Position numbers and translations under genes: made by a program. 64,000 nucleotides of DNA from Roseobacter insulae. Lineage in GTDB: Bacteria > Pseudomonadota > Alphaproteobacteria > Rhodobacterales > Rhodobacteraceae. Positions 1 to 64,000 of the stretch are shown here, one piece after another. The notes beneath the pieces were generated by a model, which worked only from the letters and a program-made list of their open reading frames with translations, searched no databases and was not told where the DNA came from. Where the stretch lies: NCBI RefSeq assembly GCF_019375555.1, contig NZ_JAHXDN010000005.1:372001-436000 (forward strand), in the 5' to 3' direction. Position 1 is the first letter of the stretch, and the number at the start of each line of letters is the position of its first letter.

Positions 1-833
1 ATGCGTTTGACCGTCGGATCCTCGCTCATCTCGATACGGTCGGTGAAAAGCTGCGCCGAGGTCAGAATGTTGCGCAAATCATGGCTGATCTTGCTGACAG
101 CACTCCCAAGCTGCGCAAGGCGTTCTTTCTGGCGCAGCGCCTGCGTCAGATCGGTCTCCAGTTTCTGCAAGGCGTCCTCAGCCTCGCGCAGCTCCGTGAC
201 ACCGGCGGACGGCGTGATGATGCGGCGCGCGTCCTCGGGGGCGGCGGCGTAATTCTGCATATGCCCGACAACCCGCTTGATCGGCTTCAACAGCAGCGCG
301 CGCATTGCTATAAACAACAGGAATGCCGTGAAGATGGAGATGACCGCCGACAGGATCAGGATGCGAATGCCGTAGTCTATCATCGCCTCGCGCAGCGGCG
401 TCGTTTCCATCGTGATCTCGATCAGCAACCCGGCCTCGCGGACCGGCGCACCGATCACGCGGATCACTTCGTTCTCCGGCGAGACAAATCGCGTCAGCGC
501 ATCCCGGATCAGGATGGCAGCACTGTTGTCGCGCATGTCGTATGTCTTCGAAATCGGCTGCGGCAGCTCGGAGGCCAGCATCAGCTGCCGCACCTGATCG
601 CGCCGTAACACCACGTTGAAAACACCTGCGTTTTCGAGCAATTCCGCCTCAAGCTCCCGGTCGATCATATCATCTGCCAATAAGGCGAGAGAGGCGATCT
701 GCGCGCGTTCCAGCCGGTTCATCAGATAGTCTTCGCGGAAACGGGCAATGGAGGGAACAAATATCAGAACTTCCGCCAGCATCACGAAGATGGTGGTCAA
801 AACAAGCAGGCGTCCTGAAAGCGAATTAATCAT
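1..833 (-). CDS. Sensor histidine kinase, N-terminal part (cut by window edge)
   Basis: A reading frame opens at an ATG at 833 and runs off the window with 277 residues visible. Seen: a hydrophobic segment at about residues 8-28, a roughly 125-residue extracytoplasmic stretch, a second hydrophobic segment at about 155-178, a HAMP-like linker, and an H-box KISHDLRN with the phospho-acceptor His near residue 251. This is the layout of a membrane-bound two-component sensor kinase; the ATPase domain lies outside the window. An AGGTGAC ribosome site lies just before the ATG, and the start follows the flavoprotein stop by 15 nt, so they are probably co-transcribed. The signal sensed cannot be told. 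Confidence 0.85.
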   Translation of the reverse strand, partial: MINSLSGRLLVLTTIFVMLAEVLIFVPSIARFREDYLMNRLERAQIASLALLADDMIDRELEAELLENAGVFNVVLRRDQVRQLMLASELPQPISKTYDMRDNSAAILIRDALTRFVSPENEVIRVIGAPVREAGLLIEITMETTPLREAMIDYGIRILILSAVISIFTAFLLFIAMRALLLKPIKRVVGHMQNYAAAPEDARRIITPSAGVTELREAEDALQKLETDLTQALRQKERLAQLGSAVSKISHDLRNILTSAQLFTDRIEMSEDPTVKR

Positions 834-848
834 GTCACCTGCAGGTTT

Positions 849-2267
849 TCACGGCACGAAGCGTTGGACAAGCCCCACGATCCGCTTGACCACCGGACTT
901 TCGAAAAGCCGCGGGCTGAAGTATGCCCCCGCGGCGCGCTTGTTGACCTCGCCAATTGTCGGATAGGGTGCGACCATCGCGGCGATCTGGCTCATTTTCA
1001 TCTTGTTGGCCAGGGCAAGCGCCCAAAGGTTGATCAGTTCACCCGCCTGATACCCGACAATGGAGACACCCACGGGCCGGGCCCTGACCACCATGACCTT
1101 TATGAACCCCTTTGTCTGCCGCTCGGCAATGGCGCGGTCGTTATGCGCGTAAGGGAAGCGGACCACTTCCAGTTTGTCCCCATGTTCTTTCCTCGCCTGC
1201 GCCTCGGTCAGACCAACCTGGGCCAGTTCCGGATCGGTATATGTCACCCAGGGAATATGCGCGGTCTTGGCTTTCGAGGGCAGGGCAAACAGCAGCGCTC
1301 GGATGATCACACCCGCATGATACCCCGCCACATGCGTAAACTGGAGACCGCCGGCGGCATCGCCAATGGCGTAGACGCGCCGATTGGTCGTGCGCAGGGC
1401 GTCATCAACCTTGATACCTTTGTCGGTCGCTCTGATGCCTGCCGCGTCGAGGTTGAGGCTGTCCGTATTGGTCTTGCGCCCGACAGCCATCAGCAGATGC
1501 GAACCGCTGATCGACCGCCCATCCTCGGTGGTCACGTCGATAGCACCCGGCTTGCCCCCGATCTGGCAGGCCACGGCGTTCTCTTCGATCACCACACCTT
1601 CCTCGCGCAGACTGTCCAGCACCACTTTTGCCAGTTCCGGGTCGTCCTTTCCCAGCGCCTTTGCGCCTTCGATGACGGTCACCTTGCTGCCAAGACGCCG
1701 ATGCGCCTGCGCCATTTCAACGCCAATCGGCCCACCGCCGATGATCAGCAGGTGTTCCGGTTTTTCCCGCAGATCAAAAAGCGTCTCATTGGTCACGAAC
1801 GGCACCTTGTCCAACCCGGGGATAGGGGGCACCAGCGGCGATGATCCGGTTGCAATCACGATCCGGCGCGCGGTGATCACAGTATCGCCGGCCTTCACTT
1901 GGTTTGGCGAAATGAAATGGCCGAATTCCCGGATCACATTGACCCCCAACCCTTCAAACCGTTCCTCGCTGTCCACTGGCGCGATTTGGGCGATGACATC
2001 CGCAACATGATCCTTGGCGGCCGCATAGTCGGCCGTGCCGGCCGCGTCAGCGACACCAAAAGCCGCGGCATGCCTTTGGCGGTGTGCGGTCTTGCCGCTG
2101 GCGATCAGCGCCTTGGATGGAACACAGCCGTAGTTGAGGCAATCGCCGCCCATCTTGTGCCCTTCAAGCAACACGACATCCGCGCCCATCTGCACAGCAC
2201 CCGCCGCAACCGACAAGCCGCCGGAACCCGCGCCAATTATCAGGATATCGGTCTTCAGGTGCGTCAC
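849..2267 (-). CDS. FAD-dependent pyridine nucleotide-disulfide oxidoreductase, mercuric-reductase-like
   Basis: 472 residues of the glutathione reductase/dihydrolipoamide dehydrogenase fold. Seen: FAD-binding GAGSGG at 12-17, redox pair CLNYGC (Cys43 and Cys48), a second dinucleotide motif GGGPIGVE for NAD(P), and an FAD-contact segment YAIGDAAGG. The C-terminal dimer-interface motif reads PYPTIGE, so the usual catalytic His of HPT..E is absent, as in MerA-type relatives. There is no N-terminal heavy-metal domain and no C-terminal Cys pair, so true Hg(II) reductase activity is doubtful. The start overlaps the stop of the upstream TVP38 gene by 4 nt. Pairing of such a flavoprotein with a TVP38/TMEM64 protein recurs in bacteria (family knowledge); the substrate is not known. 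Confidence 0.88.
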   Translation of the reverse strand: MTHLKTDILIIGAGSGGLSVAAGAVQMGADVVLLEGHKMGGDCLNYGCVPSKALIASGKTAHRQRHAAAFGVADAAGTADYAAAKDHVADVIAQIAPVDSEERFEGLGVNVIREFGHFISPNQVKAGDTVITARRIVIATGSSPLVPPIPGLDKVPFVTNETLFDLREKPEHLLIIGGGPIGVEMAQAHRRLGSKVTVIEGAKALGKDDPELAKVVLDSLREEGVVIEENAVACQIGGKPGAIDVTTEDGRSISGSHLLMAVGRKTNTDSLNLDAAGIRATDKGIKVDDALRTTNRRVYAIGDAAGGLQFTHVAGYHAGVIIRALLFALPSKAKTAHIPWVTYTDPELAQVGLTEAQARKEHGDKLEVVRFPYAHNDRAIAERQTKGFIKVMVVRARPVGVSIVGYQAGELINLWALALANKMKMSQIAAMVAPYPTIGEVNKRAAGAYFSPRLFESPVVKRIVGLVQRFVP

Positions 2268-3001
2268 TTCATCAGGTCTTTCTTGCCGGTCACGGCTTTG
2301 AGGATAACGGGCAACAGCGCGAGCGCGCTCAGCCCGAGGATCGGCAGCAGGATGTGCGGCTCAAATATCAGCCCGACGTTGGGTGTGTCTCCGCGCGCGA
2401 AAACTTCCCCCAGACCCGCTCCTACCGAGGAATACACCAGAGAGCCCGGAATGATCCCCAGAAATGTTGAAATGACAAAACGGTACAGCGGCACGGCCAG
2501 GAATGCAGGGATCAGATTGGCAACGAAAAAGGGCACCACGGGGACGAGGCGGATGAAAAAGAGCATCGACCACTGATTGTTGTCCAGCCCGCGTTTGATT
2601 TTGTTGATGCTGCCCTCCGAGGCATCCATCCGCGCCTTCAGCCGATCCCCCAAACCATGACGCGCGGCCAGAAAGATGATCACCGCCCCAAGCGTTGCCC
2701 CCGTCACGCTGAAAAGTGACCCGGCAAGAGTACCAAACAGGAAACCGCCCGTCAGGGTCGCGATCAGCGCGCCCGGCAAAGAGAACCCGACAATGACAAC
2801 ATACGCCAGCACGAATCCCAGCACGGTGAGCAGAAAGTTATTGTTCCGAAAGGCAATCAACGCCTCGCGATTGTCCCGCAAGGCGTCAAAACTGATGTAA
2901 TCGCGCAAGGTGATGGCCCCCACGGCGGCAACTGCCAGTATGAGCAGCAACGGCAGATTGCGCATCAGGCCGGTTTTCGGGTCTTCAGTCATATCTGACA
3001 T
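2264..3001 (-). CDS. TVP38/TMEM64 family (VTT domain) inner-membrane protein
   Basis: 245 residues, very hydrophobic. Seen: an N-terminal transmembrane segment at about 15-30, then the VTT/SNARE-associated core with the glycine-rich stretch TGGFLFGTLAG and ARHGLGD, and a closing pair of helices ending in a short Lys-rich tail. The family is related to DedA proteins, for which lipid scrambling or transport has been proposed. It is first in an apparent three-gene operon with the flavoprotein (4-nt overlap) and the histidine kinase. A second in-frame ATG lies three codons downstream, so the exact start is not settled. Confidence 0.88.
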   Translation of the reverse strand: MSDMTEDPKTGLMRNLPLLLILAVAAVGAITLRDYISFDALRDNREALIAFRNNNFLLTVLGFVLAYVVIVGFSLPGALIATLTGGFLFGTLAGSLFSVTGATLGAVIIFLAARHGLGDRLKARMDASEGSINKIKRGLDNNQWSMLFFIRLVPVVPFFVANLIPAFLAVPLYRFVISTFLGIIPGSLVYSSVGAGLGEVFARGDTPNVGLIFEPHILLPILGLSALALLPVILKAVTGKKDLMK

Positions 3002-3212
3002 TACTGTTGCCTTTCAGGCTACGGGTTTCAATTCAAATGCTAGATGACCGTTTGCGGCGGGCAGCGATAGGGTTATCACGGGCGCTTGATCAGGCGTGAC
3101 GGTTTCGGCATCCGCGGTATGGAATTGCGCGGGTAAATGAAACATGTTGACGAAGTACCAGCGGATTGCCCGGAAAATATTGCAAACTGTCGTAATATTG
3201 CACGCGCGGGGT

Positions 3213-3238
3213 TTGACTTGCCGCGCGGGGGGTATTAG
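3213..3238 (+). promoter_or_regulatory. Candidate rpmH promoter
   Basis: The 309-bp gap before rpmH holds TTGACT (3213-3218) followed by a G-rich tract and TATTAG (3233-3238). The 14-nt spacing is shorter than ideal, so this may be only part of the real promoter. The rest of the gap (3002-3212) is more AT-rich, with two near-repeats of the form aTATTGCA, and holds no convincing gene. Confidence 0.35.
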
Positions 3239-3310
3239 AGCACGGGCTTCGAATGATACCGGACGAGCAGCGATTCCGCGCCTCCGGACAGTAAAATTGG
3301 AGACGGAGCG

Positions 3311-3445
3311 ATGAAACGCACCTATCAACCTTCTAACCTCGTGCGCAAGCGGCGCCATGGGTTCCGTGCGCGCATGGCCACAAAGGCCGGTCGCAAGATA
3401 ATCAATGCGCGCCGCGCCCAGGGCCGGAAGTCGCTGAGCGCGTAA
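3311..3445 (+). CDS. rpmH: 50S ribosomal protein L34
   Basis: 44 residues beginning [18 protein letters not shown] and ending in KSLSA, the complete length of bacterial L34. It is too short for many gene callers but matches the family essentially from end to end. A GGAG sequence lies just before the ATG. It is followed 26 nt later by rnpA and then yidD, the conserved rpmH-rnpA-yidD order that couples ribosome assembly, RNase P and membrane insertion. It is rich in Arg and Lys, as expected for an rRNA-binding protein of the large subunit. Confidence 0.97.
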
Positions 3446-3471
3446 ATGCGCCCCTGACAGGTCCGTACACC

Positions 3472-3885
3472 ATGACACCGCCGCAAGCTTCTCCTTCAGG
3501 CACCTCTGCCAGGGGAGATACGCTTCCGGCGGTTTCTTTGCGTCTGCACGTCATCAGGAAGCGGGCCGATTTCCAGCGGGCGTCGCGCGCCCTGCGGGTG
3601 GCCATGCCCGGTTTCATCCTGCAAATGCGCAAGCGAAAATCAGACGAGGCGGAGGGGATCCGCGTCGGGTTCACCTGTTCCAAGAAGGTCGGCAATGCGG
3701 TCGCTCGCAACCGCGCCAAGCGCCGCTTGCGCGCGGCGGCACGTCAGGTTTTGCCCCAACAGGGGAAGGACGGCATGGACTATGTGCTCATCGGTCGACG
3801 CGAAGCAACAGCCGCCCTGCCCTTCGATCAACTCTGTGCCGATCTGTCGAGCGCCGTTGCGAAACTGCAGGGCAAAGTGACATGA
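3472..3885 (+). CDS. rnpA: Ribonuclease P protein component
   Basis: 137 residues. Seen: the family core [16 protein letters not shown], with the RNR signature RNRAKRR at 79-85, that contacts the catalytic RNA and the 5' leader of precursor tRNA. The protein has about 20 extra N-terminal residues rich in Pro, Ser and Thr compared with E. coli RnpA, so a later start is conceivable, although no better ATG is evident before the conserved part. The stop overlaps the yidD start by 4 nt (ATGA), pointing to translational coupling. Confidence 0.96.
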
Positions 3886-4121
3886 CACCGCTCGCCCGGA
3901 TTTTGGCATGGCCGATCCGCGGTTACCGGTTGCTGTTCAGCCCGTGGGTCGGCCACAACTGCCGCTATCAGCCCACGTGCAGTGCGTATGCGCTGGAAGC
4001 GCTTCACCGCCATGGCGCGGTCAAGGGAGGATGGCTTGCGTTTCGACGCATATGTCGCTGCCACCCCTGGGGTCACAGCGGCTATGATCCGGTCCCCGAC
4101 CCGGACAAGCACGGGGAATAG
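3882..4121 (+). CDS. yidD: Membrane protein insertion efficiency factor YidD
   Basis: 79 residues with the YidD/DUF37 signature [14 protein letters not shown] (27-40) and the later RCHPWG (59-64). An amphipathic N-terminal helix ([16 protein letters not shown]) would bind the inner leaflet of the membrane. The protein assists YidC-dependent insertion, and yidC lies about 3.3 kb downstream on the same strand. In many bacteria yidD and yidC are adjacent; here a lipoprotein gene, ttcA and an EAL gene lie between them. Confidence 0.95.
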
Positions 4122-4131
4122 CGCCCCATCG

Positions 4132-4659
4132 CTAGCGCTTTTCAAAAATGATGATCACTTCGCCGATATCGACACCATATTTCGTCATATACGCGCGGTT
4201 GAGAACCCGCGTGTCGCTCAGCTTCCACATCCAGTCGTCGAACCGAACGCGCAGGGTACCTTCCGGAACCGGCAAATCAATGAGATAACGCCAATTGAAG
4301 GTATCTCCTTTTTCTTCACCCAGCGCGTCGCCGATCACACCGGGCGCGGTGCCGCGCCAGCTGTCCGGCCCTGTTTTCTGAAGGGTCCAGACACGCCGTT
4401 CCGTGCTCTTGTCCTCGTAAACGAAATCTTCCACCAGCGTCAGGACCTGCCCGTCCCATGTCCCGTTGATTTCCACGTCAAATCGGCGCCGCACAGTGCC
4501 AAAGACATCCTGAAACTGGCCAGATGCGACCACGCGCCCGTCAAAGAACTCGTCGAGGTTCAGTGCCTCCGAGGACAGGCTTGCATCCTCCAGCGAAGGC
4601 TTTCCGACACACCCTGCGAGAAAACCCACAAATGCCAGTAAGATCAGCGACCGGATCAT
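4132..4659 (-). CDS. DUF3833 family lipoprotein
   Basis: 175 residues. Seen: a lipoprotein signal peptide ending in LAGC with the lipid-carrying Cys at 17, then a beta-rich domain with FFDGRVVASGQFQD and a WxGTAPGVIGDALGE stretch, typical of DUF3833 proteins. Their function is unknown; they are anchored to the periplasmic face of a membrane. The AAGGAA site before the ATG fits the chosen start. It is transcribed against yidD, the two stops being only about 10 nt apart, and is divergent from ttcA. Confidence 0.85.
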   Translation of the reverse strand: MIRSLILLAFVGFLAGCVGKPSLEDASLSSEALNLDEFFDGRVVASGQFQDVFGTVRRRFDVEINGTWDGQVLTLVEDFVYEDKSTERRVWTLQKTGPDSWRGTAPGVIGDALGEEKGDTFNWRYLIDLPVPEGTLRVRFDDWMWKLSDTRVLNRAYMTKYGVDIGEVIIIFEKR

Positions 4660-4756
4660 ATTTTGTTTCCTTCTTTGAAAAGGCTACGCGCGGCAATGGC
4701 TTTTGGTTCACCATCAAGGGCGGTATAGAAGCGGAAAGTCAGATCAGGACGTCATC

Positions 4757-5578
4757 ATGCTGGACCAACAGGACATTCATCCGCTTTTTGCCGGGGCGCC
4801 GGATTCCACCGAATTCAAGAAGCTGCGCAAACGGATCGTTCGCAATGTGCGTGAAGCGGTCGAGCAATATGGGATGATCGAACAAGGCGCCCGCTGGCTG
4901 GTCTGCTTGTCCGGCGGCAAGGACAGCTACACCTTGCTGGCCGTGCTTTACGAGCTCAAGTGGCGCGGTTTGCTGCCCGTGGACATTCTTGCCTGCAATC
5001 TCGATCAGGGTCAGCCCGGGTTTCCGGCGACCGTTCTGCCGGATTTTCTGGAACGCATGGGTGTGCCCCACCGGATCGAATATCAGGACACTTATTCCAT
5101 CGTCATGGACAAGATCCCCCAGGGGCGCACGTTTTGCGCGCTGTGCTCGCGTCTGCGGCGGGGGCATCTCTACCGGCTGGCACGGGAGGAAGGCTGCAGC
5201 GCCGTTGTCCTCGGCCATCACCGCGACGACATCCTCGAAACCTTCTTCATGAACCTGTTTCACGGCGGTCGTCTGGCGAGCATGCCGCCGAAACTGGTCA
5301 ACGAGGAAGGCGACCTGTTCCTCTACCGGCCCCTCGCCCACGTGGCCGAGGAGGATTGTGAGAAATTCGCCCGCGCCATGCGCTACCCGATCATCCCCTG
5401 TGATCTCTGCGGCAGTCAGGACGGGCTGCAGCGCCAGCAGGTCAAGGCACTTCTTGACGGCTGGGAAAAGAACAGCCCCGGGCGCAGACAGGTCATGTTC
5501 CGCGCCCTGATGAACGCAAGACCGTCCCATCTGCTGGACCCGAAACTCTTCGATTTCCGGGGCCTGAGTCTGAAGTAG
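4757..5578 (+). CDS. ttcA: tRNA 2-thiocytidine(32) synthetase TtcA
   Basis: 273 residues. It thiolates C32 of certain tRNAs using ATP and an Fe-S cluster. Seen: the PP-loop SGGKDS at 52-57, CALC (Cys127 and Cys130) and a second pair CDLC (215 and 218), as in the Fe-S-dependent TtcA/TtuA group, plus GHHRDD of the ATP-pyrophosphatase fold. An upstream in-frame ATG at 4703 would add 18 residues unlike the family; the ATG at 4757 gives the usual [11 protein letters not shown] beginning and is preferred. The gene stands alone between the lipoprotein gene and the EAL gene. Confidence 0.94.
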
Positions 5579-5696
5579 ATAAAGTTTTAGATAAACCTGC
5601 ACACTCTTGGTTGTGACTGTTAACTTAAGCATCACTGCTATCTGATTATTTTGCGTCCAAACGTATCTCACGTGCCGATGTGAAGAAGGAATCGAT

Positions 5697-7244
5697 ATGG
5701 CAGGGGCTTTCGCGAAGAACTGGGACCGCCTCCGCGCGTCAGCGGCGCGCGTACTGTCGCGCCCTCCCGCTCTGGCGTGTTTACCCGCAGCCTGTCTCGG
5801 CATCTACTGGCTGGGCGGTGATCTGGCCCTCGTCGGTATCGCGGTCCTCATGCCGCTGGTCTACGTGCTGATCGGCGGCGGGACCGGTGTGCGCGCATTT
5901 GCCGTGAATGAACGCGACGCCTCCGGCCTCATCAACCGCCATGCCTTTGACATCTTTGTCGAAAAAACCTTTGAAAAAGCGCGAGATGACGCCTACAAGT
6001 CGGCAGTTTTCAAGGTTGAAATTGACGATTTCACCGATCTGGCGGACCGCTTCGGCCAAGCCGCAGCAGACAGCGTCGTCGCACGGACCGGCGAACGACT
6101 TGTCGCTGCGATGCGTGATGATGACGCAGTGTCGCGGACCGGTGATTACAGGTTTTCCGTATGCCTCGCCCCGGTTCGGCAGCTGGATCTGGAATTGTGC
6201 ATCCAAATGGCGGGCAGAATACAGACAGCCCTGGAAGAACCCGTCTCCATCGACGGCACTTCTGTGTACATCACCACGTCCGTCGGCTTTTGCCAACATA
6301 CACAAGTCATTGCAAAAACGCCCAAAGCCTGGGGGGAAGCGGCGGAAACGGCCCTGCGCGAGGCGCACAATCACGGGCCAAACGCAATTCGCGCCTATTC
6401 TGACGAGATGAAACGGAAGACGGAGATCCGCGCGGAGCTTCGCGAGGAAGTGTCGACAGCGCTGGAAAAAGGTCACATTCGCCCCTGGTTCCAGCCACAG
6501 ATTTCAACGGATACCGGTCGCGTGACCGGTTTCGAAGCCCTGGCAAGATGGCAGCATCCCGAACGAGGGACAATCTCTCCCGCTGATTTCCTGCCCGCGA
6601 TCGAACAGGCAGACATGCTGGAACGGCTGGCCGAGGTCATGATGTATCACGCGCTGACGGCGGTGAAGGAATGGGATGCCGCGGGTATCGACGTGCCGCA
6701 GGTTGGCGTCAATTTCGCGGGTCCGGAGCTGAAGAACCCAAGGCTTGTCGAAAAAGTGCAATGGGAACTCGACCGGTTCGAACTGAAACCCGAGAGGCTG
6801 GCCGTGGAAGTGCTTGAAACCGTTGTCGCCAGCGCGCCCGATGACGTGATCAGCCGCAATATCAACGGGCTGGGCAAACTCGGGTGCCGGGTGGATCTGG
6901 ACGATTTCGGCACAGGCCATGCGTCCATTTCTTCAATCCGTCGCTTTTCCGTCAGCCGTATCAAGATCGACCGGTCCTTCGTTATGAAAGCCGATCGCGA
7001 CCCGGAACAGCAACGGATGATCAGCGCCATTCTCACAATGGCCGAACGGCTGGGCGTGGAAACGCTGGCGGAAGGTGTGGAGAGCGCCGGTGAACACGCG
7101 CTGCTCGCCCAATTGGGCTGCGATCATGTTCAGGGTTTCGGGATCGGCAAACCGATGCCGTTCGATGAAACCATTAAATGGGTCAATGCTCATAATGCCA
7201 AGTTGCAGGACGTCCCCCGCATTTTCGGAAATCGCGCCCGCTAG
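5697..7244 (+). CDS. Membrane-anchored GGDEF(degenerate)-EAL protein, probable c-di-GMP phosphodiesterase
   Basis: 515 residues. Seen: two hydrophobic helices at about 25-61, a GGDEF-type domain at about 80-240 whose signature is reduced to RTGDYRF, and an EAL domain at about 255-510. The EAL domain keeps the expected metal and catalytic groups: FEALARWQ, GVNFAGPEL, EVLETVV, DLDDFGTG, RIKIDRSF, ETLAEGVE and QGFGIGKP. The inference is an active phosphodiesterase with a non-cyclising GGDEF domain that may act as a GTP or c-di-GMP sensor. AGGA lies 8 nt before the ATG. It is placed just before yidC but separated from it by about 155 nt. Confidence 0.9.
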   Translation: MAGAFAKNWDRLRASAARVLSRPPALACLPAACLGIYWLGGDLALVGIAVLMPLVYVLIGGGTGVRAFAVNERDASGLINRHAFDIFVEKTFEKARDDAYKSAVFKVEIDDFTDLADRFGQAAADSVVARTGERLVAAMRDDDAVSRTGDYRFSVCLAPVRQLDLELCIQMAGRIQTALEEPVSIDGTSVYITTSVGFCQHTQVIAKTPKAWGEAAETALREAHNHGPNAIRAYSDEMKRKTEIRAELREEVSTALEKGHIRPWFQPQISTDTGRVTGFEALARWQHPERGTISPADFLPAIEQADMLERLAEVMMYHALTAVKEWDAAGIDVPQVGVNFAGPELKNPRLVEKVQWELDRFELKPERLAVEVLETVVASAPDDVISRNINGLGKLGCRVDLDDFGTGHASISSIRRFSVSRIKIDRSFVMKADRDPEQQRMISAILTMAERLGVETLAEGVESAGEHALLAQLGCDHVQGFGIGKPMPFDETIKWVNAHNAKLQDVPRIFGNRAR

Positions 7245-7399
7245 ACCCGGCCGACATCGACATCAGCTGCGCTGGCTTTCCCGTGGCGGAGGGCATTTTG
7301 ATAGTGTGAAAAAGGCCAATTTCCCCGAATCCGCTTGACCTTTTGGCCTGCACTCTGTTGAACCCACGCTGATATCAAACAGATCAGGTGGCTGTCCCT

Positions 7400-9223
7400 A
7401 TGGACGATCAGAACAAGAACCTCATTCTTGCAACAGCGCTCAGTTTCCTCGTGATCCTTGTGTGGTTTGTTCTTTTTCCGCCCCCTGAACCGGACGTGGC
7501 TTTGGAGACCCCACCAGCCCAGCAATCGACAGATGGACAAAGCGCCGTCATCCCCGCAGCTCCGGAAAACGCCGCATCCGCACCACTCAGCACAGAGCCG
7601 GTTGCATCGGATGCAGCCATGGAAGAAGCGCCGCGCGTCGCCATTGAGACACCCCGTCTGACGGGATCGATTTCGCTGGTCGGCGGCCGCATCGACGACC
7701 TGAAACTCAAGGACTACCGCACAACTCTGGACGCCGGCGCGCCAATTGTGACCATGTTGTCACCGCAGGGCAGCAATGATGCCTACTATGCCCTACAGGG
7801 CTGGGCCGCGGGCGCGGGGATCGATCCTTCGGCGGTTCCGGGGCCCGATACCGACTGGACACTGGCCGAAGGCGATACGCTTTCGGTGAACCAGCCGATC
7901 ACGCTGACCTGGGACAATGGTGCGGGACAAGTCTTTTCGCGGGTCATCGCGGTAGATCAGAACTACATGTTTTCGCTCACCCAGTCCGTGACAAACAACG
8001 GCAGCGGGCCTGTCAGCATGGCGCCCTACGGCATGATCGTGCAGCATACGACACCTGATGATCTGGAAAACTTCTTCATTCTGCATGAAGGCGCCGTCGC
8101 CATGGCGGACGAAGAGCTGGCGGAAACCGACTGGGATGAGATTTCAGAAGCCGAGCTGGACCCCAAGTGGGGCCGCCAGGCGATCGTCAAGGAAGACGTC
8201 GCCGCGGGGTGGATCGGGTTCACCGACCACTTCTGGCAGGCCATTCTCATTCCGCTGGGCGGACAGCCTTTTGATCAGGCCCTGACATATGACGCCCGCA
8301 CCGACGTCTACCGCGCGGTCACCCGGATGCCGACCCAAACGGTTGCGGCGGGGGCATCCGTCGAGATCACGACGCAAGTGTTCGCAGGCGCCAAGGAATG
8401 GGCGATGTTACGTCAATACGAATCCGCCGGCGTGCCCAAATTCATCGACAGCATCGACTGGGGCTGGTTCTTCTTCCTGACCAAACCGATCTTCTGGTTG
8501 CTGCACGAACTGAACAAGCTGATCGGCAACATGGGGTGGGCGATCATCGGCCTGACACTGATCATCAAGGCTATTCTCTTCCCGCTGGCGTATAAATCCT
8601 ATGTCTCCATGGCGAAGATGAAAGAGCTTCAGCCGCAGATGGAAAAGCTCAAGGAGCAGGCAGGCGACGACCGTCAGAAAATGCAACAGGGCATGATGGA
8701 GCTCTACAAGAAGGAAAAGGTGAACCCGGCGGCGGGCTGCCTGCCGATCTTGCTGCAAATCCCGATTTTCTTTTCGCTCTACAAGGTGATTTTCGTCACC
8801 ATCGAGCTGAGACATGCCCCGTTCTTCGGCCCGTTCCAGGACCTCAGCGCCCCCGATCCGACATCGCTCCTGAATATCTTTGGCCTGCTGCCGTTTCAGG
8901 GTCCTGAAGCCGGCTCCATCATGGCGCTTATCTTTATCGGTATCCTGCCGCTGCTGCTGGGCATCTCGATGTGGTTGCAGCAGAAACTGAACCCCGCTCC
9001 CACCGATCCGACGCAACAGATGATCTTTGCATGGATGCCCTGGGTCTTCATGTTCATGCTGGGCAGTTTTGCCAGCGGTCTGGTCGTTTACTGGATTGCC
9101 AATAACACCATCACGTTCACGCAGCAGTACCTGATCATGCGCAGCCAGGGCTATACACCGGATGTGTTCGGCAACATCAAGAGCAGCTTCAGCAAGAAAT
9201 CCAAAACGGACACAGACGGATGA
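7400..9223 (+). CDS. yidC: Membrane protein insertase YidC
   Basis: 607 residues from the ATG at 7400. Seen: an N-terminal transmembrane helix right after MDDQNKNLILA, an Ala/Pro/Glu-rich linker, the large periplasmic beta domain, then the conserved 60KD_IMP core with WGWFFFLTKPIFWLLHEL, the cytoplasmic hairpin KMKELQPQMEKLKEQ and KVNPAAGCLPILLQIPIF. It inserts and folds inner-membrane proteins alone or with SecYEG. A GTG 12 bp upstream is in frame, but AGGTGG at 7385-7390 sits ideally for the ATG. The next gene overlaps its stop by 4 nt. Confidence 0.96.
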   Translation: MDDQNKNLILATALSFLVILVWFVLFPPPEPDVALETPPAQQSTDGQSAVIPAAPENAASAPLSTEPVASDAAMEEAPRVAIETPRLTGSISLVGGRIDDLKLKDYRTTLDAGAPIVTMLSPQGSNDAYYALQGWAAGAGIDPSAVPGPDTDWTLAEGDTLSVNQPITLTWDNGAGQVFSRVIAVDQNYMFSLTQSVTNNGSGPVSMAPYGMIVQHTTPDDLENFFILHEGAVAMADEELAETDWDEISEAELDPKWGRQAIVKEDVAAGWIGFTDHFWQAILIPLGGQPFDQALTYDARTDVYRAVTRMPTQTVAAGASVEITTQVFAGAKEWAMLRQYESAGVPKFIDSIDWGWFFFLTKPIFWLLHELNKLIGNMGWAIIGLTLIIKAILFPLAYKSYVSMAKMKELQPQMEKLKEQAGDDRQKMQQGMMELYKKEKVNPAAGCLPILLQIPIFFSLYKVIFVTIELRHAPFFGPFQDLSAPDPTSLLNIFGLLPFQGPEAGSIMALIFIGILPLLLGISMWLQQKLNPAPTDPTQQMIFAWMPWVFMFMLGSFASGLVVYWIANNTITFTQQYLIMRSQGYTPDVFGNIKSSFSKKSKTDTDG

Positions 9224-9957
9224 ACATCGTTCACATCCTGCGCCATCCGCTGAAGAGCCATGGCCGGGAAGCGCTCTCCGCCGTTGCGCTGCGCACGGGC
9301 GAAGCGATGCCGTGGGACAGGGTGTGGGCAGTGGCGCATGACGCCTCCAAGGCGGATGGCAGTGCCTGGGCGCAATGCGCCAATTTCAGCCGGGGGTCAA
9401 AGGCACCGCAACTGCTCGCGATTTCCTCCACGCTGGATGAAGCCACCGAAACTCTGAGCCTGAAACACCCCGACCGGCCTGACCTGACCTTCCACCCCGA
9501 CACCGAAGGCGACAGGCTGATCGCCTGGGTGAGCCCGCTGGTGCCGCAGGACCGGGCGTTGCCGGATCGGATCCTCCGTCTGGACGGTCGCGGATTTACC
9601 GACAGCGACTTTCCGTCCATCACCCTGTGCAACCTCGCGTCTCACCGCGCGGTGGAACAGCATCTGGGCCGGGAACTGTCTATACACCGCTGGCGCGGAA
9701 ACCTCTGGTTCGACGGCAACCTGCCCTGGATCGAGTTCGACTGGATGGGGCGCGACATTCGGATCGGCGACAGCGTGCTGCGGGTCCGTGAACGCACCGA
9801 CCGCTGCCTCGCCACCACGGCCAACCCCGACACCGGCGAACGCGACGCGGACATTCTGGGCACGCTGAAACACTGGAATCATCAGGATTTCAGCGTCCGG
9901 GCAGAAGTGATCCAGGGCGGGTCAATCGCGCTTGGCGATCCGGTGACGGTCCTGTAA
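9220..9957 (+). CDS. MOSC domain protein
   Basis: 245 residues. Seen: an N-terminal MOSC_N-like beta barrel (HPLKSHGRE), then the MOSC core with HRWRGNLWFDG at 156-166 and the conserved Cys196 in DRCLATT, the residue that holds sulfur or a molybdenum-pterin ligand in this superfamily. Such proteins include mARC/YiiM-type molybdoenzymes and sulfurases; the reaction here is not known. The start overlaps yidC by 4 nt and the stop overlaps the engB start by 1 nt (TAATG), so all three are translationally coupled. Confidence 0.88.
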   Translation: MNIVHILRHPLKSHGREALSAVALRTGEAMPWDRVWAVAHDASKADGSAWAQCANFSRGSKAPQLLAISSTLDEATETLSLKHPDRPDLTFHPDTEGDRLIAWVSPLVPQDRALPDRILRLDGRGFTDSDFPSITLCNLASHRAVEQHLGRELSIHRWRGNLWFDGNLPWIEFDWMGRDIRIGDSVLRVRERTDRCLATTANPDTGERDADILGTLKHWNHQDFSVRAEVIQGGSIALGDPVTVL

Positions 9958-10607
9958 TGCAGCTTCCCTTCCCACTTGCCGAAGAGCCTGACCCGCAAAC
10001 ACTTGAGGCCGGACGCCTGCTGTTTGCGGGCCAGACAGAGTTCGTCAAGGGCGTCGTCGCGATGTCCGGGCTGCCCGCCCCAGACCGGCTGGAGGTGTGT
10101 TTTGCCGGCAGGTCGAATGTGGGCAAATCCTCCCTGATCAACGCGCTGACCGGGCGCAGGGGCTTGGCGCGCGCCTCAAACACACCGGGGCGCACCCAGG
10201 AAATCAACTTTTTCACCGCCGGAGACGCGCATTACCTGGTCGATCTGCCCGGCTATGGCTTCGCAAACGCACCGGTTCCGGTGGTCGAGAAATGGCAACG
10301 CCTGCTGAAGCAATACCTGTCAGGGCGTCAGACCCTGCGGCGCGCCTTTGTGCTGATCGATGCCCGCCATGGCGTCAAGAAGGTCGATGACGAAATCCTC
10401 AGCCTGCTAGACAGCGCCGCCGTGACGTTTCAGGTGGTTCTTACGAAGGCCGATAAGGTCAAGGACGCCGACCGCGCCAAAGTTCTGGAGCAGGTGCGAA
10501 AGGCCCTCTCGCAACACCCTGCCGCTTTCCCTGAAATCGTGGTGACCTCCAGCGAGAAGGGCTGGGGCATCCCGACGTTGCGTGCCATCATCGCAACACT
10601 GGAATAA
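9957..10607 (+). CDS. engB: Ribosome biogenesis GTP-binding protein EngB/YsxC
   Basis: 216 residues. Seen in order: the P-loop GRSNVGKSS at 51-59, switch Thr within SNTPGRTQ at 75-81, G3 DLPGYG at 96-101 and G4 TKADK at 163-167, the exact motif set of the TrmE-Era-like EngB family. It acts in assembly of the 50S ribosomal subunit. The family is about 200 residues, so the length fits. It follows the MOSC gene with a shared TAATG, and argB starts 59 nt downstream. Confidence 0.95.
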
Positions 10608-10666
10608 CGGCACGTCTTGCACCAAAGTATCCGCGCGCTCATAACCACGGGAACGAACGCCCAAAA

Positions 10667-11530
10667 ATGAAGAAACAAGACATGAACCGTGACTGGATTG
10701 CGACCGCAAGTACTCTGAATAACGCCCTGCCCTACTTGCAGCGTTACGCTGATGCGACCGTGGTGATCAAACTGGGCGGTCATGCCATGGGCAGCGACGA
10801 GGCGATGGATGAATTTGCGCGCGACGTCGTGCTGATGCGGCAGGTCGGCGTCAATCCGGTGATCGTGCACGGCGGCGGCCCGATGATCAACGGGATGCTC
10901 GACAAGCTGCAGATCAAGTCCGAGTTCGTGAATGGCAAGCGCGTCACCGATGCTGCCACGATGGATGTTGTGGAAATGGTGCTGAGCGGACTCGTCAACA
11001 AGCGGATCGTTCAGGCGATCAATGGACAGGGCGGGCGGGCCGTCGGGTTGTCCGGTAAAGATGCCCGCCTGATCACCTGCACGCAGACAGACGCGGCTCT
11101 GGGTTTTGTCGGAACACCGGAAAAGGTCAATCCGCAACTCCTGCGCGATCTCACCGAAAAAGAATACATCCCCGTCATCGCCCCCTTGGGTTCGGGCAGC
11201 AATGGCGAGACATTCAACATCAACGGCGATACGGCGGCCGGCGCAGTGGCCGCAGCTTTGAAAGCCGACCGGCTTTTGCTGTTGACCGATGTTACGGGCG
11301 TCAAGAACGCTGCCGGCGATGTCGTGACCGAACTCAGCGCAACTCAAATCCGGGACATGACGGCGTCCGGCACAATTGCCGGCGGCATGATCCCCAAGAC
11401 AGAGACCGCGCTTGCCGCGATCGACGGCGGGGTGCGCGCGGCTGTCATTCTGGACGGGCGCGCCCCAAATGCCTGCCTGCTGGAACTTTTCACCGAACAC
11501 GGGGCGGGGTCGATCATTCGTGCAGATTGA
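10667..11530 (+). CDS. argB: Acetylglutamate kinase
   Basis: 287 residues, the normal length. It phosphorylates N-acetylglutamate in the second step of arginine synthesis in the cytoplasm. Seen: the amino-acid-kinase motif [10 protein letters not shown], the substrate loop [24 protein letters not shown], and the ATP-site stretch [16 protein letters not shown] second in-frame ATG lies five codons in (MNRDWIA); neither start has a strong ribosome site, so I keep the longer form, which looks like the version found in related roseobacters. It may be transcribed from the engB operon. Confidence 0.94.
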
Positions 11531-11587
11531 CGCAGATGTGTCACGCTGCCGCTTGGAGCGGTGGCCCGACTGCACTAAGTGTGAACC

Positions 11588-12382
11588 ATGGAAAACGAAG
11601 CCATCATACGCCTGACCGTGTTTCTGGGTCTTTTCGCCATTCTGGCAACTTTGGAGGCCCTTGCACCGCGCCGGGCTCGCAGCCAGCCAAGAAGCCGCCG
11701 CTGGCTGACCAATTGGGGCATAACGATCTTGAACGCGGTCACGCTGCGCGCCTTGGCTATCGCTATGCCCTTTCTCGCCGTGGGTGCCGCCATTGATGCG
11801 CAGGTGCAGGGATGGGGCCTGTTCAACGCGCTGAACGGCCCGGCATGGCTCGAAATCATGGTTGCCATGCTGATCCTCGATTTCGCGATCTGGCTACAGC
11901 ATCTGATCACCCACAAGGTACCGCTGCTCTGGCGCCTGCACCGCGTGCATCACGCGGACGTGGACATGGACGTAACCACGGCCATTCGGTTTCATCCGGT
12001 TGAAATCGCCTTGTCGATGCTTCTCAAAATTGGCCTTGTCTACCTGCTCGGGCCCGCGGCCATCGCCGTCATCCTGTTCGAAATCGTGTTGAATGGTACG
12101 GCGATGTTCAACCATGCCAATTTACGTTTGCCGCTATGGCTGGATGCCACGCTGCGGCGGATACTGGTGACCCCCGACATGCACCGCGTGCACCATTCGG
12201 TGCATCGTGAAGAACACGACAGCAATTACGGCTTTGCCCTGTCCATCTGGGACCAGATGTTCGGAACCTATATCGCCCAGCCCCGCGCCGGACATGACGA
12301 TATGCAGGTGGGTCTTGAGTGGCAGGATGACCGCCCAAGCCGCCTCGGCTGGTCGATTGCCCTGCCCTTCGCAAAAAAATGA
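11588..12382 (+). CDS. Sterol desaturase / fatty acid hydroxylase family membrane protein
   Basis: 264 residues with several hydrophobic helices. Seen: the three His boxes of the superfamily, HLITH at 105-109, HRVHH at 118-122 and, near the C-terminus, HRVHHSVH, which would bind a di-iron centre at the cytoplasmic membrane face. Members hydroxylate or desaturate fatty acids, sterols, carotenoids or ether lipids; the lipid used here cannot be told. It overlaps the next gene, a 4Fe-4S protein, by 4 nt, which suggests a possible electron-transfer partner (inference). Confidence 0.87.
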   Translation: MENEAIIRLTVFLGLFAILATLEALAPRRARSQPRSRRWLTNWGITILNAVTLRALAIAMPFLAVGAAIDAQVQGWGLFNALNGPAWLEIMVAMLILDFAIWLQHLITHKVPLLWRLHRVHHADVDMDVTTAIRFHPVEIALSMLLKIGLVYLLGPAAIAVILFEIVLNGTAMFNHANLRLPLWLDATLRRILVTPDMHRVHHSVHREEHDSNYGFALSIWDQMFGTYIAQPRAGHDDMQVGLEWQDDRPSRLGWSIALPFAKK

Positions 12383-13032
12383 TATTTTCGCTGATTGAGA
12401 AACTCGCCGCCCCATCGGGGCTTTTCGTGATGGGCGCTTTTCATCCCAGGCGCGTGTACCAGGCGGACGATGCCACCGGCACCCTGGTGCTGCTGGGCGC
12501 AGACAAGACCTGCTGGCCCAAATTCACGGCCTCGACCGAATATCGCGATGGCGCGCCGGATCCGCTGGACCGATGGTCCAAACGGATGATCGGATGGATT
12601 GCAAACGAGATCGGCGCAAAGGACGTCTACCCGTCCGATGGCCCGCCCTACGCTCCCTTCATCGGATGGGCACTCAACACCAACCGGTTTTTTAAAAGCC
12701 CCACCGGCATGATGGTGCATGATACCGCCGGATTGATGATCTCGATCCGCGGCGCGTTGCGGTTTGACGCTGAAATCGAGCTCCCCGCCGCGACCGCGGT
12801 AAGCCCCTGCCTGAGCTGTGCCGACCAACCCTGCGTCACCGCCTGTCCGGTGAATGCACTTTCGGCGGATCATGCCTATGATGTTCCCGCGTGCAAAGCC
12901 TACCTCGATACAGCCGCCGGTCAGGATTGCATGACCCGGGGCTGCAAGGTGCGGCGCGCGTGCCCCGTCTCGCAGGCATTCGACCGCGACCCGGCGCAGT
13001 CCGCCTTCCACATGGTCTCTTTCAAAGGATGA
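12379..13032 (+). CDS. 4Fe-4S ferredoxin-domain protein
   Basis: 217 residues. Seen: CLSCADQPCVTACPV, giving the spacing C-x2-C-x4-C-x3-CP with Cys134, 137, 142 and 146, followed by further Cys residues in QDCMTRGCKVRRACPV that could complete one or two clusters. The first roughly 125 residues carry no motif I recognise. No signal peptide or membrane helix is evident, so it is probably cytoplasmic. Translational coupling to the upstream di-iron membrane protein suggests a joint redox role, which is inference. Confidence 0.8.
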   Translation: MIFSLIEKLAAPSGLFVMGAFHPRRVYQADDATGTLVLLGADKTCWPKFTASTEYRDGAPDPLDRWSKRMIGWIANEIGAKDVYPSDGPPYAPFIGWALNTNRFFKSPTGMMVHDTAGLMISIRGALRFDAEIELPAATAVSPCLSCADQPCVTACPVNALSADHAYDVPACKAYLDTAAGQDCMTRGCKVRRACPVSQAFDRDPAQSAFHMVSFKG

Positions 13033-13036
13033 CAAC

Positions 13037-13531
13037 ATGCTCCGACTGATCCTCATGCGCCACGCGAAATCCGACTGGAGCCATCAGGGCCTCTCCGACC
13101 ACCAGCGCCCGCTCAACAAGCGTGGGACGGCCTCTGCCAGGGCTCTGGGCGGGTGGCTGCGTGCTGGTTCCTATCTGCCCGGGCAGGTCCTCAGTTCCTC
13201 TTCCGAGCGGACAGGGCAAACATGTACGGGACTGGACCTGCCGCAATCCGTTGCCATCACCTTCACGCGGGCGCTCTACCTCGCCGACGCCGAGAAGATG
13301 ATGGAGGTGTTGCGCGGCGCCACGGCGCCATGCGTTCTGATGCTGGGTCATAATCCCGGCATTGCGGATATGGCGCACCGGCTGGTGACAGCCCCGGTCG
13401 ATCACGAAAGGTTCATGGATTACCCTACCGGTGCCACGCTGGTTGTCGACTTCGATGCCGCGGGCTGGAACGACATCGGCTGGCACGAAGGCCAGCCGAT
13501 TGATTTCATTATCCCGCGCGACCTGTCGTAA
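13037..13531 (+). CDS. SixA-type histidine phosphatase
   Basis: 164 residues. Seen: the phosphoglycerate-mutase-like start LMRHAKSDW with the nucleophilic His9, an SSSERTGQT motif and a second His in MLGHNPGIAD. SixA proteins remove phosphate from phospho-histidine, for example on phosphotransfer proteins; in alphaproteobacteria the target is generally unknown. An AAAGGATG ribosome site precedes the ATG, 5 nt after the ferredoxin gene stop. It ends facing the aap operon with 21 nt between the two stops. Confidence 0.88.
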   Translation: MLRLILMRHAKSDWSHQGLSDHQRPLNKRGTASARALGGWLRAGSYLPGQVLSSSSERTGQTCTGLDLPQSVAITFTRALYLADAEKMMEVLRGATAPCVLMLGHNPGIADMAHRLVTAPVDHERFMDYPTGATLVVDFDAAGWNDIGWHEGQPIDFIIPRDLS

Positions 13532-13552
13532 GCCGGGCGCGTCCCTGCCGCG

Positions 13553-14323
13553 TCAGTGACCGAGGATCTGGCTCAGGAACAGCTGGGTACGCGGGCTCTG
13601 CGGATTGTTGAAGAACTCTTCGGGTTCGTTCTGCTCCACGATCTGACCAGCATCCATGAAGATCACGCGGTTCGCCACCTGGCGGGCAAAACCCATCTCG
13701 TGCGTCACGCACAGCATCGTCATACCTTCTTCGGCGAGCTCGATCATGGTGTCGAGCACCTCCTTGATCATCTCCGGGTCCAGCGCGGACGTCGGTTCGT
13801 CGAAAAGCATGATGCGCGGGCGCATGCACAAGCTGCGCGCAATCGCCACCCGCTGCTGCTGCCCCCCCGAGAGCTGCCCGGGATACTTCATCGCCTGATC
13901 GGGGATCTTCACCTTCTCAAGGAAATGCATCGCGGTTTCTTCGGCTTCCTTCTTGGGTGTCTTGCGTACCCAGATCGGCGCCAGTGTGCAGTTTTCCAGA
14001 ATCGTCAGATGCGGGAACAGGTTGAAGTGCTGAAAGCACATGCCGACCTCTGACCGGATCTTGTCGATGTTCTTGAGGTCCGATGACAGCAAGGTGCCGT
14101 CCACCTCGATCGTGCCCTGCTGGTGCTCTTCGAGCGCGTTGATGCAGCGGATCAGCGTGGACTTGCCGGAGCCGGAGGGCCCGCAGATCACGATCCGTTC
14201 GCCCCGGTTCACCGTCAGGTCAATGTCGCGCAGCACGTGGAACGTGCCGTACCACTTGTTCATCTTGTTGATGGTGATGGCGATCTCGTCCGAGACCTGC
14301 ATTTGAGTTGCGTGTTCAGCCAT
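13553..14323 (-). CDS. aapP: General L-amino acid ABC transporter ATP-binding protein
   Basis: 256 residues. Seen: Walker [11 protein letters not shown]-loop, the signature [15 protein letters not shown], Walker [15 protein letters not shown] and the switch His in [10 protein letters not shown]. It energises uptake of polar L-amino acids at the inner membrane. It is last in aapJQMP, 14 nt after aapM. The family match is end to end with the polar-amino-acid (GlnQ/AapP) class of ATPases. Confidence 0.94.
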
Positions 14324-14336
14324 TATTCAGGCCTCC

Positions 14337-15635
14337 TTATCGGTGGTCGGTCGCGAGGCGACGTTCCAGCCATTGTGAGTATTGCGAAATGCCGTAGCAG
14401 ACGATGAAAAAGAGGAGGGCCGCAAAGCCGAAAAGCTCCCAGTAAACGCCATTCCATTCGGTCGATGCAAGGATCGGCCCGCGGATCATGCCAACAAGGT
14501 CGAACATCGAAATGACCGAGACCAGCGTGGTATCCTTGAAAAGACCCACAGCCACGTTCACGATCCCCGGGATGGAGATCTTGAGCGCTTGTGGCAGGAT
14601 GATCAGCCGCATCGCCTGCGGGTAATCAAGGCCAAGGCTGTCCGCGGCTTCGTACTGCCCCTTCGGCAGGGCCGCGAGGCCGCCCCGGATCACCTCGGCG
14701 ATATAGGCGGCCGAGAACATGGTGATCATGATCACCACGCGCAGGAACAGGTCCACACCGGACCCGGGCGGGAAGAAATACGCCAGCATGACGTTCGCTA
14801 CGAAAAGCAGGGTAATTAGCGGCACACCCCGGATGAACTCGATGAAGATCACGCAGATCCACTTGATCAGCGGCATGCTGGACTGACGCCCCAGCGCCAG
14901 CGCAATGCCAATCGGTACGGACAGCGACACGCAGGTCACCCCCAGCATCATGTTGAGCATAAAGCCCCCCATGTACCGGCTGGGCACCGCCGGAAGCATG
15001 GCGTTGGCCGATGCATCGTCCGGGATCAGCCAGCCGCCGATGATCCAGATGACGAAGGCCGCCGCAATACCGCCGAAGAACCCGGCGGCAAAGCTGCCAG
15101 CAACCAGTCGCTGGTACACCATGAACCCGCCTGCAACGCCTACCAACGCAAGGATCGGCACGAAGATCGTGCCCCCCCAGAGCAGATAATAGGCGACAAA
15201 CGGGTAAATCGCCGTGAACGCCAGCAGCTTACGCGGCAGATCGAAAAACAGCACGGGTGCGGCGGCGATGAACAGCAGGATGAAGGCCAGTCCCGGGCGC
15301 CAGTACTGGTCATCGGGGTATTGGAAGCCAAAAAGCAGCTGGTTCCAGCGTTCGGACAGAACCGCAAAACAGGCCGCCGAAGCGCCGTCGAGGATATCGC
15401 GACAGGCCGCGAGGCTGGGAGCATTCCAGATACCGCCCAATATCCACGGCAGGGCCGACGACAGGATGGCATAGATAAAGTAGAGCGCCACCAGCGTCAG
15501 CAATCCGTTCAGCGGTGTCGCGAAAAGATTATCCTTCACCCATTTGGCCGGTCCCGCCGCATTGCTGGGCGGAGGGGCCATCGGGACGTCTTGTGTCCGC
15601 ACGAAGGCAACGGAGTGTGCATGAGTATCCGACAT
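14337..15635 (-). CDS. aapM: General L-amino acid ABC transporter permease AapM
   Basis: 432 residues, the large size characteristic of AapM/BztC rather than the roughly 220 residues of most amino-acid permeases. Seen: several N-terminal membrane helices, then the BPD_transp_1 core including the cytoplasmic coupling loop EVIRGGLAALPKGQYEAA. It pairs with AapQ to form the membrane channel. Its start follows the aapQ stop by 3 nt. Confidence 0.94.
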   Translation of the reverse strand: MSDTHAHSVAFVRTQDVPMAPPPSNAAGPAKWVKDNLFATPLNGLLTLVALYFIYAILSSALPWILGGIWNAPSLAACRDILDGASAACFAVLSERWNQLLFGFQYPDDQYWRPGLAFILLFIAAAPVLFFDLPRKLLAFTAIYPFVAYYLLWGGTIFVPILALVGVAGGFMVYQRLVAGSFAAGFFGGIAAAFVIWIIGGWLIPDDASANAMLPAVPSRYMGGFMLNMMLGVTCVSLSVPIGIALALGRQSSMPLIKWICVIFIEFIRGVPLITLLFVANVMLAYFFPPGSGVDLFLRVVIMITMFSAAYIAEVIRGGLAALPKGQYEAADSLGLDYPQAMRLIILPQALKISIPGIVNVAVGLFKDTTLVSVISMFDLVGMIRGPILASTEWNGVYWELFGFAALLFFIVCYGISQYSQWLERRLATDHR

Positions 15636-15638
15636 GGC

Positions 15639-16859
15639 TCAGCGCTCCTTCAGGGCTACGGATTTGTTGTAGACGTTCATCACCGCCGAGATCAGCAACG
15701 AGATCGTCAGGTAAAACAGCATCATCAGCACCACGCATTCGATGGCGCGTCCGGTCTGGTTCAGCGTGATGCCCCCCAGTGTCGCGGTGACATCGGCATA
15801 GCCCACCAGAATCGCGAGGGAAGAGTTCTTGGTGATGTTGAGATATTGCGAGATCAACGGCGGGATGATGACCCGCAGCGCCTGTGGCAGCACCACGAGG
15901 CTCATCACGCGACCGGACCGCAGGCCAAGCGCGGAGGCCGCCTCGGTCTGGCCCCGCGATACCGCCTGTATGCCGGCACGCACGTTTTCTGCGATGAAGG
16001 CACCGGTATAGATCGACAGGGCAAACCAGATCGCGATCAGGGGCGCACCGATCTGAATGCCGCCCTTGAGGTTGAATCGGTTGGCGAGCGGATCCGGCAG
16101 GTCAAGCCCGATGGGCTGGCCCATCAGAAAGAAGATGACGATCGTGGGCACGAAGAAAATCACCAGCGATGGCCATCCCATCGGCAGCAGCTTGCCTGTC
16201 TTGTAGAGCAGGTTGGTCGCGTAGCGCCGGTAGGCAACAGTTCCGATGATGGACAGGATGAAGACCGCCACCACGACCATTGACCCCTCGCCCCAGATCG
16301 GCGCGGGGGAATAAACGCCACGGTTGGTGAAGGCAAACATGCCAAACAACATCTCGCGGTCCGGGTTTTCGCCCAGAAACGGGCGCGCGCCCGGCATCGA
16401 AACAGTCATGATGCCGTAGATGATCAGGATCCAGATCAGGACCGGAATATTGCGGAAAATCTCAACGTAAAAGGCCATGATCTTGGACACGAGCCAGTTC
16501 TTCGACAGGCGCAGCACGCCGGCAAAGACACCGAAGACAGTCGCCATCACACAGGCCAGAAAGGCGACAAGCAGCGTGTTCAGAATACCGACGATGGCGG
16601 CGCGGGCGTTTGTCGATTGGCTGGTATATTCGATCAGACGCTGGTTGATGTCATATCCCGCTGGCGCGCCAAGAAACGAGAAGTCAATTCTCAGCCCCTG
16701 GGCCTGAAGATTTGCGGCGAGATTGCTGTAGAGATAACCAACCGAAAGCGACAGAAGAATAAATGCCATCACCTGAAAGGTCATCGACCTGTACCGCGTG
16801 TCATTGATTAACATAGACAGGCGGAAGGACTCCCGTGGCGGGTCCGTCAGTGTCGTCAT
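15639..16859 (-). CDS. aapQ: General L-amino acid ABC transporter permease AapQ
   Basis: 406 residues from the ATG at 16859. Seen: an N-terminal membrane helix, a long periplasmic insertion typical of AapQ, and the coupling loop ENVRAGIQAVSRGQTEAA. An in-frame GTG at 16901 would add 14 residues, but the sequence GGGGAAAA before the ATG and the fit to the family favour the shorter form. It forms the permease with AapM. A 129-nt gap with a strong hairpin separates it from aapJ. Confidence 0.93.
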   Translation of the reverse strand: MTTLTDPPRESFRLSMLINDTRYRSMTFQVMAFILLSLSVGYLYSNLAANLQAQGLRIDFSFLGAPAGYDINQRLIEYTSQSTNARAAIVGILNTLLVAFLACVMATVFGVFAGVLRLSKNWLVSKIMAFYVEIFRNIPVLIWILIIYGIMTVSMPGARPFLGENPDREMLFGMFAFTNRGVYSPAPIWGEGSMVVVAVFILSIIGTVAYRRYATNLLYKTGKLLPMGWPSLVIFFVPTIVIFFLMGQPIGLDLPDPLANRFNLKGGIQIGAPLIAIWFALSIYTGAFIAENVRAGIQAVSRGQTEAASALGLRSGRVMSLVVLPQALRVIIPPLISQYLNITKNSSLAILVGYADVTATLGGITLNQTGRAIECVVLMMLFYLTISLLISAVMNVYNKSVALKER

Positions 16860-16949
16860 TGAAATTTTCCCCGTGGTTCCGACCTTTGTTTTAACGGACA
16901 CTTATGCGCCTCGGTGGTCGGGTTATGGTTTTGTGGGTCGTTAAATGCG

Positions 16950-16975
16950 AAGGGCGCAGGATGTCCCGCGCCCTT
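16950..16975 (-). promoter_or_regulatory. Intercistronic hairpin between aapJ and aapQ
   Basis: A perfect 8-bp inverted repeat, AAGGGCGC and GCGCCCTT, with a 10-nt loop. There is no T-run after it on the transcribed strand, so it is more likely an RNA-stabilising or attenuating stem than a full terminator. It lies just after the gene for the binding protein, which is normally needed in excess. Confidence 0.65.
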
Positions 16976-16988
16976 GGCCGTTTGGTTC

Positions 16989-18005
16989 TTAGCGGAACGG
17001 AGGCGAGTAGATCAGACCACCGTTTGTCCACTGCGCGTTGAGGCCGCGCGCCAGACCGATCGGGGTTTCTTCGCCGATGTTCTTGGCAAAGATTTCACCG
17101 TAGTTGCCACCCGCTGCAATCGCACGCTTGGACCATTCAGCATCAAGACCGAGCATTTCGCCCAATGTGCCTTCGGTGCCCAGCAGACGCGCCACTTCGG
17201 GGTTGTTGGTGTTGGCGGCCATCTCGTTGATGTTGGTCGATGTCACGCCCAGCTCTTCAGCTGTGATCAGCGCGTTCAGCGTCCAGCGCACAACGTCACC
17301 CCATTCATCGTCGCCGTGGCGCACGAGCGGGCCCAGAGGCTCCTTGGAGATGATCTCAGGCAGCAGAACGTGGTCGCCCGGGTTCTCGAAGGTGGCACGT
17401 GTCGCGGCCAGACCAGAGGCGTCTGTCGTATACGTGTCGCAGGCACCCGCAAGATACTGCTGCTGGCCTTCCGCATTTGTCTCGATCGGCACAGGCTCGT
17501 AGCTGATGTTGTTCGCGCGGAAGAAATCCGCGAGGTTCAGCTCGGTTGTCGTCCCGGTCTGGATGCAGACGGTCGCCCCGTCAAGATCCTTTGCCGAAGA
17601 CACGCCCAGCGCTTTCGGCACCATGAAGCCCTGACCGTCATAGTAATTCACACCGACAAATGTGAACTTGAGGTCCACGTCACGGCTGAAGGTCCATGTG
17701 GTGTTACGTGCCAGCATGTCAATCTCGCCCGACGCCAGCGCCGTAAAGCGTGTCTTGCCGGTTGTTGGCACGAATTCAACAGCTGTCGGGTCATTCAGAA
17801 CGGCGGCGGCAACGGCACGACATACAGCGACGTCAAAGCCCTTCCATTCACCGTTCGCGTCGGGAGCCGCAAAGCCCACCAGACCGGTAGTGACGCCACA
17901 GTTGAGTTTGCCGCGTGCTTTGACGTCGTCCAACGTACCAGCAGCCGCAGCACCAGCCGAAAGGCCGGCGACGGTCAGCGCGCCAAGGATTACAGATTTT
18001 CTCAT
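16989..18005 (-). CDS. aapJ: General L-amino acid ABC transporter periplasmic binding protein
   Basis: 338 residues. Seen: a Sec signal peptide MRKSVILGALTVAGL with a likely cut after AAAA near 22, then a type-II solute-binding fold beginning TLDDVKARGKLNCGV and ending PPFR, typical of AapJ/BztA. It binds a range of L-amino acids in the periplasm and delivers them to AapQM. It is first in the operon, so the promoter should lie in 18006-18195. Confidence 0.95.
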   Translation of the reverse strand: MRKSVILGALTVAGLSAGAAAAGTLDDVKARGKLNCGVTTGLVGFAAPDANGEWKGFDVAVCRAVAAAVLNDPTAVEFVPTTGKTRFTALASGEIDMLARNTTWTFSRDVDLKFTFVGVNYYDGQGFMVPKALGVSSAKDLDGATVCIQTGTTTELNLADFFRANNISYEPVPIETNAEGQQQYLAGACDTYTTDASGLAATRATFENPGDHVLLPEIISKEPLGPLVRHGDDEWGDVVRWTLNALITAEELGVTSTNINEMAANTNNPEVARLLGTEGTLGEMLGLDAEWSKRAIAAGGNYGEIFAKNIGEETPIGLARGLNAQWTNGGLIYSPPFR

Positions 18006-18046
18006 TTTTACCTCTTCCTGATTTTCCGCCGATTTCGACGGGTCGA

Positions 18047-18065
18047 CCGGCCCTTTTTTGGCCGG
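18047..18065 (-). promoter_or_regulatory. Hairpin in the aapJ leader
   Basis: CCGGCC and GGCCGG flank a 7-nt loop containing six T (A on the transcribed strand), 42 nt before the aapJ start. It lies in the 190-nt gap between the ATP12 and aapJ genes and could affect leader structure. No clear promoter hexamers were found around it. Confidence 0.4.
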
Positions 18066-18195
18066 AGGCGATATTGGAAGTTATTGCCTTCCAAGTGGGC
18101 GTCATACTGCTCGGATTCAGGCGAAAACGTCAAGGGCAGGCACATGAAAATCGCGCGCTCACGAGCGCAAGTTGACGCGCAGGTTACTGTTACCG

Positions 18196-18912
18196 CTAAA
18201 ATTGAGGCTTGGAGAGGTCAAAAACCACTTTTGCGTGTTCAAAAGCGATTTGTTTGAGGGCGGCGGCGGCTTCGGCCTCGTCATCCTGCCCCCATTGCTC
18301 TGCCTGCCACAGTTCGTCGAGACGGGATATGTCCCAAATCGCACGCGATGTTTCCACATCTTGCGCAGCGGCAAAGCCAAGAATCAGCGATCCGGACAGG
18401 CTGACGAGGTCATGAAAGGCCGCAAGTTCGAAGTCTGAAAGCGCATGCACCCGATCCCGCAGGCGCGCCAGAGCCGCTCGATCCTGCGGCACATGCATCA
18501 CGCCCGAACGCGCCTGCAAGGACGCACCCAATGCCGTGCGGGCCCATGCCAGCATCGGATCCCACTGCGCCGCCTGACGCGCCACGAGTTCCCTGGGCTG
18601 TTCTGCGCGATAACACAGCAGGTCGCTGTCGCCGTAATCGGCAAGCATGTCGGCAACTTCCGCACGTTGCAGTGCCACCTTGTCGAGAGCCGCGTTCGCG
18701 GTGCGCGTGAAGGGCATCATGCGCGGGTCGATCTGGTCTTCCTGCGCCTCCCACTCCGCAGCGATGGCCTCGGCAAATCCCCGGCTGGGCACCACCAGCG
18801 CGCGTTTGCCCGGCGTTTTGACCGGGCGGGAATCCAGTGTGACGGTAAACCCCTGCTCCGCCGCGATCACCTCGCTGGCTTTCCAGAAGCGCTTGGCCTT
18901 CCATTCGCTCAT
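18196..18912 (-). CDS. ATP12 family F1-ATPase assembly chaperone
   Basis: 238 residues. Seen: the family opening KRFWKASEVI, the LDSRPVKTPGKRAL block, EWEAQ, and the core DLLCYRAEQPRELVARQ..WDP. ATP12 proteins bind F1 alpha subunits during ATP synthase assembly; they are shared by mitochondria and alphaproteobacteria. The start overlaps the HAD gene stop by 4 nt. It is the last gene of the six-gene minus-strand operon that begins with the HtrA-like protease. Confidence 0.92.
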   Translation of the reverse strand: MSEWKAKRFWKASEVIAAEQGFTVTLDSRPVKTPGKRALVVPSRGFAEAIAAEWEAQEDQIDPRMMPFTRTANAALDKVALQRAEVADMLADYGDSDLLCYRAEQPRELVARQAAQWDPMLAWARTALGASLQARSGVMHVPQDRAALARLRDRVHALSDFELAAFHDLVSLSGSLILGFAAAQDVETSRAIWDISRLDELWQAEQWGQDDEAEAAAALKQIAFEHAKVVFDLSKPQF

Positions 18913-19583
18913 CGCGACGCCCTCCAGTAATCCGCAAGCGCCGCTTCCAGCGCATCAAAGCTCGCCACGATGCGCTGCGCGGCACTCAACGCCGTGACCG
19001 GGTGATACCCCCAACTGACCCCCAGACCGTGAACCCCCGCGGCATTCGCCATTTCCATATCAAAGCTCGTATCCCCGATCATCACGGTATTGACCGGTGC
19101 GACACCCGCGTCGGCCATCGCCTGCAATATCATCGACGGATGCGGTTTCGAGGGGTGGAAATCCGCAACCTGCCGGGTGACGAACAGCCCCTCCAAGGCA
19201 TGCGCTTCGACCAGCTTGTCGAGCCCGCGTTTGGATTTGCCGGTTGCCACCCCCAACAGCACATCGGGCTGCGCGTTCAGCCGCGACAAGGTCTCCAGCG
19301 CGCCGGGATAAAGCGGCGAGGACCGCGCCGCCCCGGTTCTCGCCCGTAACGTGATATAGGCATCCTTGTACGCCTCCACCATGCGCGCATGATCCGCGTC
19401 GGGCGCCAGACGCGCCATCGCGACATCCAGCGACAGACCGACGATACCAAGGATCGCGCCACGCTCCGGTGCCGGCAGATCCACCGCCTCGAAGGCACAG
19501 GTCATCGCCGCCAGTATGTCGCCCTGACTGTCCACCAGAGTGCCATCAACATCAAAGATAACCAGCCGCGGATCAGCGCTCAT
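18909..19583 (-). CDS. HAD-superfamily hydrolase, phosphoglycolate-phosphatase-like
   Basis: 224 residues. Seen: HAD motif I DVDGTLVDS (with the nucleophile and acid Asp residues), motif II ATGKSKRG, and motif III/IV MIGDTSFDMEMA. The helical cap is of the small type seen in PGP/Gph-like enzymes. Likely a phosphatase of small phosphorylated metabolites; the substrate cannot be told. It overlaps both neighbours by 4 nt (rluC upstream, ATP12 downstream). Confidence 0.9.
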   Translation of the reverse strand: MSADPRLVIFDVDGTLVDSQGDILAAMTCAFEAVDLPAPERGAILGIVGLSLDVAMARLAPDADHARMVEAYKDAYITLRARTGAARSSPLYPGALETLSRLNAQPDVLLGVATGKSKRGLDKLVEAHALEGLFVTRQVADFHPSKPHPSMILQAMADAGVAPVNTVMIGDTSFDMEMANAAGVHGLGVSWGYHPVTALSAAQRIVASFDALEAALADYWRASR

Positions 19584-20620
19584 TCAAGCGCCTCGAAGGG
19601 ATCTTCCGCCGCCAGGTCCTCGGTCCAGCCGAATGTGTCCCAGCTGTGCACCATATGGTCCGGCATCGGCGCTGTTACGGTCACGATCTCGCGTGTCTCG
19701 GGATGCTCAAACCGCATCATCCGCGCATGAAGATGCAGCTTTTTTGAAATGATCCCGCCCAGTTGCGCGCCCCAGCCGTCGCCCATGTTCTCCTGCCCCG
19801 ATCCGCCGTATTTGCCATCGCCGATAATCGGGTGACCGATCTCGGCCATATGCGCGCGCAACTGGTGGGTCCGGCCGGTGACAGGCTCCATCGCGACCCA
19901 AGCGGCACGCGAGGCCACCCGGTAAAGCGTGGCGTAACGCGTATGCGCACGTTTCGCGCCGGGCGTGTCATCGACTTCGCGCGGGTGGACCGCGATCATC
20001 TTTTCACCCTCGCCGCCCTTGCCATGACCGGGGGCCTTGACCAGCCCATAGCGGATTTCACCAAGGTAAGGCGTGGGAACACCGGCCACCAGCGCCCAGT
20101 AGATCTTGCGCGTGTCGCGGTGGCGCATCGCGGCGGTCAGCGCCCGGGCCGCAAGGCGTGTCCGTGCCAGCAACAAAACGCCCGAGGTGTCTTTGTCGAG
20201 GCGGTGAACCAGACGTGGTTTTTCGTCGAAACCGAACTTCAACGCCTCCGCCAAACCGTCGACATGGCGGGTCTGCTTTGATCCGCCCTGGGTAGGCAAC
20301 CCCGCCGGTTTGTTCAGGGCAATCACATGATCGTCGCGGTAGATGACGCAGGATTGGATCAGCCTGGCGTCGGCATCCGATACGCGGCGCGTTTCCACCG
20401 GCGGCGCGGCCTGATCCGGCAGCGGCGGCACCCGCACCTGCTGCCCGGCCGCCAGCCGGGTCGCCGCCTTGACCCGCCCGCCATCGACACGGATTTCACC
20501 CTTGCGGCACAGCTTTTCGATCCGGCCTTGACTGATTTGCGGAAACTTCCCGCGAAACCACCGGTCCAGTCGCTGGTCCGCGTCGTCATCGGCGACAGTA
20601 AGCACCTGAACCCGGCTCAC
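19580..20620 (-). CDS. rluC: Large-subunit rRNA pseudouridine synthase of the RluC/RluD type
   Basis: 346 residues from a GTG at 20620. Seen: an N-terminal S4 RNA-binding domain (RLDRWFRGKFPQISQGRIEK) and the catalytic motif HRLDKDTSGVLL with the nucleophilic Asp, then the ATP-independent synthase fold with GRTHQLRAHM. It converts uridines to pseudouridine in 23S rRNA; assignment to RluC rather than RluD is by overall likeness only. An ATG at 20644 is also in frame, but the GTG overlaps the crcB stop as GTGA, matching the 4-nt coupling seen along the whole operon. Confidence 0.9.
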   Translation of the reverse strand: MSRVQVLTVADDDADQRLDRWFRGKFPQISQGRIEKLCRKGEIRVDGGRVKAATRLAAGQQVRVPPLPDQAAPPVETRRVSDADARLIQSCVIYRDDHVIALNKPAGLPTQGGSKQTRHVDGLAEALKFGFDEKPRLVHRLDKDTSGVLLLARTRLAARALTAAMRHRDTRKIYWALVAGVPTPYLGEIRYGLVKAPGHGKGGEGEKMIAVHPREVDDTPGAKRAHTRYATLYRVASRAAWVAMEPVTGRTHQLRAHMAEIGHPIIGDGKYGGSGQENMGDGWGAQLGGIISKKLHLHARMMRFEHPETREIVTVTAPMPDHMVHSWDTFGWTEDLAAEDPFEALE

Positions 20621-20997
20621 GGCAACATCCCCCGCATCATCCATAACCCCAGCATCAGGCCGGCGACCGAGAGGCCGACCGACAGCGCAATGTAAAGACC
20701 TGCGCCGCCGATATTGCCACGCTCGATCAGGGTCACCGTTTCCAGCGAAAATGCCGAAAACGTTGTGAAGCCGCCCAGCAGCCCGGTCATCACGAAGGGG
20801 CTCAGGTGCGTAAGGCCACGCTGGGCCGCCAACACCACGAAGGCGCCCATCAGGAACGACCCGACGATATTGGCCACCATGATCGCAACAGGGAAGTCGC
20901 CTGGTCCTGCCAGACGCAAGACAGACACCCCCCAGAGGAAGCGTAACGACGCGCCTATCGACCCACCAAGGGCCACCATGATCAGTGTGTTCATCAT
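20617..20997 (-). CDS. crcB: Fluoride exporter CrcB/FluC
   Basis: 126 residues from the ATG at 20997 (a second ATG follows directly). Seen: four hydrophobic helices, the opening GGSIGASLRF and the pore signature TGLLGGFTTFSAFSLE with the Phe and Thr residues that line the fluoride path. It works as a dual-topology dimer in the inner membrane. A longer frame from 21060 would overlap rarA and add unrelated residues. No fluoride riboswitch is evident; the gene sits in the middle of a housekeeping operon. Confidence 0.92.
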   Translation of the reverse strand: MMNTLIMVALGGSIGASLRFLWGVSVLRLAGPGDFPVAIMVANIVGSFLMGAFVVLAAQRGLTHLSPFVMTGLLGGFTTFSAFSLETVTLIERGNIGGAGLYIALSVGLSVAGLMLGLWMMRGMLP

Positions 20998-21028
20998 GCG
21001 CGGTCTGTCACGCACGCTTGCACAATTG

Positions 21029-22336
21029 TCAAGTTTCGCGCTTGGCGCGCAGCTTTGCAAAATAGTCCATGCGCTTTTTCAACTCGCGCTCGAACCCCCG
21101 CTCGACGGGAGCATAGAGCGTGGGCCGGTCCATCTTTTCGGGAAAATAGTTCTGGCCGGAAAACCCGTCTTCCGCATCGTGATCGTAGGCGTACCCCGCC
21201 CCGTAGCCCTGATCCTTCATCAGGGAGGTCGGCGCGTTCAGGATATGTTTCGGCGGCGGCTCCGACCCGGTCTGCTTTGCGGCAGCCCGCGCGCCCTTAT
21301 AGGCGACATAGGCGGCGTTTGATTTCGGGGCAAGCGCGAGATAGGCCAGCGCCTGCGCCAGTGCCAGCTCCCCCTCCGGCGACCCGAGCCTTTCGTAGGT
21401 TTCCCACGATTGCAAGCAAATCGCCTGTGCCTGCGGGTCGGCCAGCCCGATATCCTCCACCGCCATGCGGGTGATCCGCCTGGCCAGGTAGCGCGGGTCC
21501 TCGCCCCCCTCCAGCATCCGCGCAAACCAGTAGAGGGCTGCGTCCGGATCTGACCCGCGCACCGATTTATGCAGCGCGGAGATCAGGTTGTAATGCGCAT
21601 CCCCACCCTTGTCATATTGCGCCGCCCGCCGCATCAACCGCGCCGACAGGGCCGCCGTGTCCAGCTTGCCCTCGATCTTCCACGCCGCCACCTGTTCAAT
21701 CAGGTTCAGCAGGGCGCGCCCGTCGCCGTCCGCCATCTCCAGCAGCGTCTCGCGCGCAGCCCCGTCCAGCGGCAGCGCCTGGCCTAATTCCCGCTCTGCC
21801 CGCTGGGCCAGCCGCTCCAGATCGCTCAGGGGCAGGCGTTCCAGCACCAGCACCTGCGCCCGGCTCAACACCGCCGCATTCAGCTCAAAGGAAGGGTTTT
21901 CCGTGGTCGCCCCCACCAGCAGGATCGTGCCATCCTCCATATGCGGCAGAAATCCGTCCTGCTGGGCCTTGTTGAAACGGTGGATTTCATCGACGAACAG
22001 CAAGGTGCCCTGGCCATTCTGGCGCCGGATCTTGGCCGCTTCAAACACCTTTCGCAGGTCAGGCACGCCGGTGAAAATGGCGCTGATCTGCACGAAATGC
22101 AGCTCCGTTTCATGCGCGAGCAACCGCGCAATGGTGGTTTTCCCGACCCCCGGAGGCCCCCAGAAAATCAGCGATCCCAACGCGCCGGAGGCCAGCATCA
22201 CCGTCAGCGGCGCCTCGGGGCCCAATATCAGCGACTGGCCAATGACCTCCGACAGGCTCTGCGGCCGCAACCGGTCTGCCAGCGGGCGGTGCCCGGAGAC
22301 CGGCGGCGCGGCGTCGCTGGAAAACAGATCAGCCAA
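21029..22336 (-). CDS. rarA: Replication-associated recombination protein A (RarA/MgsA ATPase)
   Basis: 435 residues. Seen: the opening RPLADRLRPQSLSEVIGQ, Walker A GPPGVGKTT, Walker B LLFVDEIHRFNK, sensor 1 GATTENPSFE, and the C-terminal clamp/MgsA domain with HKSVRGSDPDAALYW and YARMLEGGEDP-like sequence. It acts at stalled replication forks as a tetrameric AAA+ ATPase. Its start is 3 nt after the stop of the protease gene. Confidence 0.95.
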   Translation of the reverse strand: MADLFSSDAAPPVSGHRPLADRLRPQSLSEVIGQSLILGPEAPLTVMLASGALGSLIFWGPPGVGKTTIARLLAHETELHFVQISAIFTGVPDLRKVFEAAKIRRQNGQGTLLFVDEIHRFNKAQQDGFLPHMEDGTILLVGATTENPSFELNAAVLSRAQVLVLERLPLSDLERLAQRAERELGQALPLDGAARETLLEMADGDGRALLNLIEQVAAWKIEGKLDTAALSARLMRRAAQYDKGGDAHYNLISALHKSVRGSDPDAALYWFARMLEGGEDPRYLARRITRMAVEDIGLADPQAQAICLQSWETYERLGSPEGELALAQALAYLALAPKSNAAYVAYKGARAAAKQTGSEPPPKHILNAPTSLMKDQGYGAGYAYDHDAEDGFSGQNYFPEKMDRPTLYAPVERGFERELKKRMDYFAKLRAKRET

Positions 22337-22339
22337 GGA

Positions 22340-23716
22340 TTATACCCCGAACCGCAAAACGAAGCGCCGCGCGCCCCGGGTCACGGTCAGCGCATACCCG
22401 CGGGCGCGGGTTTCCAGGGCGGCGGCAACCTCGCGCGGTCTGGTAACCGCCCGGTCGTTCACCGCTGCGATCACATCTCCTGTCTGCAACCCCACACGCC
22501 GCCCCAGACGTCCCGCCTCCGTCACTACGACACCGGCACTTTCCAACGGCAGATTATACTCCGCAATCACCGCCGGGTTGATCCGTGCCAGCGCCAGCCC
22601 CTCAAGCAACTGGCCCGCGGTCAAGGTCAGCGCCGCGCGGTCCGGTGTGTCGGGGGCCTGTAACAGGAACACGTCCGCTTCGGCCCGCTGCCCGTTTCGC
22701 ATGTATGAAATCCGCGCCACTTCACCCAGCCCGGTCACGCTCATCCGGTAAACCATTTCGGAAGGCGTGTTCACCGGCTGCCCGTTGACCGCGACGATCA
22801 CGTCACCGGTGCCGATACCCGCCTGGGCAAAGGGGCTGATAGGATGCAGCGCCGAGACGATGATCCCCCCGGGGCGATCCAGGCCAAAGGCCTCGGCAAT
22901 TTCAGCGTCAACCGGCTGGCCGTTCATCCCCGCCCAGGGTTTCTCAAAGACAGTCTTGCCCTGCTTGGCCTGCGTCATGAAGGCCGCGACCAGATCAGAC
23001 GGGATCGCAAATCCAATACCGTTTGACCCGCCAGACCGGGTCAGGATCGAGGTGTTGATCCCGATCAACTGGCCCGACATGTCGATCAGTGCGCCGCCGG
23101 AATTGCCCGGATTGATCGGGGCATCGGTCTGGATGAAATAGCCGCGTCCGCTGCCCGTCGCGGCACCAGACCGCGCCAGCCCCGACACGATGCCGCTGCT
23201 CACGGTTTGCCCCACCCCGAACGGGTTGCCGATGGCCAGCGCCAGCTCTCCGACCTCGACAGTGTCCGATCTGCGCAGCGGTAAAAAGGGCAAACCGCCG
23301 GCATCCTCCAGCTGAAGAATGGCCAGATCGCTTTCCGCGTCCGCCAGCAGGACACGCGCGGAAAACTCCCGCCGGTCGGCCAGCACAACCCGAATCTCCG
23401 TGGCCATGCCAACGACATGGAAGTTCGACACGACAATCCCGTCATCCGACAGGATCACCCCCGACCCCAGAGAGTTCTGCACCCGCGGCTGCACCGGCCC
23501 GAAATCCCGGAAAAACCGCTCGAAAAACGGATCGCTCTGCAACGGGGTGCGCCGCGGCGCCGTCATGATCCTGGCGTAAATATTCACCACTGCGGGCGTC
23601 GCCTGCTTGACCAGCGGAACAAAGCTCAGCTGCATCTGCGCGGTACTCTGCGGCACCTGCTGCGCGGCAAGGGGCGCCGCAAGAAACAGCGCGAAAATGA
23701 CAAGGAGTATTCTCAT
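22340..23716 (-). CDS. HtrA/DegP-type periplasmic serine protease with two PDZ domains
   Basis: 458 residues from the ATG at 23716. Seen: a signal peptide (MRILLVIFALFLAAPLA, cut near residue 18), the trypsin-like domain with His100 in SNFHVVG, Asp130 in AESDLAIL and Ser206 in NPGNSGGAL, PDZ1 at about 258-345 and PDZ2 at about 365-458. It degrades or guards misfolded envelope proteins. A frame extended to 23929 would run through the rplQ terminator and lose the signal peptide, so the shorter start is preferred. It is first of six overlapping genes. Confidence 0.92.
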   Translation of the reverse strand: MRILLVIFALFLAAPLAAQQVPQSTAQMQLSFVPLVKQATPAVVNIYARIMTAPRRTPLQSDPFFERFFRDFGPVQPRVQNSLGSGVILSDDGIVVSNFHVVGMATEIRVVLADRREFSARVLLADAESDLAILQLEDAGGLPFLPLRRSDTVEVGELALAIGNPFGVGQTVSSGIVSGLARSGAATGSGRGYFIQTDAPINPGNSGGALIDMSGQLIGINTSILTRSGGSNGIGFAIPSDLVAAFMTQAKQGKTVFEKPWAGMNGQPVDAEIAEAFGLDRPGGIIVSALHPISPFAQAGIGTGDVIVAVNGQPVNTPSEMVYRMSVTGLGEVARISYMRNGQRAEADVFLLQAPDTPDRAALTLTAGQLLEGLALARINPAVIAEYNLPLESAGVVVTEAGRLGRRVGLQTGDVIAAVNDRAVTRPREVAAALETRARGYALTVTRGARRFVLRFGV

Positions 23717-23794
23717 ATCCCAGATATGCGCCTTGCTGCCGACCATCGCAACGCCCCCGCTTCTCTGGTTTCTAAATATCCCCGCCGGAGGCAT

Positions 23795-23825
23795 AAAAAA
23801 AGCCCTTGTCCATCGGGACAAGGGC
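23795..23825 (-). terminator. Intrinsic terminator after rplQ
   Basis: On the minus strand GCCCTTGTCC, a CGAT loop and GGACAAGGGC form a perfect 10-bp stem, followed by seven T. It lies 28 nt past the rplQ stop and ends the alpha ribosomal operon before the protease gene. Confidence 0.95.
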
Positions 23826-23852
23826 CTCGGCCAGACGCAGTTTGCGCGGACC

Positions 23853-24272
23853 CTATTCTTCTGCGGCTTCTTCCGCGGCCAGACGCGCCTTGTCGCCTGC
23901 GCCCTTGGCATCCCGGTCACGATCGACAAACTCGATGATCGCCATCGGTGCCATGTCGCCGTAACGGAACCCCGCTTTCAGCACGCGCACATATCCGCCC
24001 TGGCGGTCCTTGTACCGGGGGCCCAGCACGTCGAAAAGCTTGCTGACATACTGGTCCTGCTTCAGCTTTGCAGCCGCCTGACGGCGGGCATGCAGATCGC
24101 CCCGTTTGGCCAGCGTGATCATCTTCTCGATGATCGGACGCAGTTCCTTGGCCTTGGGCAGCGTTGTCTTGATCTGCTCATGCTCGATGAGCGAGCCGGC
24201 CATATTCGCCCAAAGCGCCTTGCGGTGCTCATGTGTGCGGTTCAGGCGGCGGTATCCACGTGCGTGACGCAT
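23853..24272 (-). CDS. rplQ: 50S ribosomal protein L17
   Basis: 139 residues, beginning [20 protein letters not shown] and followed by the conserved [20 protein letters not shown], the typical L17 opening. The C-terminus ends in an acidic Ala/Glu tail (AAEEAAEE), common in alphaproteobacteria. It is last in the alpha operon, 156 nt after rpoA, an unusually long gap filled with hairpins, and is followed by a strong terminator. Confidence 0.97.
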
Positions 24273-24319
24273 TTATCTTCTCCTAATCGTGCCCTCTACG
24301 GGCGGTTTTGCTTTGTCTG

Positions 24320-24408
24320 ACCGGGTGATGCGTGTCACCCGGTTCTCCTTGGGGTCTTGCGACCCAGGTATTCCCCGCCAGCGCGGGCATTGTCCCGCCA
24401 GAGGCGGG
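24320..24408 (-). promoter_or_regulatory. Three hairpins between rpoA and rplQ
   Basis: Inverted repeats follow one another: ACCGGGTGA/TCACCCGGT (24320-24343, 9 bp), GGGTC/GACCC (24352-24365), and CCCGCC/GGCGGG (24394-24408). None has a T-run. They could attenuate, be processed, or stabilise the rpoA mRNA. Confidence 0.55.
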
Positions 24409-24428
24409 CGTCTTGGTGAAGACCCCTT

Positions 24429-25445
24429 CTAGAAGGAATCTTCGAATTTCTTGGCCAGATCCTCGATGTTGTCTGGCGGCCAGTCCTCGACGTCCATGCC
24501 GAGGTGCAGGCCCATGCCCGACAGCACTTCCTTGATCTCGTTCAGCGACTTGCGCCCAAAGTTCGGTGTGCGCAGCATTTCCGCTTCGGTCTTCTGGATC
24601 AGGTCGCCGATGTAGACGATGTTGTCGTTCTTCAGACAGTTCGCAGAGCGCACCGACAGTTCCAGCTCGTCCACCTTCTTCAGCAGCAGCGGGTTGAACT
24701 CAAGACCATCATCCTCATCCGCGCGGGAGGCGGATTCAGGCTCTTCGAAATTCACGAAGATGCCCAGCTGATCCTGAAGGATGCGCGCCGCAAAGGCCAC
24801 CGCGTCATCCGGCGTGATCGACCCGTCGGTTTCCACTTTCATGGTCAGCTTGTCGTAATCCAGCACCTGGCCCTCGCGGGTCGGCTGCACGTCATAGCTC
24901 ACCTTCTTGACCGGCGAATAGATCGCGTCGATCGGGATCAGGCCGATGGGCGCGTCTTCCGGCTTGTTCTTCTCGGCGGAAACGTACCCCTTGCCCTGGT
25001 TGACGGTCAGTTCCATGTAGAGGTCCGCGCCATCGTCAAGGTGGCAGATCACATGCTCGCGGTTCAGCACTTCGATCCCTGCGGAATCGGAAATGTCACC
25101 CGCCGTTACGACACCCGGCCCCTTGGCAGAGATCGACAGGCGCTTCGGCCCTTCGACTTCCATGCGCAGGCTGACGCCCTTGAGGTTCAGGATGATGTCG
25201 GTCACATCTTCACGCACACCGGCGACAGAGGAAAACTCGTGCAGCACGTTGTCGATCTGTACGGAGGTGATCGCCGCGCCCTGCAGCGAACTCATCAGCA
25301 CACGGCGCAGCGCGTTGCCCATTGTCAGGCCGAAACCGCGCTCCAGCGGCTCGGCCATGACGACGGCCTGACGTGCCGGATCATTGCCCGGTTTGACGTC
25401 CAGTTGTTGTGGCTTGATCAGTTCAGCCCAATTCTTGTGGATCAT
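24429..25445 (-). CDS. rpoA: DNA-directed RNA polymerase alpha subunit
   Basis: 338 residues from the ATG at 25445. Seen: the N-terminal dimerisation domain with [18 protein letters not shown] and the C-terminal domain with [17 protein letters not shown] and [14 protein letters not shown], which contacts UP elements and activators. An ATG four codons upstream contains the ribosome site itself (GGAGGG), so 25445 is the real start. It is preceded by rpsK with a 114-nt gap and followed by rplQ. Confidence 0.97.
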
Positions 25446-25516
25446 GCGTCCCTCCATTCTTGTCTGCGCCCCATGTCCGAAAGGTGCAGACGCTCGAGGT
25501 TTCTAAAAAGCGGATG

Positions 25517-25543
25517 GGGGCCGCGTGCACACCACGTGGCCCC
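25517..25543 (-). promoter_or_regulatory. Hairpin between rpsK and rpoA
   Basis: On the minus strand GGGGCCACGTG and CACGCGGCCCC flank a 5-nt loop, pairing 10 of 11 positions with one A-C mismatch. It lies about 70 nt before rpoA and could set rpoA expression relative to the ribosomal genes. Confidence 0.5.
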
Positions 25544-25559
25544 ACAAAGTTTTGAGTGC

Positions 25560-25949
25560 TTATACGCGGCGGCGCTTTGGCGGGCGGCAGCCGTTGTGCG
25601 CCATCGGCGTCACATCACGGATCGAGGTGATGTTGAACCCGGCAGCGGCCAATGCGCGCAGGGCGCTTTCACGACCCGAACCCGGGCCCTGCACTTCGAC
25701 TTCCAGCGTCTTCACGCCATGTTCCTGTGCCTTACGGCCCGCATCCTCTGCCGCCATCTGGGCCGCATAGGGTGTGGATTTCCGTGAGCCCTTGAAGCCC
25801 ATGGTGCCCGCAGACGACCAGGAGATCGCATTGCCCTGCACATCCGAGATCAGGATCTTGGTGTTGTTGAAGGAGCTGTTCACATGCGCCACACCTGCGG
25901 CAATGTTCTTGCTGGCCTTTTTCTTAACGCGTACTTTATCACGTGCCAT
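25560..25949 (-). CDS. rpsK: 30S ribosomal protein S11
   Basis: 129 residues. Seen: the S11 core [39 protein letters not shown] and the C-terminal [19 protein letters not shown]. It sits at the platform of the 30S subunit near the mRNA exit. It is 15 nt after rpsM and precedes rpoA, the usual order. Confidence 0.98.
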
Positions 25950-25964
25950 CGGTCAGACCCTCCC

Positions 25965-26333
25965 TTATTTCTTCTTACCGGCAATGGCCTTCGCGGGGCC
26001 TTTGCGGGTACGAGCGTTGGTATGGGTGCGCTGACCACGAACCGGCAGGTTACGGCGGTGGCGCAGGCCACGGTAGCAACCAAGGTCCATCAGGCGCTTG
26101 ATGTTCATCTGCGTGTCGCGGCGCAAATCGCCTTCGACGGTGTAATTGGCATCGATGTGCTCGCGCACGGCCAGTACTTCCGCGTCAGACAGTTCGTTGA
26201 CCCGGCGGGCCGCGTCGATACCGACAGCTTCGCAAATCGCTTTCGCGGAGGCGTTGCCGATACCGGTGATATATGTGAGGGCGATGGGAACCCGCTTTGC
26301 AGTCGGGATGTTTACGCCGGCAATACGTGCCAC
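25965..26333 (-). CDS. rpsM: 30S ribosomal protein S13
   Basis: 122 residues from a GTG at 26333, beginning (V/M)[18 protein letters not shown], the normal S13 opening; AAGGAA lies upstream of it. A frame extended to an ATG at 26384 would add 17 residues unlike the family. Seen also: [15 protein letters not shown] and the C-terminal [17 protein letters not shown] tail that contacts tRNA. Normally adk is directly upstream, but here a gene in the opposite orientation intervenes, so S13 needs its own promoter. Confidence 0.97.
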
Positions 26334-26491
26334 GTGTCTATTTCCTTTTCGTTGCGGGTCCGTAATTCCAGACCCTTTTTTCACAACGTAAGCCCGAGGC
26401 GTTTCCTGCCATCGGGCGTCAGCTGATCAGGTGATCTCGCGCCACAGGAGCGACCTGCCTTGCGATTTGATTCTCTGTCGAGATAGCGCGT

Positions 26492-26518
26492 GTTATGGGC
26501 TTTTTAGGATGGCGTCAA
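26492..26518 (-). promoter_or_regulatory. Candidate promoter of the rpsM-rpsK-rpoA-rplQ unit
   Basis: On the minus strand TTGACG (26518-26513), 15 nt, then CATAAC (26497-26492). The -35 is good and the spacing is short. It lies about 160 nt before the rpsM start, in a 305-bp gap (26334-26638) shared with the divergent unknown gene. The gap also holds an inverted repeat GCCCGA/TCGGGC (26392-26417) and nothing else I recognise. Confidence 0.4.
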
Positions 26519-26638
26519 CCCGTCTGGCCGGTCAGATGCCGCGCGAGCGAAAGACCGGCAGCACCGCCAGGACACTGGACGGCAATTACCACCTCAGGTA
26601 GCATGATCCGAAGCGCTCCAGAACTTGGAATATCCGGC

Positions 26639-27532
26639 ATGAAAACCGCCCGCCCCCGCAAGCCTGCCGCCGTTGCGACCGCGTCACCGAAGCCCGCCAC
26701 CGCGCCCCGCCGCACCGCGGGAACTGACCCATTGGCGGCCCTGCGGCAAAGCGCCGACAAAAGCCCCGCCGTCAGCCAGTTGCAAACCCTGCAACGGCGC
26801 GCCACGGCGGTGGTTCAGCGCGAGGTTGACACCAGTTCCAGCCCGTTCCTGCCCGATTATGACGCAGACGAAACCCCCGCCTGGGACGACAGCGACAAGG
26901 GGCTCGATCCCTGGACCATCACCGAATACCTCGGCACCGAGGTCGCGGTGATGTGCAGCATCGCCGACAAAAAGATCGGCAGCGTCTATTTCACCGACGG
27001 GCGCGCGCGCTCAACCCATCCCTCCGGTGCGAAATCCTCCCCCCACGATCCCGCCTCCAGCCGGCAATTCCATGTCGACTGGACCGCCGCTGTCACGCAG
27101 TTCAAGAGCGAACATCCCGGGCACCTGAAAAAGGTCGGCAAAAAACAGTACGTCCATGACCTGCGGCGTTGGGTGGCCGCTCAGGTCACCGGCGCCGACA
27201 TCGATCCGAAACCCACCTGGTTCCTGTCCGAAATCACCGGGCCCGAAGATGCCTACACCTCCCCCGAAGACGCGCCGCAGCCCGGTGCCAAGCTGTTTGA
27301 GGTATTCTTCGACGATAAGAACGCGGTCTCCAACACGCATCCGTCGCGCGGCGTTGCGGTGAAATACAACCTGACGCGCGAGGAGATCATGCACATCCGG
27401 GCCGCCGCGAAGGTCGCCGATGCGGCGAAAGGTGCGCGCCGCAAGAACGCGGCCTTTTATGCCTATGTTATCCAGCATGTGCCGCGGTTGGCGGGAGACA
27501 TCCGCAAACCATCGGACATCAAGTACCGTTAG
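26639..27532 (+). CDS. Unknown protein encoded against the ribosomal operon, with eCIS-effector-like N-terminal motif
   Basis: 297 residues from the ATG at 26639 (ATGs at 26603 and 26495 are also in frame). I do not recognise the family. Seen: a basic Ala/Pro-rich start, then [21 protein letters not shown] (39-61), resembling the SP-x-V-x-QL-x-x-LQ and VxQR segment common at the N-terminus of extracellular-contractile-injection-system and DUF4157-linked proteins. Two motifs repeat: [15 protein letters not shown] (116-130) and [17 protein letters not shown] (222-238). No signal peptide or membrane helix. It ends overlapping adk (opposite strand) by 4 nt and separates adk from rpsM. Role unknown. 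Confidence 0.75.
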
Positions 27533-28173
27533 CTGTCCAGCACGGCCTTGATCTCGCCCTGAACAGCGCCGATCGCGCCCAGCCCGTCAACGCGGGACAG
27601 CATGCCCTTGGCATAGTAATAGCCGATCAGCGGCGAGGTCTGCTTGTAGTATTCCATCAGGCGGGTCTTGAGGCTTTCCTCATTGTCATCCGCCCGGCGT
27701 TTGAATTCGGTGCCGCCGCAGTTGGTGCATTTGCCATCCGCCGGGATCGGCTTGGTGTTGTCGTTATAGACCTCACCGCACATGCCGCAGGTCGACCGCG
27801 CCACGATCCGCGCGACAAGCGCCGCATCATCGACCCGCATTTCGATCACCGCATCCAGCGTTTCGCCTTCGGCCTCCAGCAACTCGCCCAACGCGTCGGC
27901 CTGTGCCAGCGTCCGGGGAAAGCCGTCGAAGATGAAGCCGTTGGCCTTCACCGTCTCCAGCTTCTCGCGGATCAGGCCGATCACGATCTCGTCGGTGACA
28001 AGCGCGCCGCGCGCCATCACGTCCGCCACCACTTTGCCCATTTCCGTGCCGGAGTCCTTGGCCTCGCGCAGCATGTCACCGGTGCTCAGCTGCACCATGC
28101 CGCGTGTCTCTACAAGGTGGCGCGCCTGCGTCCCCTTACCGGCCCCGGGAGGCCCCAGCAGTATTATATTCAT
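27529..28173 (-). CDS. adk: Adenylate kinase
   Basis: 214 residues. It interconverts ATP+AMP and ADP. Seen: the P-loop [13 protein letters not shown]-site [22 protein letters not shown], and a LID domain with CGMC and CTNC, the four-Cys zinc-binding form. The start overlaps the secY stop by 4 nt (usual secY-adk coupling). The stop overlaps the end of the convergent unknown gene by 4 nt, so the adk message should run into antisense sequence. Confidence 0.97.
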
Positions 28174-29537
28174 CGGCGGACGGGGCTCCGTTTCTTGCGA
28201 GGTTTGCCGCCGGTCTTGCCGCGCAGTTGCGACTTCTCAAGCAGGCCTTCGTATTGGTGTGCCAGAAGGTGGCTTTGCACCTGTTGAATGGTGTCCATTG
28301 TCACCGAGACCACGATCAGCACCGAGGTGCCGCCGAAATAGAACGGGATCGCGAATTGCCCGCGCAGGATTTCCGGCAGAAGGCAGACCGCCGCAAGATA
28401 CCCCGAGCCGAGCACCAGCACCCGGTTGACCACGTATTCGAGGTATTCGGAGGTCTTCTTGCCGGGCCGGATGCCGGGGACAAAGCCGTTCTGGTTCTTT
28501 AGGTTATCCGCCACATCGTCAGGTTTGAAGCTCACGTTGAACGTGTAGAAATAGGCAAAGAAGATGATCATGGCGACGAAGAACAGCAGATACATCGGCT
28601 GACCCGGGCCAAAATTCGCCAGCAGCCAGGACATCACCGGATTGGTGGAATTGCCCGAGAAGGTCGAGATCGTGACCGGCAGCAACAGCAGGGACGAGGC
28701 AAAGATCGCCGGGATCACGCCCGCCGGGTTGACCTTGACCGGCAAGTGGCTGGACCCGCCGTCATAGACCTTCATGCCCACCTGGCGGCGGGGATACTGG
28801 ATATGGATCTTGCGCAACGCACGTTCCATGAAGACCACGAACATGATTGTCCCGATCACCATGATCAGCACGCCGATGATCACCGCCGGGCTGATTGCAC
28901 CGGAACGTCCCTGGCTGAAGAACTGCGCGATGGCGGCGGGCACTTCGGCAATGATGCCGACAAAGATGATCAGCGAGATGCCGTTGCCGATGCCGCGCGC
29001 GGTGATCTGCTCGCCCAGCCACATCAGGAACATGGTGCCGCCGACCAGCGTGATCAGGCAGGACATGCGGAAAAAGAGGCCCGGATCGGTGACGATATCG
29101 CCCGCTTCAAGCGAGACCGCCAGCCCGTAGGCCTGCAATGTTGCCAGTGCCACGGTGCCGAAGCGCGTGTACTGGTTGATTTTCTTGCGGCCCTGCTCGC
29201 CTTCTTTCTTCAGCTGTTCCAGCGACGGCACCATCGAGGTCAGCAGCTGCACGATGATCGAGGCCGAGATATAGGGCATGATGCCAAGGGCAAAGATGCC
29301 CATCCGCCCCAGCGCGCCGCCGGTGAACATGCTGACCATGCCGCCGATGCCCTGGCCTGCCTGCTCCATGAACTCGCGCAGGGCGACACCGTCGATGCCC
29401 GGCACCGGGATGAAGGTGCCCAGACGGTAGACGATCAGCAGACCAAGGGTGAAGAGGATGCGGTTGCGCAGGTCCGTCGCCTTGCCCAGCGCGGACCAGC
29501 TGGTGTTGGCGGCCATGTTCTCAACGGCAGATACCAT
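28170..29537 (-). CDS. secY: Preprotein translocase subunit SecY
   Basis: 455 residues with about ten hydrophobic helices. Seen: [21 protein letters not shown] near the N-terminus, the plug-region [17 protein letters not shown], and the cytoplasmic loop [16 protein letters not shown]. It forms the protein-conducting channel with SecE and SecG. The start follows a gap of 120 nt after rplO that holds two strong hairpins; the C-terminus ends in a basic tail [13 protein letters not shown]. Confidence 0.97.
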
Positions 29538-29560
29538 GAAGGGCTCTCTTTCGATACGGA

Positions 29561-29636
29561 CACGCCGCCCGGGCCGTTTTCCGGCGGGCGGCGTGAAGGA
29601 AAACTCAGAAGTCTATGTAAGCGGCGATGTCGCCGC
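29561..29636 (-). promoter_or_regulatory. Two hairpins between rplO and secY
   Basis: CACGCCGCCCG/CGGGCGGCGTG (29561-29595) is a perfect 11-bp stem whose loop pairs further; GCGGCG/CGCCGC (29621-29636) has a 4-nt loop. There is no T-run on the minus strand. They probably act on mRNA processing or the secY to ribosomal protein ratio. Confidence 0.55.
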
Positions 29637-29657
29637 CCACAAGTCCAATCCTGGTGC

Positions 29658-30140
29658 TCAAGCTTCCGCTTCAGCCGCCGCCGGTGCTGCCACGGTCAGC
29701 GCACCGCCCGCTTTGGCCACCGCGTCGATGGCGGATTTGGACGCGCCCGTGACCTCGATGGTCAGTTTGCCGGTCACCTCACCCTTTGCCAGAACGCGGA
29801 TACCGTCCAGTTTGCGGCGCACGAGGCCGCTTTCGATCAGCACATCCTCGGTGATCGCTTTCTTGGCGTCGATCTTCTTTGCGTCCACGAATTTCTGGAT
29901 CAGGCCGAGGTTCACAACTGCGTATGATTTGCGGTTTGGCTTGTTGAAGCCACGCTTCGGCAGACGTTGGTAGAGCGGCATCTGCCCGCCTTCATACCCG
30001 TTGATCGCCACGCCCGAGCGGGATTTCTGACCTTTGATCCCGCGGCCACCCATTTTACCGGTGCCAGAACCCGGGCCACGGCCCACGCGCTTGCGTTTCT
30101 TGGTTGCGCCTGCGTTGTCAGACAGTTCATTCAGTTTCAT
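29658..30140 (-). CDS. rplO: 50S ribosomal protein L15
   Basis: 160 residues from the ATG at 30140, with AAAGGAGAAG just before it. Seen: [20 protein letters not shown] and the Gly-rich stretch [20 protein letters not shown] of L15. A frame extended to 30209 would add residues foreign to the family. L15 normally follows rpmD directly; here rpmD is 23 kb away, so this gene now leads the rplO-secY-adk unit. Confidence 0.97.
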
Positions 30141-30638
30141 TGTCGCTTCTCCTTTGGCCGGATGTACCCCCCAGCGACGGGAGCGGGCAAACACGGCGTT
30201 TCGATTCAATGATCACCGTTGGAGTGATCGTGGGCGTATAGACTTGGTTTGTGATAGGATCAAGGGTCAGTTTGATCTCTGAGGCAGCTTGAAGAACTTC
30301 AATTGTGTTTCTAGCAGCAATGTCAGTTGTGCGGGACAAACCACCATTTCGCTGCACTTGCGCCAATGTCTGGTTCAGAAGGTTTTGCGAACCTTCAGGT
30401 TGGTTTGCACATGATTTGCACACTTTCACTGCCAACGATCATGACTTAGCGGGATAGTCAGTCCATTCCTACATCGGTGATGATGTGGATGGAGGCTTAT
30501 ACCGCATCCCGGCAATCAATGCTGACGTCGATTTTCATTGACTGACCGGCGAATGGCGTCCGAACTTCGCAGAGTCTGTCTAGTGGTGACAATGGTTGAT
30601 ACATCAATCCGTTGGCGATCAAGGTGTGTTTTACAATC
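30141..30638. other. Island edge next to rplO (498 bp without a gene)
   Basis: Holds the candidate rplO promoter and an inverted repeat GATCAC/GTGATC (30211-30229) near its predicted transcript start. A 102-codon minus-strand frame (30127-30435) fits no family I know and overlaps rplO, so I do not call it. The segment 30440-30630 is rich in A and T and looks like old inactive sequence. No tRNA or integrase remnant was recognised. Confidence 0.5.
30235..30263 (-). promoter_or_regulatory. Candidate promoter of rplO-secY-adk
   Basis: On the minus strand TTGATC (30263-30258), a 17-nt spacer, then TATACG (30240-30235). The same spacing and the same -10 hexamer occur before rpmC. Transcription would start about 90 nt before the rplO ATG, giving the cut-off downstream half of the spc operon its own start. 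Confidence 0.6.
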
Positions 30639-31304
30639 CTACTTAACCCCAACCAAATCGGAGTATGAACGCTCGCCCCGCGTGATTTGTCGTTTGAGTA
30701 CGTCCTTGGCTGGTTTCACCTTACCTTCGTGCAGAAGGGTCGTAATGGCTTCATGCTCCTTGAATGATTTTGCTGTCCGCTCGGAACGCCTGGACAGATA
30801 CGTTCGCATGGTGCGGACGATGTCGCCGACTTTTTGATATCCATCCCGCAAGTAGTTGTTTCCACAATGCCGGAAAAAGGCATCGTGAAATTCAGCGTCA
30901 AACTTCAGATATTGCTCGAAGGAGTTGGCAGCGCGGGCGTCAGACATCTTTGAGACAATATCGTCAAGCTCTGCCAGCAGAGCGTCGCGGTCCGCAGCGA
31001 GCGCTTGGTCCAATGCGGCGGTTTCGAGGATCAGCCTGTACCGGCAGAGTTGAACCACATCGTCCTGCGACAAAGAGAAAACAAAGGCGCCCCGGTGCGG
31101 AATGACCTGGACAAGACCCTGAAGGTTGAGCGCGGCCAACGCCTCACGAATCGGAGTTTTGCTGATACCCATGAGCTCCGAAAGCTTCGCCTCTTGCAGT
31201 GACTCACCCAATCGAAATGTGCCGGTGACAATAGCTTGCCGAATGTGGTCTTCGGCAATTTTACTCAACGATTCAGGACGCTTGATCTGCAATGGGTCTG
31301 CCAT
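30639..31304 (-). CDS. GntR family (FadR/FCD type) transcriptional regulator
   Basis: 221 residues from the ATG at 31304, with GAGGTGAG before it. Seen: an N-terminal winged helix with SKIAEDHIRQAIVTGTF and ISKTPIREALAALNLQGLV, then an all-helical FCD effector domain with His residues (FDAEFHDAFFRHCGN) of the metal-binding type. It is divergent from the TRAP operon, and the 16-bp palindrome at 31370 lies between them. Likely a repressor released by a sugar acid (inference). Confidence 0.92.
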   Translation of the reverse strand: MADPLQIKRPESLSKIAEDHIRQAIVTGTFRLGESLQEAKLSELMGISKTPIREALAALNLQGLVQVIPHRGAFVFSLSQDDVVQLCRYRLILETAALDQALAADRDALLAELDDIVSKMSDARAANSFEQYLKFDAEFHDAFFRHCGNNYLRDGYQKVGDIVRTMRTYLSRRSERTAKSFKEHEAITTLLHEGKVKPAKDVLKRQITRGERSYSDLVGVK

Positions 31305-31353
31305 ACTCACCTCTTTTTTCTTGGGCCACCTTAGCACGATCTCAAAAGCTGTC

Positions 31354-31381
31354 TTGATTTATATATTGTATCTGATATATC
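31354..31381 (+). promoter_or_regulatory. Candidate promoter of the TRAP operon
   Basis: TTGATT (31354-31359), 16 nt, TATATC (31376-31381). The -10 lies inside the 16-bp palindrome, so a bound regulator would block polymerase. The transcript would start about 45 nt before dctP. Confidence 0.6.
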
Positions 31382-31385
31382 AGAT
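31370..31385. promoter_or_regulatory. GntR operator, perfect palindrome
   Basis: ATCTGATATATCAGAT, a perfect 16-bp palindrome between the divergent GntR gene and dctP. Closely similar sites occur at 46228, 46250 and 47079, all in front of other island units, so this is probably the common regulon operator. Confidence 0.8.
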
Positions 31386-31431
31386 CGAAAATTAACAAAT
31401 CAAACCATCGCTCAACCCCCGGGAGGACATT

Positions 31432-32430
31432 ATGTTCAAAAGACCTACAATCGCACTCAGCCTTGCCCTGGCAGCCGGACTTGCATTTGCAGCATCCGCT
31501 GAGACCGTCATCAAGGTCGGTCATGGCGCCGCCGAAGCGTTCCACATGCATCGTGCGCTCCTGAAATTCGAAGAACTTGTCGAAGCCGGGTCAAACGGTG
31601 AAATCGACGTGCAAATCTTCCCGTCCTCCCAAATGGGCCCCGACCGAGAGATGATCGAAGGCGTTCAAACCGGTGTTCTGGAAATGGCGATCCCGCCTTC
31701 CTCCTTCTTTGCAGGCTGGGATCCGGCTTTTGCGGTGATTGAACTTCCTTACATGTACGCCTCCAAGGACATTGCCTTTGACGTGCTGGACGGCGCTGCC
31801 GGTGATCAGATGCTGGAACGGGTCGAAAGCCAGGGCCTCGTGGGTCTTGGCTGGCTGGAACTGGGGGTCCGCAACGTTACCAACAACGTCCGCCCCGTCG
31901 CGACACCCGAAGATCTTGAAGGCGTAAAGCTGCGTACGATGAAAGTACCGGCGCATGTTGCCACATTCGAGACGCTCGGGGCCAACCCAACGCCGATGAA
32001 CTTTGGCGAGGTTTACTCCGCCCTCCAGCAGGGCGTGATTGACGGGCAGGAAAACCCGCTGGCGATCATTACCTCCCAGCGGTTCTATGAGGTGCAGAAG
32101 TATCTTTCGACAACCGGTCACGTGTTCGCGGTCTATATGCCTGTCATGTCACAGTTCTTCTATGACAGCCTGTCCGCTGAACACCAACAGCTGGTCAAAG
32201 ACTCGATGGCAGCCGCTCGCGTGTATCAAGCAGAGTTGGTCGCCGCCGAAGATGCCGCACAGCTGGAACAGATCCGCGCCGCTGGTGTCGAGGTTCTGGA
32301 ACTGACAGCCGAGCAACGTCAGGCATTTGCAGATAAGACCGAAAGCGTGCGCCTGCAGTATCGCGAAGAGGTCGGGACGGAAGCCTACGACGCGTGGGTG
32401 GCAGCTGTGGCAGACGCGAGCGGAAGCTGA
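31432..32430 (+). CDS. TRAP transporter solute-binding protein (DctP family)
   Basis: 332 residues. Seen: a Sec signal peptide with a likely cut after AASA near 22, then the DctP fold with QIFPSSQMGPDREMIEGVQ, the conserved Arg in GVKLRTMKVP that grips the carboxylate, and QGVIDGQENPLAII. It captures an organic acid in the periplasm for the DctQM membrane pair. It is first in the operon under the perfect palindrome; a hairpin follows the gene. The ligand is unknown, a sugar acid or hydroxy acid being likely from context. Confidence 0.93.
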   Translation: MFKRPTIALSLALAAGLAFAASAETVIKVGHGAAEAFHMHRALLKFEELVEAGSNGEIDVQIFPSSQMGPDREMIEGVQTGVLEMAIPPSSFFAGWDPAFAVIELPYMYASKDIAFDVLDGAAGDQMLERVESQGLVGLGWLELGVRNVTNNVRPVATPEDLEGVKLRTMKVPAHVATFETLGANPTPMNFGEVYSALQQGVIDGQENPLAIITSQRFYEVQKYLSTTGHVFAVYMPVMSQFFYDSLSAEHQQLVKDSMAAARVYQAELVAAEDAAQLEQIRAAGVEVLELTAEQRQAFADKTESVRLQYREEVGTEAYDAWVAAVADASGS

Positions 32431-32445
32431 TTTTCGGACAATTCA

Positions 32446-32476
32446 GGGCATCCGCGCCACACAAAGCGCGGGTCCC
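32446..32476 (+). promoter_or_regulatory. Hairpin between dctP and dctQ
   Basis: GGG-CCGCGC and GCGCGG-CCC form an interrupted stem around CACACAAA, 15 nt after the dctP stop. A short TCTT follows but no true T-run. It probably protects or attenuates the message so that the binding protein is made in excess. Confidence 0.55.
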
Positions 32477-32500
32477 TCTTCGTTTAAGGGGAGGTAAACG

Positions 32501-32986
32501 ATGTCACTTGTCAAATGGATCGATCTGAATATTGAAAAAGTTATGGCCAGCACGCTGCTGGCGGCCATTGTTGTGCTGATCTTCGGCAATGTCTTCATGC
32601 GCTACGTCATGAATGCCTCGCTGTCGTGGGGCGAGGAGCTGACGCTCTGGCTGTTTGTCTGGTTTGTGTGGCTTGGTGTCAGTTACGCGTTCCATACCGG
32701 TGACCATGTACGGATAACAGTCCTGCGCGACATTCTGAGCGACCGGGCACGACTTGTTGCAGATGTCGTGATCGCGCTTCTCGTCCTCGGGTTTCTTGTC
32801 ATGCTGACAATCGAGTGCATCAAGCTGATCATGTTGCCGTTTGTGGCAAGCCAGACATCCGTCGTTCTCGGGCTGCCGATCCCGATCCTCTATGCCTCTG
32901 CCCCGGTCGGCGCAGCCCTTTCCGCGATCCGTGTCATCCAACATTTGATCAGAACGCTGCGACTGATCGCACAAACCAAAGCGTGA
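32501..32986 (+). CDS. TRAP transporter small permease (DctQ family)
   Basis: 161 residues with four hydrophobic helices. Seen: FGNVFMRYVMNASLSWGEEL, the conserved RY...W.EE block at the end of helix 1, and GVSYAFHTGDHVRI. It associates with DctM and the binding protein in the inner membrane. AGGGGAGG lies before the ATG. It lies 71 nt after dctP and 10 nt before dctM. Confidence 0.92.
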   Translation: MSLVKWIDLNIEKVMASTLLAAIVVLIFGNVFMRYVMNASLSWGEELTLWLFVWFVWLGVSYAFHTGDHVRITVLRDILSDRARLVADVVIALLVLGFLVMLTIECIKLIMLPFVASQTSVVLGLPIPILYASAPVGAALSAIRVIQHLIRTLRLIAQTKA

Positions 32987-32996
32987 GGGTTTTCCA

Positions 32997-34280
32997 ATGC
33001 TGGCTACAGCTCTCTTCCTGACCCTCCTTGCCCTCCTGCTCTTCAGCGTACCCATCGGCATTTGCCTTGGCCTTGCAACCATGATCGTGATGATCTTCGT
33101 CGATGGCACGCCGCCTATGGTGCTTCTGGCACGGTCAGTCGTAACAGGCGCGGATTCCTTTCCATTGATCGCTGTGCCGCTTTTCATTCTGGCTGGCGAT
33201 TTGATGCAGCACGGAGGCATGTCGCGGCGTCTGGTGGGTTTTGCCAACGCTCTGATCGGCCACATCCGAGGCGGGTTGGCCTATGTGAACGTGCTGGCAT
33301 GCGTCTTCTTTGCGGCCATCTCCGGCTCGTCCCCGGCAACTGTGGCCGCCATCGGGTCGAACATGATCCCCGAGATGGAAAAGGTCGGATACACGCGCAG
33401 GTTCAGTGGTGCGCTGACCGCATCTTCCGGCATGATCGGGGTTATGATCCCGCCAAGTATTCCGTTTATCATCTATGGCGTGACCGCCGAGGTTTCGATC
33501 GGAAAACTGTTCCTTGCGGGCGTCATTCCGGGTGTTCTCTTTGCGCTGATGTTCATGCTGGTTGCCCGCTTTTTGTTGCGCAACGATGAGGTTGTTCAGC
33601 AATCCACCACCACATTCTCCGGTCCAGGCGTCTGGCAAAGCTTCAAGACATCGATCTGGGCGCTTCTCGTACCGGTGATCATTCTTGGCGGCATCTACAG
33701 CGGCATCTTCACCCCAACCGAGGCAGGCGCCGTCGCGGTGGTTTATGCTGCCATCATCGGTATTTTTGTCTACGGCGATATCACCGCCAAGGACCTGCCC
33801 GAAATTCTCGCAGGGTCGGCAAAGACCAGCGGCACTATTCTTGTCCTGGTGATCATGGCCACTGCCTTTGGCAGGCTGATCACTCTGGCGCGGATACCCA
33901 CTGAACTGGCGACGACAATTACCAGCCTCTCTGACAATCCGATCATCATCCTTTTGTTGATCAACCTGTTGCTGTTGGTGATCGGCATGTTCATGGAGAC
34001 GATTTCATCAATCATCATCATGACACCAATCCTGTTGCCGGTGGCAACCGCCCTGGGTGTCGATCCAATTGCCTTCGGCGTTATCCTGACGGTCAATCTG
34101 GCGATCGGATTTTGCACACCGCCGCTGGGTGTGAACCTCTTTGTGGCGAGCAGCATCTCGAAAGTGTCCATTGAGAAACTCAGTCAGGCGATCTTGCCCT
34201 TTTTTGTCGGCATGCTGATCCTGCTGATGCTTATCACCTATGTTCCGGCGATTTCCTTGGCTTTGCCGTCCCTTTGGTGA
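32997..34280 (+). CDS. TRAP transporter large permease (DctM family)
   Basis: 427 residues with about twelve hydrophobic helices. Seen: PLFILAGDLMQHGGMSRRL, SGSSPATVAAIGSNMIPEM and IPPSIPFIIYGV, the signatures of the DctM sodium-driven elevator subunit. It moves the substrate with sodium ions. The length is typical. It is followed by an FMN-dependent alpha-hydroxyacid dehydrogenase 47 nt downstream, which suggests that the imported acid is a 2-hydroxy acid. Confidence 0.94.
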   Translation: MLATALFLTLLALLLFSVPIGICLGLATMIVMIFVDGTPPMVLLARSVVTGADSFPLIAVPLFILAGDLMQHGGMSRRLVGFANALIGHIRGGLAYVNVLACVFFAAISGSSPATVAAIGSNMIPEMEKVGYTRRFSGALTASSGMIGVMIPPSIPFIIYGVTAEVSIGKLFLAGVIPGVLFALMFMLVARFLLRNDEVVQQSTTTFSGPGVWQSFKTSIWALLVPVIILGGIYSGIFTPTEAGAVAVVYAAIIGIFVYGDITAKDLPEILAGSAKTSGTILVLVIMATAFGRLITLARIPTELATTITSLSDNPIIILLLINLLLLVIGMFMETISSIIIMTPILLPVATALGVDPIAFGVILTVNLAIGFCTPPLGVNLFVASSISKVSIEKLSQAILPFFVGMLILLMLITYVPAISLALPSLW

Positions 34281-34327
34281 TCGGTCCGGGGCCTGCGGGC
34301 GCAATGACACAAGGTTGGAGATATTAG

Positions 34328-35473
34328 ATGGATCTGGATCTGTCACACCCGTCGATTGAAGATCTGCGGATCGCCGCGCGCAGGCGCATCCCAAAATTCG
34401 CTTTCGAGTATCTCGACAGCGCAACGGGGCGGGAATTGGGGTTGAAGGTGAACCGCGATGCGCTTGATGCGATTGGGTTCATGCCAAGTGTTCTGTGCGG
34501 TCGCACAAAGGCTGACCTTCGGACAAGCCTGCTGGGCCAGTCATATGATCTGCCGTTTGGGATTGCACCCGTGGGCATGTCTGGTTTGATGTGGGCCGGG
34601 GCCGAGAGGCTGCTGGCCAAGGCGGCGGTGGCGCACAACATTCCATTTTCGTTGTCCAGCGTGGCGGTAGCATCGCCTGAAGACGTAGCGCCGCACATTG
34701 GCATCAATGGCTGGTTCCAGCACTACCCCGTCAACTCCGGCGATTTGCGCCGCAAGATGATGCCCCGGATCAAGGCCGCGGGCTTTCACACGCTGATCAT
34801 CACCGTGGATGTTCCCGAAGAAAGCCGACGCGAACGACAAAGGCGCGCCAACCTGACCGTTCCGCCCAAGGCTGACCTGCGCACGCTTGTCGAAATGGCG
34901 TTGCGGCCTGCATGGTGTCTTGCCCATCTGCGCGAAGGGATCATGCCGCGCATGCGGTTCTTTGACGACTACGTGCCTCAGCGCGGAAGGGAGAGCTTTA
35001 CCCATGCCGGTGCCCTGATCCGGGGGATTCCGGACTGGCAATACCTGAGCGAATTGCGGGAAGAATGGGATGGGCAGTTGATCGTCAAGGGGGTTCTGCG
35101 GCCCGAAGATGCCAAACGAATGGTCAATGAAGGCGTGGATTGCATTTGGGTGTCGAACCACTCCGGGCGCCAATTTGAAGCGGGACCGGCGGTGATTGAT
35201 CAGTTGCCGAAAATCCGCGAAACGGTCGGACCAGATATCCCGCTTATCTACGATTCTGGCGTGGCATGGGGGCTCGACGTCATGCGTGCTTTGTCCAAGG
35301 GCGCGGATTTCGTGATGGTGGGCCGCGCGTTTCAGTATGCGGTTGCCGCCTTTGGCGCCAAGGGTATCGACCACCTGATTCACATTCTGAAAGCGGATAT
35401 CAAGGCGAACATGAGCCAGCTCGGCGTTGAAAGGCTTGATCAATTGGCCGACTATTTTCTGACGGACAATTAG
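34328..35473 (+). CDS. FMN-dependent alpha-hydroxyacid dehydrogenase (lactate dehydrogenase/glycolate oxidase family)
   Basis: 381 residues. Seen: the opening Tyr in FAFEYLDSATGRE, the FMN-site stretch PFGIAPVGMSGLMW, ITVDVPEESRRERQRR, KGVLRPEDA, and the catalytic block SNHSGRQFE with the base His and substrate Arg. Such enzymes oxidise L-lactate, glycolate, mandelate or longer 2-hydroxy acids to 2-keto acids, usually with quinone at the membrane. It is the last gene of the TRAP operon; its stop touches the stop of the convergent methylglyoxal synthase gene with no base between them. Confidence 0.9.
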   Translation: MDLDLSHPSIEDLRIAARRRIPKFAFEYLDSATGRELGLKVNRDALDAIGFMPSVLCGRTKADLRTSLLGQSYDLPFGIAPVGMSGLMWAGAERLLAKAAVAHNIPFSLSSVAVASPEDVAPHIGINGWFQHYPVNSGDLRRKMMPRIKAAGFHTLIITVDVPEESRRERQRRANLTVPPKADLRTLVEMALRPAWCLAHLREGIMPRMRFFDDYVPQRGRESFTHAGALIRGIPDWQYLSELREEWDGQLIVKGVLRPEDAKRMVNEGVDCIWVSNHSGRQFEAGPAVIDQLPKIRETVGPDIPLIYDSGVAWGLDVMRALSKGADFVMVGRAFQYAVAAFGAKGIDHLIHILKADIKANMSQLGVERLDQLADYFLTDN

Positions 35474-35893
35474 TCAGACCGCCCGTGCGGCATCGATGTC
35501 TTTGCCAAGAAGACCGTTCAAAATAAGATCGGCCGTCGATCGGGAACATGCCATCGGCAAGTCATAGACCGTCGCCAAACGGGTCAAGGCCTTAACGTCG
35601 ACGTCATGTGGCATGGGTGACAGCGGATCGACAAAAAAGATCAGCGCATCCAGCCTGTCTTCGCATATCATCGCCCCAATCTGTTGGTCCCCGCCAAGAG
35701 GGCCGCTTTTCAGGCATGTCACATCAAGGTCCGGAAACGCCTCTTTGATCCGGCTACCTGTGGTTCCGGTCGAAAAGACGCGCACATCCGACAGGCGAGC
35801 CTTGTGAAGGCCCACCCACGCAACGATTTCGCCTTTGCGGGCATCATGCGCGACAAAGGCAAATCGCAGTCCATCACCGGATGAATTGGTCAA
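35474..35893 (-). CDS. mgsA: Methylglyoxal synthase
   Basis: 139 residues from a TTG at 35893; the frame upstream closes at a stop codon and GGGGAAG lies 7 nt before it, so this start is forced. Seen: [25 protein letters not shown], the phosphate/catalytic block [13 protein letters not shown] with its Asp, and [17 protein letters not shown]. The enzyme turns dihydroxyacetone phosphate into methylglyoxal and phosphate. It is last in the 13-gene operon, overlapping the cupin gene by 20 nt. It is rarely found in a sugar operon, which may mean a methylglyoxal branch here. Confidence 0.9.
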
Positions 35894-36392
35894 CGTAGTC
35901 TTCCCCTAGGCCAACCTCTTGAAAATGTTTGCGGCACAAATCAATCTTGGTGAAGACATCTTCGTACCCTTGCACCTCACCCCAAGGGTCGACGTAGCAC
36001 ATGACGCCGTTGACCTGGAAATAGGTGATCATCTCTTCGACGTCGTCTGGTACGACAAGTGTATGTGTCTCTCCTGGTGGCTCATAAACATAGCCGCCTT
36101 CTTCGGCGACCCAGTCATGTTCAAGATAATGCCAGCGCCCTTTCAGGACAAAGCCGTGGACAGGCTGGGGGTGGCGGTGCCGCGACAGGACACCGGCTTT
36201 GCGCACCTTCAACAGGTTCATCCAATACCCCTGTGAGCGGTTCAGGCAAAGCGGCCGGAACCACACGTTTTCAGCCTGTGGAACCCAGAGCCTTTCGTCT
36301 TCGCTGACCGCATTCGGGATCACGATTTCTTCCTGCGCATCCTTTGGGAAGGGCAGTTGATAAGGCATTCGGGCGGTGTCTTCGTCTTTCAT
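35874..36392 (-). CDS. Cupin protein of the 2,4'-dihydroxyacetophenone dioxygenase type
   Basis: 172 residues. Seen: the cupin metal motif [18 protein letters not shown] (His-x-His and a following His) and [12 protein letters not shown] with a Glu and a second-motif His, so a mononuclear Fe(II) or other metal site is likely. Members cleave C-C bonds beside a carbonyl with O2 or act as isomerases; the substrate is unknown here and an aromatic one is unlikely from context. AGGAGTG lies before the ATG. It lies 10 nt after the SDR gene. Confidence 0.75.
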
Positions 36393-36402
36393 TTGTCACT
36401 CC

Positions 36403-37104
36403 TCACATTGCGAGATAGCCGCCATCGACCGGATAAATCGACCCGGTGACAAAGCTGGCATGATCACTCAAGAGCCAGCGCACAAGCGCGCCGACCTCTT
36501 CGGGTTTTCCCCATCGTTTCATTGGCGTGCGTGCCATGATCCCTTCGGTCCGCGCAGGATCATCGCGCAAGCCTTGGGTCATTTCAGTCTCAATCCAACC
36601 CGGCGCGATTGCGTTCACACGGATCCCCTCTTCGGCCCAGTGACCCGCCAAGGCTTTGGTCAACTGCGCCACGCCTCCCTTTGAGGCAGAATAGGCAGGT
36701 ACCAATGGACCGCCAAAGGTACTCAGCATTGAGGCCGTGTTCACAATTGCGCCGCCACCCTTGGCCAACAACGGTTGCGCCGCAAGGCAACACCGCATGG
36801 TCCCGGTCAGGTTCACATCCAGAACCTTGGCAAAGACGTCGATGTCATACTCATCCCCGCGCAGCAAAATGCCCGCGCAGTTCACCAGCGCATCAAGCTG
36901 CATCAGACCGCCAATTACCTCATCGACCGAAGATTGGTTGGTGACGTCCAACAGTTGCGTCGTGATCCCGTCCTGTGGCTCAAAAGCATCCAGTTCCGTC
37001 TGTGACACGGATGCCGCGACGACCGACCAGCCCGCTTGGGCAAGCGACCGCGCCACCCCTGCCCCAATCCCGCGCGTCCCTCCGGTGACAACAGCCTGTT
37101 TCAT
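36403..37104 (-). CDS. Short-chain dehydrogenase/reductase (SDR), sugar-operon member
   Basis: 233 residues from the ATG at 37104, which overlaps the aldolase stop as ATGA. Seen: the NAD(P) motif TGGTRGIG, NCAG, the catalytic Ser in NTASML and YSASK (Tyr and Lys), IAPGWIETEM and the C-terminal SFVTGSIYPVDGGY. The classical SDR layout suggests oxidation of a sugar or sugar-acid hydroxyl or reduction of a keto group; which one cannot be told from sequence. Confidence 0.88.
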   Translation of the reverse strand: MKQAVVTGGTRGIGAGVARSLAQAGWSVVAASVSQTELDAFEPQDGITTQLLDVTNQSSVDEVIGGLMQLDALVNCAGILLRGDEYDIDVFAKVLDVNLTGTMRCCLAAQPLLAKGGGAIVNTASMLSTFGGPLVPAYSASKGGVAQLTKALAGHWAEEGIRVNAIAPGWIETEMTQGLRDDPARTEGIMARTPMKRWGKPEEVGALVRWLLSDHASFVTGSIYPVDGGYLAM

Positions 37105-37727
37105 GTCAAGTCTTCCCAAGCCTTCTTAAACCCACGAGCGTGCTTGCCGATATCATCCAGTGAGTAGCCTGGCTTGAAAAGGGCAGACCCCAGCCCAAAC
37201 CCGTTTACGCCTGCAACATGATAAGGCGCCATCGTGTCGGGGGTAATCCCGCCGACCGCTGCGACGACAGAATCGGACGGCAAAACGGCCCGCATGGCAG
37301 CAATGGCATTTGGGGGCACCATTTCAGCGGGGAAAAACTTGAGCACAGACGCGCCAAGATCCAGCGCGGAAAAAGCCTCGGATGGGGTCATGACGCCGGG
37401 ACACCAGTGCAGCCCCTGCGCAACCGCTGCGCGCCCCACTTCCGGGTTCATGTTCGGAGAAACGATGATCCTTCCGCCCGCCTCTGCGACCGCCTCAACC
37501 TGTTCGACGTTGAGTACTGTTCCGGCCCCGATAATGGACTGCGCGCCGTGCTGTGCCGCAATCCGCTGGATAGACATCAGTGGGTCAGGAGAGTTGAGCG
37601 GGACTTCGATGATGCGGAAACCTGCGTCCACAAGGACGTCCGATACAGGACGCGCGTTTTCCGGCTCCAACCCTCGCAGGATTGCAATCAGGGGGTTTTC
37701 GGCAAGTGCCGTGGCCAAGTCGATCAT
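37101..37727 (-). CDS. dgoA: 2-dehydro-3-deoxy-6-phosphogalactonate aldolase (KDPG/KDPGal family)
   Basis: 208 residues. It cleaves KDPGal (or KDPG) to pyruvate and glyceraldehyde 3-phosphate. Seen: IAILRGLEPENA, the catalytic Glu in IEVPLNSPDP, IGAGTVLN, and the Schiff-base Lys in SVLKFFPAEM. The RGLEP opening and the paired KDGal kinase favour the DgoA rather than the Eda branch. It overlaps the kinase gene by 4 nt and the SDR gene by 4 nt. Confidence 0.92.
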   Translation of the reverse strand: MIDLATALAENPLIAILRGLEPENARPVSDVLVDAGFRIIEVPLNSPDPLMSIQRIAAQHGAQSIIGAGTVLNVEQVEAVAEAGGRIIVSPNMNPEVGRAAVAQGLHWCPGVMTPSEAFSALDLGASVLKFFPAEMVPPNAIAAMRAVLPSDSVVAAVGGITPDTMAPYHVAGVNGFGLGSALFKPGYSLDDIGKHARGFKKAWEDLT

Positions 37728-38644
37728 CCGAGCAACCCCGCAGCGCGCGCAATCAGGAAGTGGCCCTGTGCGACGATATCGTCCGGTGCACGACGGCTAT
37801 TGAATCCCGCCATACCAAGCGCTGTTTCATACCGGTCCGACAGGTCATTGCGACCGACAACGGTGATGGGTCCGATGTCTTCTGCATCTTGCGTCGCCGC
37901 CGCAACTTCAGTCCCAATAAGAAGGCCCGACATATAGTCTGCGGTGGCGACCTTGGGTATTTTTCCCATCAGCGGCAGGGTCCGCACATGGAACAGATTG
38001 TTCAGCAGGTTCGTCCGCCCATCAAGGCCTGCTCTCGCGCCCATCTCGAATGCCTCTTCGTTGAAGCCGTCGGCTTCCATCAACGTGCCAAGGATGGTGT
38101 GCTCTTTCAGTGCGGCAAATATTTCGCCGGTCATATAGGTCGAGAAGTCGACGATCTGCCCCTCTGCGACTTGGACCCATTTGCTGTGGGTGCCGGGCAT
38201 CACGAACATGCCGTCTTTCAACCCCTGAGCGGATGCGCCGATGATCTGCGTCTCTTCACCGCGCATCACGTCGGGGCCACCTTTGTGTTCGATAGAAGCC
38301 CCCGTCACAAAGTGGACCAGAGCGCCGTTCGCGATTTCGTGCGGCACCAACGCGCCCGCAAGACCGCAAGCACCAAGCGGCATTTCAGCGTATGGTGTCT
38401 CGATCCATCCGTTTCGGCTGGTGATCATCCCGGATGCCAGGATTGGCAGGTTTGTCTGCGCCACCCAGGGTCCGATGAGGCGATCAAGGATCGCCTCGAA
38501 GGATTGCCCCGAGACCTGCATGATCCCTTCCGGTGAAGTGACCCCGTCAATGACCTCCCCGCTCGCGCCAATCAAAAAGGCACGGAGCGATGAGGTGCCC
38601 CAATCGACACCGATCAAGGCCGGGTCAGATGCGACCGAATTCAT
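37724..38644 (-). CDS. dgoK: 2-dehydro-3-deoxygalactonokinase
   Basis: 306 residues. It phosphorylates 2-keto-3-deoxygalactonate at the 6 position with ATP. Seen: IGVDWGTSSLRAFLI (the ATP-phosphate loop of the ASKHA fold), SGMITSRNGWIETPY, and MPGTHSKWVQV, all DgoK-specific. Together with the aldolase it forms the lower DeLey-Doudoroff pathway. Its start overlaps the RraA-like gene by 20 nt. Confidence 0.93.
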   Translation of the reverse strand: MNSVASDPALIGVDWGTSSLRAFLIGASGEVIDGVTSPEGIMQVSGQSFEAILDRLIGPWVAQTNLPILASGMITSRNGWIETPYAEMPLGACGLAGALVPHEIANGALVHFVTGASIEHKGGPDVMRGEETQIIGASAQGLKDGMFVMPGTHSKWVQVAEGQIVDFSTYMTGEIFAALKEHTILGTLMEADGFNEEAFEMGARAGLDGRTNLLNNLFHVRTLPLMGKIPKVATADYMSGLLIGTEVAAATQDAEDIGPITVVGRNDLSDRYETALGMAGFNSRRAPDDIVAQGHFLIARAAGLLG

Positions 38645-39314
38645 TCAACAGATCCTCAACAGTTTTGCCCTTCGCAACCCATTTGCGGGTCTCTTCTTCG
38701 CGGTCGGCCTGTTCCTGCGCGAGACGCACCGTTTCTTCAGCGATTTCCTGTGGGACCACGACGACCCCCATCAAATCGGCCACGATGAAATCACCAGGGT
38801 TCACGACGACGCCCCCGCAAGCGATGGGCACGTTGATCGAAAGCTCTTCCTTGCGTTCAGAGAACATTGTGTGCGTCCCACGTGGCGTGATCGCCCGTGT
38901 CCAGATCGGCCAGTTGATGTCTTCCAACTCGTCAGTGTCACGTCCCGTGCCATCAACAATCATGCCGCGGATGCCGCGGTTCAGGGCCAATCCGCCCATC
39001 AGGCCGCCGCAAACCGACGTTTGCAGATCACCGCCGGCATCAACGACGATCACATCGCCGGGCTGACCCATTTCAAGTGCCCGGAGGGGATCAACCAGAT
39101 CACCCTTGGAAAGCTGGACCGTGACGGCCTGCCCTGTCACCTTGGAACGGAAGGCAGGTTTGATGGCGCTATCCATCACACCCGTGCGGTATTGCACATC
39201 GGCAAAGATGGCGGCAGCAGAATACGCCGCCAGTACCTTGTCGAAGTTCTTCAGTAAGTCCGGGTTGCGGTCAAAGTCGTTGAAAACCCGTAGGTCGGTG
39301 CTCACGTCTGGCAT
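38625..39314 (-). CDS. RraA/dimethylmenaquinone-methyltransferase-like family protein (possible 4-hydroxy-2-oxo acid aldolase)
   Basis: 229 residues. Seen: the RraA fold motifs DVIVVDAGGDLQTSVCGGLM and the Arg-Asp pair in GMIVDGTGRDTDEL, which in HMG/CHA aldolases holds Mg2+ and oxaloacetate or pyruvate. In sugar-acid operons such proteins usually act as aldolases or as lyases of unknown substrates, rather than as RNase E inhibitors. It stands 12 nt after the hydroxyacid dehydrogenase and overlaps dgoK by 20 nt. A second, different C-C cleavage beside DgoA would be unusual. Confidence 0.85.
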   Translation of the reverse strand: MPDVSTDLRVFNDFDRNPDLLKNFDKVLAAYSAAAIFADVQYRTGVMDSAIKPAFRSKVTGQAVTVQLSKGDLVDPLRALEMGQPGDVIVVDAGGDLQTSVCGGLMGGLALNRGIRGMIVDGTGRDTDELEDINWPIWTRAITPRGTHTMFSERKEELSINVPIACGGVVVNPGDFIVADLMGVVVVPQEIAEETVRLAQEQADREEETRKWVAKGKTVEDLLNEFGRI

Positions 39315-39326
39315 GTTTGTCTCCTG

Positions 39327-40358
39327 TTATGCGGTTAGTGCGGCCAAAGCATCCGCATTGACGGTGTAGTCTGGTTTCTGGCCCGTCAGGACCTTGGCCA
39401 CTTGGGTGGCTGCGGTGACACGCGCGGCGAGGATCGACTCTTCCGAGTAATAGGCCGCATGGGGTGTCACGAGCACGTTGGGCAATGTGAAAATTGGATT
39501 GTCATCCGGCGACCAATTGGCCCGCTTGGCCGGTTCTTCTTCGGGGTCGTCCAATCCTGCTGAGGCAAGATGGCCCTCGGTCAAAGCACGATAAAGCGCC
39601 TCGTTATCCACGGTTGGACCGCGACCTGTGTTGATCAGGATTGCACCGGGTTTCATCGCCGCAAACTCTGAATCTGATAGAAAGTGCCGCGTCTCGGGCG
39701 TCATCGGGGCCTGCATCAGAATGTAGTCTGATCGCGCAAGAAGGTCCGCCTTGGATACCAGCTCTGCGCCGTGCCGGGCTGCGACCTCTGCCGGCAGGAA
39801 GGGGTCAAAGGCAATGACATTAACGCCAAAGGCATGGGCGCGTGCTGCAATCGCCTGTCCAATCTTGCCAAAGGACACGACACCCATGGTGCGCCCCCGT
39901 AGCCGATTGATCGGCTGGCCACTTTGCCACTTCCAGATGCCCTTATGCGTCGCCCGGTCGTAGTCCGGCAGCTTGCGCGCCAGCGTCATCCAAAGGGCAA
40001 TCGCGTGATCTGCAACTTCTTCCGTGCAGTAGTCCTGCACATTCGTCACAAGAATCCTGCGTTCTGTCGCCGTCGCAACATCCACAATGTCGACCCCGAC
40101 ACCGTAGCGCGCGATGACCTCGCATTCTTGCATGCGCGAGATCGTGTCCTTACCAATCCGCGCGTATTGGTTGATCATAGCCGCGCAATCCGGTGCCACA
40201 TCAAACAGGTCTTCTTCGTGCTTGGCCTGAAGTGCAATCACCTCTGCGCCGGCTGCTTCGAGAATACCCTTTTCGACGCTGACATCGCCAAAGTCGTAAT
40301 CGGTGATCACGACCTTCGGCTTGTCCGTTCTTGGGGTGAATGTGAGCTGATCAGTCAT
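39327..40358 (-). CDS. D-2-hydroxyacid dehydrogenase (C-terminal-binding-protein-like)
   Basis: 343 residues from the ATG at 40358 (a GTG two codons upstream is also in frame). Seen: the Rossmann loop VVSFGKIGQAIA, the substrate Arg in INTGRGPTVD, the Glu in SAGLDDPEEEP and the catalytic His in VLVTPHAAYYSEES. It oxidises or reduces 2-keto/2-hydroxy acids with NAD(P). The family includes D-lactate, phosphoglycerate and hydroxypyruvate enzymes; context suggests a sugar-derived acid or D-lactate. It overlaps the VOC gene by 8 nt. Confidence 0.9.
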   Translation of the reverse strand: MTDQLTFTPRTDKPKVVITDYDFGDVSVEKGILEAAGAEVIALQAKHEEDLFDVAPDCAAMINQYARIGKDTISRMQECEVIARYGVGVDIVDVATATERRILVTNVQDYCTEEVADHAIALWMTLARKLPDYDRATHKGIWKWQSGQPINRLRGRTMGVVSFGKIGQAIAARAHAFGVNVIAFDPFLPAEVAARHGAELVSKADLLARSDYILMQAPMTPETRHFLSDSEFAAMKPGAILINTGRGPTVDNEALYRALTEGHLASAGLDDPEEEPAKRANWSPDDNPIFTLPNVLVTPHAAYYSEESILAARVTAATQVAKVLTGQKPDYTVNADALAALTA

Positions 40359-40845
40359 AGGCACCTGCCGAATACGTCAACTCGTAGGAATGGCTATAAA
40401 GCTCGAAAATGTTGCCGAACGGGTCTTCCATGTAGACCATCCGATAGGGCTTCTCGCCCGGATAATACTTGCGCACCTGTTGCATGCGCTGCTTGCCACC
40501 AAGGCTCTCGATGATCTTGATACGGCCTTCCAGATCCTCGTCCTGAACGCAGAAGTGGAACAAGCCGCGCCGCCAGTATTCAAAGGGACGTTCTTCTTCG
40601 ACGGTTTTGGGGAACTCGAACAACTCGATGCCGATCCCGTCCCCCATCGACAGATGCGCAATGCGGAACTTGCCCCAGCCCTCGCCAAAGACGTCATCGC
40701 ACATCTGCCCGATGGCGCTTTCGTCGTGCAGGATTTCAGTGGGCTCCATCAACACGTAAAGCCCGAACGCCTTGGAATAAAAGTCCACGGCCTTCTCCAG
40801 GTCCGGAACCGTGATGCCAATGTGAGAGAATGTAAGTGCGGCCAT
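40351..40845 (-). CDS. VOC superfamily (glyoxalase/dioxygenase fold) protein
   Basis: 164 residues from the ATG at 40845, with AAAGGAG before it; a longer frame to 40917 lacks family likeness. Seen: two beta-alpha-beta-beta-beta modules with metal-ligand candidates FSHIGITVPDLEKAV (His), LFHFCVQDED (His) and MEDPFGNIFELYS (Glu). It could be glyoxalase I, an epimerase or a dioxygenase. In the same operon as methylglyoxal synthase a glyoxalase-I-like role is attractive but unproved. Confidence 0.82.
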   Translation of the reverse strand: MAALTFSHIGITVPDLEKAVDFYSKAFGLYVLMEPTEILHDESAIGQMCDDVFGEGWGKFRIAHLSMGDGIGIELFEFPKTVEEERPFEYWRRGLFHFCVQDEDLEGRIKIIESLGGKQRMQQVRKYYPGEKPYRMVYMEDPFGNIFELYSHSYELTYSAGAYD

Positions 40846-40867
40846 GGGAGGCTCCTTTGCATGAGAG

Positions 40868-41656
40868 TTACAGAATGTTGCGAACGATGCCGCCTTCGAT
40901 CCGGTGAGCGGCACCATTTGACGCGGTGCTTGATGAGATCGTGACGATCATGCGCGCGACCTCGTCCGGCTGGACGAAGCGCTGGATCAGGGATGTGGGT
41001 TCATCCGACTTGAAGTAGTTGTCGACGATTGCATCAAGCGGTTCGCCTTCTTGTTCGGCAAGCCCGTCGAAATAGGCCTCAACCCCTTCGGTCCAGGTTG
41101 GCCCCGGCAGGATCGAATTGACCCGCACACCCGTGCCTTTGGTAAGCTCAGCCATCCCGCGGGTGAGACCCAGCATCGCGGTCTTCGTCACGGAGTAGTG
41201 CACCATCTGGGGCAGAGGTTTGACAGCTGCCTCGCTGGCCATGTTGATGATGGACCCGGTCCCGCGCTCTAGCATTGCGGGCAGAAAAATCCGGCTCATC
41301 CGAACGGCAGAAAGCACGTTGATGTTGAAATAGTGGATCCAGTCTTCGTCTGTCAGATCTTCGAACGGTTTGACTGAAAAGATGCCGACGTTATTGACCA
41401 GGACATCCACGTCCCCCTGGGCCTGCGCAAACTCTGCCAAGGCCGTAGCATCCGCGAGGTTGGACAGATCAGCGGCCATGCCTTTGACATCGCCCAGTGC
41501 GGAAAGGTCATTCACACAGGTGGCGACTTCCACCTGGGTCAGGCCGTGCACAATAAGCCGAGCACCTTCCTGCAAATAAACCCGCGCAGTCGCTTTGCCG
41601 ATGCCTGAACCGGACCCGGTCACAAGGACAAGCTTGTCTTTCAATCCCAAGTCCAT
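40868..41656 (-). CDS. Short-chain dehydrogenase/reductase (SDR), second operon member
   Basis: 262 residues from the ATG at 41656, preceded by AAGGGGG and starting 1 nt after the permease gene stop. Seen: TGSGSGIGKATA, NVGIFS, NMASEA and the catalytic YSVTK, ILPGPTWTEGVE. The C-terminal RIEGGIVRNIL departs slightly from the usual DGG tail. Probably an aldose or sugar-acid dehydrogenase. The longer frame to 41707 runs into the permease gene and is rejected. Confidence 0.88.
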   Translation of the reverse strand: MDLGLKDKLVLVTGSGSGIGKATARVYLQEGARLIVHGLTQVEVATCVNDLSALGDVKGMAADLSNLADATALAEFAQAQGDVDVLVNNVGIFSVKPFEDLTDEDWIHYFNINVLSAVRMSRIFLPAMLERGTGSIINMASEAAVKPLPQMVHYSVTKTAMLGLTRGMAELTKGTGVRVNSILPGPTWTEGVEAYFDGLAEQEGEPLDAIVDNYFKSDEPTSLIQRFVQPDEVARMIVTISSSTASNGAAHRIEGGIVRNIL

Positions 41657-41657
41657 G

Positions 41658-42659
41658 TCAGACCCCCTTTTTGACTTTTTGTGCCGAACCCGATGATGAG
41701 CGCCCAAAGATGCGGCCCATCAGCGCCGAAATCTCAGCGCGCCACATATCGATGCCAACGGCGAGCAGAATAATGAGACCCAGCACGATGTTCTGGACCG
41801 AAGATGGCGCCGCATTCAGGTTCAATCCGTTCTGAACGATCACGATTGTCATCGCCCCCATAAGCGTGGCCAGAATGTTGCCGCGCCCGCCAGCGAGGCT
41901 GGCCCCACCGACCACAGCCGCCGCGATCGCTTGCAGCTCAAGGGTTTGACCATAGTTGGGCGAGCCCGAGTTCAGCCGCGCAGACATCAGGATGGCACCG
42001 ACGGCGGTCATGAAGCCTGCGATCACGAAGGTTGTTGTTTGAACCTTGCGCACGTTGATGCCGGTCAGAACAGCAGCGGCGGGGTTCCCACCCACGGCAT
42101 AAATCTCGCGGCCCAGCTTGGTGAAATTCATTACGAAGGCGGCAAGCCCGTAGAAAAAGACCAGATAAAAGAAGGGCAGCGGGATACCCGCCAGTTTGCC
42201 GTAGAAAATTGGCTCGAGTGCGGGATCAAGCGAGAAGATCGGCGATCCGTTGTTGAACGTCAGCGCAAGACCGCGAAACGCGATCAGAGCAGCCAGCGTG
42301 GTGATAAAAGACGGAATGCGCCCATAGGCCGTTATCAATCCGATAAAGAGGCCGAGCAGCCCGCCAACAATCAGGATCATCGGCAACGCCAGCATTAGGG
42401 GGATGCCCATGAATTTGAGCATCTGCGCAAGGATCATGGTCAGCAGCGCGACCATGGAACCGGAACTCAGATCGATTCCAGCGGTGAAAATGACCATGGT
42501 CGACCCAATGGCAATAAGTGCGACGATGCTGACCTGCAAAGACAGGTTCGAGAGGTTGCCAGGATTAAGGAAGCGCTCGGTTGTAAGGGCGACGATGAGC
42601 GCCACGATGACCATTGCCGCGAACGGTCCAATGAGTTGCGTATCGAAGATCCGCTTCAT
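41658..42659 (-). CDS. Sugar ABC transporter permease (RbsC type)
   Basis: 333 residues with about eight to ten hydrophobic helices. Seen: TAGIDLSSGSMVALLTM, the hallmark of BPD_transp_2 sugar permeases, and QAIAAAVVGGASLAGGRGN. It forms the channel of the first ribose-type importer with the upstream ATPase (4-nt overlap) and binding protein. The C-terminus is cytoplasmic and Lys-rich. Confidence 0.93.
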   Translation of the reverse strand: MKRIFDTQLIGPFAAMVIVALIVALTTERFLNPGNLSNLSLQVSIVALIAIGSTMVIFTAGIDLSSGSMVALLTMILAQMLKFMGIPLMLALPMILIVGGLLGLFIGLITAYGRIPSFITTLAALIAFRGLALTFNNGSPIFSLDPALEPIFYGKLAGIPLPFFYLVFFYGLAAFVMNFTKLGREIYAVGGNPAAAVLTGINVRKVQTTTFVIAGFMTAVGAILMSARLNSGSPNYGQTLELQAIAAAVVGGASLAGGRGNILATLMGAMTIVIVQNGLNLNAAPSSVQNIVLGLIILLAVGIDMWRAEISALMGRIFGRSSSGSAQKVKKGV

Positions 42660-44179
42660 GCGAACACCTCCTCGAGATTGGTTTCGGTGGTATCGGCAGA
42701 CGCGCGCACCAGATCGTCATGGGTCAGGTCGGATGCCTCAACGGTGCGCGTGATCGCGCCATGCTGAACGATTGCGATCCGGTCGCTCATTGCCAGCAGT
42801 TCGTCATGATCCGAGCTGATCAGGATGATGGATTTGCCCGCGCGCGTCAGCTTGTTGATCAGCTTGTAGACTGCGATTTTGGCTCCGATATCGATGCCTT
42901 GCGTCGGCTCATCAAGGATCAGAATGTCCGAATCCGAGAACAGCCAGCGCGCGATCACGATCTTCTGCTGGTTGCCCCCGGACAGGAAGTTGACGGTCTT
43001 TTCCTCGGCCTGTGTCGAGATCTCAAGATCCCGGATCAGGTCATGTGTCGCCTGCTCTTCGGCTTTCAGATTCAGCACACCAAGGCGAGATAGCCCGCCC
43101 AGCGAGGCCGCAGTGATATTGCCGCTTGCACGGAAATTGAAAAACAATCCGTCGTATTTGCGGTTCTCCGGCACCAGCGCCAGCCCGGCACGGATCGCAT
43201 CCATTTCCCGGCGGAAGCGAACTGGCTTTCCGTTCAGGATCAGCTGCCCGGCGGAGAGTTCATCTGTTCCGAACAGGGCGCGGGCAATTTCGGTACGGCC
43301 ACTTCCCAGCACACCACCCAGGCCCAGAACCTCGCCCCGGTGAAGGGCGAACGACGCATCCGTCACGCCAGAAGCTGTCGCGAGCCCGTGCGCTTCCATG
43401 ACAACTTCGGCCGTCGCATTTTGCTCCTTGGGGTAGTGTTCTCCGATGTCCTCCCCCACCATGGCGCTAACAATCTCGGATACGTTGATTTCTGTCTCGC
43501 CGCTCGCGCGCACGACCTTGCCACCGCGCAGGATGGTTACCTCATCAACGATCCGTTCGACCTCATCCAACCGGTGCGAGACATAGAGGATGCTGGTGCC
43601 GCGGCCACGCATATTGCGCAAAAGCTGGTGGAGGCGTTCGATCTCGTCTTCGCCCAAGGCGGCTGTCGGTTCATCAAGGATGATCATCCGGGCGTCCATG
43701 GCCACGGCCTTGGCAATCTCGACCAGCTGTTGTTCACCAACCGACAACGTGCCGGTGATGGCATCGGGTGAGACGTCGACGTCCATTTCCGCAAGAACGC
43801 GGGCTGCTTCGCTGTGGACCTTAGCCCAGTCGATGACGCCAAACCGAGACCGGGGCATGTTGCCCAGAAAGATGTTTTCACCAACCGACAGCGTTGGCAC
43901 GATAGAGAATTCCTGAAACACTGTCGCAATGCCATGATCGCGCGCAACCTGAGGATCGCTGATGGTTACGGGTTGTCCATTGTGAAGGATCTGACCGCTG
44001 TCAGGTTGTTGCACGCCGGACAGTGTCTTGATCATCGTGGACTTGCCGCAGCCGTTTTCGCCCAGCAGCCCGTGGATCGATCCGGGTAACAGTTTGATCC
44101 GGACCTTGTCGTTCGCCAGAACGCCGGGATAGGCCTTGCTGATGTCGACAAATTCCCAAAGGGGCGTGGCGGTGGTCAT
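42656..44179 (-). CDS. Sugar ABC transporter ATP-binding protein, two ATPase domains (RbsA/MglA type)
   Basis: 507 residues from the ATG at 44179. Seen: domain 1 with GLLGENGCGKSTMIK, LSVGEQQLVEIAKAVA and IILDEPTAALG; domain 2 with the altered P-loop GGVLGSGRTEIARAL, LSGGNQQKIVIARWL and LILDEPTQGIDIGAK, as is normal in this class. It powers carbohydrate uptake. The upstream extension to 44236 runs over a hairpin and is rejected. A gap of 87 nt with the hairpin separates it from the binding-protein gene. Confidence 0.94.
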   Translation of the reverse strand: MTTATPLWEFVDISKAYPGVLANDKVRIKLLPGSIHGLLGENGCGKSTMIKTLSGVQQPDSGQILHNGQPVTISDPQVARDHGIATVFQEFSIVPTLSVGENIFLGNMPRSRFGVIDWAKVHSEAARVLAEMDVDVSPDAITGTLSVGEQQLVEIAKAVAMDARMIILDEPTAALGEDEIERLHQLLRNMRGRGTSILYVSHRLDEVERIVDEVTILRGGKVVRASGETEINVSEIVSAMVGEDIGEHYPKEQNATAEVVMEAHGLATASGVTDASFALHRGEVLGLGGVLGSGRTEIARALFGTDELSAGQLILNGKPVRFRREMDAIRAGLALVPENRKYDGLFFNFRASGNITAASLGGLSRLGVLNLKAEEQATHDLIRDLEISTQAEEKTVNFLSGGNQQKIVIARWLFSDSDILILDEPTQGIDIGAKIAVYKLINKLTRAGKSIILISSDHDELLAMSDRIAIVQHGAITRTVEASDLTHDDLVRASADTTETNLEEVFA

Positions 44180-44223
44180 CGCGATTGCCTCGATTAGTAG
44201 GTGAATTTCGATTGGATTGCGCC

Positions 44224-44251
44224 CCCGGCAGCACACAAAGGTGCCACCGGG
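44224..44251 (-). promoter_or_regulatory. Hairpin between the sugar-binding protein and ATPase genes
   Basis: On the minus strand CCCGGTGGCAC and GTGCTGCCGGG pair over 11 positions including two G-U pairs, with a 6-nt loop. No T-run. It is placed to limit read-through into the ATPase gene or to stabilise the binding-protein message. Confidence 0.6.
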
Positions 44252-44266
44252 AAGCAGGGAGAACCC

Positions 44267-45301
44267 TCAGTACTCTTTGGATGGCTGCGGGAAGAGCTTT
44301 TCAGGCTCTTGCAGGACGCTGATGGCACCGTCCTTGTCTTCGATCGAGGTCGGCGTTTCGATCCAACCGCCGGGGTAGGACCCGTTGAGGGCATCAATCG
44401 TCGCATGCATCGCGGCCTTGCCCATCAGGAAGGGAGAGGTGTTGACCGTTGCGGTGATATTGCCCGCTGCAATCTCTTCCAAGCCGGAGGTGTCCCCGTC
44501 ATTGCCAAGCAGCACGATATCGCGACGGCCCAAGGCTTTGGCGGCAAATGACGCGCCAATGATCATGTAGTCATTCGCCGCAAAGATCATGTCGAGATCA
44601 GGGTGCGATTGCAGGATATCCATCCCCGCCGTGTTGCCGCCTTCGACGTTCCATTTGCCGTCTATCGATACGACAACCTCAAAATTCTCGTTGCCTTCGA
44701 TCCCGTCCAAGAACCCGCCCACACGCTCGGTTGAGTGATAACCCGGCTGGCCTTCGATGATGCCCACCTTCAACGGATTGTCACCATAGGTTTCGATAGC
44801 CCAGTCCGCGATATTGTGGGTGCCGTTGCGCTGCGAGTACCCCACCACACCATGGATCGGTGTCGGGAAGTTTGGGATGTCAGAGTTGATCATCAACACC
44901 GCCATACCCTTGTCGACGGCCTGCTTCAGCAGTGGTGCTGCGGCAAATTCATCATGCGTGCCAAAGATGATCGCATCGACGTCCTGGGTCAGAACATCTT
45001 GAATCATGCCCATCTGGCCATTGATATCCGCACCCGATTGCGGGGCCAGCATGAAGACCTCTACGCCCTCTTCTGCGGCGACGGCTTTAATGCCTTCGCC
45101 AATGGCAATGTAGTAGTTGAACTCCGTTGCCGGCGGCATGTAGGCGATCCGTAACGTCTCGTTTGTGGGTGTGATCGCGTCAATTGGAGCTTGCGCGCCG
45201 TCTTGCAGTGGAACAGGTGCCGGGTAGTTTTCGGCTTGCGCGGTGCAGGCAATCACGGCAAAGCCGGCAGCAAGCGTCGTATTCATCAGCTGTTTCAACA
45301 T
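44267..45301 (-). CDS. Sugar ABC transporter periplasmic binding protein (Peripla_BP_4 class)
   Basis: 344 residues. Seen: a Sec signal peptide with a likely cut after TAQA near 23, and the ribose-binding fold with IAYMPPATEFNYYIAIG, LINSD-like VLMINSDIPNFP, KVGIIEGQPGYHSTERV, MIFAANDYM and LLGNDGDTSGLEEI. It collects a mono- or oligosaccharide in the periplasm. It is second in the operon, 26 nt after the SMP-30 gene. Confidence 0.93.
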   Translation of the reverse strand: MLKQLMNTTLAAGFAVIACTAQAENYPAPVPLQDGAQAPIDAITPTNETLRIAYMPPATEFNYYIAIGEGIKAVAAEEGVEVFMLAPQSGADINGQMGMIQDVLTQDVDAIIFGTHDEFAAAPLLKQAVDKGMAVLMINSDIPNFPTPIHGVVGYSQRNGTHNIADWAIETYGDNPLKVGIIEGQPGYHSTERVGGFLDGIEGNENFEVVVSIDGKWNVEGGNTAGMDILQSHPDLDMIFAANDYMIIGASFAAKALGRRDIVLLGNDGDTSGLEEIAAGNITATVNTSPFLMGKAAMHATIDALNGSYPGGWIETPTSIEDKDGAISVLQEPEKLFPQPSKEY

Positions 45302-45327
45302 GGTCTTCTCCTCCAGAATTGGGTTGG

Positions 45328-46197
45328 TTATCCTTTGAACGGCGTGTCGATCACGCCGCGAATGCCGGGTTTGACAGCGAACAGGCCGCCGGATTCCGGT
45401 TCTTTTGTGAGAGCATCCTCATCACTCAGCAGGCGCGAGGTTGTGATGAAAAGGGTGTCCAAGTCTGGACCGCCAAAAGTGCAACACGTGGGCTTCCAGA
45501 CCGGGACATCAATCACGCGATCAATCTCGCCGTTCGGAGCCACGCGAATGATGCGGTGACCTTCCCATTCGGCGTTCCAGATACCGCCCTCAGCGTCGAC
45601 ACAGGATCCGTCCGGCAGGCCCGGTTCGTCTTTGAAAGACGCATGAACGCGCCGGTTGGAAACCGTTCCACTGGCCGCATCATAGTCAAACGCCACGATT
45701 TCGCGGTCCGGCGTGTCTGCGAAGAACATTGTGCCACCGTCTGGCGAAAAACATGTCGAGTTGGCGCAAGCGACATTATCGATGACGGTCTTCACGGAGA
45801 GGTCAGTGTCGATGCAAATTACGGAAGAATCAGCAGTGCCGGACGCTTCGTTCATGCCGCCAACAATCAGACGACCCTGTCTGTCAGTACGTCCGTCATT
45901 GAGCCGGGTCTCAGAATTGTCGGGTTCGAACTCTGTTACCAGCGTTTCCGCTTTCGTAACCGGATCGAACAAAACAACACGACCGGCATAAGCAACGATC
46001 AGACCGCCCGAGGCACGCGGCGCAAAGCAGCAAACACGTTCGGGCATTTGGTATGAAGCTGTTTCAGACGTGGTCGGATCAAAGGACCAAAGCGCGCAGC
46101 CTTCGATGTCGGTCCACCACACAAGCCCGTCGGCAGGGTTCCAGAAAACCCCCTCTCCGTGCTCATTCTTGCAGTCAACAATCAGCTCTGCGCGCAT
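45328..46197 (-). CDS. SMP-30/gluconolactonase/LRE family lactonase
   Basis: 289 residues forming a six-bladed beta-propeller. Seen: the metal Glu in NEHGEGVFWNP, WTDIEG, RLNDGRTDRQGRLIVGGM (Asn-Asp site) and the later PDGSCVDAEGGIWNAEW (catalytic Asp region). It hydrolyses aldonolactones to aldonates, the second step of an oxidative sugar pathway. First in the 13-gene operon, with GGGAGG before the ATG. Its promoter is in the 108-bp gap with two operators. Confidence 0.92.
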   Translation of the reverse strand: MRAELIVDCKNEHGEGVFWNPADGLVWWTDIEGCALWSFDPTTSETASYQMPERVCCFAPRASGGLIVAYAGRVVLFDPVTKAETLVTEFEPDNSETRLNDGRTDRQGRLIVGGMNEASGTADSSVICIDTDLSVKTVIDNVACANSTCFSPDGGTMFFADTPDREIVAFDYDAASGTVSNRRVHASFKDEPGLPDGSCVDAEGGIWNAEWEGHRIIRVAPNGEIDRVIDVPVWKPTCCTFGGPDLDTLFITTSRLLSDEDALTKEPESGGLFAVKPGIRGVIDTPFKG

Positions 46198-46227
46198 TTT
46201 GGTGACCTCCCATCGCCAAATACTGAT

Positions 46228-46243
46228 ATCTGATATTCCAGCT
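46228..46243. promoter_or_regulatory. GntR operator A (13 of 16 match)
   Basis: ATCTGATATTCCAGCT, 13 of 16 identical to the perfect palindrome at 31370, on the side nearer the SMP-30 gene. Probably controls the minus-strand operon. Confidence 0.55.
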
Positions 46244-46270
46244 TGTTAAATCTGGTGTATCAGATATCCT
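46243..46270 (+). promoter_or_regulatory. Candidate promoter of the second GntR gene
   Basis: TTGTTA (46243-46248), 16 nt, TATCCT (46265-46270). The spacer is occupied almost exactly by operator B, which points to autoregulation. Confidence 0.5.
46250..46265. promoter_or_regulatory. GntR operator B (14 of 16 match)
   Basis: ATCTGGTGTATCAGAT, 14 of 16 identical to the perfect palindrome. It lies between the -35 and -10 of the regulator gene and 52 bp before the SMP-30 start. Confidence 0.7.
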
Positions 46271-46305
46271 CGCCCTTGCAACACATTTTTTGGAGGCACC
46301 ACCAG

Positions 46306-46977
46306 ATGGCGCTGGAACGACCCAAATCTCTTCGAGAACTCGCCCTGGAGCATTTGAGGGACCGCATTATCGATGGCTCACTGAAGATGGGTCAGATTCT
46401 GTCGGAGCGGAAAATCTCGGAAGAACTGGGCGTTTCAAAGTCGCCCGTGCGCGAAGCGCTCGCCCAACTGCGCGATGAAGGTCTGGTCAGCATCGAGCCG
46501 CAAAAGGGGGCCCGAGTGTTTTCCCTGTCCGAGGCAGAAGTGACGCAGATCTGTGATTTCCGGCAGGCAATTGAGACTGCCGCTTTTGAACTGGCGTTGT
46601 CGCGGGACCCGGTTGGTTTGTCCAACGACATGACAAAGGTCGTGAAGAAAATGGAGCAGGAACGCGGACGGGGAAATGACAAGGAGTATCTGGCTTTGGA
46701 TACGTCTTTCCACCATCTGATTTTTGAACATGCAGGAAACGACTATCTGACAGCAAGTTACACGCGTTATGTCGGCAAGATTGCAGCCTTGCGCACACAT
46801 TTGGCGAAACTACCACATCACACCGATCTGTCATTTGAAGAGCACAAGAAGATTGCCAGCGCGGTGAGCCAGGGTGACCTCGCCGAGATAAAATCGCTTC
46901 TGATTGAGCATATTGATCGGACGCGCCAGACCTACAAAAGTGCTTCGATCGTGCTGGACGGAATAACTGCCGCCTGA
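46306..46977 (+). CDS. GntR family (FadR/FCD type) transcriptional regulator
   Basis: 223 residues from the ATG at 46306 with GGAGG before it. Seen: winged-helix segments LALEHLRDRIIDGSL and VSKSPVREALAQLRDEGLV, then the FCD domain with LDTSFHHLIFEHAGND (two metal His). It differs clearly from the first GntR but has the same layout. It lies between the two large island operons and carries operator sites on both sides, making it the best candidate for the regulator of the 13-gene and second ABC operons. Confidence 0.92.
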   Translation: MALERPKSLRELALEHLRDRIIDGSLKMGQILSERKISEELGVSKSPVREALAQLRDEGLVSIEPQKGARVFSLSEAEVTQICDFRQAIETAAFELALSRDPVGLSNDMTKVVKKMEQERGRGNDKEYLALDTSFHHLIFEHAGNDYLTASYTRYVGKIAALRTHLAKLPHHTDLSFEEHKKIASAVSQGDLAEIKSLLIEHIDRTRQTYKSASIVLDGITAA

Positions 46978-47014
46978 CTCAGGCTCAGGACCCCCTAATC
47001 TAAAGTCCATTTCT

Positions 47015-47042
47015 GAAGGCGGCCCCAGAACTGGCCGCCTTC
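47015..47042 (+). terminator. Terminator-like hairpin after the second GntR gene
   Basis: GAAGGCGGCC and GGCCGCCTTC form a perfect 10-bp stem with an 8-nt loop, 38 nt past the stop. The run after it is GCTGCGTT, so termination may be partial or need Rho. Confidence 0.7.
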
Positions 47043-47073
47043 GCTGCGTTAAGTAGACGACCTCTTAATGCAA

Positions 47074-47094
47074 TTGACATCTGAGATATCAGAT
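47074..47094 (+). promoter_or_regulatory. GntR operator C overlapping a consensus -35
   Basis: TTGACA (47074-47079) runs straight into ATCTGAGATATCAGAT (47079-47094), 15 of 16 identical to the perfect palindrome. No good -10 follows at 16-18 nt (CAACCT is weak). It lies 28 nt before the ATPase start and probably controls the second ABC operon. Confidence 0.7.
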
Positions 47095-47121
47095 GCCAAC
47101 CTGAAGAAGGGAGGACGAGAT

Positions 47122-48684
47122 ATGAACGCGACATCGATTCGAGATGGTGAGGCCGCTCCGCCGCTCATTCAGCTGGATGCTGTCGCGAAGAGCTTTGGCT
47201 CCAACCTTGTCCTTGATGGTGTCGATTTCGAGCTTCGCCCCGGAGAGGTTCACGCACTGTGCGGCGAAAACGGCGCGGGGAAGTCCACCTGCCTGGACCT
47301 GCTCTACGGTCTGCACCAGCCCTCAGATGGCAAGATACTGTGCAACGGCAAGGAACAGCGGATCGAGAATCCTTCGCACGCGCAATCTCTCGGCATCAGT
47401 TGCGTCTTTCAGGAACTTAGCCTCGCAGGCGCACTGTCCGTTGCGGAAAACATCTATGCTGGGCGCGCCCCTGCTCGCATGGGCGTTGTTGACTGGCCAG
47501 AACTGCGCCGCCGTGCCGAGGCGCTTTTGGCTGAGTTTGGGCTGGAGATTGATGTCTCAATGCCCGTGGACAGCTTGCCCATCAGTTCGCGACAAATCGT
47601 TGAGATCGCCAAGGCGCTTTCCCTGAATTCACGCGTTTTGTTGTTGGATGAGCCAACGTCGGCCCTTGCACCGGACGAGGTTGACGCATTGTTCGACGTT
47701 CTGCGCGGCCTAACCCGCAAAGGCATCGGCATCGTCTATGTCAGTCATCACATGGCGGAGATTTTTCGCATTTCCGACCGCGTGACCGTTCTGCGCGATG
47801 GCCGTCACATCAGCACGTTGCCCGCGACACAAACCTCGCAAGAGCAAGTCGTCGCGGAAATGATCGGCGGCGCCCACCCCGGCGACGTCAGCGGCTCCAG
47901 AACTGTCAATGGTGACAAGGTTGTTGCCGTGACCGGGCTGTCCCATCCCGGTGAATTCGAAGATATTTCCTTTTCCATAAATGCCGGCGAAATCGTTGGG
48001 ATGGCCGGCCTGATGGGTGCGCGTCGCAGCGAGATTGTTCGGTCGATTGTTGGGCTTGTGCAGGGCGCGACCGGCAATGTTGAATTGCATGACCAACCTG
48101 TCAAGTTCACATCCATCAGGCAGGCGATGCGGGCCGGGATCGGGTTCGTTCCAGAAGAACGCAAAACCGAAGGCCTGTTCCTCGAACAGTCTCTCAGCGA
48201 CAATTTGATTGCCGCCAGCCTGGCAGAGCACACATCGATGGGTCTGATGCGCAATGGTTCTATTCGGGCCGCCAGCAGAGCCGCGATCGATGCGTTCAGC
48301 GTCAAGGCAAGCGGGTTGGCCGAGGAAGTTGGCGCGCTGTCTGGAGGCAACCAGCAAAAGATCATGCTGGCCAAGTGGCTCAAGCGCGTGCCTGATCTCC
48401 TGATTGTTGAGGAGCCGACGAAAGGCGTCGATGTCGGAGCCAAGTTTCAAATCCACACAGAACTACAGCGCCGCGCTGCCGAAGGCATGGCGATCCTCGT
48501 TGTGTCCTCGGATTTTCCCGAATTGGTGTCACTTTGCTCGCGGATACTTGTTGTCCACGAAGGCCGGCTGATGGGGGACATCCCCGCCGAACAGGCCAGC
48601 GAAAGCGTGCTCCTCCAAATGGCTGCCGGAACAACACTCCGCTCAGCAGCATCCGCAACCCCAGATTCAGGAGCGACGTTGTGA
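47122..48684 (+). CDS. Sugar ABC transporter ATP-binding protein, two ATPase domains (second importer)
   Basis: 520 residues from the ATG at 47122 with GGGAGG before it. Seen: domain 1 CGENGAGKSTCLDLL, ISSRQIVEIAKAL and LLLDEPTSALAPDE; domain 2 AGLMGARRSEIVRSI, LSGGNQQKIMLAKWL and LIVEEPTKGVDVGAK. It is only distantly like the first island ATPase, so this is a separate importer rather than a recent copy. It overlaps the permease gene by 4 nt (GTGA). Confidence 0.94.
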   Translation: MNATSIRDGEAAPPLIQLDAVAKSFGSNLVLDGVDFELRPGEVHALCGENGAGKSTCLDLLYGLHQPSDGKILCNGKEQRIENPSHAQSLGISCVFQELSLAGALSVAENIYAGRAPARMGVVDWPELRRRAEALLAEFGLEIDVSMPVDSLPISSRQIVEIAKALSLNSRVLLLDEPTSALAPDEVDALFDVLRGLTRKGIGIVYVSHHMAEIFRISDRVTVLRDGRHISTLPATQTSQEQVVAEMIGGAHPGDVSGSRTVNGDKVVAVTGLSHPGEFEDISFSINAGEIVGMAGLMGARRSEIVRSIVGLVQGATGNVELHDQPVKFTSIRQAMRAGIGFVPEERKTEGLFLEQSLSDNLIAASLAEHTSMGLMRNGSIRAASRAAIDAFSVKASGLAEEVGALSGGNQQKIMLAKWLKRVPDLLIVEEPTKGVDVGAKFQIHTELQRRAAEGMAILVVSSDFPELVSLCSRILVVHEGRLMGDIPAEQASESVLLQMAAGTTLRSAASATPDSGATL

Positions 48685-49673
48685 CTATGACCGTTCAATC
48701 AGACTATTCGGAGAAACGGCCCCCTCTGCTCCGTATCCTTCAAGCTTTCGTGGATATCCGCGAATTGATGCTGATTGTTCTGATCGCGGCCATCATCATC
48801 GTGATGTCCAACCTGAACCCCTATTTCTTCAGTTTTTCCAACTTTCGTGCCGTGGCCGTCGGCATGGCCCCGACAGCAATCATTGTGATTGGCATGGCAA
48901 TCCTTCTGGCCTCTGGCGGGTTTGATCTATCGGTCGGGTCGGTCATGGCGTTGTCCTCAACTGTGGTCGCGATGTTGCTTTTGACAGGCATGCCCATTCC
49001 GCTTGCTGTCATTCTGGGCCTGATCCTTGGCGGTGTGGTGGGCGTTGTGAACGGCGTGCTTGTCACCGGGCTGGGGATTAATCCGCTGATTGCGACGCTC
49101 GGCACAATGTCGATTGCGCGCGGCATTGCGCTGGTCCTGACGGAAGGGTTTTCCGTCTCCAGCCTGCCCGTCTCCTTTGCCTGGATCGGCAAGGCTGACA
49201 TCGGCGGTTTTCCGGTGATCGTGTTGCTGACGATCTTGCTGGTGATCGCTTTTGATCTGGCGGTCCGTCATACCCGGTTCTTCCGGCAGGTCTACTTCAT
49301 CGGTGCCAATGAGAAGGCGGCGATGCTGTCTGGCATCCATGTCACCCGCGTCCGCATCATCCTTTATGCACTGACCGGCGTTCTTGCGGCCCTGGCCGGG
49401 GTTCTTCTGGCGTCCCGCCTGATGAGCGGCACACCCACGGCTGGCAATGGCATTGAGCTTCAGGTTCTGGCAGCGGCCGTCATTGGTGGCGCGTCGCTTC
49501 GCGGCGGCGAAGGCACGATCCTCGGTGCATTCCTTGGCGTGGTCTTTGTCGCGCTGATCAACAACACGATGACCATGCAAGCCGTATCGATCTACTGGCA
49601 GATGATCGTCATCGGCGGGGTCCTGGTTTCCGCCGTGGCACTGGACATGCTGATCCGAAGCAAACGGGGCTGA
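48681..49673 (+). CDS. Sugar ABC transporter permease (second importer)
   Basis: 330 residues from a GTG at 48681; AGGAG lies 7 nt before it and it overlaps the ATPase stop as GTGA. An ATG two codons later is possible. Seen: MAILLASGGFDLSVGSVMALS, the RbsC-type hallmark, and LQVLAAAVIGGASLRGGEGT. It forms the channel of the second importer. Confidence 0.92.
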   Translation: MTMTVQSDYSEKRPPLLRILQAFVDIRELMLIVLIAAIIIVMSNLNPYFFSFSNFRAVAVGMAPTAIIVIGMAILLASGGFDLSVGSVMALSSTVVAMLLLTGMPIPLAVILGLILGGVVGVVNGVLVTGLGINPLIATLGTMSIARGIALVLTEGFSVSSLPVSFAWIGKADIGGFPVIVLLTILLVIAFDLAVRHTRFFRQVYFIGANEKAAMLSGIHVTRVRIILYALTGVLAALAGVLLASRLMSGTPTAGNGIELQVLAAAVIGGASLRGGEGTILGAFLGVVFVALINNTMTMQAVSIYWQMIVIGGVLVSAVALDMLIRSKRG

Positions 49674-49726
49674 CCCCTGTTTTCAAGACAATCCAACATC
49701 CAACGATCCGAACAAGGGAGATCACC

Positions 49727-50722
49727 ATGACTGAAATGAACGTAAACCGGCGCAAGCTGCTGACCGCAGGCACCACCGCGGGACTCGCCGCCGCCTTTGG
49801 CTTGCCCATACTGTCGAAAGAAGCAATGGCACAGGCGGCTGGCAAGGAATATGTCTTCCTGTCGATTGTCACTCAGGTGCCGTTCTGGGTGGACTACCGC
49901 AACGCAATGAAAGACCTCGAAGAGCTGATGGGCATCAAGGCCACTTTCACAGGCCCGCTCGATTTCGACACTGCCGCGCAGGCGCGGCAACTTGACGAAC
50001 TCATTGCACGCCGCCCCGCTGGCATTCTGATCTTCCCCGGTGACCCGGCCACGCTGGCGCCGGGCGTCGAACGCGCGGTTGAGGCTGGTATCCCGGTGAC
50101 GTGCTGTATCGGTGACATCCCCGATAGCCCCCGGTCAACCTTCCTGGGCATCAACGGCGTGCAGGCCGGCCGTGTTGGTGGCGAAATGCTGGCGCAGGCG
50201 ATCGGTGGCAAAGGCAAGGTCATCCTTGGCACCTTCCCTGCCCCCTCCACGCTGGAACGGGTTGAGGGTTACAAACAGATCTTTGCCGAGAACTACCCAG
50301 ACATCGAAGTCGTCGATGTGGTCAACGACAAGGCTGATCCATCCTACGCACCGACGGCCTATCTTCAGGCGATTCAAGCCAACCCGGATATCGTCGGCAT
50401 TGGCGGTACAGACGGGGACAGCGGCAAAGGGGCTGCAATTGCCGTCAATGAAGCGGGGCGCAAGGATATCAAGATCGTCGCGATGGACCGCAACGACGAC
50501 ATGCTTCCCTACATCGAAGACGGCACAATTTACGGCGCTGTGGCACAAAAATCCTATCTTGAGATCTTCCTCGCCTTCCACATGATGCATTGGCAAAACA
50601 CCGATGCCCTGAAGGTCCTGCCGGATTGGAAAGCCGCCGGGATCAACCCATTGCCCGAACGTGTCGAAACAGGCGTCATGCCGATCACGGCCGAAAACGT
50701 CGCGCAGTTCAAACACGTCTAA
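49727..50722 (+). CDS. Sugar ABC transporter periplasmic binding protein with a Tat-type signal
   Basis: 331 residues. Seen: a twin-Arg signal NRRKLLTAGTTAGLAAAF ending AMAQA near 36, then the ribose-binding fold with GPLDFDTAAQARQLDELI, FPGDPATLAPGVERAVEAG and GIGGTDGDSGKGAAIA. Tat export of a sugar-binding protein is less common than Sec and hints at folding or cofactor needs in the cytoplasm. It is third in its operon, and a strong hairpin follows. Confidence 0.92.
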   Translation: MTEMNVNRRKLLTAGTTAGLAAAFGLPILSKEAMAQAAGKEYVFLSIVTQVPFWVDYRNAMKDLEELMGIKATFTGPLDFDTAAQARQLDELIARRPAGILIFPGDPATLAPGVERAVEAGIPVTCCIGDIPDSPRSTFLGINGVQAGRVGGEMLAQAIGGKGKVILGTFPAPSTLERVEGYKQIFAENYPDIEVVDVVNDKADPSYAPTAYLQAIQANPDIVGIGGTDGDSGKGAAIAVNEAGRKDIKIVAMDRNDDMLPYIEDGTIYGAVAQKSYLEIFLAFHMMHWQNTDALKVLPDWKAAGINPLPERVETGVMPITAENVAQFKHV

Positions 50723-50728
50723 ACATCG

Positions 50729-50757
50729 CACCCGGCGCGGCTCCTTCGCGCCGGGTG
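50729..50757 (+). promoter_or_regulatory. Strong hairpin after the second sugar-binding protein gene
   Basis: CACCCGGCGCG and CGCGCCGGGTG form a perfect 11-bp stem with a 7-nt loop, followed only by TCTGCTTG. It lies between the binding protein and the downstream enzyme genes and probably lowers their expression. Confidence 0.7.
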
Positions 50758-50779
50758 TCTGCTTGCGGAGCAACACCTC

Positions 50780-51682
50780 TTGTCTGATCGCTGGGCCGTC
50801 ATAAAGCTGCAAAATCACGATCTGGATCTCACGATCCTGCCTGGGATCGGTGGCCGCCTCTGGGACGTGACAGTCGAGGGCCGCTCCTTGCTGTTTCAAA
50901 ACCCCGACCTTGTCGGGTTGCCCTTCGACACATCCGATCTTGCGGGTCTGCCAACAAAGTCACCGCAATTTGGCTTTCCGCTATGGGGTGGTGAAAAGAC
51001 CTGGATCGCGCCGGACACGGACTGGGTGAACGGAGCGCCCTACCGCGTTCTGGACAGTGGTGCCTATCGGATCACAGCAAAGCAGAGCGATTTGGTCGAA
51101 TTGACCAGTGAGGTCTGTCCCTTGACGAGCCTCTCCGTGCGACGCCGTATCGCGCTGACCTCTGCAACGACATGGACCATCGATCACTTGGTGACCAACA
51201 ATGGCGCTTCACCGCGCAGGACGGGGATATGGTCCGTCATGATGATCAACACGCCCGCCAAGATCGGGGTGGCGATGGACAATCCGGAATTCCATCCCGT
51301 CTTTGGTCAGGCCAGGCCTCTGGTTGAAACCCACAACAGCGGCGTCGTGGCAAGTTGTGCGAGGCGGCAGGAATTCAAAGTCGGTTTGCCAAACCGCCAG
51401 GGAAAGACACTCATCAAATTCAACGAGGCCGGGCCGTTTCTGATGTGTTCGGTCCCAAAGCCATCACCAAAAGACAGGTTTGCGCATCAGCACCCCGTGG
51501 AGATCTTCAATTCAGGCGATTATCCCTACTGCGAGGCGGAGTGGCATTCACCAATGACTGAACTCATGCCCAGCGAAACGCTGGGTTTTCAACAGCACTT
51601 TCGCTTTTGGTCAACCGAAACAACGGTGCCCGCAGACCAGACAATCTCAGAATACGAGGAACTCCTGTCATGCATGTCATGA
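50780..51682 (+). CDS. Galactose-mutarotase-fold protein (aldose 1-epimerase-like)
   Basis: 300 residues from a TTG at 50780 with GGAG 9 nt before it. Seen: ILPGIGGRLWDV near the start, PLWGGEKTWIAPD, VRRRIAL, and the FQQHFRFWSTE tail; the pattern is that of aldose-epimerase-like enzymes of unknown specificity. It may interconvert sugar anomers ahead of the dehydrogenase, with which it overlaps by 13 nt. The catalytic His and Glu could not be placed with confidence. Confidence 0.72.
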   Translation: MSDRWAVIKLQNHDLDLTILPGIGGRLWDVTVEGRSLLFQNPDLVGLPFDTSDLAGLPTKSPQFGFPLWGGEKTWIAPDTDWVNGAPYRVLDSGAYRITAKQSDLVELTSEVCPLTSLSVRRRIALTSATTWTIDHLVTNNGASPRRTGIWSVMMINTPAKIGVAMDNPEFHPVFGQARPLVETHNSGVVASCARRQEFKVGLPNRQGKTLIKFNEAGPFLMCSVPKPSPKDRFAHQHPVEIFNSGDYPYCEAEWHSPMTELMPSETLGFQQHFRFWSTETTVPADQTISEYEELLSCMS

Positions 51683-52479
51683 TAACCGGTGCCGGTGGGC
51701 ATTTGGGCCGCAAACTGTTTGACGCGCTTGAGGGTGACCCGGATCGCACTGTCAGCGGGATCGACATTCGGCCAGTGGATCACCCGAACATTCACATCGC
51801 GGACCTGTCTGACGACGCCAGTTGGGTTTCGCTTCTTGAGGGGGTGGACGTCATCGTGCACCTTGCGGGCGACCGGGAGCCTGGGGCCTCTTGGGCGTCC
51901 GCCATCAAACACAACATGGACGCGACCCTGACCCTCTACCACCATGCTGCAAAAATGGGTGTTGGCCGGGTTGTCCTCGCCAGTTCGAATTGGATCCACG
52001 GCGACAAACGGTTCACAGATGACAGATTGGATTCAACCACGCCCCCTGGCCCGATCAATGCATACGGGATGTCAAAACTGTTCTGCGAGCGGACGGGGGC
52101 ATACTTTGCAGAGCACCACGGGCTTTCCGTCATTTGCCTGCGTATTGGCTGGACCCAATGGACCCATGACAACCAGCCGGGGCCGCATATGGCTATGGGC
52201 CGCTGGGGTCAGGAAATGTGGTTGAGTGACAGGGATTTTCTGAATGGAATGCGCGCTGCGATCAATGCAGAAGGCGTTCAATTCGCCGCTTTGAACTTAA
52301 TGTCCGATAATCCGGGTATGCGGTGGGACATCTCCGAAACTAAGCGTGTCATCGACTACCAGCCGCAAGATGGCAGCCCCGCTAAGACACCCCCCCTAAT
52401 TGTATTCAAATCCGCAATCAAAGGCATACTATCTTTCCACGCCATCAGATTTGCCGAGGGTTTTTTCCCAGACTGGTAG
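51670..52479 (+). CDS. NAD-dependent epimerase/dehydratase family protein, uronate-dehydrogenase-like
   Basis: 269 residues from the ATG at 51670 (an ATG at 51679 is also possible). Seen: TGAGGHLGRKL for NAD, VIVHLAGD, LASSNWIHGD, the catalytic YGMSK, and LRIGWTQWTHDN, an arrangement like bacterial uronate dehydrogenase, which oxidises galacturonate or glucuronate to the aldarolactone. The last roughly 30 residues after a run of seven C (52390-52396) do not look like the family, so the end may have been altered. It closes the second ABC operon. Confidence 0.82.
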   Translation: MHVMITGAGGHLGRKLFDALEGDPDRTVSGIDIRPVDHPNIHIADLSDDASWVSLLEGVDVIVHLAGDREPGASWASAIKHNMDATLTLYHHAAKMGVGRVVLASSNWIHGDKRFTDDRLDSTTPPGPINAYGMSKLFCERTGAYFAEHHGLSVICLRIGWTQWTHDNQPGPHMAMGRWGQEMWLSDRDFLNGMRAAINAEGVQFAALNLMSDNPGMRWDISETKRVIDYQPQDGSPAKTPPLIVFKSAIKGILSFHAIRFAEGFFPDW

Positions 52480-52513
52480 GAAAGGCCTTATAATGGTCGA
52501 CAGAGTTGCGCTG

Positions 52514-52545
52514 CTCAGATTTCTACATACTCAGATTTCTACATA
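52514..52545. repeat. Perfect tandem repeat, 2 x 16 bp
   Basis: CTCAGATTTCTACATA occurs twice in a row without mismatch. It lies in the noncoding edge of the island. Two copies only; possibly a slip of replication. Confidence 0.85.
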
Positions 52546-53054
52546 TCGGAGCAAATTGGCTGAACACGACCGGGCCAAGAACCTCCAAGGACGGCCGCAG
52601 TTTGCTCGGGGACCGGACAGACCGCTCAGATTGGCAGAGAATAGAAAGCAAATAGGCGGGCTTACGCGCCTTGAATGCCAGCTTCCTCACTGGCATAAGC
52701 CCAAGCCGACCCAAATCCTGCCGTAAATTCTGTCACTACATGTCCGGAAAAAACGTGATCGCCCTTTTAGGAGGTCGCAAGGAGAATGTGATTTTGCTCG
52801 CTCAAACGAGCCGCAATGGGACCAAACTACCTTAACCGCAGAATACCCGACATTGCACGCCGGAAGGCAATTCCAAGTTGCACAAATGGTGCACAGAGTG
52901 CCACTTATCTTATTGAATATTATTATAAAAATGCCCAATCCATCACAGGACAATGCAATGACCGCCCTCCAATGACTGCTTCGAAACGGTTTTCAAACCC
53001 TGGTGCATATTGCAGCATCTGCCACTTTGCGCTCAGAGCGGACACTCCACCCAT

Positions 53055-53083
53055 AAAAAACGCCCCGCAGTTTCCTGCGAGGC
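53055..53083 (-). terminator. Intrinsic terminator after rpmD
   Basis: On the minus strand GCCTCGCAG, a GAAA tetraloop and CTGCGGGGC give nine pairs (one G-U), then GTTTTTT. It lies 29 nt past the rpmD stop and ends transcription of rpmC-rpmD, so the downstream half of the spc operon cannot depend on this transcript. Confidence 0.92.
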
Positions 53084-53111
53084 TTGTTCAATCTCAATTC
53101 TCAAAAAAGGC

Positions 53112-53300
53112 TTAGCCCTTCTCCTCCACGATCTCCACCATATGCGGGATGGAGTTGATCATGCCGCGCACGCTGGCTGTGTCTTCCAACTCGCGGGTCT
53201 TGTGCATCTTGTTCAGGCCCAGGCCGATCAGCGTGGCGCGCTGTTTGGCGGGGCGGCGGATCGGGGAGCCGATCTGCTTAATCACAATCGTCTTGGCCAT
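53112..53300 (-). CDS. rpmD: 50S ribosomal protein L30
   Basis: 62 residues beginning [20 protein letters not shown] and ending VEIVEEKG, the complete L30. An ATG two codons upstream overlaps the rpsE stop but stands 1 nt from AGGAGG; the ATG at 53300 stands 7 nt from it and is preferred. Normally rplO follows; here a terminator and the 23-kb island follow. Confidence 0.96.
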
Positions 53301-53302
53301 GC

Positions 53303-53881
53303 TCATGCCTCCTCAGCCACTTGCGCGGATGTGTCCACGGCGTCTTCACGCTTGGGCAGAATGTCGGCCACCTTCTTTCCGCGACGTTGCGCGACCGAGC
53401 GGGGGCTCGATTCCTTTTTCAACCCGTCCATGGTGGCGCGGATCATGTTGTAGGGGTTCTGCGAGCCGATGGACTTGGAAACCACGTCCTTCACGCCCAG
53501 CATCTCGAACACAGCACGCATCGGACCACCGGCGATGATCCCGGTTCCTTCCGGCGCGGTGCGCATGACCACTTTACCGGCGCCGTGACGGCCTTCCATG
53601 TCGTGGTGCAGCGTCCGACCTTCGCGCAGTTGTACGCGGATCATCTGGCGCTTGGCCTGTTCGGTGGCCTTGCGAATGGCCTCGGGGACCTCCTTCGCCT
53701 TGCCCTTGCCGAAGCCGACACGGCCCTTCTGGTCACCCACAACCACGAGGGCTGCGAAGCCAAAGCGCTTACCACCTTTTACGGTTTTCGACACACGGTT
53801 GATCGCGACCAGACGGTCGGCGAATTCCGGTGCTTCGTCACGATCGCGGCGCGGGCCGCGACGGTTTTCACGTTCTGCCAT
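53303..53881 (-). CDS. rpsE: 30S ribosomal protein S5
   Basis: 192 residues from the ATG at 53881 with AAAGGATG before it. Seen: [20 protein letters not shown] (double-stranded-RNA-binding domain), [20 protein letters not shown] and [19 protein letters not shown]. The N-terminus [16 protein letters not shown] is basic and acidic, as usual in alphaproteobacteria. A longer frame to 53908 is less likely. It lies 105 nt after rplR. Confidence 0.97.
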
Positions 53882-53986
53882 TGAGAACATCCTTTGATAT
53901 CTGGGCAAGCGCCCGGTTCATTCAATCCAAGTGAGCCAACGGCCCCCGGATCATCGAGGCCGCCCGCGCGGGGCGACCTTCAGCTC

Positions 53987-54346
53987 TTAGATTTTCAGAC
54001 CGCCTTCACGGGCGGCGTCGGCCACGGCCTTGACCTTTCCGTGAAAGAGGAAACCACCCCGATCGAAATAGGCTTCTTCAACGCCAGCCTTCTTCGCGCG
54101 TTTCGCGATCTCGGCACCGACCTTGGTGGCGGCTTCGACGTTGTTCTTGCCCACAACACCGAGCGCCTTTTCGAGCGTCGAGGCAGCGGCGAGTGTTTTG
54201 CCAGCCACATCGTCGATCAACTGCGCGCTGATGTTCTTGTTCGAGCGGTGAACCGAAAGGCGCACGCGACCCGCGTTTACCTTGCGGAGTTTGTTCCGAA
54301 CGCGCAGGCGGCGCTTGAGGAACAGTTGTCTCTTGCTGTTTGCCAT
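53987..54346 (-). CDS. rplR: 50S ribosomal protein L18
   Basis: 119 residues. Seen: [37 protein letters not shown] and the C-terminal [20 protein letters not shown]. It binds 5S rRNA. It stands 12 nt after rplF. The 105-nt gap toward rpsE holds short GC-rich inverted repeats but no gene. Confidence 0.97.
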
Positions 54347-54358
54347 TATCTTGCGTCC

Positions 54359-54892
54359 TTACTTCTTCTTGCCTTCTTTGCGGAAGATGAACTCGCCCTT
54401 GTAGCGGATGCCTTTGCCCTTGTAGGGCTCGGGCTTGCGCCACGCGCGGATGTTCGCGGCAACCTGACCAACAAGCTGTTCGTCAATGCCTTCCACCACA
54501 ACTTCGGTTTGTTTCGGCGCGGTCACGGTCACACCCTCGGGCGCTGTGTAATCCACGTCGTGGCTAAGGCCGAGGTTCAGCCGCAGGGTGTTGCCCTGCA
54601 TCTGCGCCCGGTAACCCACACCCTGGATCTCCAGCTCCTTCTTGAAGCCCTCTGTCACGCCGGTGACAAGGTTTGCCACCATCGTGCGGGACATGCCCCA
54701 CTGCTGACGCGCGCGCTTGGATTTGCCGCGCGGCTCGATGGAAACAACATTGTCTTCGACCTTCAGAGACACGTCATCCGTGGCCTTAAAGGAGCGCGTG
54801 CCCTTGGGGCCCTTCACTTCGATGGTCTGACCGCTCACGGAGGCGGAAACACCGCTGGGCAGGTCGACCGGTTTTTTACCAATACGAGACAT
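54359..54892 (-). CDS. rplF: 50S ribosomal protein L6
   Basis: 177 residues. Seen: [19 protein letters not shown] and the C-terminal [17 protein letters not shown], both specific for L6. It has two similar domains and sits near the factor-binding site of the large subunit. It follows rpsH by 10 nt. Confidence 0.98.
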
Positions 54893-54902
54893 GAGCCCCT
54901 CC

Positions 54903-55295
54903 TTAGAAGACGGTGCAGAGCACTTCGCCGCCGACGTTGGCGCTGCGTGCTGCTTGGTCCGACATCACACCCTTGGGGGTGGAGACAATCGACACGCCCA
55001 GGCCCTGACGGACAACGGGGATGTCATTGACGCCCATGTAGACGCGGCGCCCGGGTTTGGAGACCCGCTTGAGCTCGCGAATGACAGGTTCGCCTTCGTA
55101 GTATTTCAGGCTGATCTCGATGGCCGGGTGGCCGTCGGCACCGGTGGTTTTTTCATAGCCACGGATATAGCCCTCGTCCGCCAGCACATCCAGCACCCAG
55201 GCACGCAGCTTGGAAGCAGGTGTGTGGACTGTGGATTTGCCGCGCATCGAAGAGTTCCGGATGCGTGTCAGCATATCTGCGATAGGATCGTTCAT
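54903..55295 (-). CDS. rpsH: 30S ribosomal protein S8
   Basis: 130 residues. Seen: [19 protein letters not shown] at the start and [20 protein letters not shown] near the end, the S8 hallmark. It binds central-domain 16S rRNA and in E. coli represses the spc operon by binding rplE mRNA; whether that holds here is unknown. It lies 12 nt after rpsN. Confidence 0.98.
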
Positions 55296-55307
55296 GTGAT
55301 GCGCTCC

Positions 55308-55613
55308 TTACCAGCTCGACTTGACCATGCCGGGGATCTGGCCGTTCGAGCCAAGGTCCCGCAGCGCGATCCGCGAAATTTTCAGTTTGCGATAGTAGGC
55401 GTGTGGACGACCGGTCAACTGGCAACGGTTGTGCAGACGCACGGCCGAAGAGTTGCGCGGCAGTTTCGCCAGCTTCAGGGAGGCGCGGAAACGCTCTTCC
55501 ATCGGCTTTTCCTGGTCATTCACGATTGCTTTGAGTTCAGCGCGCTTGGCGGCGTATTTCTTCACCAGAGCTTCGCGCTTCTTCTCGCGTTCGATCATAG
55601 ATTTTTTAGCCAT
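55308..55613 (-). CDS. rpsN: 30S ribosomal protein S14
   Basis: 101 residues, the long form without the zinc-ribbon Cys pairs: [20 protein letters not shown] and [20 protein letters not shown]. This C-minus form is usual in proteobacteria. It lies 18 nt after rplE. Confidence 0.98.
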
Positions 55614-55631
55614 GTCTAATCCTTCCCGCGC

Positions 55632-56195
55632 TTATGAATTGAAAGGCATGTTGAAAGCTTTCAACAGGCTCTTTGCTTCAGCGTCGGTTTGCGCCGTTGT
55701 GGCGATCACGATGTCCATTCCCCAGTTCTCATCGATCTTGTCGAAGTTGATCTCCGGGAACACGAGGTGCTCTTTGAGGCCCATGGCATAGTTGCCACGC
55801 CCATCGAAAGACTTGCCCGATACGCCGCGGAAGTCGCGGACGCGGGGCATTGCAATCGTGATCAGACGGTCGAGGAATTCATACATGCGATCGCCGCGCA
55901 GGGTCACTTTCGCGCCCATCGGCATGTCTTCCCGCACGCGGAAACCCGCGATGGATTTCTTGGCCACAGTGGTCAGCGCCTTCTGGCCGGCAATCAGCGT
56001 CAGATCTTCCACCGCCGATTTGGCTTTCTTGCTGTCACGCACGGCTTCGGCACCGCAGCCGATGTTCAGGACGATCTTGTCCAGACGCGGGATCTGCATG
56101 TCGTTCTTGTAGCCGAATTCCTCTTTCATCGCGGCACGGATCGTGTCGTTATAAACGGCCTTCAGGCGGGGTGTGTAGGTTGCACTATCAAGCAT
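55632..56195 (-). CDS. rplE: 50S ribosomal protein L5
   Basis: 187 residues. Seen: [40 protein letters not shown] and [20 protein letters not shown]. It binds 5S rRNA and contacts P-site tRNA. The start overlaps the rplX stop by 8 nt. Confidence 0.98.
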
Positions 56196-56499
56196 CGATC
56201 ACGTCCCCCGTGGTTTTGGCAAAGCGCACTTTCTTGTCACCGTCGATCTTGAACCCGACGCGTGTGGGTTTGCCGTTGGCATCCACGATGGCGAGGTTGC
56301 TCAGATCAAGCGGCATCGCCTTGGGGATACGGCCCCCCTGGCTTTCCTGCGACTGGCGCGTGGCGCGGATGGAGATGTTGATCCCCTCGACGACGGCCTT
56401 GCCGGATTTCGGGTCCACGGACGAAATCGTGCCCGTCTTGCCCTTGTCCTTGCCCGCCAGCACGATGACCTTGTCACCTTTTTTCAACTTGGCAGCCAT
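56188..56499 (-). CDS. rplX: 50S ribosomal protein L24
   Basis: 103 residues with the KOW motif [20 protein letters not shown] at the start and [15 protein letters not shown]. It is an early assembly protein of the large subunit. It lies 2 nt after rplN. Confidence 0.98.
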
Positions 56500-56501
56500 G
56501 A

Positions 56502-56870
56502 TTACAGCACCTCCGGCGCGAGCGAGATGATTTTCATGAAGTTCTTGGCGCGCAGTTCCCGCACAACCGGGCCAAAGATACGGGTACCGATGGGCTCGTT
56601 GTTGTTGTTGAGGATGACGGCGGCGTTGCGATCAAAGCGGATCGCGGTGCCGTCTTCGCGGCGGACTTCCTTGGCGGTGCGCACGACGACGGCTTTACGC
56701 ACGTCACCCTTTTTCACACGGCCGCGGGGGATGGCTTCCTTGACCGACACGACGATGATGTCGCCGACGGACGCGTATTTACGCTTGGAACCACCCAGGA
56801 CCTTGATGCACTGAACACGGCGTGCGCCGCTGTTGTCAGCAACATCCAGGTTGGTCTGCATCTGGATCAT
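56502..56870 (-). CDS. rplN: 50S ribosomal protein L14
   Basis: 122 residues, the exact family length. Seen: [40 protein letters not shown] and [20 protein letters not shown]. It lies at the subunit interface. A 71-nt gap with a GC-rich inverted repeat separates it from rpsQ. Confidence 0.98.
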
Positions 56871-56941
56871 TTGGTTTCTCCCGACCTTTGGGGGGCCGAT
56901 GCGTGGCCATATCCCCAGGGTTTCGAATTAAGGGCGGTGCC

Positions 56942-57181
56942 TCAGGCCTCGGCGGCCTCCAGCACTTCCCAACGTTTGGTTTTCGACTTCGGTGCGCATT
57001 CGATGATGCGGACGGTATCGCCCACCTTGAACGCGTTCTTCTCATCGTGCGCCCGGTATTTCTTGGACTTACGGATGGTCTTTTTCAGAACCGGATGCGT
57101 GAAGCGGCGCTCGACGTTCACGGTCACGGTCTGGGCGTTGGCATCAGAAGTGACGACACCCTGCAGGATACGCTTTGGCAT
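56942..57181 (-). CDS. rpsQ: 30S ribosomal protein S17
   Basis: 79 residues. Seen: [40 protein letters not shown] and [19 protein letters not shown]. It binds the 5' domain of 16S rRNA. It lies 11 nt after rpmC. Confidence 0.98.
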
Positions 57182-57192
57182 GAGGGCTCTCC

Positions 57193-57399
57193 TTATTCAG
57201 ATGCTGCAGCTTGGGCTGCTTTTTGGTTCAGCACAGTTTTTACCCGGGCCGCGTCACGACGCGCCTTGCGGATCTGTGCGGGGTTCTCCAACTGGCCTGT
57301 CGCTTGCTGGAAGCGCAGGTTGAAGGAGGCTTTCTTCAGGTTGGCCAGCTCTTCACGCAGCTGGTCTGGCGTCTTGTCGTGCAATTCCTTGGCGTCCAT
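57193..57399 (-). CDS. rpmC: 50S ribosomal protein L29
   Basis: 68 residues from the ATG at 57399, with AAAGGAA upstream. Seen: [19 protein letters not shown] and the L29 signature [21 protein letters not shown] longer frame to 57468 is not family-like. It sits at the tunnel exit. It should be preceded by rplP of the S10 operon; here nothing ribosomal lies within the next 6.6 kb, so it begins a transcription unit. Confidence 0.96.
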
Positions 57400-58112
57400 C
57401 GCCCTATTCCTTTCAACATCACGAGTAGGCCGCATCAGATGCGTCACCCTGATTCCCGTGGAGTCCATGATGAAGGGGCCGTATAGGAGGCTTGTGAGGC
57501 TAAGGCAACCCCTTATTCTCTTGAGAAAACGCCTTGATCACAAAGCCGCGCCCGACCCGAGGGGCAGGAACCGAAGCGCCCGCGCGACGGGGCGGTGCGC
57601 GCACTGCCAAAACCTTGCGCATCGGACCCGTTCGGTGGGTTCCCTCGCATATCCGAAAAATGCTGCGAATGGCAGCGCGCAGCCCATCCTGTGATTTGGA
57701 TATTCTCGCTGCGTGCGCTCGCAGCACCAAGTTTTCTGCGCAAGCGTAAATTTCCACGATGCGGTGCAGCGTCGTTTCCGGCCATTCGTCCTCAGCGCGG
57801 CAATTTTAAAGCAGCAGGTTCACAGGTTGCGGGACAAATCTGCCGTTAAAACGCAGCATAGCAAAGTCCGCCTTCGAACCTGGAGTTCGAATACGGGGAT
57901 GTTGATTCAAGAGATTGGTTTAAACTGTCTGCCAATCCGAAATGAAGGTTTACAACTACATTCGCTGCCGTTTCGTATCTTTGGCGACTTGAACCACTCA
58001 AGTAAGGGCGCGGGACACAACCAGCTGCCTCACACACCTTGAGCTGTGACCAGTTGGAAATGCAGAACCCGTTCATTTCATCAGGTTCTACTTTCCATAA
58101 ACTGGCTAACGG
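57400..58112. other. Gap between rpmC and azoR (713 bp without a gene)
   Basis: Contains the candidate rpmC promoter near its rpmC end. Small frames on both strands (for example 57500-57757 minus) lack family likeness and ribosome sites. The segment 57700-58050 is AT-richer, with repeated GCAGCA/AAATTT-type stretches that look like degraded sequence. No RNA gene was recognised. Confidence 0.55.
57480..57508 (-). promoter_or_regulatory. Candidate promoter of the rpmC-rpmD ribosomal operon
   Basis: On the minus strand TTGCCT (57508-57503), a 17-nt spacer, then TATACG (57485-57480), about 80 nt before the rpmC start. It has the same -10 and spacing as the candidate before rplO. Confidence 0.6.
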
Positions 58113-58772
58113 TCAGGCAAGCTCACGCGCAATGTGGCGTGCCTGGGCCTGAGCTGAGGCGACCGAGGCTACGTGACGCTCATCAGCGAATTCCTGATAC
58201 TCGGCCGCAGCTTCGAACATGCGTTCTGCGCCCAGGTACTTGCGCAATGTGCTGATATGCGCAGAAAGGTGACCCGAGTCATTGCGAATCCCACCGTCCT
58301 CAAAGCCGAATTCGCCAGCCGATGTCAGCAGCACCAGGGTTTTGCCGGACATGATCGGTTCCAGGGGGAAGTCGCCGCGCGCCAAGTCAAACGTAAATGT
58401 CTTGTTGATCCGGATGATCTGATCAAACCAAGCCTTCAGGGCTGCGGGCATGCCGTAGTTGTACATGGGCGTCGAAATCAGCAGGATGTCGGAGCGGTCG
58501 AGTTCGTCAATCAGCGTATCAGACAAGCTGACCAAAGCGCTCTGTTCGGGGGTGCGTTCCTCTTCTGCTGTAAAGACGGACGCGATCCAATCGTTGGAAA
58601 TGAAATCCGGCGGTGTCATTCCGACGTCACGCAGAATAATTTCGACGTCCGGATCAACCGTTTTCCATTCTTCTACGAAACTGTCCGCCAAAGCGCGGGA
58701 AATGGAGTTATAGGCCGCAACAGGGTTGTCGGTGCGGCGCACGCTGGCGTCAATTCTCAGGATTGTGGTCAT
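58113..58772 (-). CDS. azoR: FMN-dependent NADH-azoreductase / quinone reductase
   Basis: 219 residues of the flavodoxin-like AzoR family. Seen: ILRIDASVRRTDNPVA at the FMN-phosphate loop, the conserved STPMYNYGMPAALKAWFDQI, and LTSAGEFGFEDGG. It carries out two-electron reduction of quinones and azo dyes. Alone between a 713-bp gap and a 95-bp gap; transcription is in the same direction as the amide cluster but probably separate. Confidence 0.93.
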   Translation of the reverse strand: MTTILRIDASVRRTDNPVAAYNSISRALADSFVEEWKTVDPDVEIILRDVGMTPPDFISNDWIASVFTAEEERTPEQSALVSLSDTLIDELDRSDILLISTPMYNYGMPAALKAWFDQIIRINKTFTFDLARGDFPLEPIMSGKTLVLLTSAGEFGFEDGGIRNDSGHLSAHISTLRKYLGAERMFEAAAEYQEFADERHVASVASAQAQARHIARELA

Positions 58773-58867
58773 CTTGTCACCTAGTCAGTTTGCAATGAAC
58801 CATTCAAAAGTGAAGCCAGTGACGCGCAGGTACAAATGAAGAGAATTCTGAATAGAGTGAACTGACC

Positions 58868-60139
58868 TCACCCATCTCCAATCGCTGAAAAAATCTTCTC
58901 CAGATGAGACGCCGTCGCAAGTACATCCGCATCCCTGTTTGCGCCGCCGCTCAAGGATAGGCTGCCCCCCGGTCTCCGTTCTCCAACCGGAATGGAAATT
59001 GTTGGGGCATTGAGGAAGGCGGCTTTCATCGATACCGACAGGATAAGGGCGTTCTCCCGTGCAAAGACCCCTTTATCGCGGGTCACGGCCTGAACGGACG
59101 GCGGGTACGAGGGCAATGTCGGGTAAAGCAGCATCTTCCCTGCCAGCTCCCTGCCAAAGTCCGGGATGAGGGCCCGCCGGATTTCCAGCAATGCCTGCAG
59201 ATCTGTGCCAAGGATTGAAGCTGCCTGAGCAAGGCGATCCTGCACATTTGGGTCCAGTCTGGCCTGCTGGTCTCCGACCAGATTTGGCAGAAGACGAAAG
59301 GCTTCGGCACTCACCAGCGTTCCATAGGCTTGGAAGATCTCCGTGACACGAGTGAAGCTTTGGACGTCAACTCTTTCCAATTCGATGCCATGCTCGGACA
59401 AATGCTGCAGGGCCTGTCCGTACATAGCCTTGATTTCCGGGGTAAATCCCACCAGGGCATCTTCCCTCAGGCACAGAATTTGACGGCAGGCGTGCCCGGT
59501 TTCTTTGCAATCCGACAAAACGCGATCCACAGCGCAAATCTGACTGACATATAAAGCGAGTGAGCCTGGCGTATCCAGAGAAGGCGCCAGAGGTAAAATC
59601 CCGGCGCTTTCATAGCGGTCCATAGTTGGGCGGAACCCCACCAGGCCCTGACAGGCAGCCGGAATGCGCACGGAGCCGGAGGTATCTGTGCCCAAGGCGA
59701 TGTCGGCCAAGCCCAGGGCAACGGCTGACGCCGATCCGCTCGAGGACCCTCCAGGCACCATTGTGCTATCCAACGCATTCAGAGGGGTGCCGAAATGCGG
59801 ATTGACTCCGAGCCCGGAGAAGGCGAATTCCGACATGTTCACATGGCCCAGAATGATCGCGCCCGCGGAACGGAGCCTTGCCACGATCGGGGCGTCATTG
59901 TCTGCTGGCTGAGGGTCGATGGCCAAAGATCCCGCATGGCTTCGGAGCGCTTGCACGTCGATATTGGCCTTCACCGCAAGAAACCGGCCGTCCAACGGGC
60001 CAAGCAGCTTCCCTGCGGCCTGCCGCGCGGCGGCGGATCGGGCATCCTGCAACAGTCTATCTGGCGCAACGCCGAGGAATACCTCGCGCTGCGCGTCGAG
60101 CGAAGCCAGGAAGTCGCGCGCCCGTTGAAGGATATTCAT
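58868..60139 (-). CDS. Amidase signature family protein
   Basis: 423 residues. Seen: the catalytic Lys in FLAVKANIDVQA, the cis-Ser and nucleophile region in PGGSSSGSASAVALG and TDTSGSVRIPAACQG, the amidase-signature triad Ser-cisSer-Lys. It hydrolyses an amide; the substrate could be an allophanate-like or malonamate-like product. It overlaps the polysaccharide deacetylase-type gene by 4 nt. Confidence 0.92.
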   Translation of the reverse strand: MNILQRARDFLASLDAQREVFLGVAPDRLLQDARSAAARQAAGKLLGPLDGRFLAVKANIDVQALRSHAGSLAIDPQPADNDAPIVARLRSAGAIILGHVNMSEFAFSGLGVNPHFGTPLNALDSTMVPGGSSSGSASAVALGLADIALGTDTSGSVRIPAACQGLVGFRPTMDRYESAGILPLAPSLDTPGSLALYVSQICAVDRVLSDCKETGHACRQILCLREDALVGFTPEIKAMYGQALQHLSEHGIELERVDVQSFTRVTEIFQAYGTLVSAEAFRLLPNLVGDQQARLDPNVQDRLAQAASILGTDLQALLEIRRALIPDFGRELAGKMLLYPTLPSYPPSVQAVTRDKGVFARENALILSVSMKAAFLNAPTISIPVGERRPGGSLSLSGGANRDADVLATASHLEKIFSAIGDG

Positions 60140-61023
60140 GTCGTCAGGACCGGGGCCTGATAATAGGGCAGTTCTTCAACCCGCACGCTTTGCCGGTCTG
60201 CCTCATATTGCGCGCGCACGTGCTGCGCGATCTCTCCGAGAGTGGCGAACCAGACGTCACCCCTGTTCAAGATAGTTTCCATCCAGTCTTCCACCTGCCG
60301 CCACCGCGCCAAGCGCCCGGTCAGGAAGGGATGCCAGATGCCAATCCAGAAGCCGCCTTCTTCGTATTGGGCTTCGAATTCCTCCCAAAATGGGGTCAGC
60401 CCGGCGCGTGGCCCGGCGACGGGCATCATGTAGCCAATCTCCTCAAAATGGGCGAATTGCGGCCAGTCGTCGGTCCCCCAATGCGATGGAAGTTCGACCA
60501 AAGTCCGCCCGCCGGATCGCATGAGATAGGGTACATCATCCGCCATCAGCGAACTGTCATAGTCGAATTCATGCTTGTTCAGCAGGTCGATGACGGCTTG
60601 CGTCACATTGTAAACCGGCGCGCGATAGCCTTTTGGCACATTGCCCAGAACCCGCTTATGCGCTTCCAGCGCGCGTTCAAACCAATAGGCTTGTTCAGAC
60701 GCGCTGTGGTTTGTCGGGTCTTCGTGCAAATAGCCGTGATGGCCGATTTCATGACCATCTTTCAGGATGGCTTGCATAGCATCTGGATATTGCTCCACGA
60801 CCCATCCGGGGGCGAAGAAGGACTGTTTCAGCCCGAGACGTTTGTAGGTTTCGAGAATCCGTGGGATGGCAACCGTCGGCCCGTAGCGCCCCATGGAGAT
60901 CGGATAGAGGCGATCATGCCCGTCGACCGGCTTTGCGATATGGATCAGGCTGTCCGCATCGATATCAAAGGTGATCGCACAGGCGCATCGCGCGCCGTTC
61001 GGCCAGATAATTTTCTTCTGCAT
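60136..61023 (-). CDS. Polysaccharide deacetylase family protein (PuuE/allantoinase-like)
   Basis: 295 residues with the NodB fold. Seen: TFDIDADS (catalytic Asp pair), HEIGHHGYLHED (metal His) and KGYRAPVYNV. No signal peptide, so it is cytoplasmic; this group includes metal-independent allantoinase PuuE and imide or cyclic-amide hydrolases. Placed with an amidase and an amidohydrolase, it probably opens a cyclic or N-acyl compound rather than acting on cell-wall sugar. Confidence 0.88.
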   Translation of the reverse strand: MQKKIIWPNGARCACAITFDIDADSLIHIAKPVDGHDRLYPISMGRYGPTVAIPRILETYKRLGLKQSFFAPGWVVEQYPDAMQAILKDGHEIGHHGYLHEDPTNHSASEQAYWFERALEAHKRVLGNVPKGYRAPVYNVTQAVIDLLNKHEFDYDSSLMADDVPYLMRSGGRTLVELPSHWGTDDWPQFAHFEEIGYMMPVAGPRAGLTPFWEEFEAQYEEGGFWIGIWHPFLTGRLARWRQVEDWMETILNRGDVWFATLGEIAQHVRAQYEADRQSVRVEELPYYQAPVLTT

Positions 61024-61041
61024 GGTCTTGCTCCTCTGTCA

Positions 61042-62550
61042 CTATTGCGGGGCGTTTTTCGTTAGCCAACCGTCATACCAGCGCTGCAATGCGGATTTGA
61101 CGGCGGCATATTCACTGGCGCTCAGCCTTTGATCCGCGGCGCGCTGCATACCGTCGGTGATGTTTTGAAGAATTCTCTTTTCGTCGCACTTTTTGGCTTC
61201 GCCGTGCGAAACGGCCAGTTGTCCGCCGGTGAAGACGCTCTGGATATCCGCGGATTTTGCCGAGCTGACCAACAGCTCAACCGGATCAATGCCAGGGTCC
61301 AACCAGGGCCCTTCAAGACGGTCCAGGCGCAGGATCACAAAGTCGGCGCGTTTGCCGACGGACAGGCTTCCGATGCTGTGATCCATCCCCATCAAACGCG
61401 CGCCACCCATAGTGGCCATGTCGAAAACATCCTTCGCGGTCAGGCTAGGGTTCACCCGATCACTTGACCAATAAAGGCTTTGCGCCAAACGCATTTCGGC
61501 GAACATATCGTCATCGCCTGCCAGGCTGGTCCCATCCATCCCCAGTGCGAGGTTAATGCCCATCCGCTTCATTAATGGCGCGGGAGCAATGCCGGACCGC
61601 AGCCGCAAATTGGAGCTGGGATTGCACACGACATGCGCGCGCGCCTCGGCCACGCGCGCCAGATCTTTTTCGCCCGCCCAGACCATATGCGCCAAGGATA
61701 AGCCGTCAGAGAGCAGGCCAGCTTTGCCCAATTCTGCGATGGCACCCTGAAAACTCCAGGCTGTAGCCGACAGGTGTTGCAGCCGAGACTCCTCGGCATG
61801 GGTGTGAATGCGCTGGCCGCTTTTGCTAACCTCCCTGGCGATGTCGCGCAGGGTCTCTCGGCCCGTCCAATGCGGTGCCGTGGGGCCGAACCACACATCA
61901 GCGCATTCAAAAGCCCTGTATTCGCCATGCATCCGGGACAGAAACCGCACAAAGCTTTGCGGATCAATACGTGTGCGCGCAACGTGCTTGCGCTGCAGTT
62001 TGCATCGCAGAACCTCGGGCAAGGTGGTCAGAAACGACTGGCTTTGCCCGTGTGGATGCACAAGCTGGTTGTGCCATCTCTCGCCCGGCGCGATGGCACA
62101 GGACAGGCCAAGCCCATTATATACGGCGATTTTGTCCCTTATCTTCGCTTCGACAAAGGCCGCTGTGTGACCCGCGGTGCAGGCATCCACAACAGCCGTT
62201 ACCCCATTCTTCAGCAAGCGCATTGCCGCGTATTCGGTGGCGAGGCGCGGCGCAACGTCGGCTGCGCCAGCGGAGGCGAAAATCCAAGGCTCTAACAGGT
62301 CATCCCGTATACCTTGGTTGATCAGGTTCACCCCATAGCAATGGTGATGTGCATTCACAAACCCGGGCAGGATCGCCGCGTTTGTGTCCGAGTGCACCCT
62401 TGCGCTGGGATAACGTGACTTTAATTCGGCCAGAAGCGCCAAGCCAGCTATTCTGCCGTCTAGAACATAAAGCGCGTAGTCGTTGTGACTGTGAAAGGCA
62501 TCTTCGATGATCCAGCGGGCGGAAAATATGTCGCCGCCATCAGCCGTCAT
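61042..62550 (-). CDS. Amidohydrolase superfamily protein (cytosine deaminase / TrzN-AtzB-like)
   Basis: 502 residues from the ATG at 62550 (TTG codons upstream are unlikely). Seen: the His-x-His motif in VNAHHHCYG, RIHTHAEESRL, LAHMVWAGE, and the Asp in ALGMDGTSLAGDDD, giving the mononuclear metal site of the subtype-III deaminases and chlorohydrolases. It removes an amino or halide group from a ring; the actual substrate is unknown. It overlaps the DUF1989 gene by 11 nt. Confidence 0.9.
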   Translation of the reverse strand: MTADGGDIFSARWIIEDAFHSHNDYALYVLDGRIAGLALLAELKSRYPSARVHSDTNAAILPGFVNAHHHCYGVNLINQGIRDDLLEPWIFASAGAADVAPRLATEYAAMRLLKNGVTAVVDACTAGHTAAFVEAKIRDKIAVYNGLGLSCAIAPGERWHNQLVHPHGQSQSFLTTLPEVLRCKLQRKHVARTRIDPQSFVRFLSRMHGEYRAFECADVWFGPTAPHWTGRETLRDIAREVSKSGQRIHTHAEESRLQHLSATAWSFQGAIAELGKAGLLSDGLSLAHMVWAGEKDLARVAEARAHVVCNPSSNLRLRSGIAPAPLMKRMGINLALGMDGTSLAGDDDMFAEMRLAQSLYWSSDRVNPSLTAKDVFDMATMGGARLMGMDHSIGSLSVGKRADFVILRLDRLEGPWLDPGIDPVELLVSSAKSADIQSVFTGGQLAVSHGEAKKCDEKRILQNITDGMQRAADQRLSASEYAAVKSALQRWYDGWLTKNAPQ

Positions 62551-63223
62551 GAACAACAAATTCCAGCGCGCTCGGCTTACCTTCGTCCCCGTTGACTGGA
62601 GTGATATCCTGCGGGCAGGCCGACATCACGGCGTAGACTGGCATCTCGGCTTTGAAGGTCATGCTGTCCCCCGGCTTTGACACTGGCGCAGCCCAGGCAA
62701 GGCTGCCATCAGGGTGAACTGGGACGTTCATCCAAAGATTGAAGGGCGCCGGCACATGCGGTGCTTTTGTCCCGATAGCAAGCAAGGCCTGCCTCAAGTT
62801 GTCGGCGCAATTGTCGTGGTAATCAGTGACACCCAATTGCTTGTACCGGTTGGCATCGCAAGCGGCGATCGTTGTGTCATGAACACCCGGCGATGTGTCT
62901 TGGGTCAGCGTCAAAAGAGGATTGCGCAGATTGCTGACCAACCTGTCGCCGACCTTTGGGAAAACAGACAGAAGATCCGTGTGAACATGCGGCATAGACA
63001 AATATTCATGCAGCTCTGCCGCATTGAACGCCCAGAAATCGCAGACTTGCCAGCCGGTCGGATTGGTGATGGTCAAAGTCCGCCCAGCTGTCAAACGCAC
63101 CGCGACACCGCAACGCGCTGGCACTGTATACCGTTCTGCAATGACCGGGATGCCGTCGGCAGAGACCGTGCTGTCCAGTGTTTGATTGAAACCATCGGGC
63201 TGGGAAGGGTCAAAACTTTGCAT
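62540..63223 (-). CDS. DUF1989 / urea-carboxylase-associated family protein
   Basis: 227 residues from the ATG at 63223 with AGGAG 9 nt before it. Seen: TITNPTGWQVCDFWAFN, HVHTDLLSVFPKVGDRLVS, ACDANRYKQLG, DNCADNLRQAL and PFNLWMNVPV, all of DUF1989. Members accompany urea or guanidine carboxylase and nucleobase-type operons; some act on carboxylated guanidine. It begins the operon after the LysR gene. Confidence 0.9.
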   Translation of the reverse strand: MQSFDPSQPDGFNQTLDSTVSADGIPVIAERYTVPARCGVAVRLTAGRTLTITNPTGWQVCDFWAFNAAELHEYLSMPHVHTDLLSVFPKVGDRLVSNLRNPLLTLTQDTSPGVHDTTIAACDANRYKQLGVTDYHDNCADNLRQALLAIGTKAPHVPAPFNLWMNVPVHPDGSLAWAAPVSKPGDSMTFKAEMPVYAVMSACPQDITPVNGDEGKPSALEFVVHDG

Positions 63224-63320
63224 GCGCAAGAACTCCTGATTTGGGGTTCAGAAACGCATGCTTCTCGGCAATTTAGAAATGACAAAAATTCAAGCGACGG
63301 ATTAGATCGTTGCGGTCGCG

Positions 63321-64000
63321 CTATTCTTCAAAAAACCTTTGACCTACGGCGCTGTCGCGAAACTCATCTGCTTGGTCCAATAGCCATTCCCGGAACACAC
63401 GAACGCGTGCACGATTGGCGTAAGTTTCCGGGCAGACGAGAAAATAGCTCTTGTTTTTCAATGCCGTGTCAAAGGGGGCGACCAGCATATTGCGTTCCAG
63501 AAAACGCGCGGCGGCTAAAAGGCTGACCAGGGCCACACCATGACCATCGCTTGCCGTCAGCAAGCAGATGTGTTCCTCGGAATAGGTGACATAGGGCTCG
63601 ACATCACCAGTCTGCAAGCCAGCCGCGTCCATCCAGCGCTCCCAACTCGGATCCGCATCGGAAAACCCGCTCCATTGATATTCGATCAGACGAGACTTCA
63701 GAAGATCTTCGGGGGAACTCAGTGACTTCGCCTTTTCCACGCTGCAGACAGGGGCCACCCAGTCATTCAAGACCCAAGCCACATTGCTGTCAGGATAATC
63801 GCCATAGCCATACCGAATGGCCACATCCACATCGCTGGATTTGAAACCCACCAGCTGATCGCTAGACAGAACCCTTACCGAAATCTCCGGGTATTTCTCG
63901 TAAAAGCCTCGCAGCCGCGGGCTCAGCCAATTGGCGGCAAAAGACCCGGTTGTTGAGATCGTCAATGTGCCCGCAAGGTCGTCTTCCTCCAGCGCGAGAG
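63321..64000 (-). CDS. LysR family transcriptional regulator, C-terminal part (cut by window edge)
   Basis: 226 residues visible, lacking the N-terminal winged helix beyond the window. Seen: the start of the effector domain at GTLTISTTGSFAANWLSPRL, FKSSDVDVAIRYGYGDYPDS and HGVALVSLLAAARFLERNM, similar to GcvA-type regulators. It lies directly upstream of DUF1989 in the same direction and probably controls the amide cluster. Confidence 0.9.
   Translation of the reverse strand, partial: LALEEDDLAGTLTISTTGSFAANWLSPRLRGFYEKYPEISVRVLSSDQLVGFKSSDVDVAIRYGYGDYPDSNVAWVLNDWVAPVCSVEKAKSLSSPEDLLKSRLIEYQWSGFSDADPSWERWMDAAGLQTGDVEPYVTYSEEHICLLTASDGHGVALVSLLAAARFLERNMLVAPFDTALKNKSYFLVCPETYANRARVRVFREWLLDQADEFRDSAVGQRFFEE

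Follow-up and report, generated by a model that had tools for sequence, protein, structure and literature searches.

In Roseobacter insulae, the ribosomal-protein genes rpmD and rplO are set 22,971 bp apart, and it is quite likely, from the comparisons below, that they flank an inherited seam equipped with a terminator and an rplO promoter of its own, at which cargo is exchanged without an integrase. Comparison within the family Rhodobacteraceae showed the seam itself, the conservation of its predicted signals, the turnover of its cargo, the absence of the R. insulae island from the rest of the genus and copies of that island elsewhere. Operons encoding ribosomal proteins serve as markers of vertical descent and of conservation in gene order. 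The case described here appears to be a family-wide split operon whose seam trades genes between species.

The split locus and its island

The two parts of the split spc operon lie in the 64,000-nucleotide stretch of R. insulae DNA that was analysed (the window) as follows.

53303..53878, minus strand: rpsE (S5), in the upstream part of the split spc operon
53112..53306, minus strand: rpmD (L30), final gene of the upstream unit
29658..30140, minus strand: rplO (L15), opening gene of the downstream unit
28170..29537, minus strand: secY; the rplO-secY spacing is 94-143 bp (69 loci)

Homology of the window to four close relatives stops on the rplO (left) side at 30243-30277, and on the rpmD (right) side at 53055-53056 in three of the four and at 53116 in the other; the limits 30264-53054 proposed in the first-pass annotation agree with these. 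The seam is situated in the interior of a 444,688-bp contig, and a simple repeat-driven misjoin is therefore unlikely. An assembly error, in which the true genome has rpmD and rplO adjacent or with a small cargo between them, could be suspected in a draft genome of 17 contigs; it is nevertheless very improbable, because the seam is inside a long contig with nearly single-copy edges, both transcription signals (terminator-like site and promoter) are intact, and another genome of the genus, G416, holds 5.2 kb in the seam. Searched against its own genome, the right edge of the inserted segment matched only itself, and the left edge matched itself and one 57-bp stretch at 79% identity.

The first-pass annotation had placed 24 catabolic genes between rpmD and rplO, and NCBIfam or Pfam scans of all 24 bore this out.

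30639..52479, no strand assigned: sugar-acid uptake and catabolism island, 24 genes
30639..31337, minus strand: GntR-type regulator, the island gene closest to rplO
31432..34280, plus strand: TRAP transporter DctP, DctQ and DctM
37101..38644, minus strand: KDPGal aldolase (DgoA type) and 2-keto-3-deoxygalactonokinase (DGOK)
40868-41707: short-chain dehydrogenase, overlapping the permease end of the following transporter
41658..45301, minus strand: sugar ABC transporter (permease, ATPase, binding protein)
47068..50722, plus strand: second sugar ABC transporter (ATPase, permease, binding protein)
51607..52479, plus strand: NAD-dependent epimerase/dehydrogenase-type protein, the island gene closest to rpmD
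52480..53054, no strand assigned: AT-rich stretch (GC 0.50) from island to terminator, no gene recognised
30278..30638, no strand assigned: AT-rich stretch (GC 0.48) from island to rplO promoter, no gene recognised

The same scans placed an SMP-30-type lactonase, dehydrogenases and GntR-type regulators among the further island products. Relic ORFs at the island edges (30127-30435 and 52523-52714) were considered and dropped, Pfam giving no match at E 0.1.

The distribution data support the reading of an acquired catabolic island between rpmD and rplO. At E 1e-50, none of the other 18 genomes in the genus matched a 19.6-kb part of it, and colinear counterparts of this part were found in two family members, G031 (C3:60627-82175, 72-76% identity) and, less complete, G193, in both at another locus away from rplO. 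The GC shift that the first-pass annotation had proposed looking for did not appear. The island has an ordinary GC of 0.57, lower values being found in 5 of 35 own-genome 10-kb chunks, and 7 to 10 of the 35 were equally far or farther in tetranucleotide distance; base composition within this range lends no support as a mark of foreign origin. The annotation had also seen no integrase, transposase, tRNA or flanking repeat, and the dedicated searches came back equally blank: NCBIfam/Pfam assigned none of the 24 island genes to a mobile element, ARAGORN placed no tRNA in the whole window, and no direct repeats of at least 18 nt bracket the segment. In these searches the island thus shows none of the marks of a classical genomic island or an integrative element, such as a deviating composition, an integrase or transposase, repeats or a tRNA as target.

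The junction across the family, the genus and the outgroups

The rpmD-rplO gap measures 7-102 bp in 39 of the 40 fetched alphaproteobacteria outside the family, these 40 being mostly the best-scoring of 112 outgroup genomes with a match. Within the family it exceeds 500 bp in 57 of 70 named loci; ten further loci of the 80 named, in which rplO was not in range, are excluded from this count, six of them with at least 9.7 kb after rpmD. Nearly constant spacing was found at 14 of the 15 other junctions examined, 13 of them exceeding 500 bp in none of 61-80 loci each and rpoA|rplQ in 1 of 57, and adk|rpsM is a second variable junction (21 of 63). Each of two family surveys listed 150 of 278 or 284 matching genomes, and the 111 genomes common to both were compared. 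Among these, rpsE and rplO are on opposite strands in 4 and on different contigs in 19, and therefore inversions or other breaks also act at the seam.

Turnover of the cargo is extensive. The 134 ORFs in family seams, called with a base-composition rule rather than a gene finder, fall into 89 clusters, of which 74 are singletons. Across 19 genomes of the genus the gap ranges from 840 to 22,971 bp with mostly unrelated cargo, only one trio and two pairs of ORFs being shared. Cargo is unrelated despite 92-97% identity of the rplO-secY flank in G417/G419, G409/G411, G417/G414, G414/G419 and window/G421. Over 171 pairs, the median end point of homology is 53 nt beyond the rpmD stop (IQR -2 to 58) and 125 nt upstream of rplO (IQR 103-139). 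Judged by gene content, the seam is a gene-exchange hotspot. The first-pass annotation had raised an ancestral arrangement, with the same island in most relatives, as the contrary outcome; on the comparative evidence the split is indeed inherited in the family, whereas the island is not, most of the relatives examined having other genes in the seam.

The repeated use of one interval with sharp limits might suggest a site-specific mobile element (a Tn7-like transposon, an integrative element or another kind) that favours the sequence after the rpmD terminator and brings the cargo, the island being the element or its remnant. We regard this as improbable. Besides the missing tRNA, bracketing repeats and mobile-element genes in the window, the scans of 111 of the 134 family ORFs (those of 100 aa or more) gave no integrase or transposase among the 25 of 32 PHROG families listed, a listing that extends to E about 1e-6; the Pfam families listed (25 of 70, with 45 single-member families outside the listing) contain none either. 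Moreover, the limits of the interval coincide with transcription signals, which selection would keep under any route, and G031 and G193 carry the island elsewhere than at rplO. A defence-island reading was also tried and rejected. Each of the 25 of 55 PADLOC families listed matched six cargo proteins, which are presumably identical with the six DEAD-box helicases found by Pfam, and the genus cargo (10 scanned of 21 proteins of at least 120 aa, window excluded) gave one weak match, PD-T4-5, at E 0.0006. On this PADLOC and Pfam evidence the seam is not a defence hotspot.

Transcription signals and the rplO leader

The edges of the seam carry the following predicted elements.

53055..53083, minus strand: terminator-like hairpin and T6 after rpmD, where conserved sequence ends on the rpmD side
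30234..30263, minus strand: predicted rplO promoter, TTGATC-17 bp-TATACGC, about 100 nt upstream of rplO
30138..30233, minus strand: rplO 5' leader from the -10 box to the start codon, from alignment
30157..30197, minus strand: conserved hairpin GCCG...UCCGGC, whose loop GUCGCU is able to pair with the pre-start spacer (pseudoknot)
30141..30156, minus strand: Shine-Dalgarno sequence and spacer, the 3' pseudoknot partner

An rplO promoter scoring at least 10 of 13 was found in 69 of 71 loci, the window included, versus 12 of 1,420 shuffled upstream regions, and the -35 box lies 120-124 nt upstream of rplO in 17 of 19 genus genomes. G412 and G415 have no clear rplO promoter (score 9); L060, a locus with a 116-bp gap, has the leader and no clear promoter or terminator. 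A terminator-like site lies no more than 160 nt from the rpmD stop in 76 of 79 loci, again including the window, versus 139 of 790 shuffles; by a crude pattern its end falls 53-56 nt past the rpmD stop in 10 of 19 genus genomes. Terminator-like sites as such are not rare by chance, as the same 139 shuffles illustrate. The seam looks like an already established transcription boundary in the family, with the rplO part as a separate unit, and the promoter and terminator probably work as predicted in the R. insulae strain. The supposition that a functioning operon was disrupted by the insertion, with loss of the promoter for rplO-rplQ, is not borne out by these two conserved signals. It also finds no support in Ruegeria pomeroyi, for which the part of the report considered here describes a predicted terminator and RT-PCR without a transcript joining the gap genes to rpmD or rplO (PMC3305630).

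The leader model matched 193 of 196 family genomes, and all 34 matches that were checked end at the rplO start. Within the order, no match was obtained in G493, G101 and G182, and G182 lacked an rplO match as well. Of 113 class genomes outside the family, 3 matched, weakly and away from rplO. Changes on both sides of a pair were counted in 66 cells versus 23.9 ± 3.5 in shuffles, and the covariation score was 0.294 versus 0.107 (0 of 500 shuffles). Neither the number of covarying pairs (6; 41 of 500 shuffles) nor that of pair types (15; 157 of 500) is exceptional. Pseudoknot pairs were counted by script, since MAFFT offsets the two types of loop by three columns. When loops and spacers were exchanged between species, at least 6 pairs still formed in 3,080 of 4,032 combinations, a high value because most species share two motifs, and covariation support for the putative pseudoknot rests on few lineages. 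Rfam 15 gave no match in the window at the gathering score, and weak unrelated matches only at 29600-30600. A covarying rplO leader with a start-site pseudoknot and no Rfam match was unexpected. We infer regulation of rplO by the leader, probably through L15, and the leader is a candidate for L15 autoregulation.

Route of exchange and known systems

In the reading that we prefer, transcription of the upstream part of the family's S10-spc-alpha cluster would stop at the terminator after rpmD, and rplO-secY-adk would be transcribed from its own promoter via the structured leader, such that DNA between the two need not disturb ribosomal gene expression. The ribosomal genes on either side would provide conserved arms for homologous recombination, and foreign DNA bearing such arms could therefore be swapped in without an integrase; the cargo of the window would be an unusually large island of a kind found at other places in other family members. 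Homologous recombination in the flanks would probably be the usual route, and it is the one that we prefer. In the trio G414/G417/G419 the 600 nt beside rpmD differ by 9.3-10.9% and the sequence 800-3,800 nt out by 4.3-4.7%, a sign of recombination confined to one side and one trio. G409/G411, with different cargo, have no divergence step beside rpmD, and G412/G415, with shared cargo, have a smaller rise (6.2 vs 3.9%).

A less probable account is simple tolerance of the seam: after a terminator and a promoter had arisen, any illegitimate insertion or inversion would survive and no flank exchange would be needed. The opposite-strand halves in four genomes and the variable adk|rpsM junction fit such tolerance, but unrelated cargo beside rplO-secY flanks of 92-97% identity, taken with the step beside rpmD in the trio, suggests replacement that included flanking DNA. 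A more specific version of the recombination reading, to which we give slightly less than even weight, is that an L15-type pseudoknot leader and its own promoter made the second spc part autonomous in the family ancestor. The seam would then have become an insulated, integrase-free docking site, with ribosomal genes as recombination arms and cargo from single orphan genes to a 23-kb island.

If rpsE and rpmD alleles were replaced along with the cargo, as the signs in one species trio suggest, this bears on phylogenies made from them. The suggested rule is that foreign DNA can enter at low cost where, within an essential cluster, a terminator is followed by a promoter, and the genetics of marine roseobacters could use the seam as a neutral landing site.

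The rplO leader resembles published ribosomal-protein leaders in that a structure with covariation lies immediately before a gene for a ribosomal protein (PMC7247131, in part). The portion of Table 1 considered there contains no bacterial L15 leader, its eL15 entry being archaeal; L2 (rplB) and L17 (rplQ) are the ones in it of possible relevance to Alphaproteobacteria. Insertions into a conserved ribosomal cluster have been published, which is a likeness to the seam; they differ in affecting rpoBC-str, str-S10 and rplL-rsmC in Gammaproteobacteria and Bacilli, and the word "alphaproteobacteria" is absent from that text.

The variability of the junction was already in print in 2012 (PMC3305630). 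According to the part of that report considered, the R. pomeroyi region has two novel genes in 1.8 kb between two ribosomal operons, and in the closest roseobacters it spans 0.1-1.5 kb without similarity among them. The same junction is presented there as a curiosity in a few roseobacters, and that part does not mention large cargo, an outgroup comparison, an rplO promoter or a leader RNA. The seam differs from the horizontal-transfer hotspots lacking mobile elements (PMC5635113) in being flanked by the two parts of a split ribosomal-protein operon; "ribosomal" as a word is absent from the portion of that text considered. What it shares with them is fast turnover between fixed core genes with few or no mobile-element genes, and double recombination in the flanks has been proposed for those hotspots in the same portion. 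As in such hotspots, one interval is far richer in accessory DNA than its neighbours, a comparison made without the statistical threshold of that paper, and content turns over strongly between close relatives, here the 19 genomes of the genus.

The rpmD-rplO split in the Rhodobacteraceae

The rpmD-rplO arrangement in the window (G000:C13:372001-436000; G, C and L denote genomes, contigs and loci) is real, and the first-pass annotation described it correctly: 24 sugar-acid genes separate rpmD from rplO. The host genome has 4.88 Mb on 17 contigs. On the minus strand, the end of rpmD (53112) and the start of rplO (30140) are separated by 22,971 bp. The closest named loci by rpsE comparison are those of Roseobacter sp. 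H9 and uncultured Roseobacter isolates.

30278-30638, AT-rich edge stretch, no gene recognised (GC 0.48)
30639-52479, island of 24 genes between rpmD and rplO
52480-53054, AT-rich edge stretch, no gene recognised (GC 0.50)

The island encodes one TRAP transporter and two sugar ABC transporters, together with a KDPGal aldolase, a 2-keto-3-deoxygalactonokinase, an SMP-30-type lactonase, several dehydrogenases, a methylglyoxal-synthase-type protein and two GntR-type regulators.

Members of the family have inherited the split, and the seam between rpmD and rplO predates the island. Of 40 alphaproteobacteria outside the family, mostly the best-scoring of 112 such genomes with a match, 39 had a gap of 7-102 bp; the other had 642 bp. 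Both genes were in range in 70 of 80 named loci, where the gap had a median of 1,310 bp and exceeded 500 bp in 57; six further named loci had no rplO over at least 9.7 kb 3' of rpmD. Thirteen other junctions of the cluster never exceeded 500 bp (61-80 loci each), and rpoA|rplQ did so in 1 of 57 loci. Surveys of rpsE and rplO over 295 family genomes, with 150 placements listed each, had 111 genomes in common. The two genes shared contig and strand in 88 of these, at a distance of 340-23,165 bp (median 1,408), the window being the largest. They were on opposite strands in 4 of the 111 and on different contigs in 19, some of which may reflect contig breaks. The opposite-strand cases on one contig are L162-L167 (G043, G110, G200, G088); in G200, rpsE lies at 4.51 Mb and rplO at 0.43 Mb of a 4.6-Mb contig. 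In another alphaproteobacterial family the gap is 642 bp in L099 (G403) and 102 bp in L116 (G303). Inspection by eye shows a terminator-like hairpin in both, and that family has perhaps begun the same split independently.

The second variable junction is adk|rpsM, which exceeded 500 bp in 21 of 63 loci. In the window it spans about 1.1-1.2 kb (~26334-27528) and contains an ORF.

27011-27478, minus strand, ORF with no Pfam match

A second, conserved leader-like sequence lies 5' of rpsM (~26334-26470, minus strand), with complementary blocks GGGUCUG...CGGACCC nested within GUUGU...GCAAC seen by eye in most of 27 loci; it matched no Rfam family at gathering score in the window.

Transcription signals and the rplO leader

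The first-pass annotation reasoned that a break in a ribosomal operon costs the downstream genes their promoter; the signals on both sides of the seam do not support that premise here. Of 79 loci, counting the window, 76 have a terminator-like hairpin and T-run within 160 nt of the rpmD stop; such a site occurred in 139 of 790 shuffled sequences and in 115 of 810 random ones. A predicted promoter, TTGATC-17-TATACGC, lies about 100 nt 5' of the rplO ATG and scored at least 10 of 13 in 69 of 71 loci, window included, versus 12 of 1,420 shuffled stretches. Excerpts of a study of Ruegeria pomeroyi (PMC3305630) report a predicted terminator at the gap and RT-PCR in which the gap genes were not linked to rpmD or rplO.

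The limits of homology lie close to these signals. Between the window and four close relatives, homology ends just upstream of the -35 box on the rplO side and, in three of the four, just past the terminator on the rpmD side. Across 171 within-genus pairs, the median end point of homology is 53 nt past rpmD (IQR -2 to 58) on one side and 125 nt ahead of rplO (IQR 103-139) on the other. A crude pattern places the terminator end 53-56 nt after rpmD in 10 of 19 genus genomes, and the -35 box is 120-124 nt before rplO in 17 of 19.

Every one of the 71 loci with rplO, the window among them, has a hairpin, GCCG...UCCGGC, just 5' of the Shine-Dalgarno sequence. In 64 distinct sequences, the proposed register paired 93.6% of cells and slid registers 28.7-55.1%. 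Five measures of covariation were taken: cells changed on both sides numbered 66 versus 23.9 +- 3.5 in shuffles, while two measures were reached by shuffles, namely pairs with both-side change (6; reached in 41 of 500) and further pair types (15; reached in 157 of 500). At least six consecutive Watson-Crick pairs are possible between the apical loop and the pre-start spacer in 64 of 64 sequences, versus 61 of 1,280 with shuffled loops, and loop and spacer have changed together in some lineages, e.g. UUUGCUUC with GAAGCAAA and GUCGCUA with UAGCGAC. A covariance model, which some of the species searched may have served to build, was run on 196 genomes of the order and matched 193, every one a family member and nearly always with a single match; the matches ended at the rplO start in 34 of 34 compared with known rplO positions. 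Outside the family, 3 of 113 class members had weak matches, none at rplO. The leader matched nothing in Rfam, and the titles and abstract openings searched contained no report of such an rplO leader. Its likeliest ligand would be L15, the first product of the unit.

Cargo turnover and origin of the island

The genes carried in the gap show high turnover. In named loci, window excluded, 134 called ORFs formed 89 clusters, 74 of them single. Within the genus, gaps ranged from 840 to 22,971 bp (19 genomes, one per species; four are apparently the named loci L003-L006, so the two sets are not independent there). Twelve of the 19 had one called ORF, and only an acyltransferase (G412, G413 and G415) and two other ORF pairs were common to more than one genome. 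The cargo families are mixed. Among the 25 of 70 Pfam families listed for 111 cargo proteins, von Willebrand factor A domains (10 proteins) and DEAD-box helicases (6) recur, and the metallo-beta-lactamase fold was found in 5. Ten scanned genus cargo proteins matched 6 Pfam families in total, several matching none.

At 23 kb, the island is a large cargo of recent arrival. A 19.6-kb part had no match at E 1e-50 in 18 other genus genomes, and some island match occurred in 34 of 295 family genomes, the window's own included. Colinear island blocks were found in G031 (C3:60627-82175, amid other genes; ribosomal genes on C32) and in G193 (C26:4630-25702; rplO on C28), the latter without an equivalent of window ~34.3-35.5 kb and the left regulator. 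In G243 and G163 the island is rearranged or partial, again on contigs other than that of rplO. The base composition of the island is ordinary for its host, as would be expected had the donor been a family member. Acquisition from a relative in one block is its most likely origin.

As the first-pass annotation had noted, no tRNA, bracketing repeat or mobile gene (integrase or transposase) was found for the island, and neither phage integrase nor transposase was among the 25 of 32 PHROG families listed for cargo, down to E of about 1e-6. Recombination in the flanks is a likely, though not proved, route of entry. The sister species G414, G417 and G419 carry different cargo; their 600 nt beside rpmD diverge by 9.3-10.9% (0.71-0.83 of the all-pair mean), and their sequences 800-3,800 nt out by 4.3-4.7% (0.31-0.34), with the step at ~600-750 nt from the rpmD stop. 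The step fits replacement of the rpsE-rpmD end along with the cargo. No comparable step was found on the rplO side of these three or in G409 and G411, and G412 and G415, which have cargo in common, showed a weaker rise beside rpmD.

Variability of the gap was recorded in 2012 for a few roseobacters (excerpts of PMC3305630); the portions of literature examined give no account of the family extent of the seam, the outgroup contrast, the sharp limits or the leader RNA. The site of the island belongs to a known category, the hotspot; what makes it unusual is its position within a ribosomal operon and the transcription signals that bound it.
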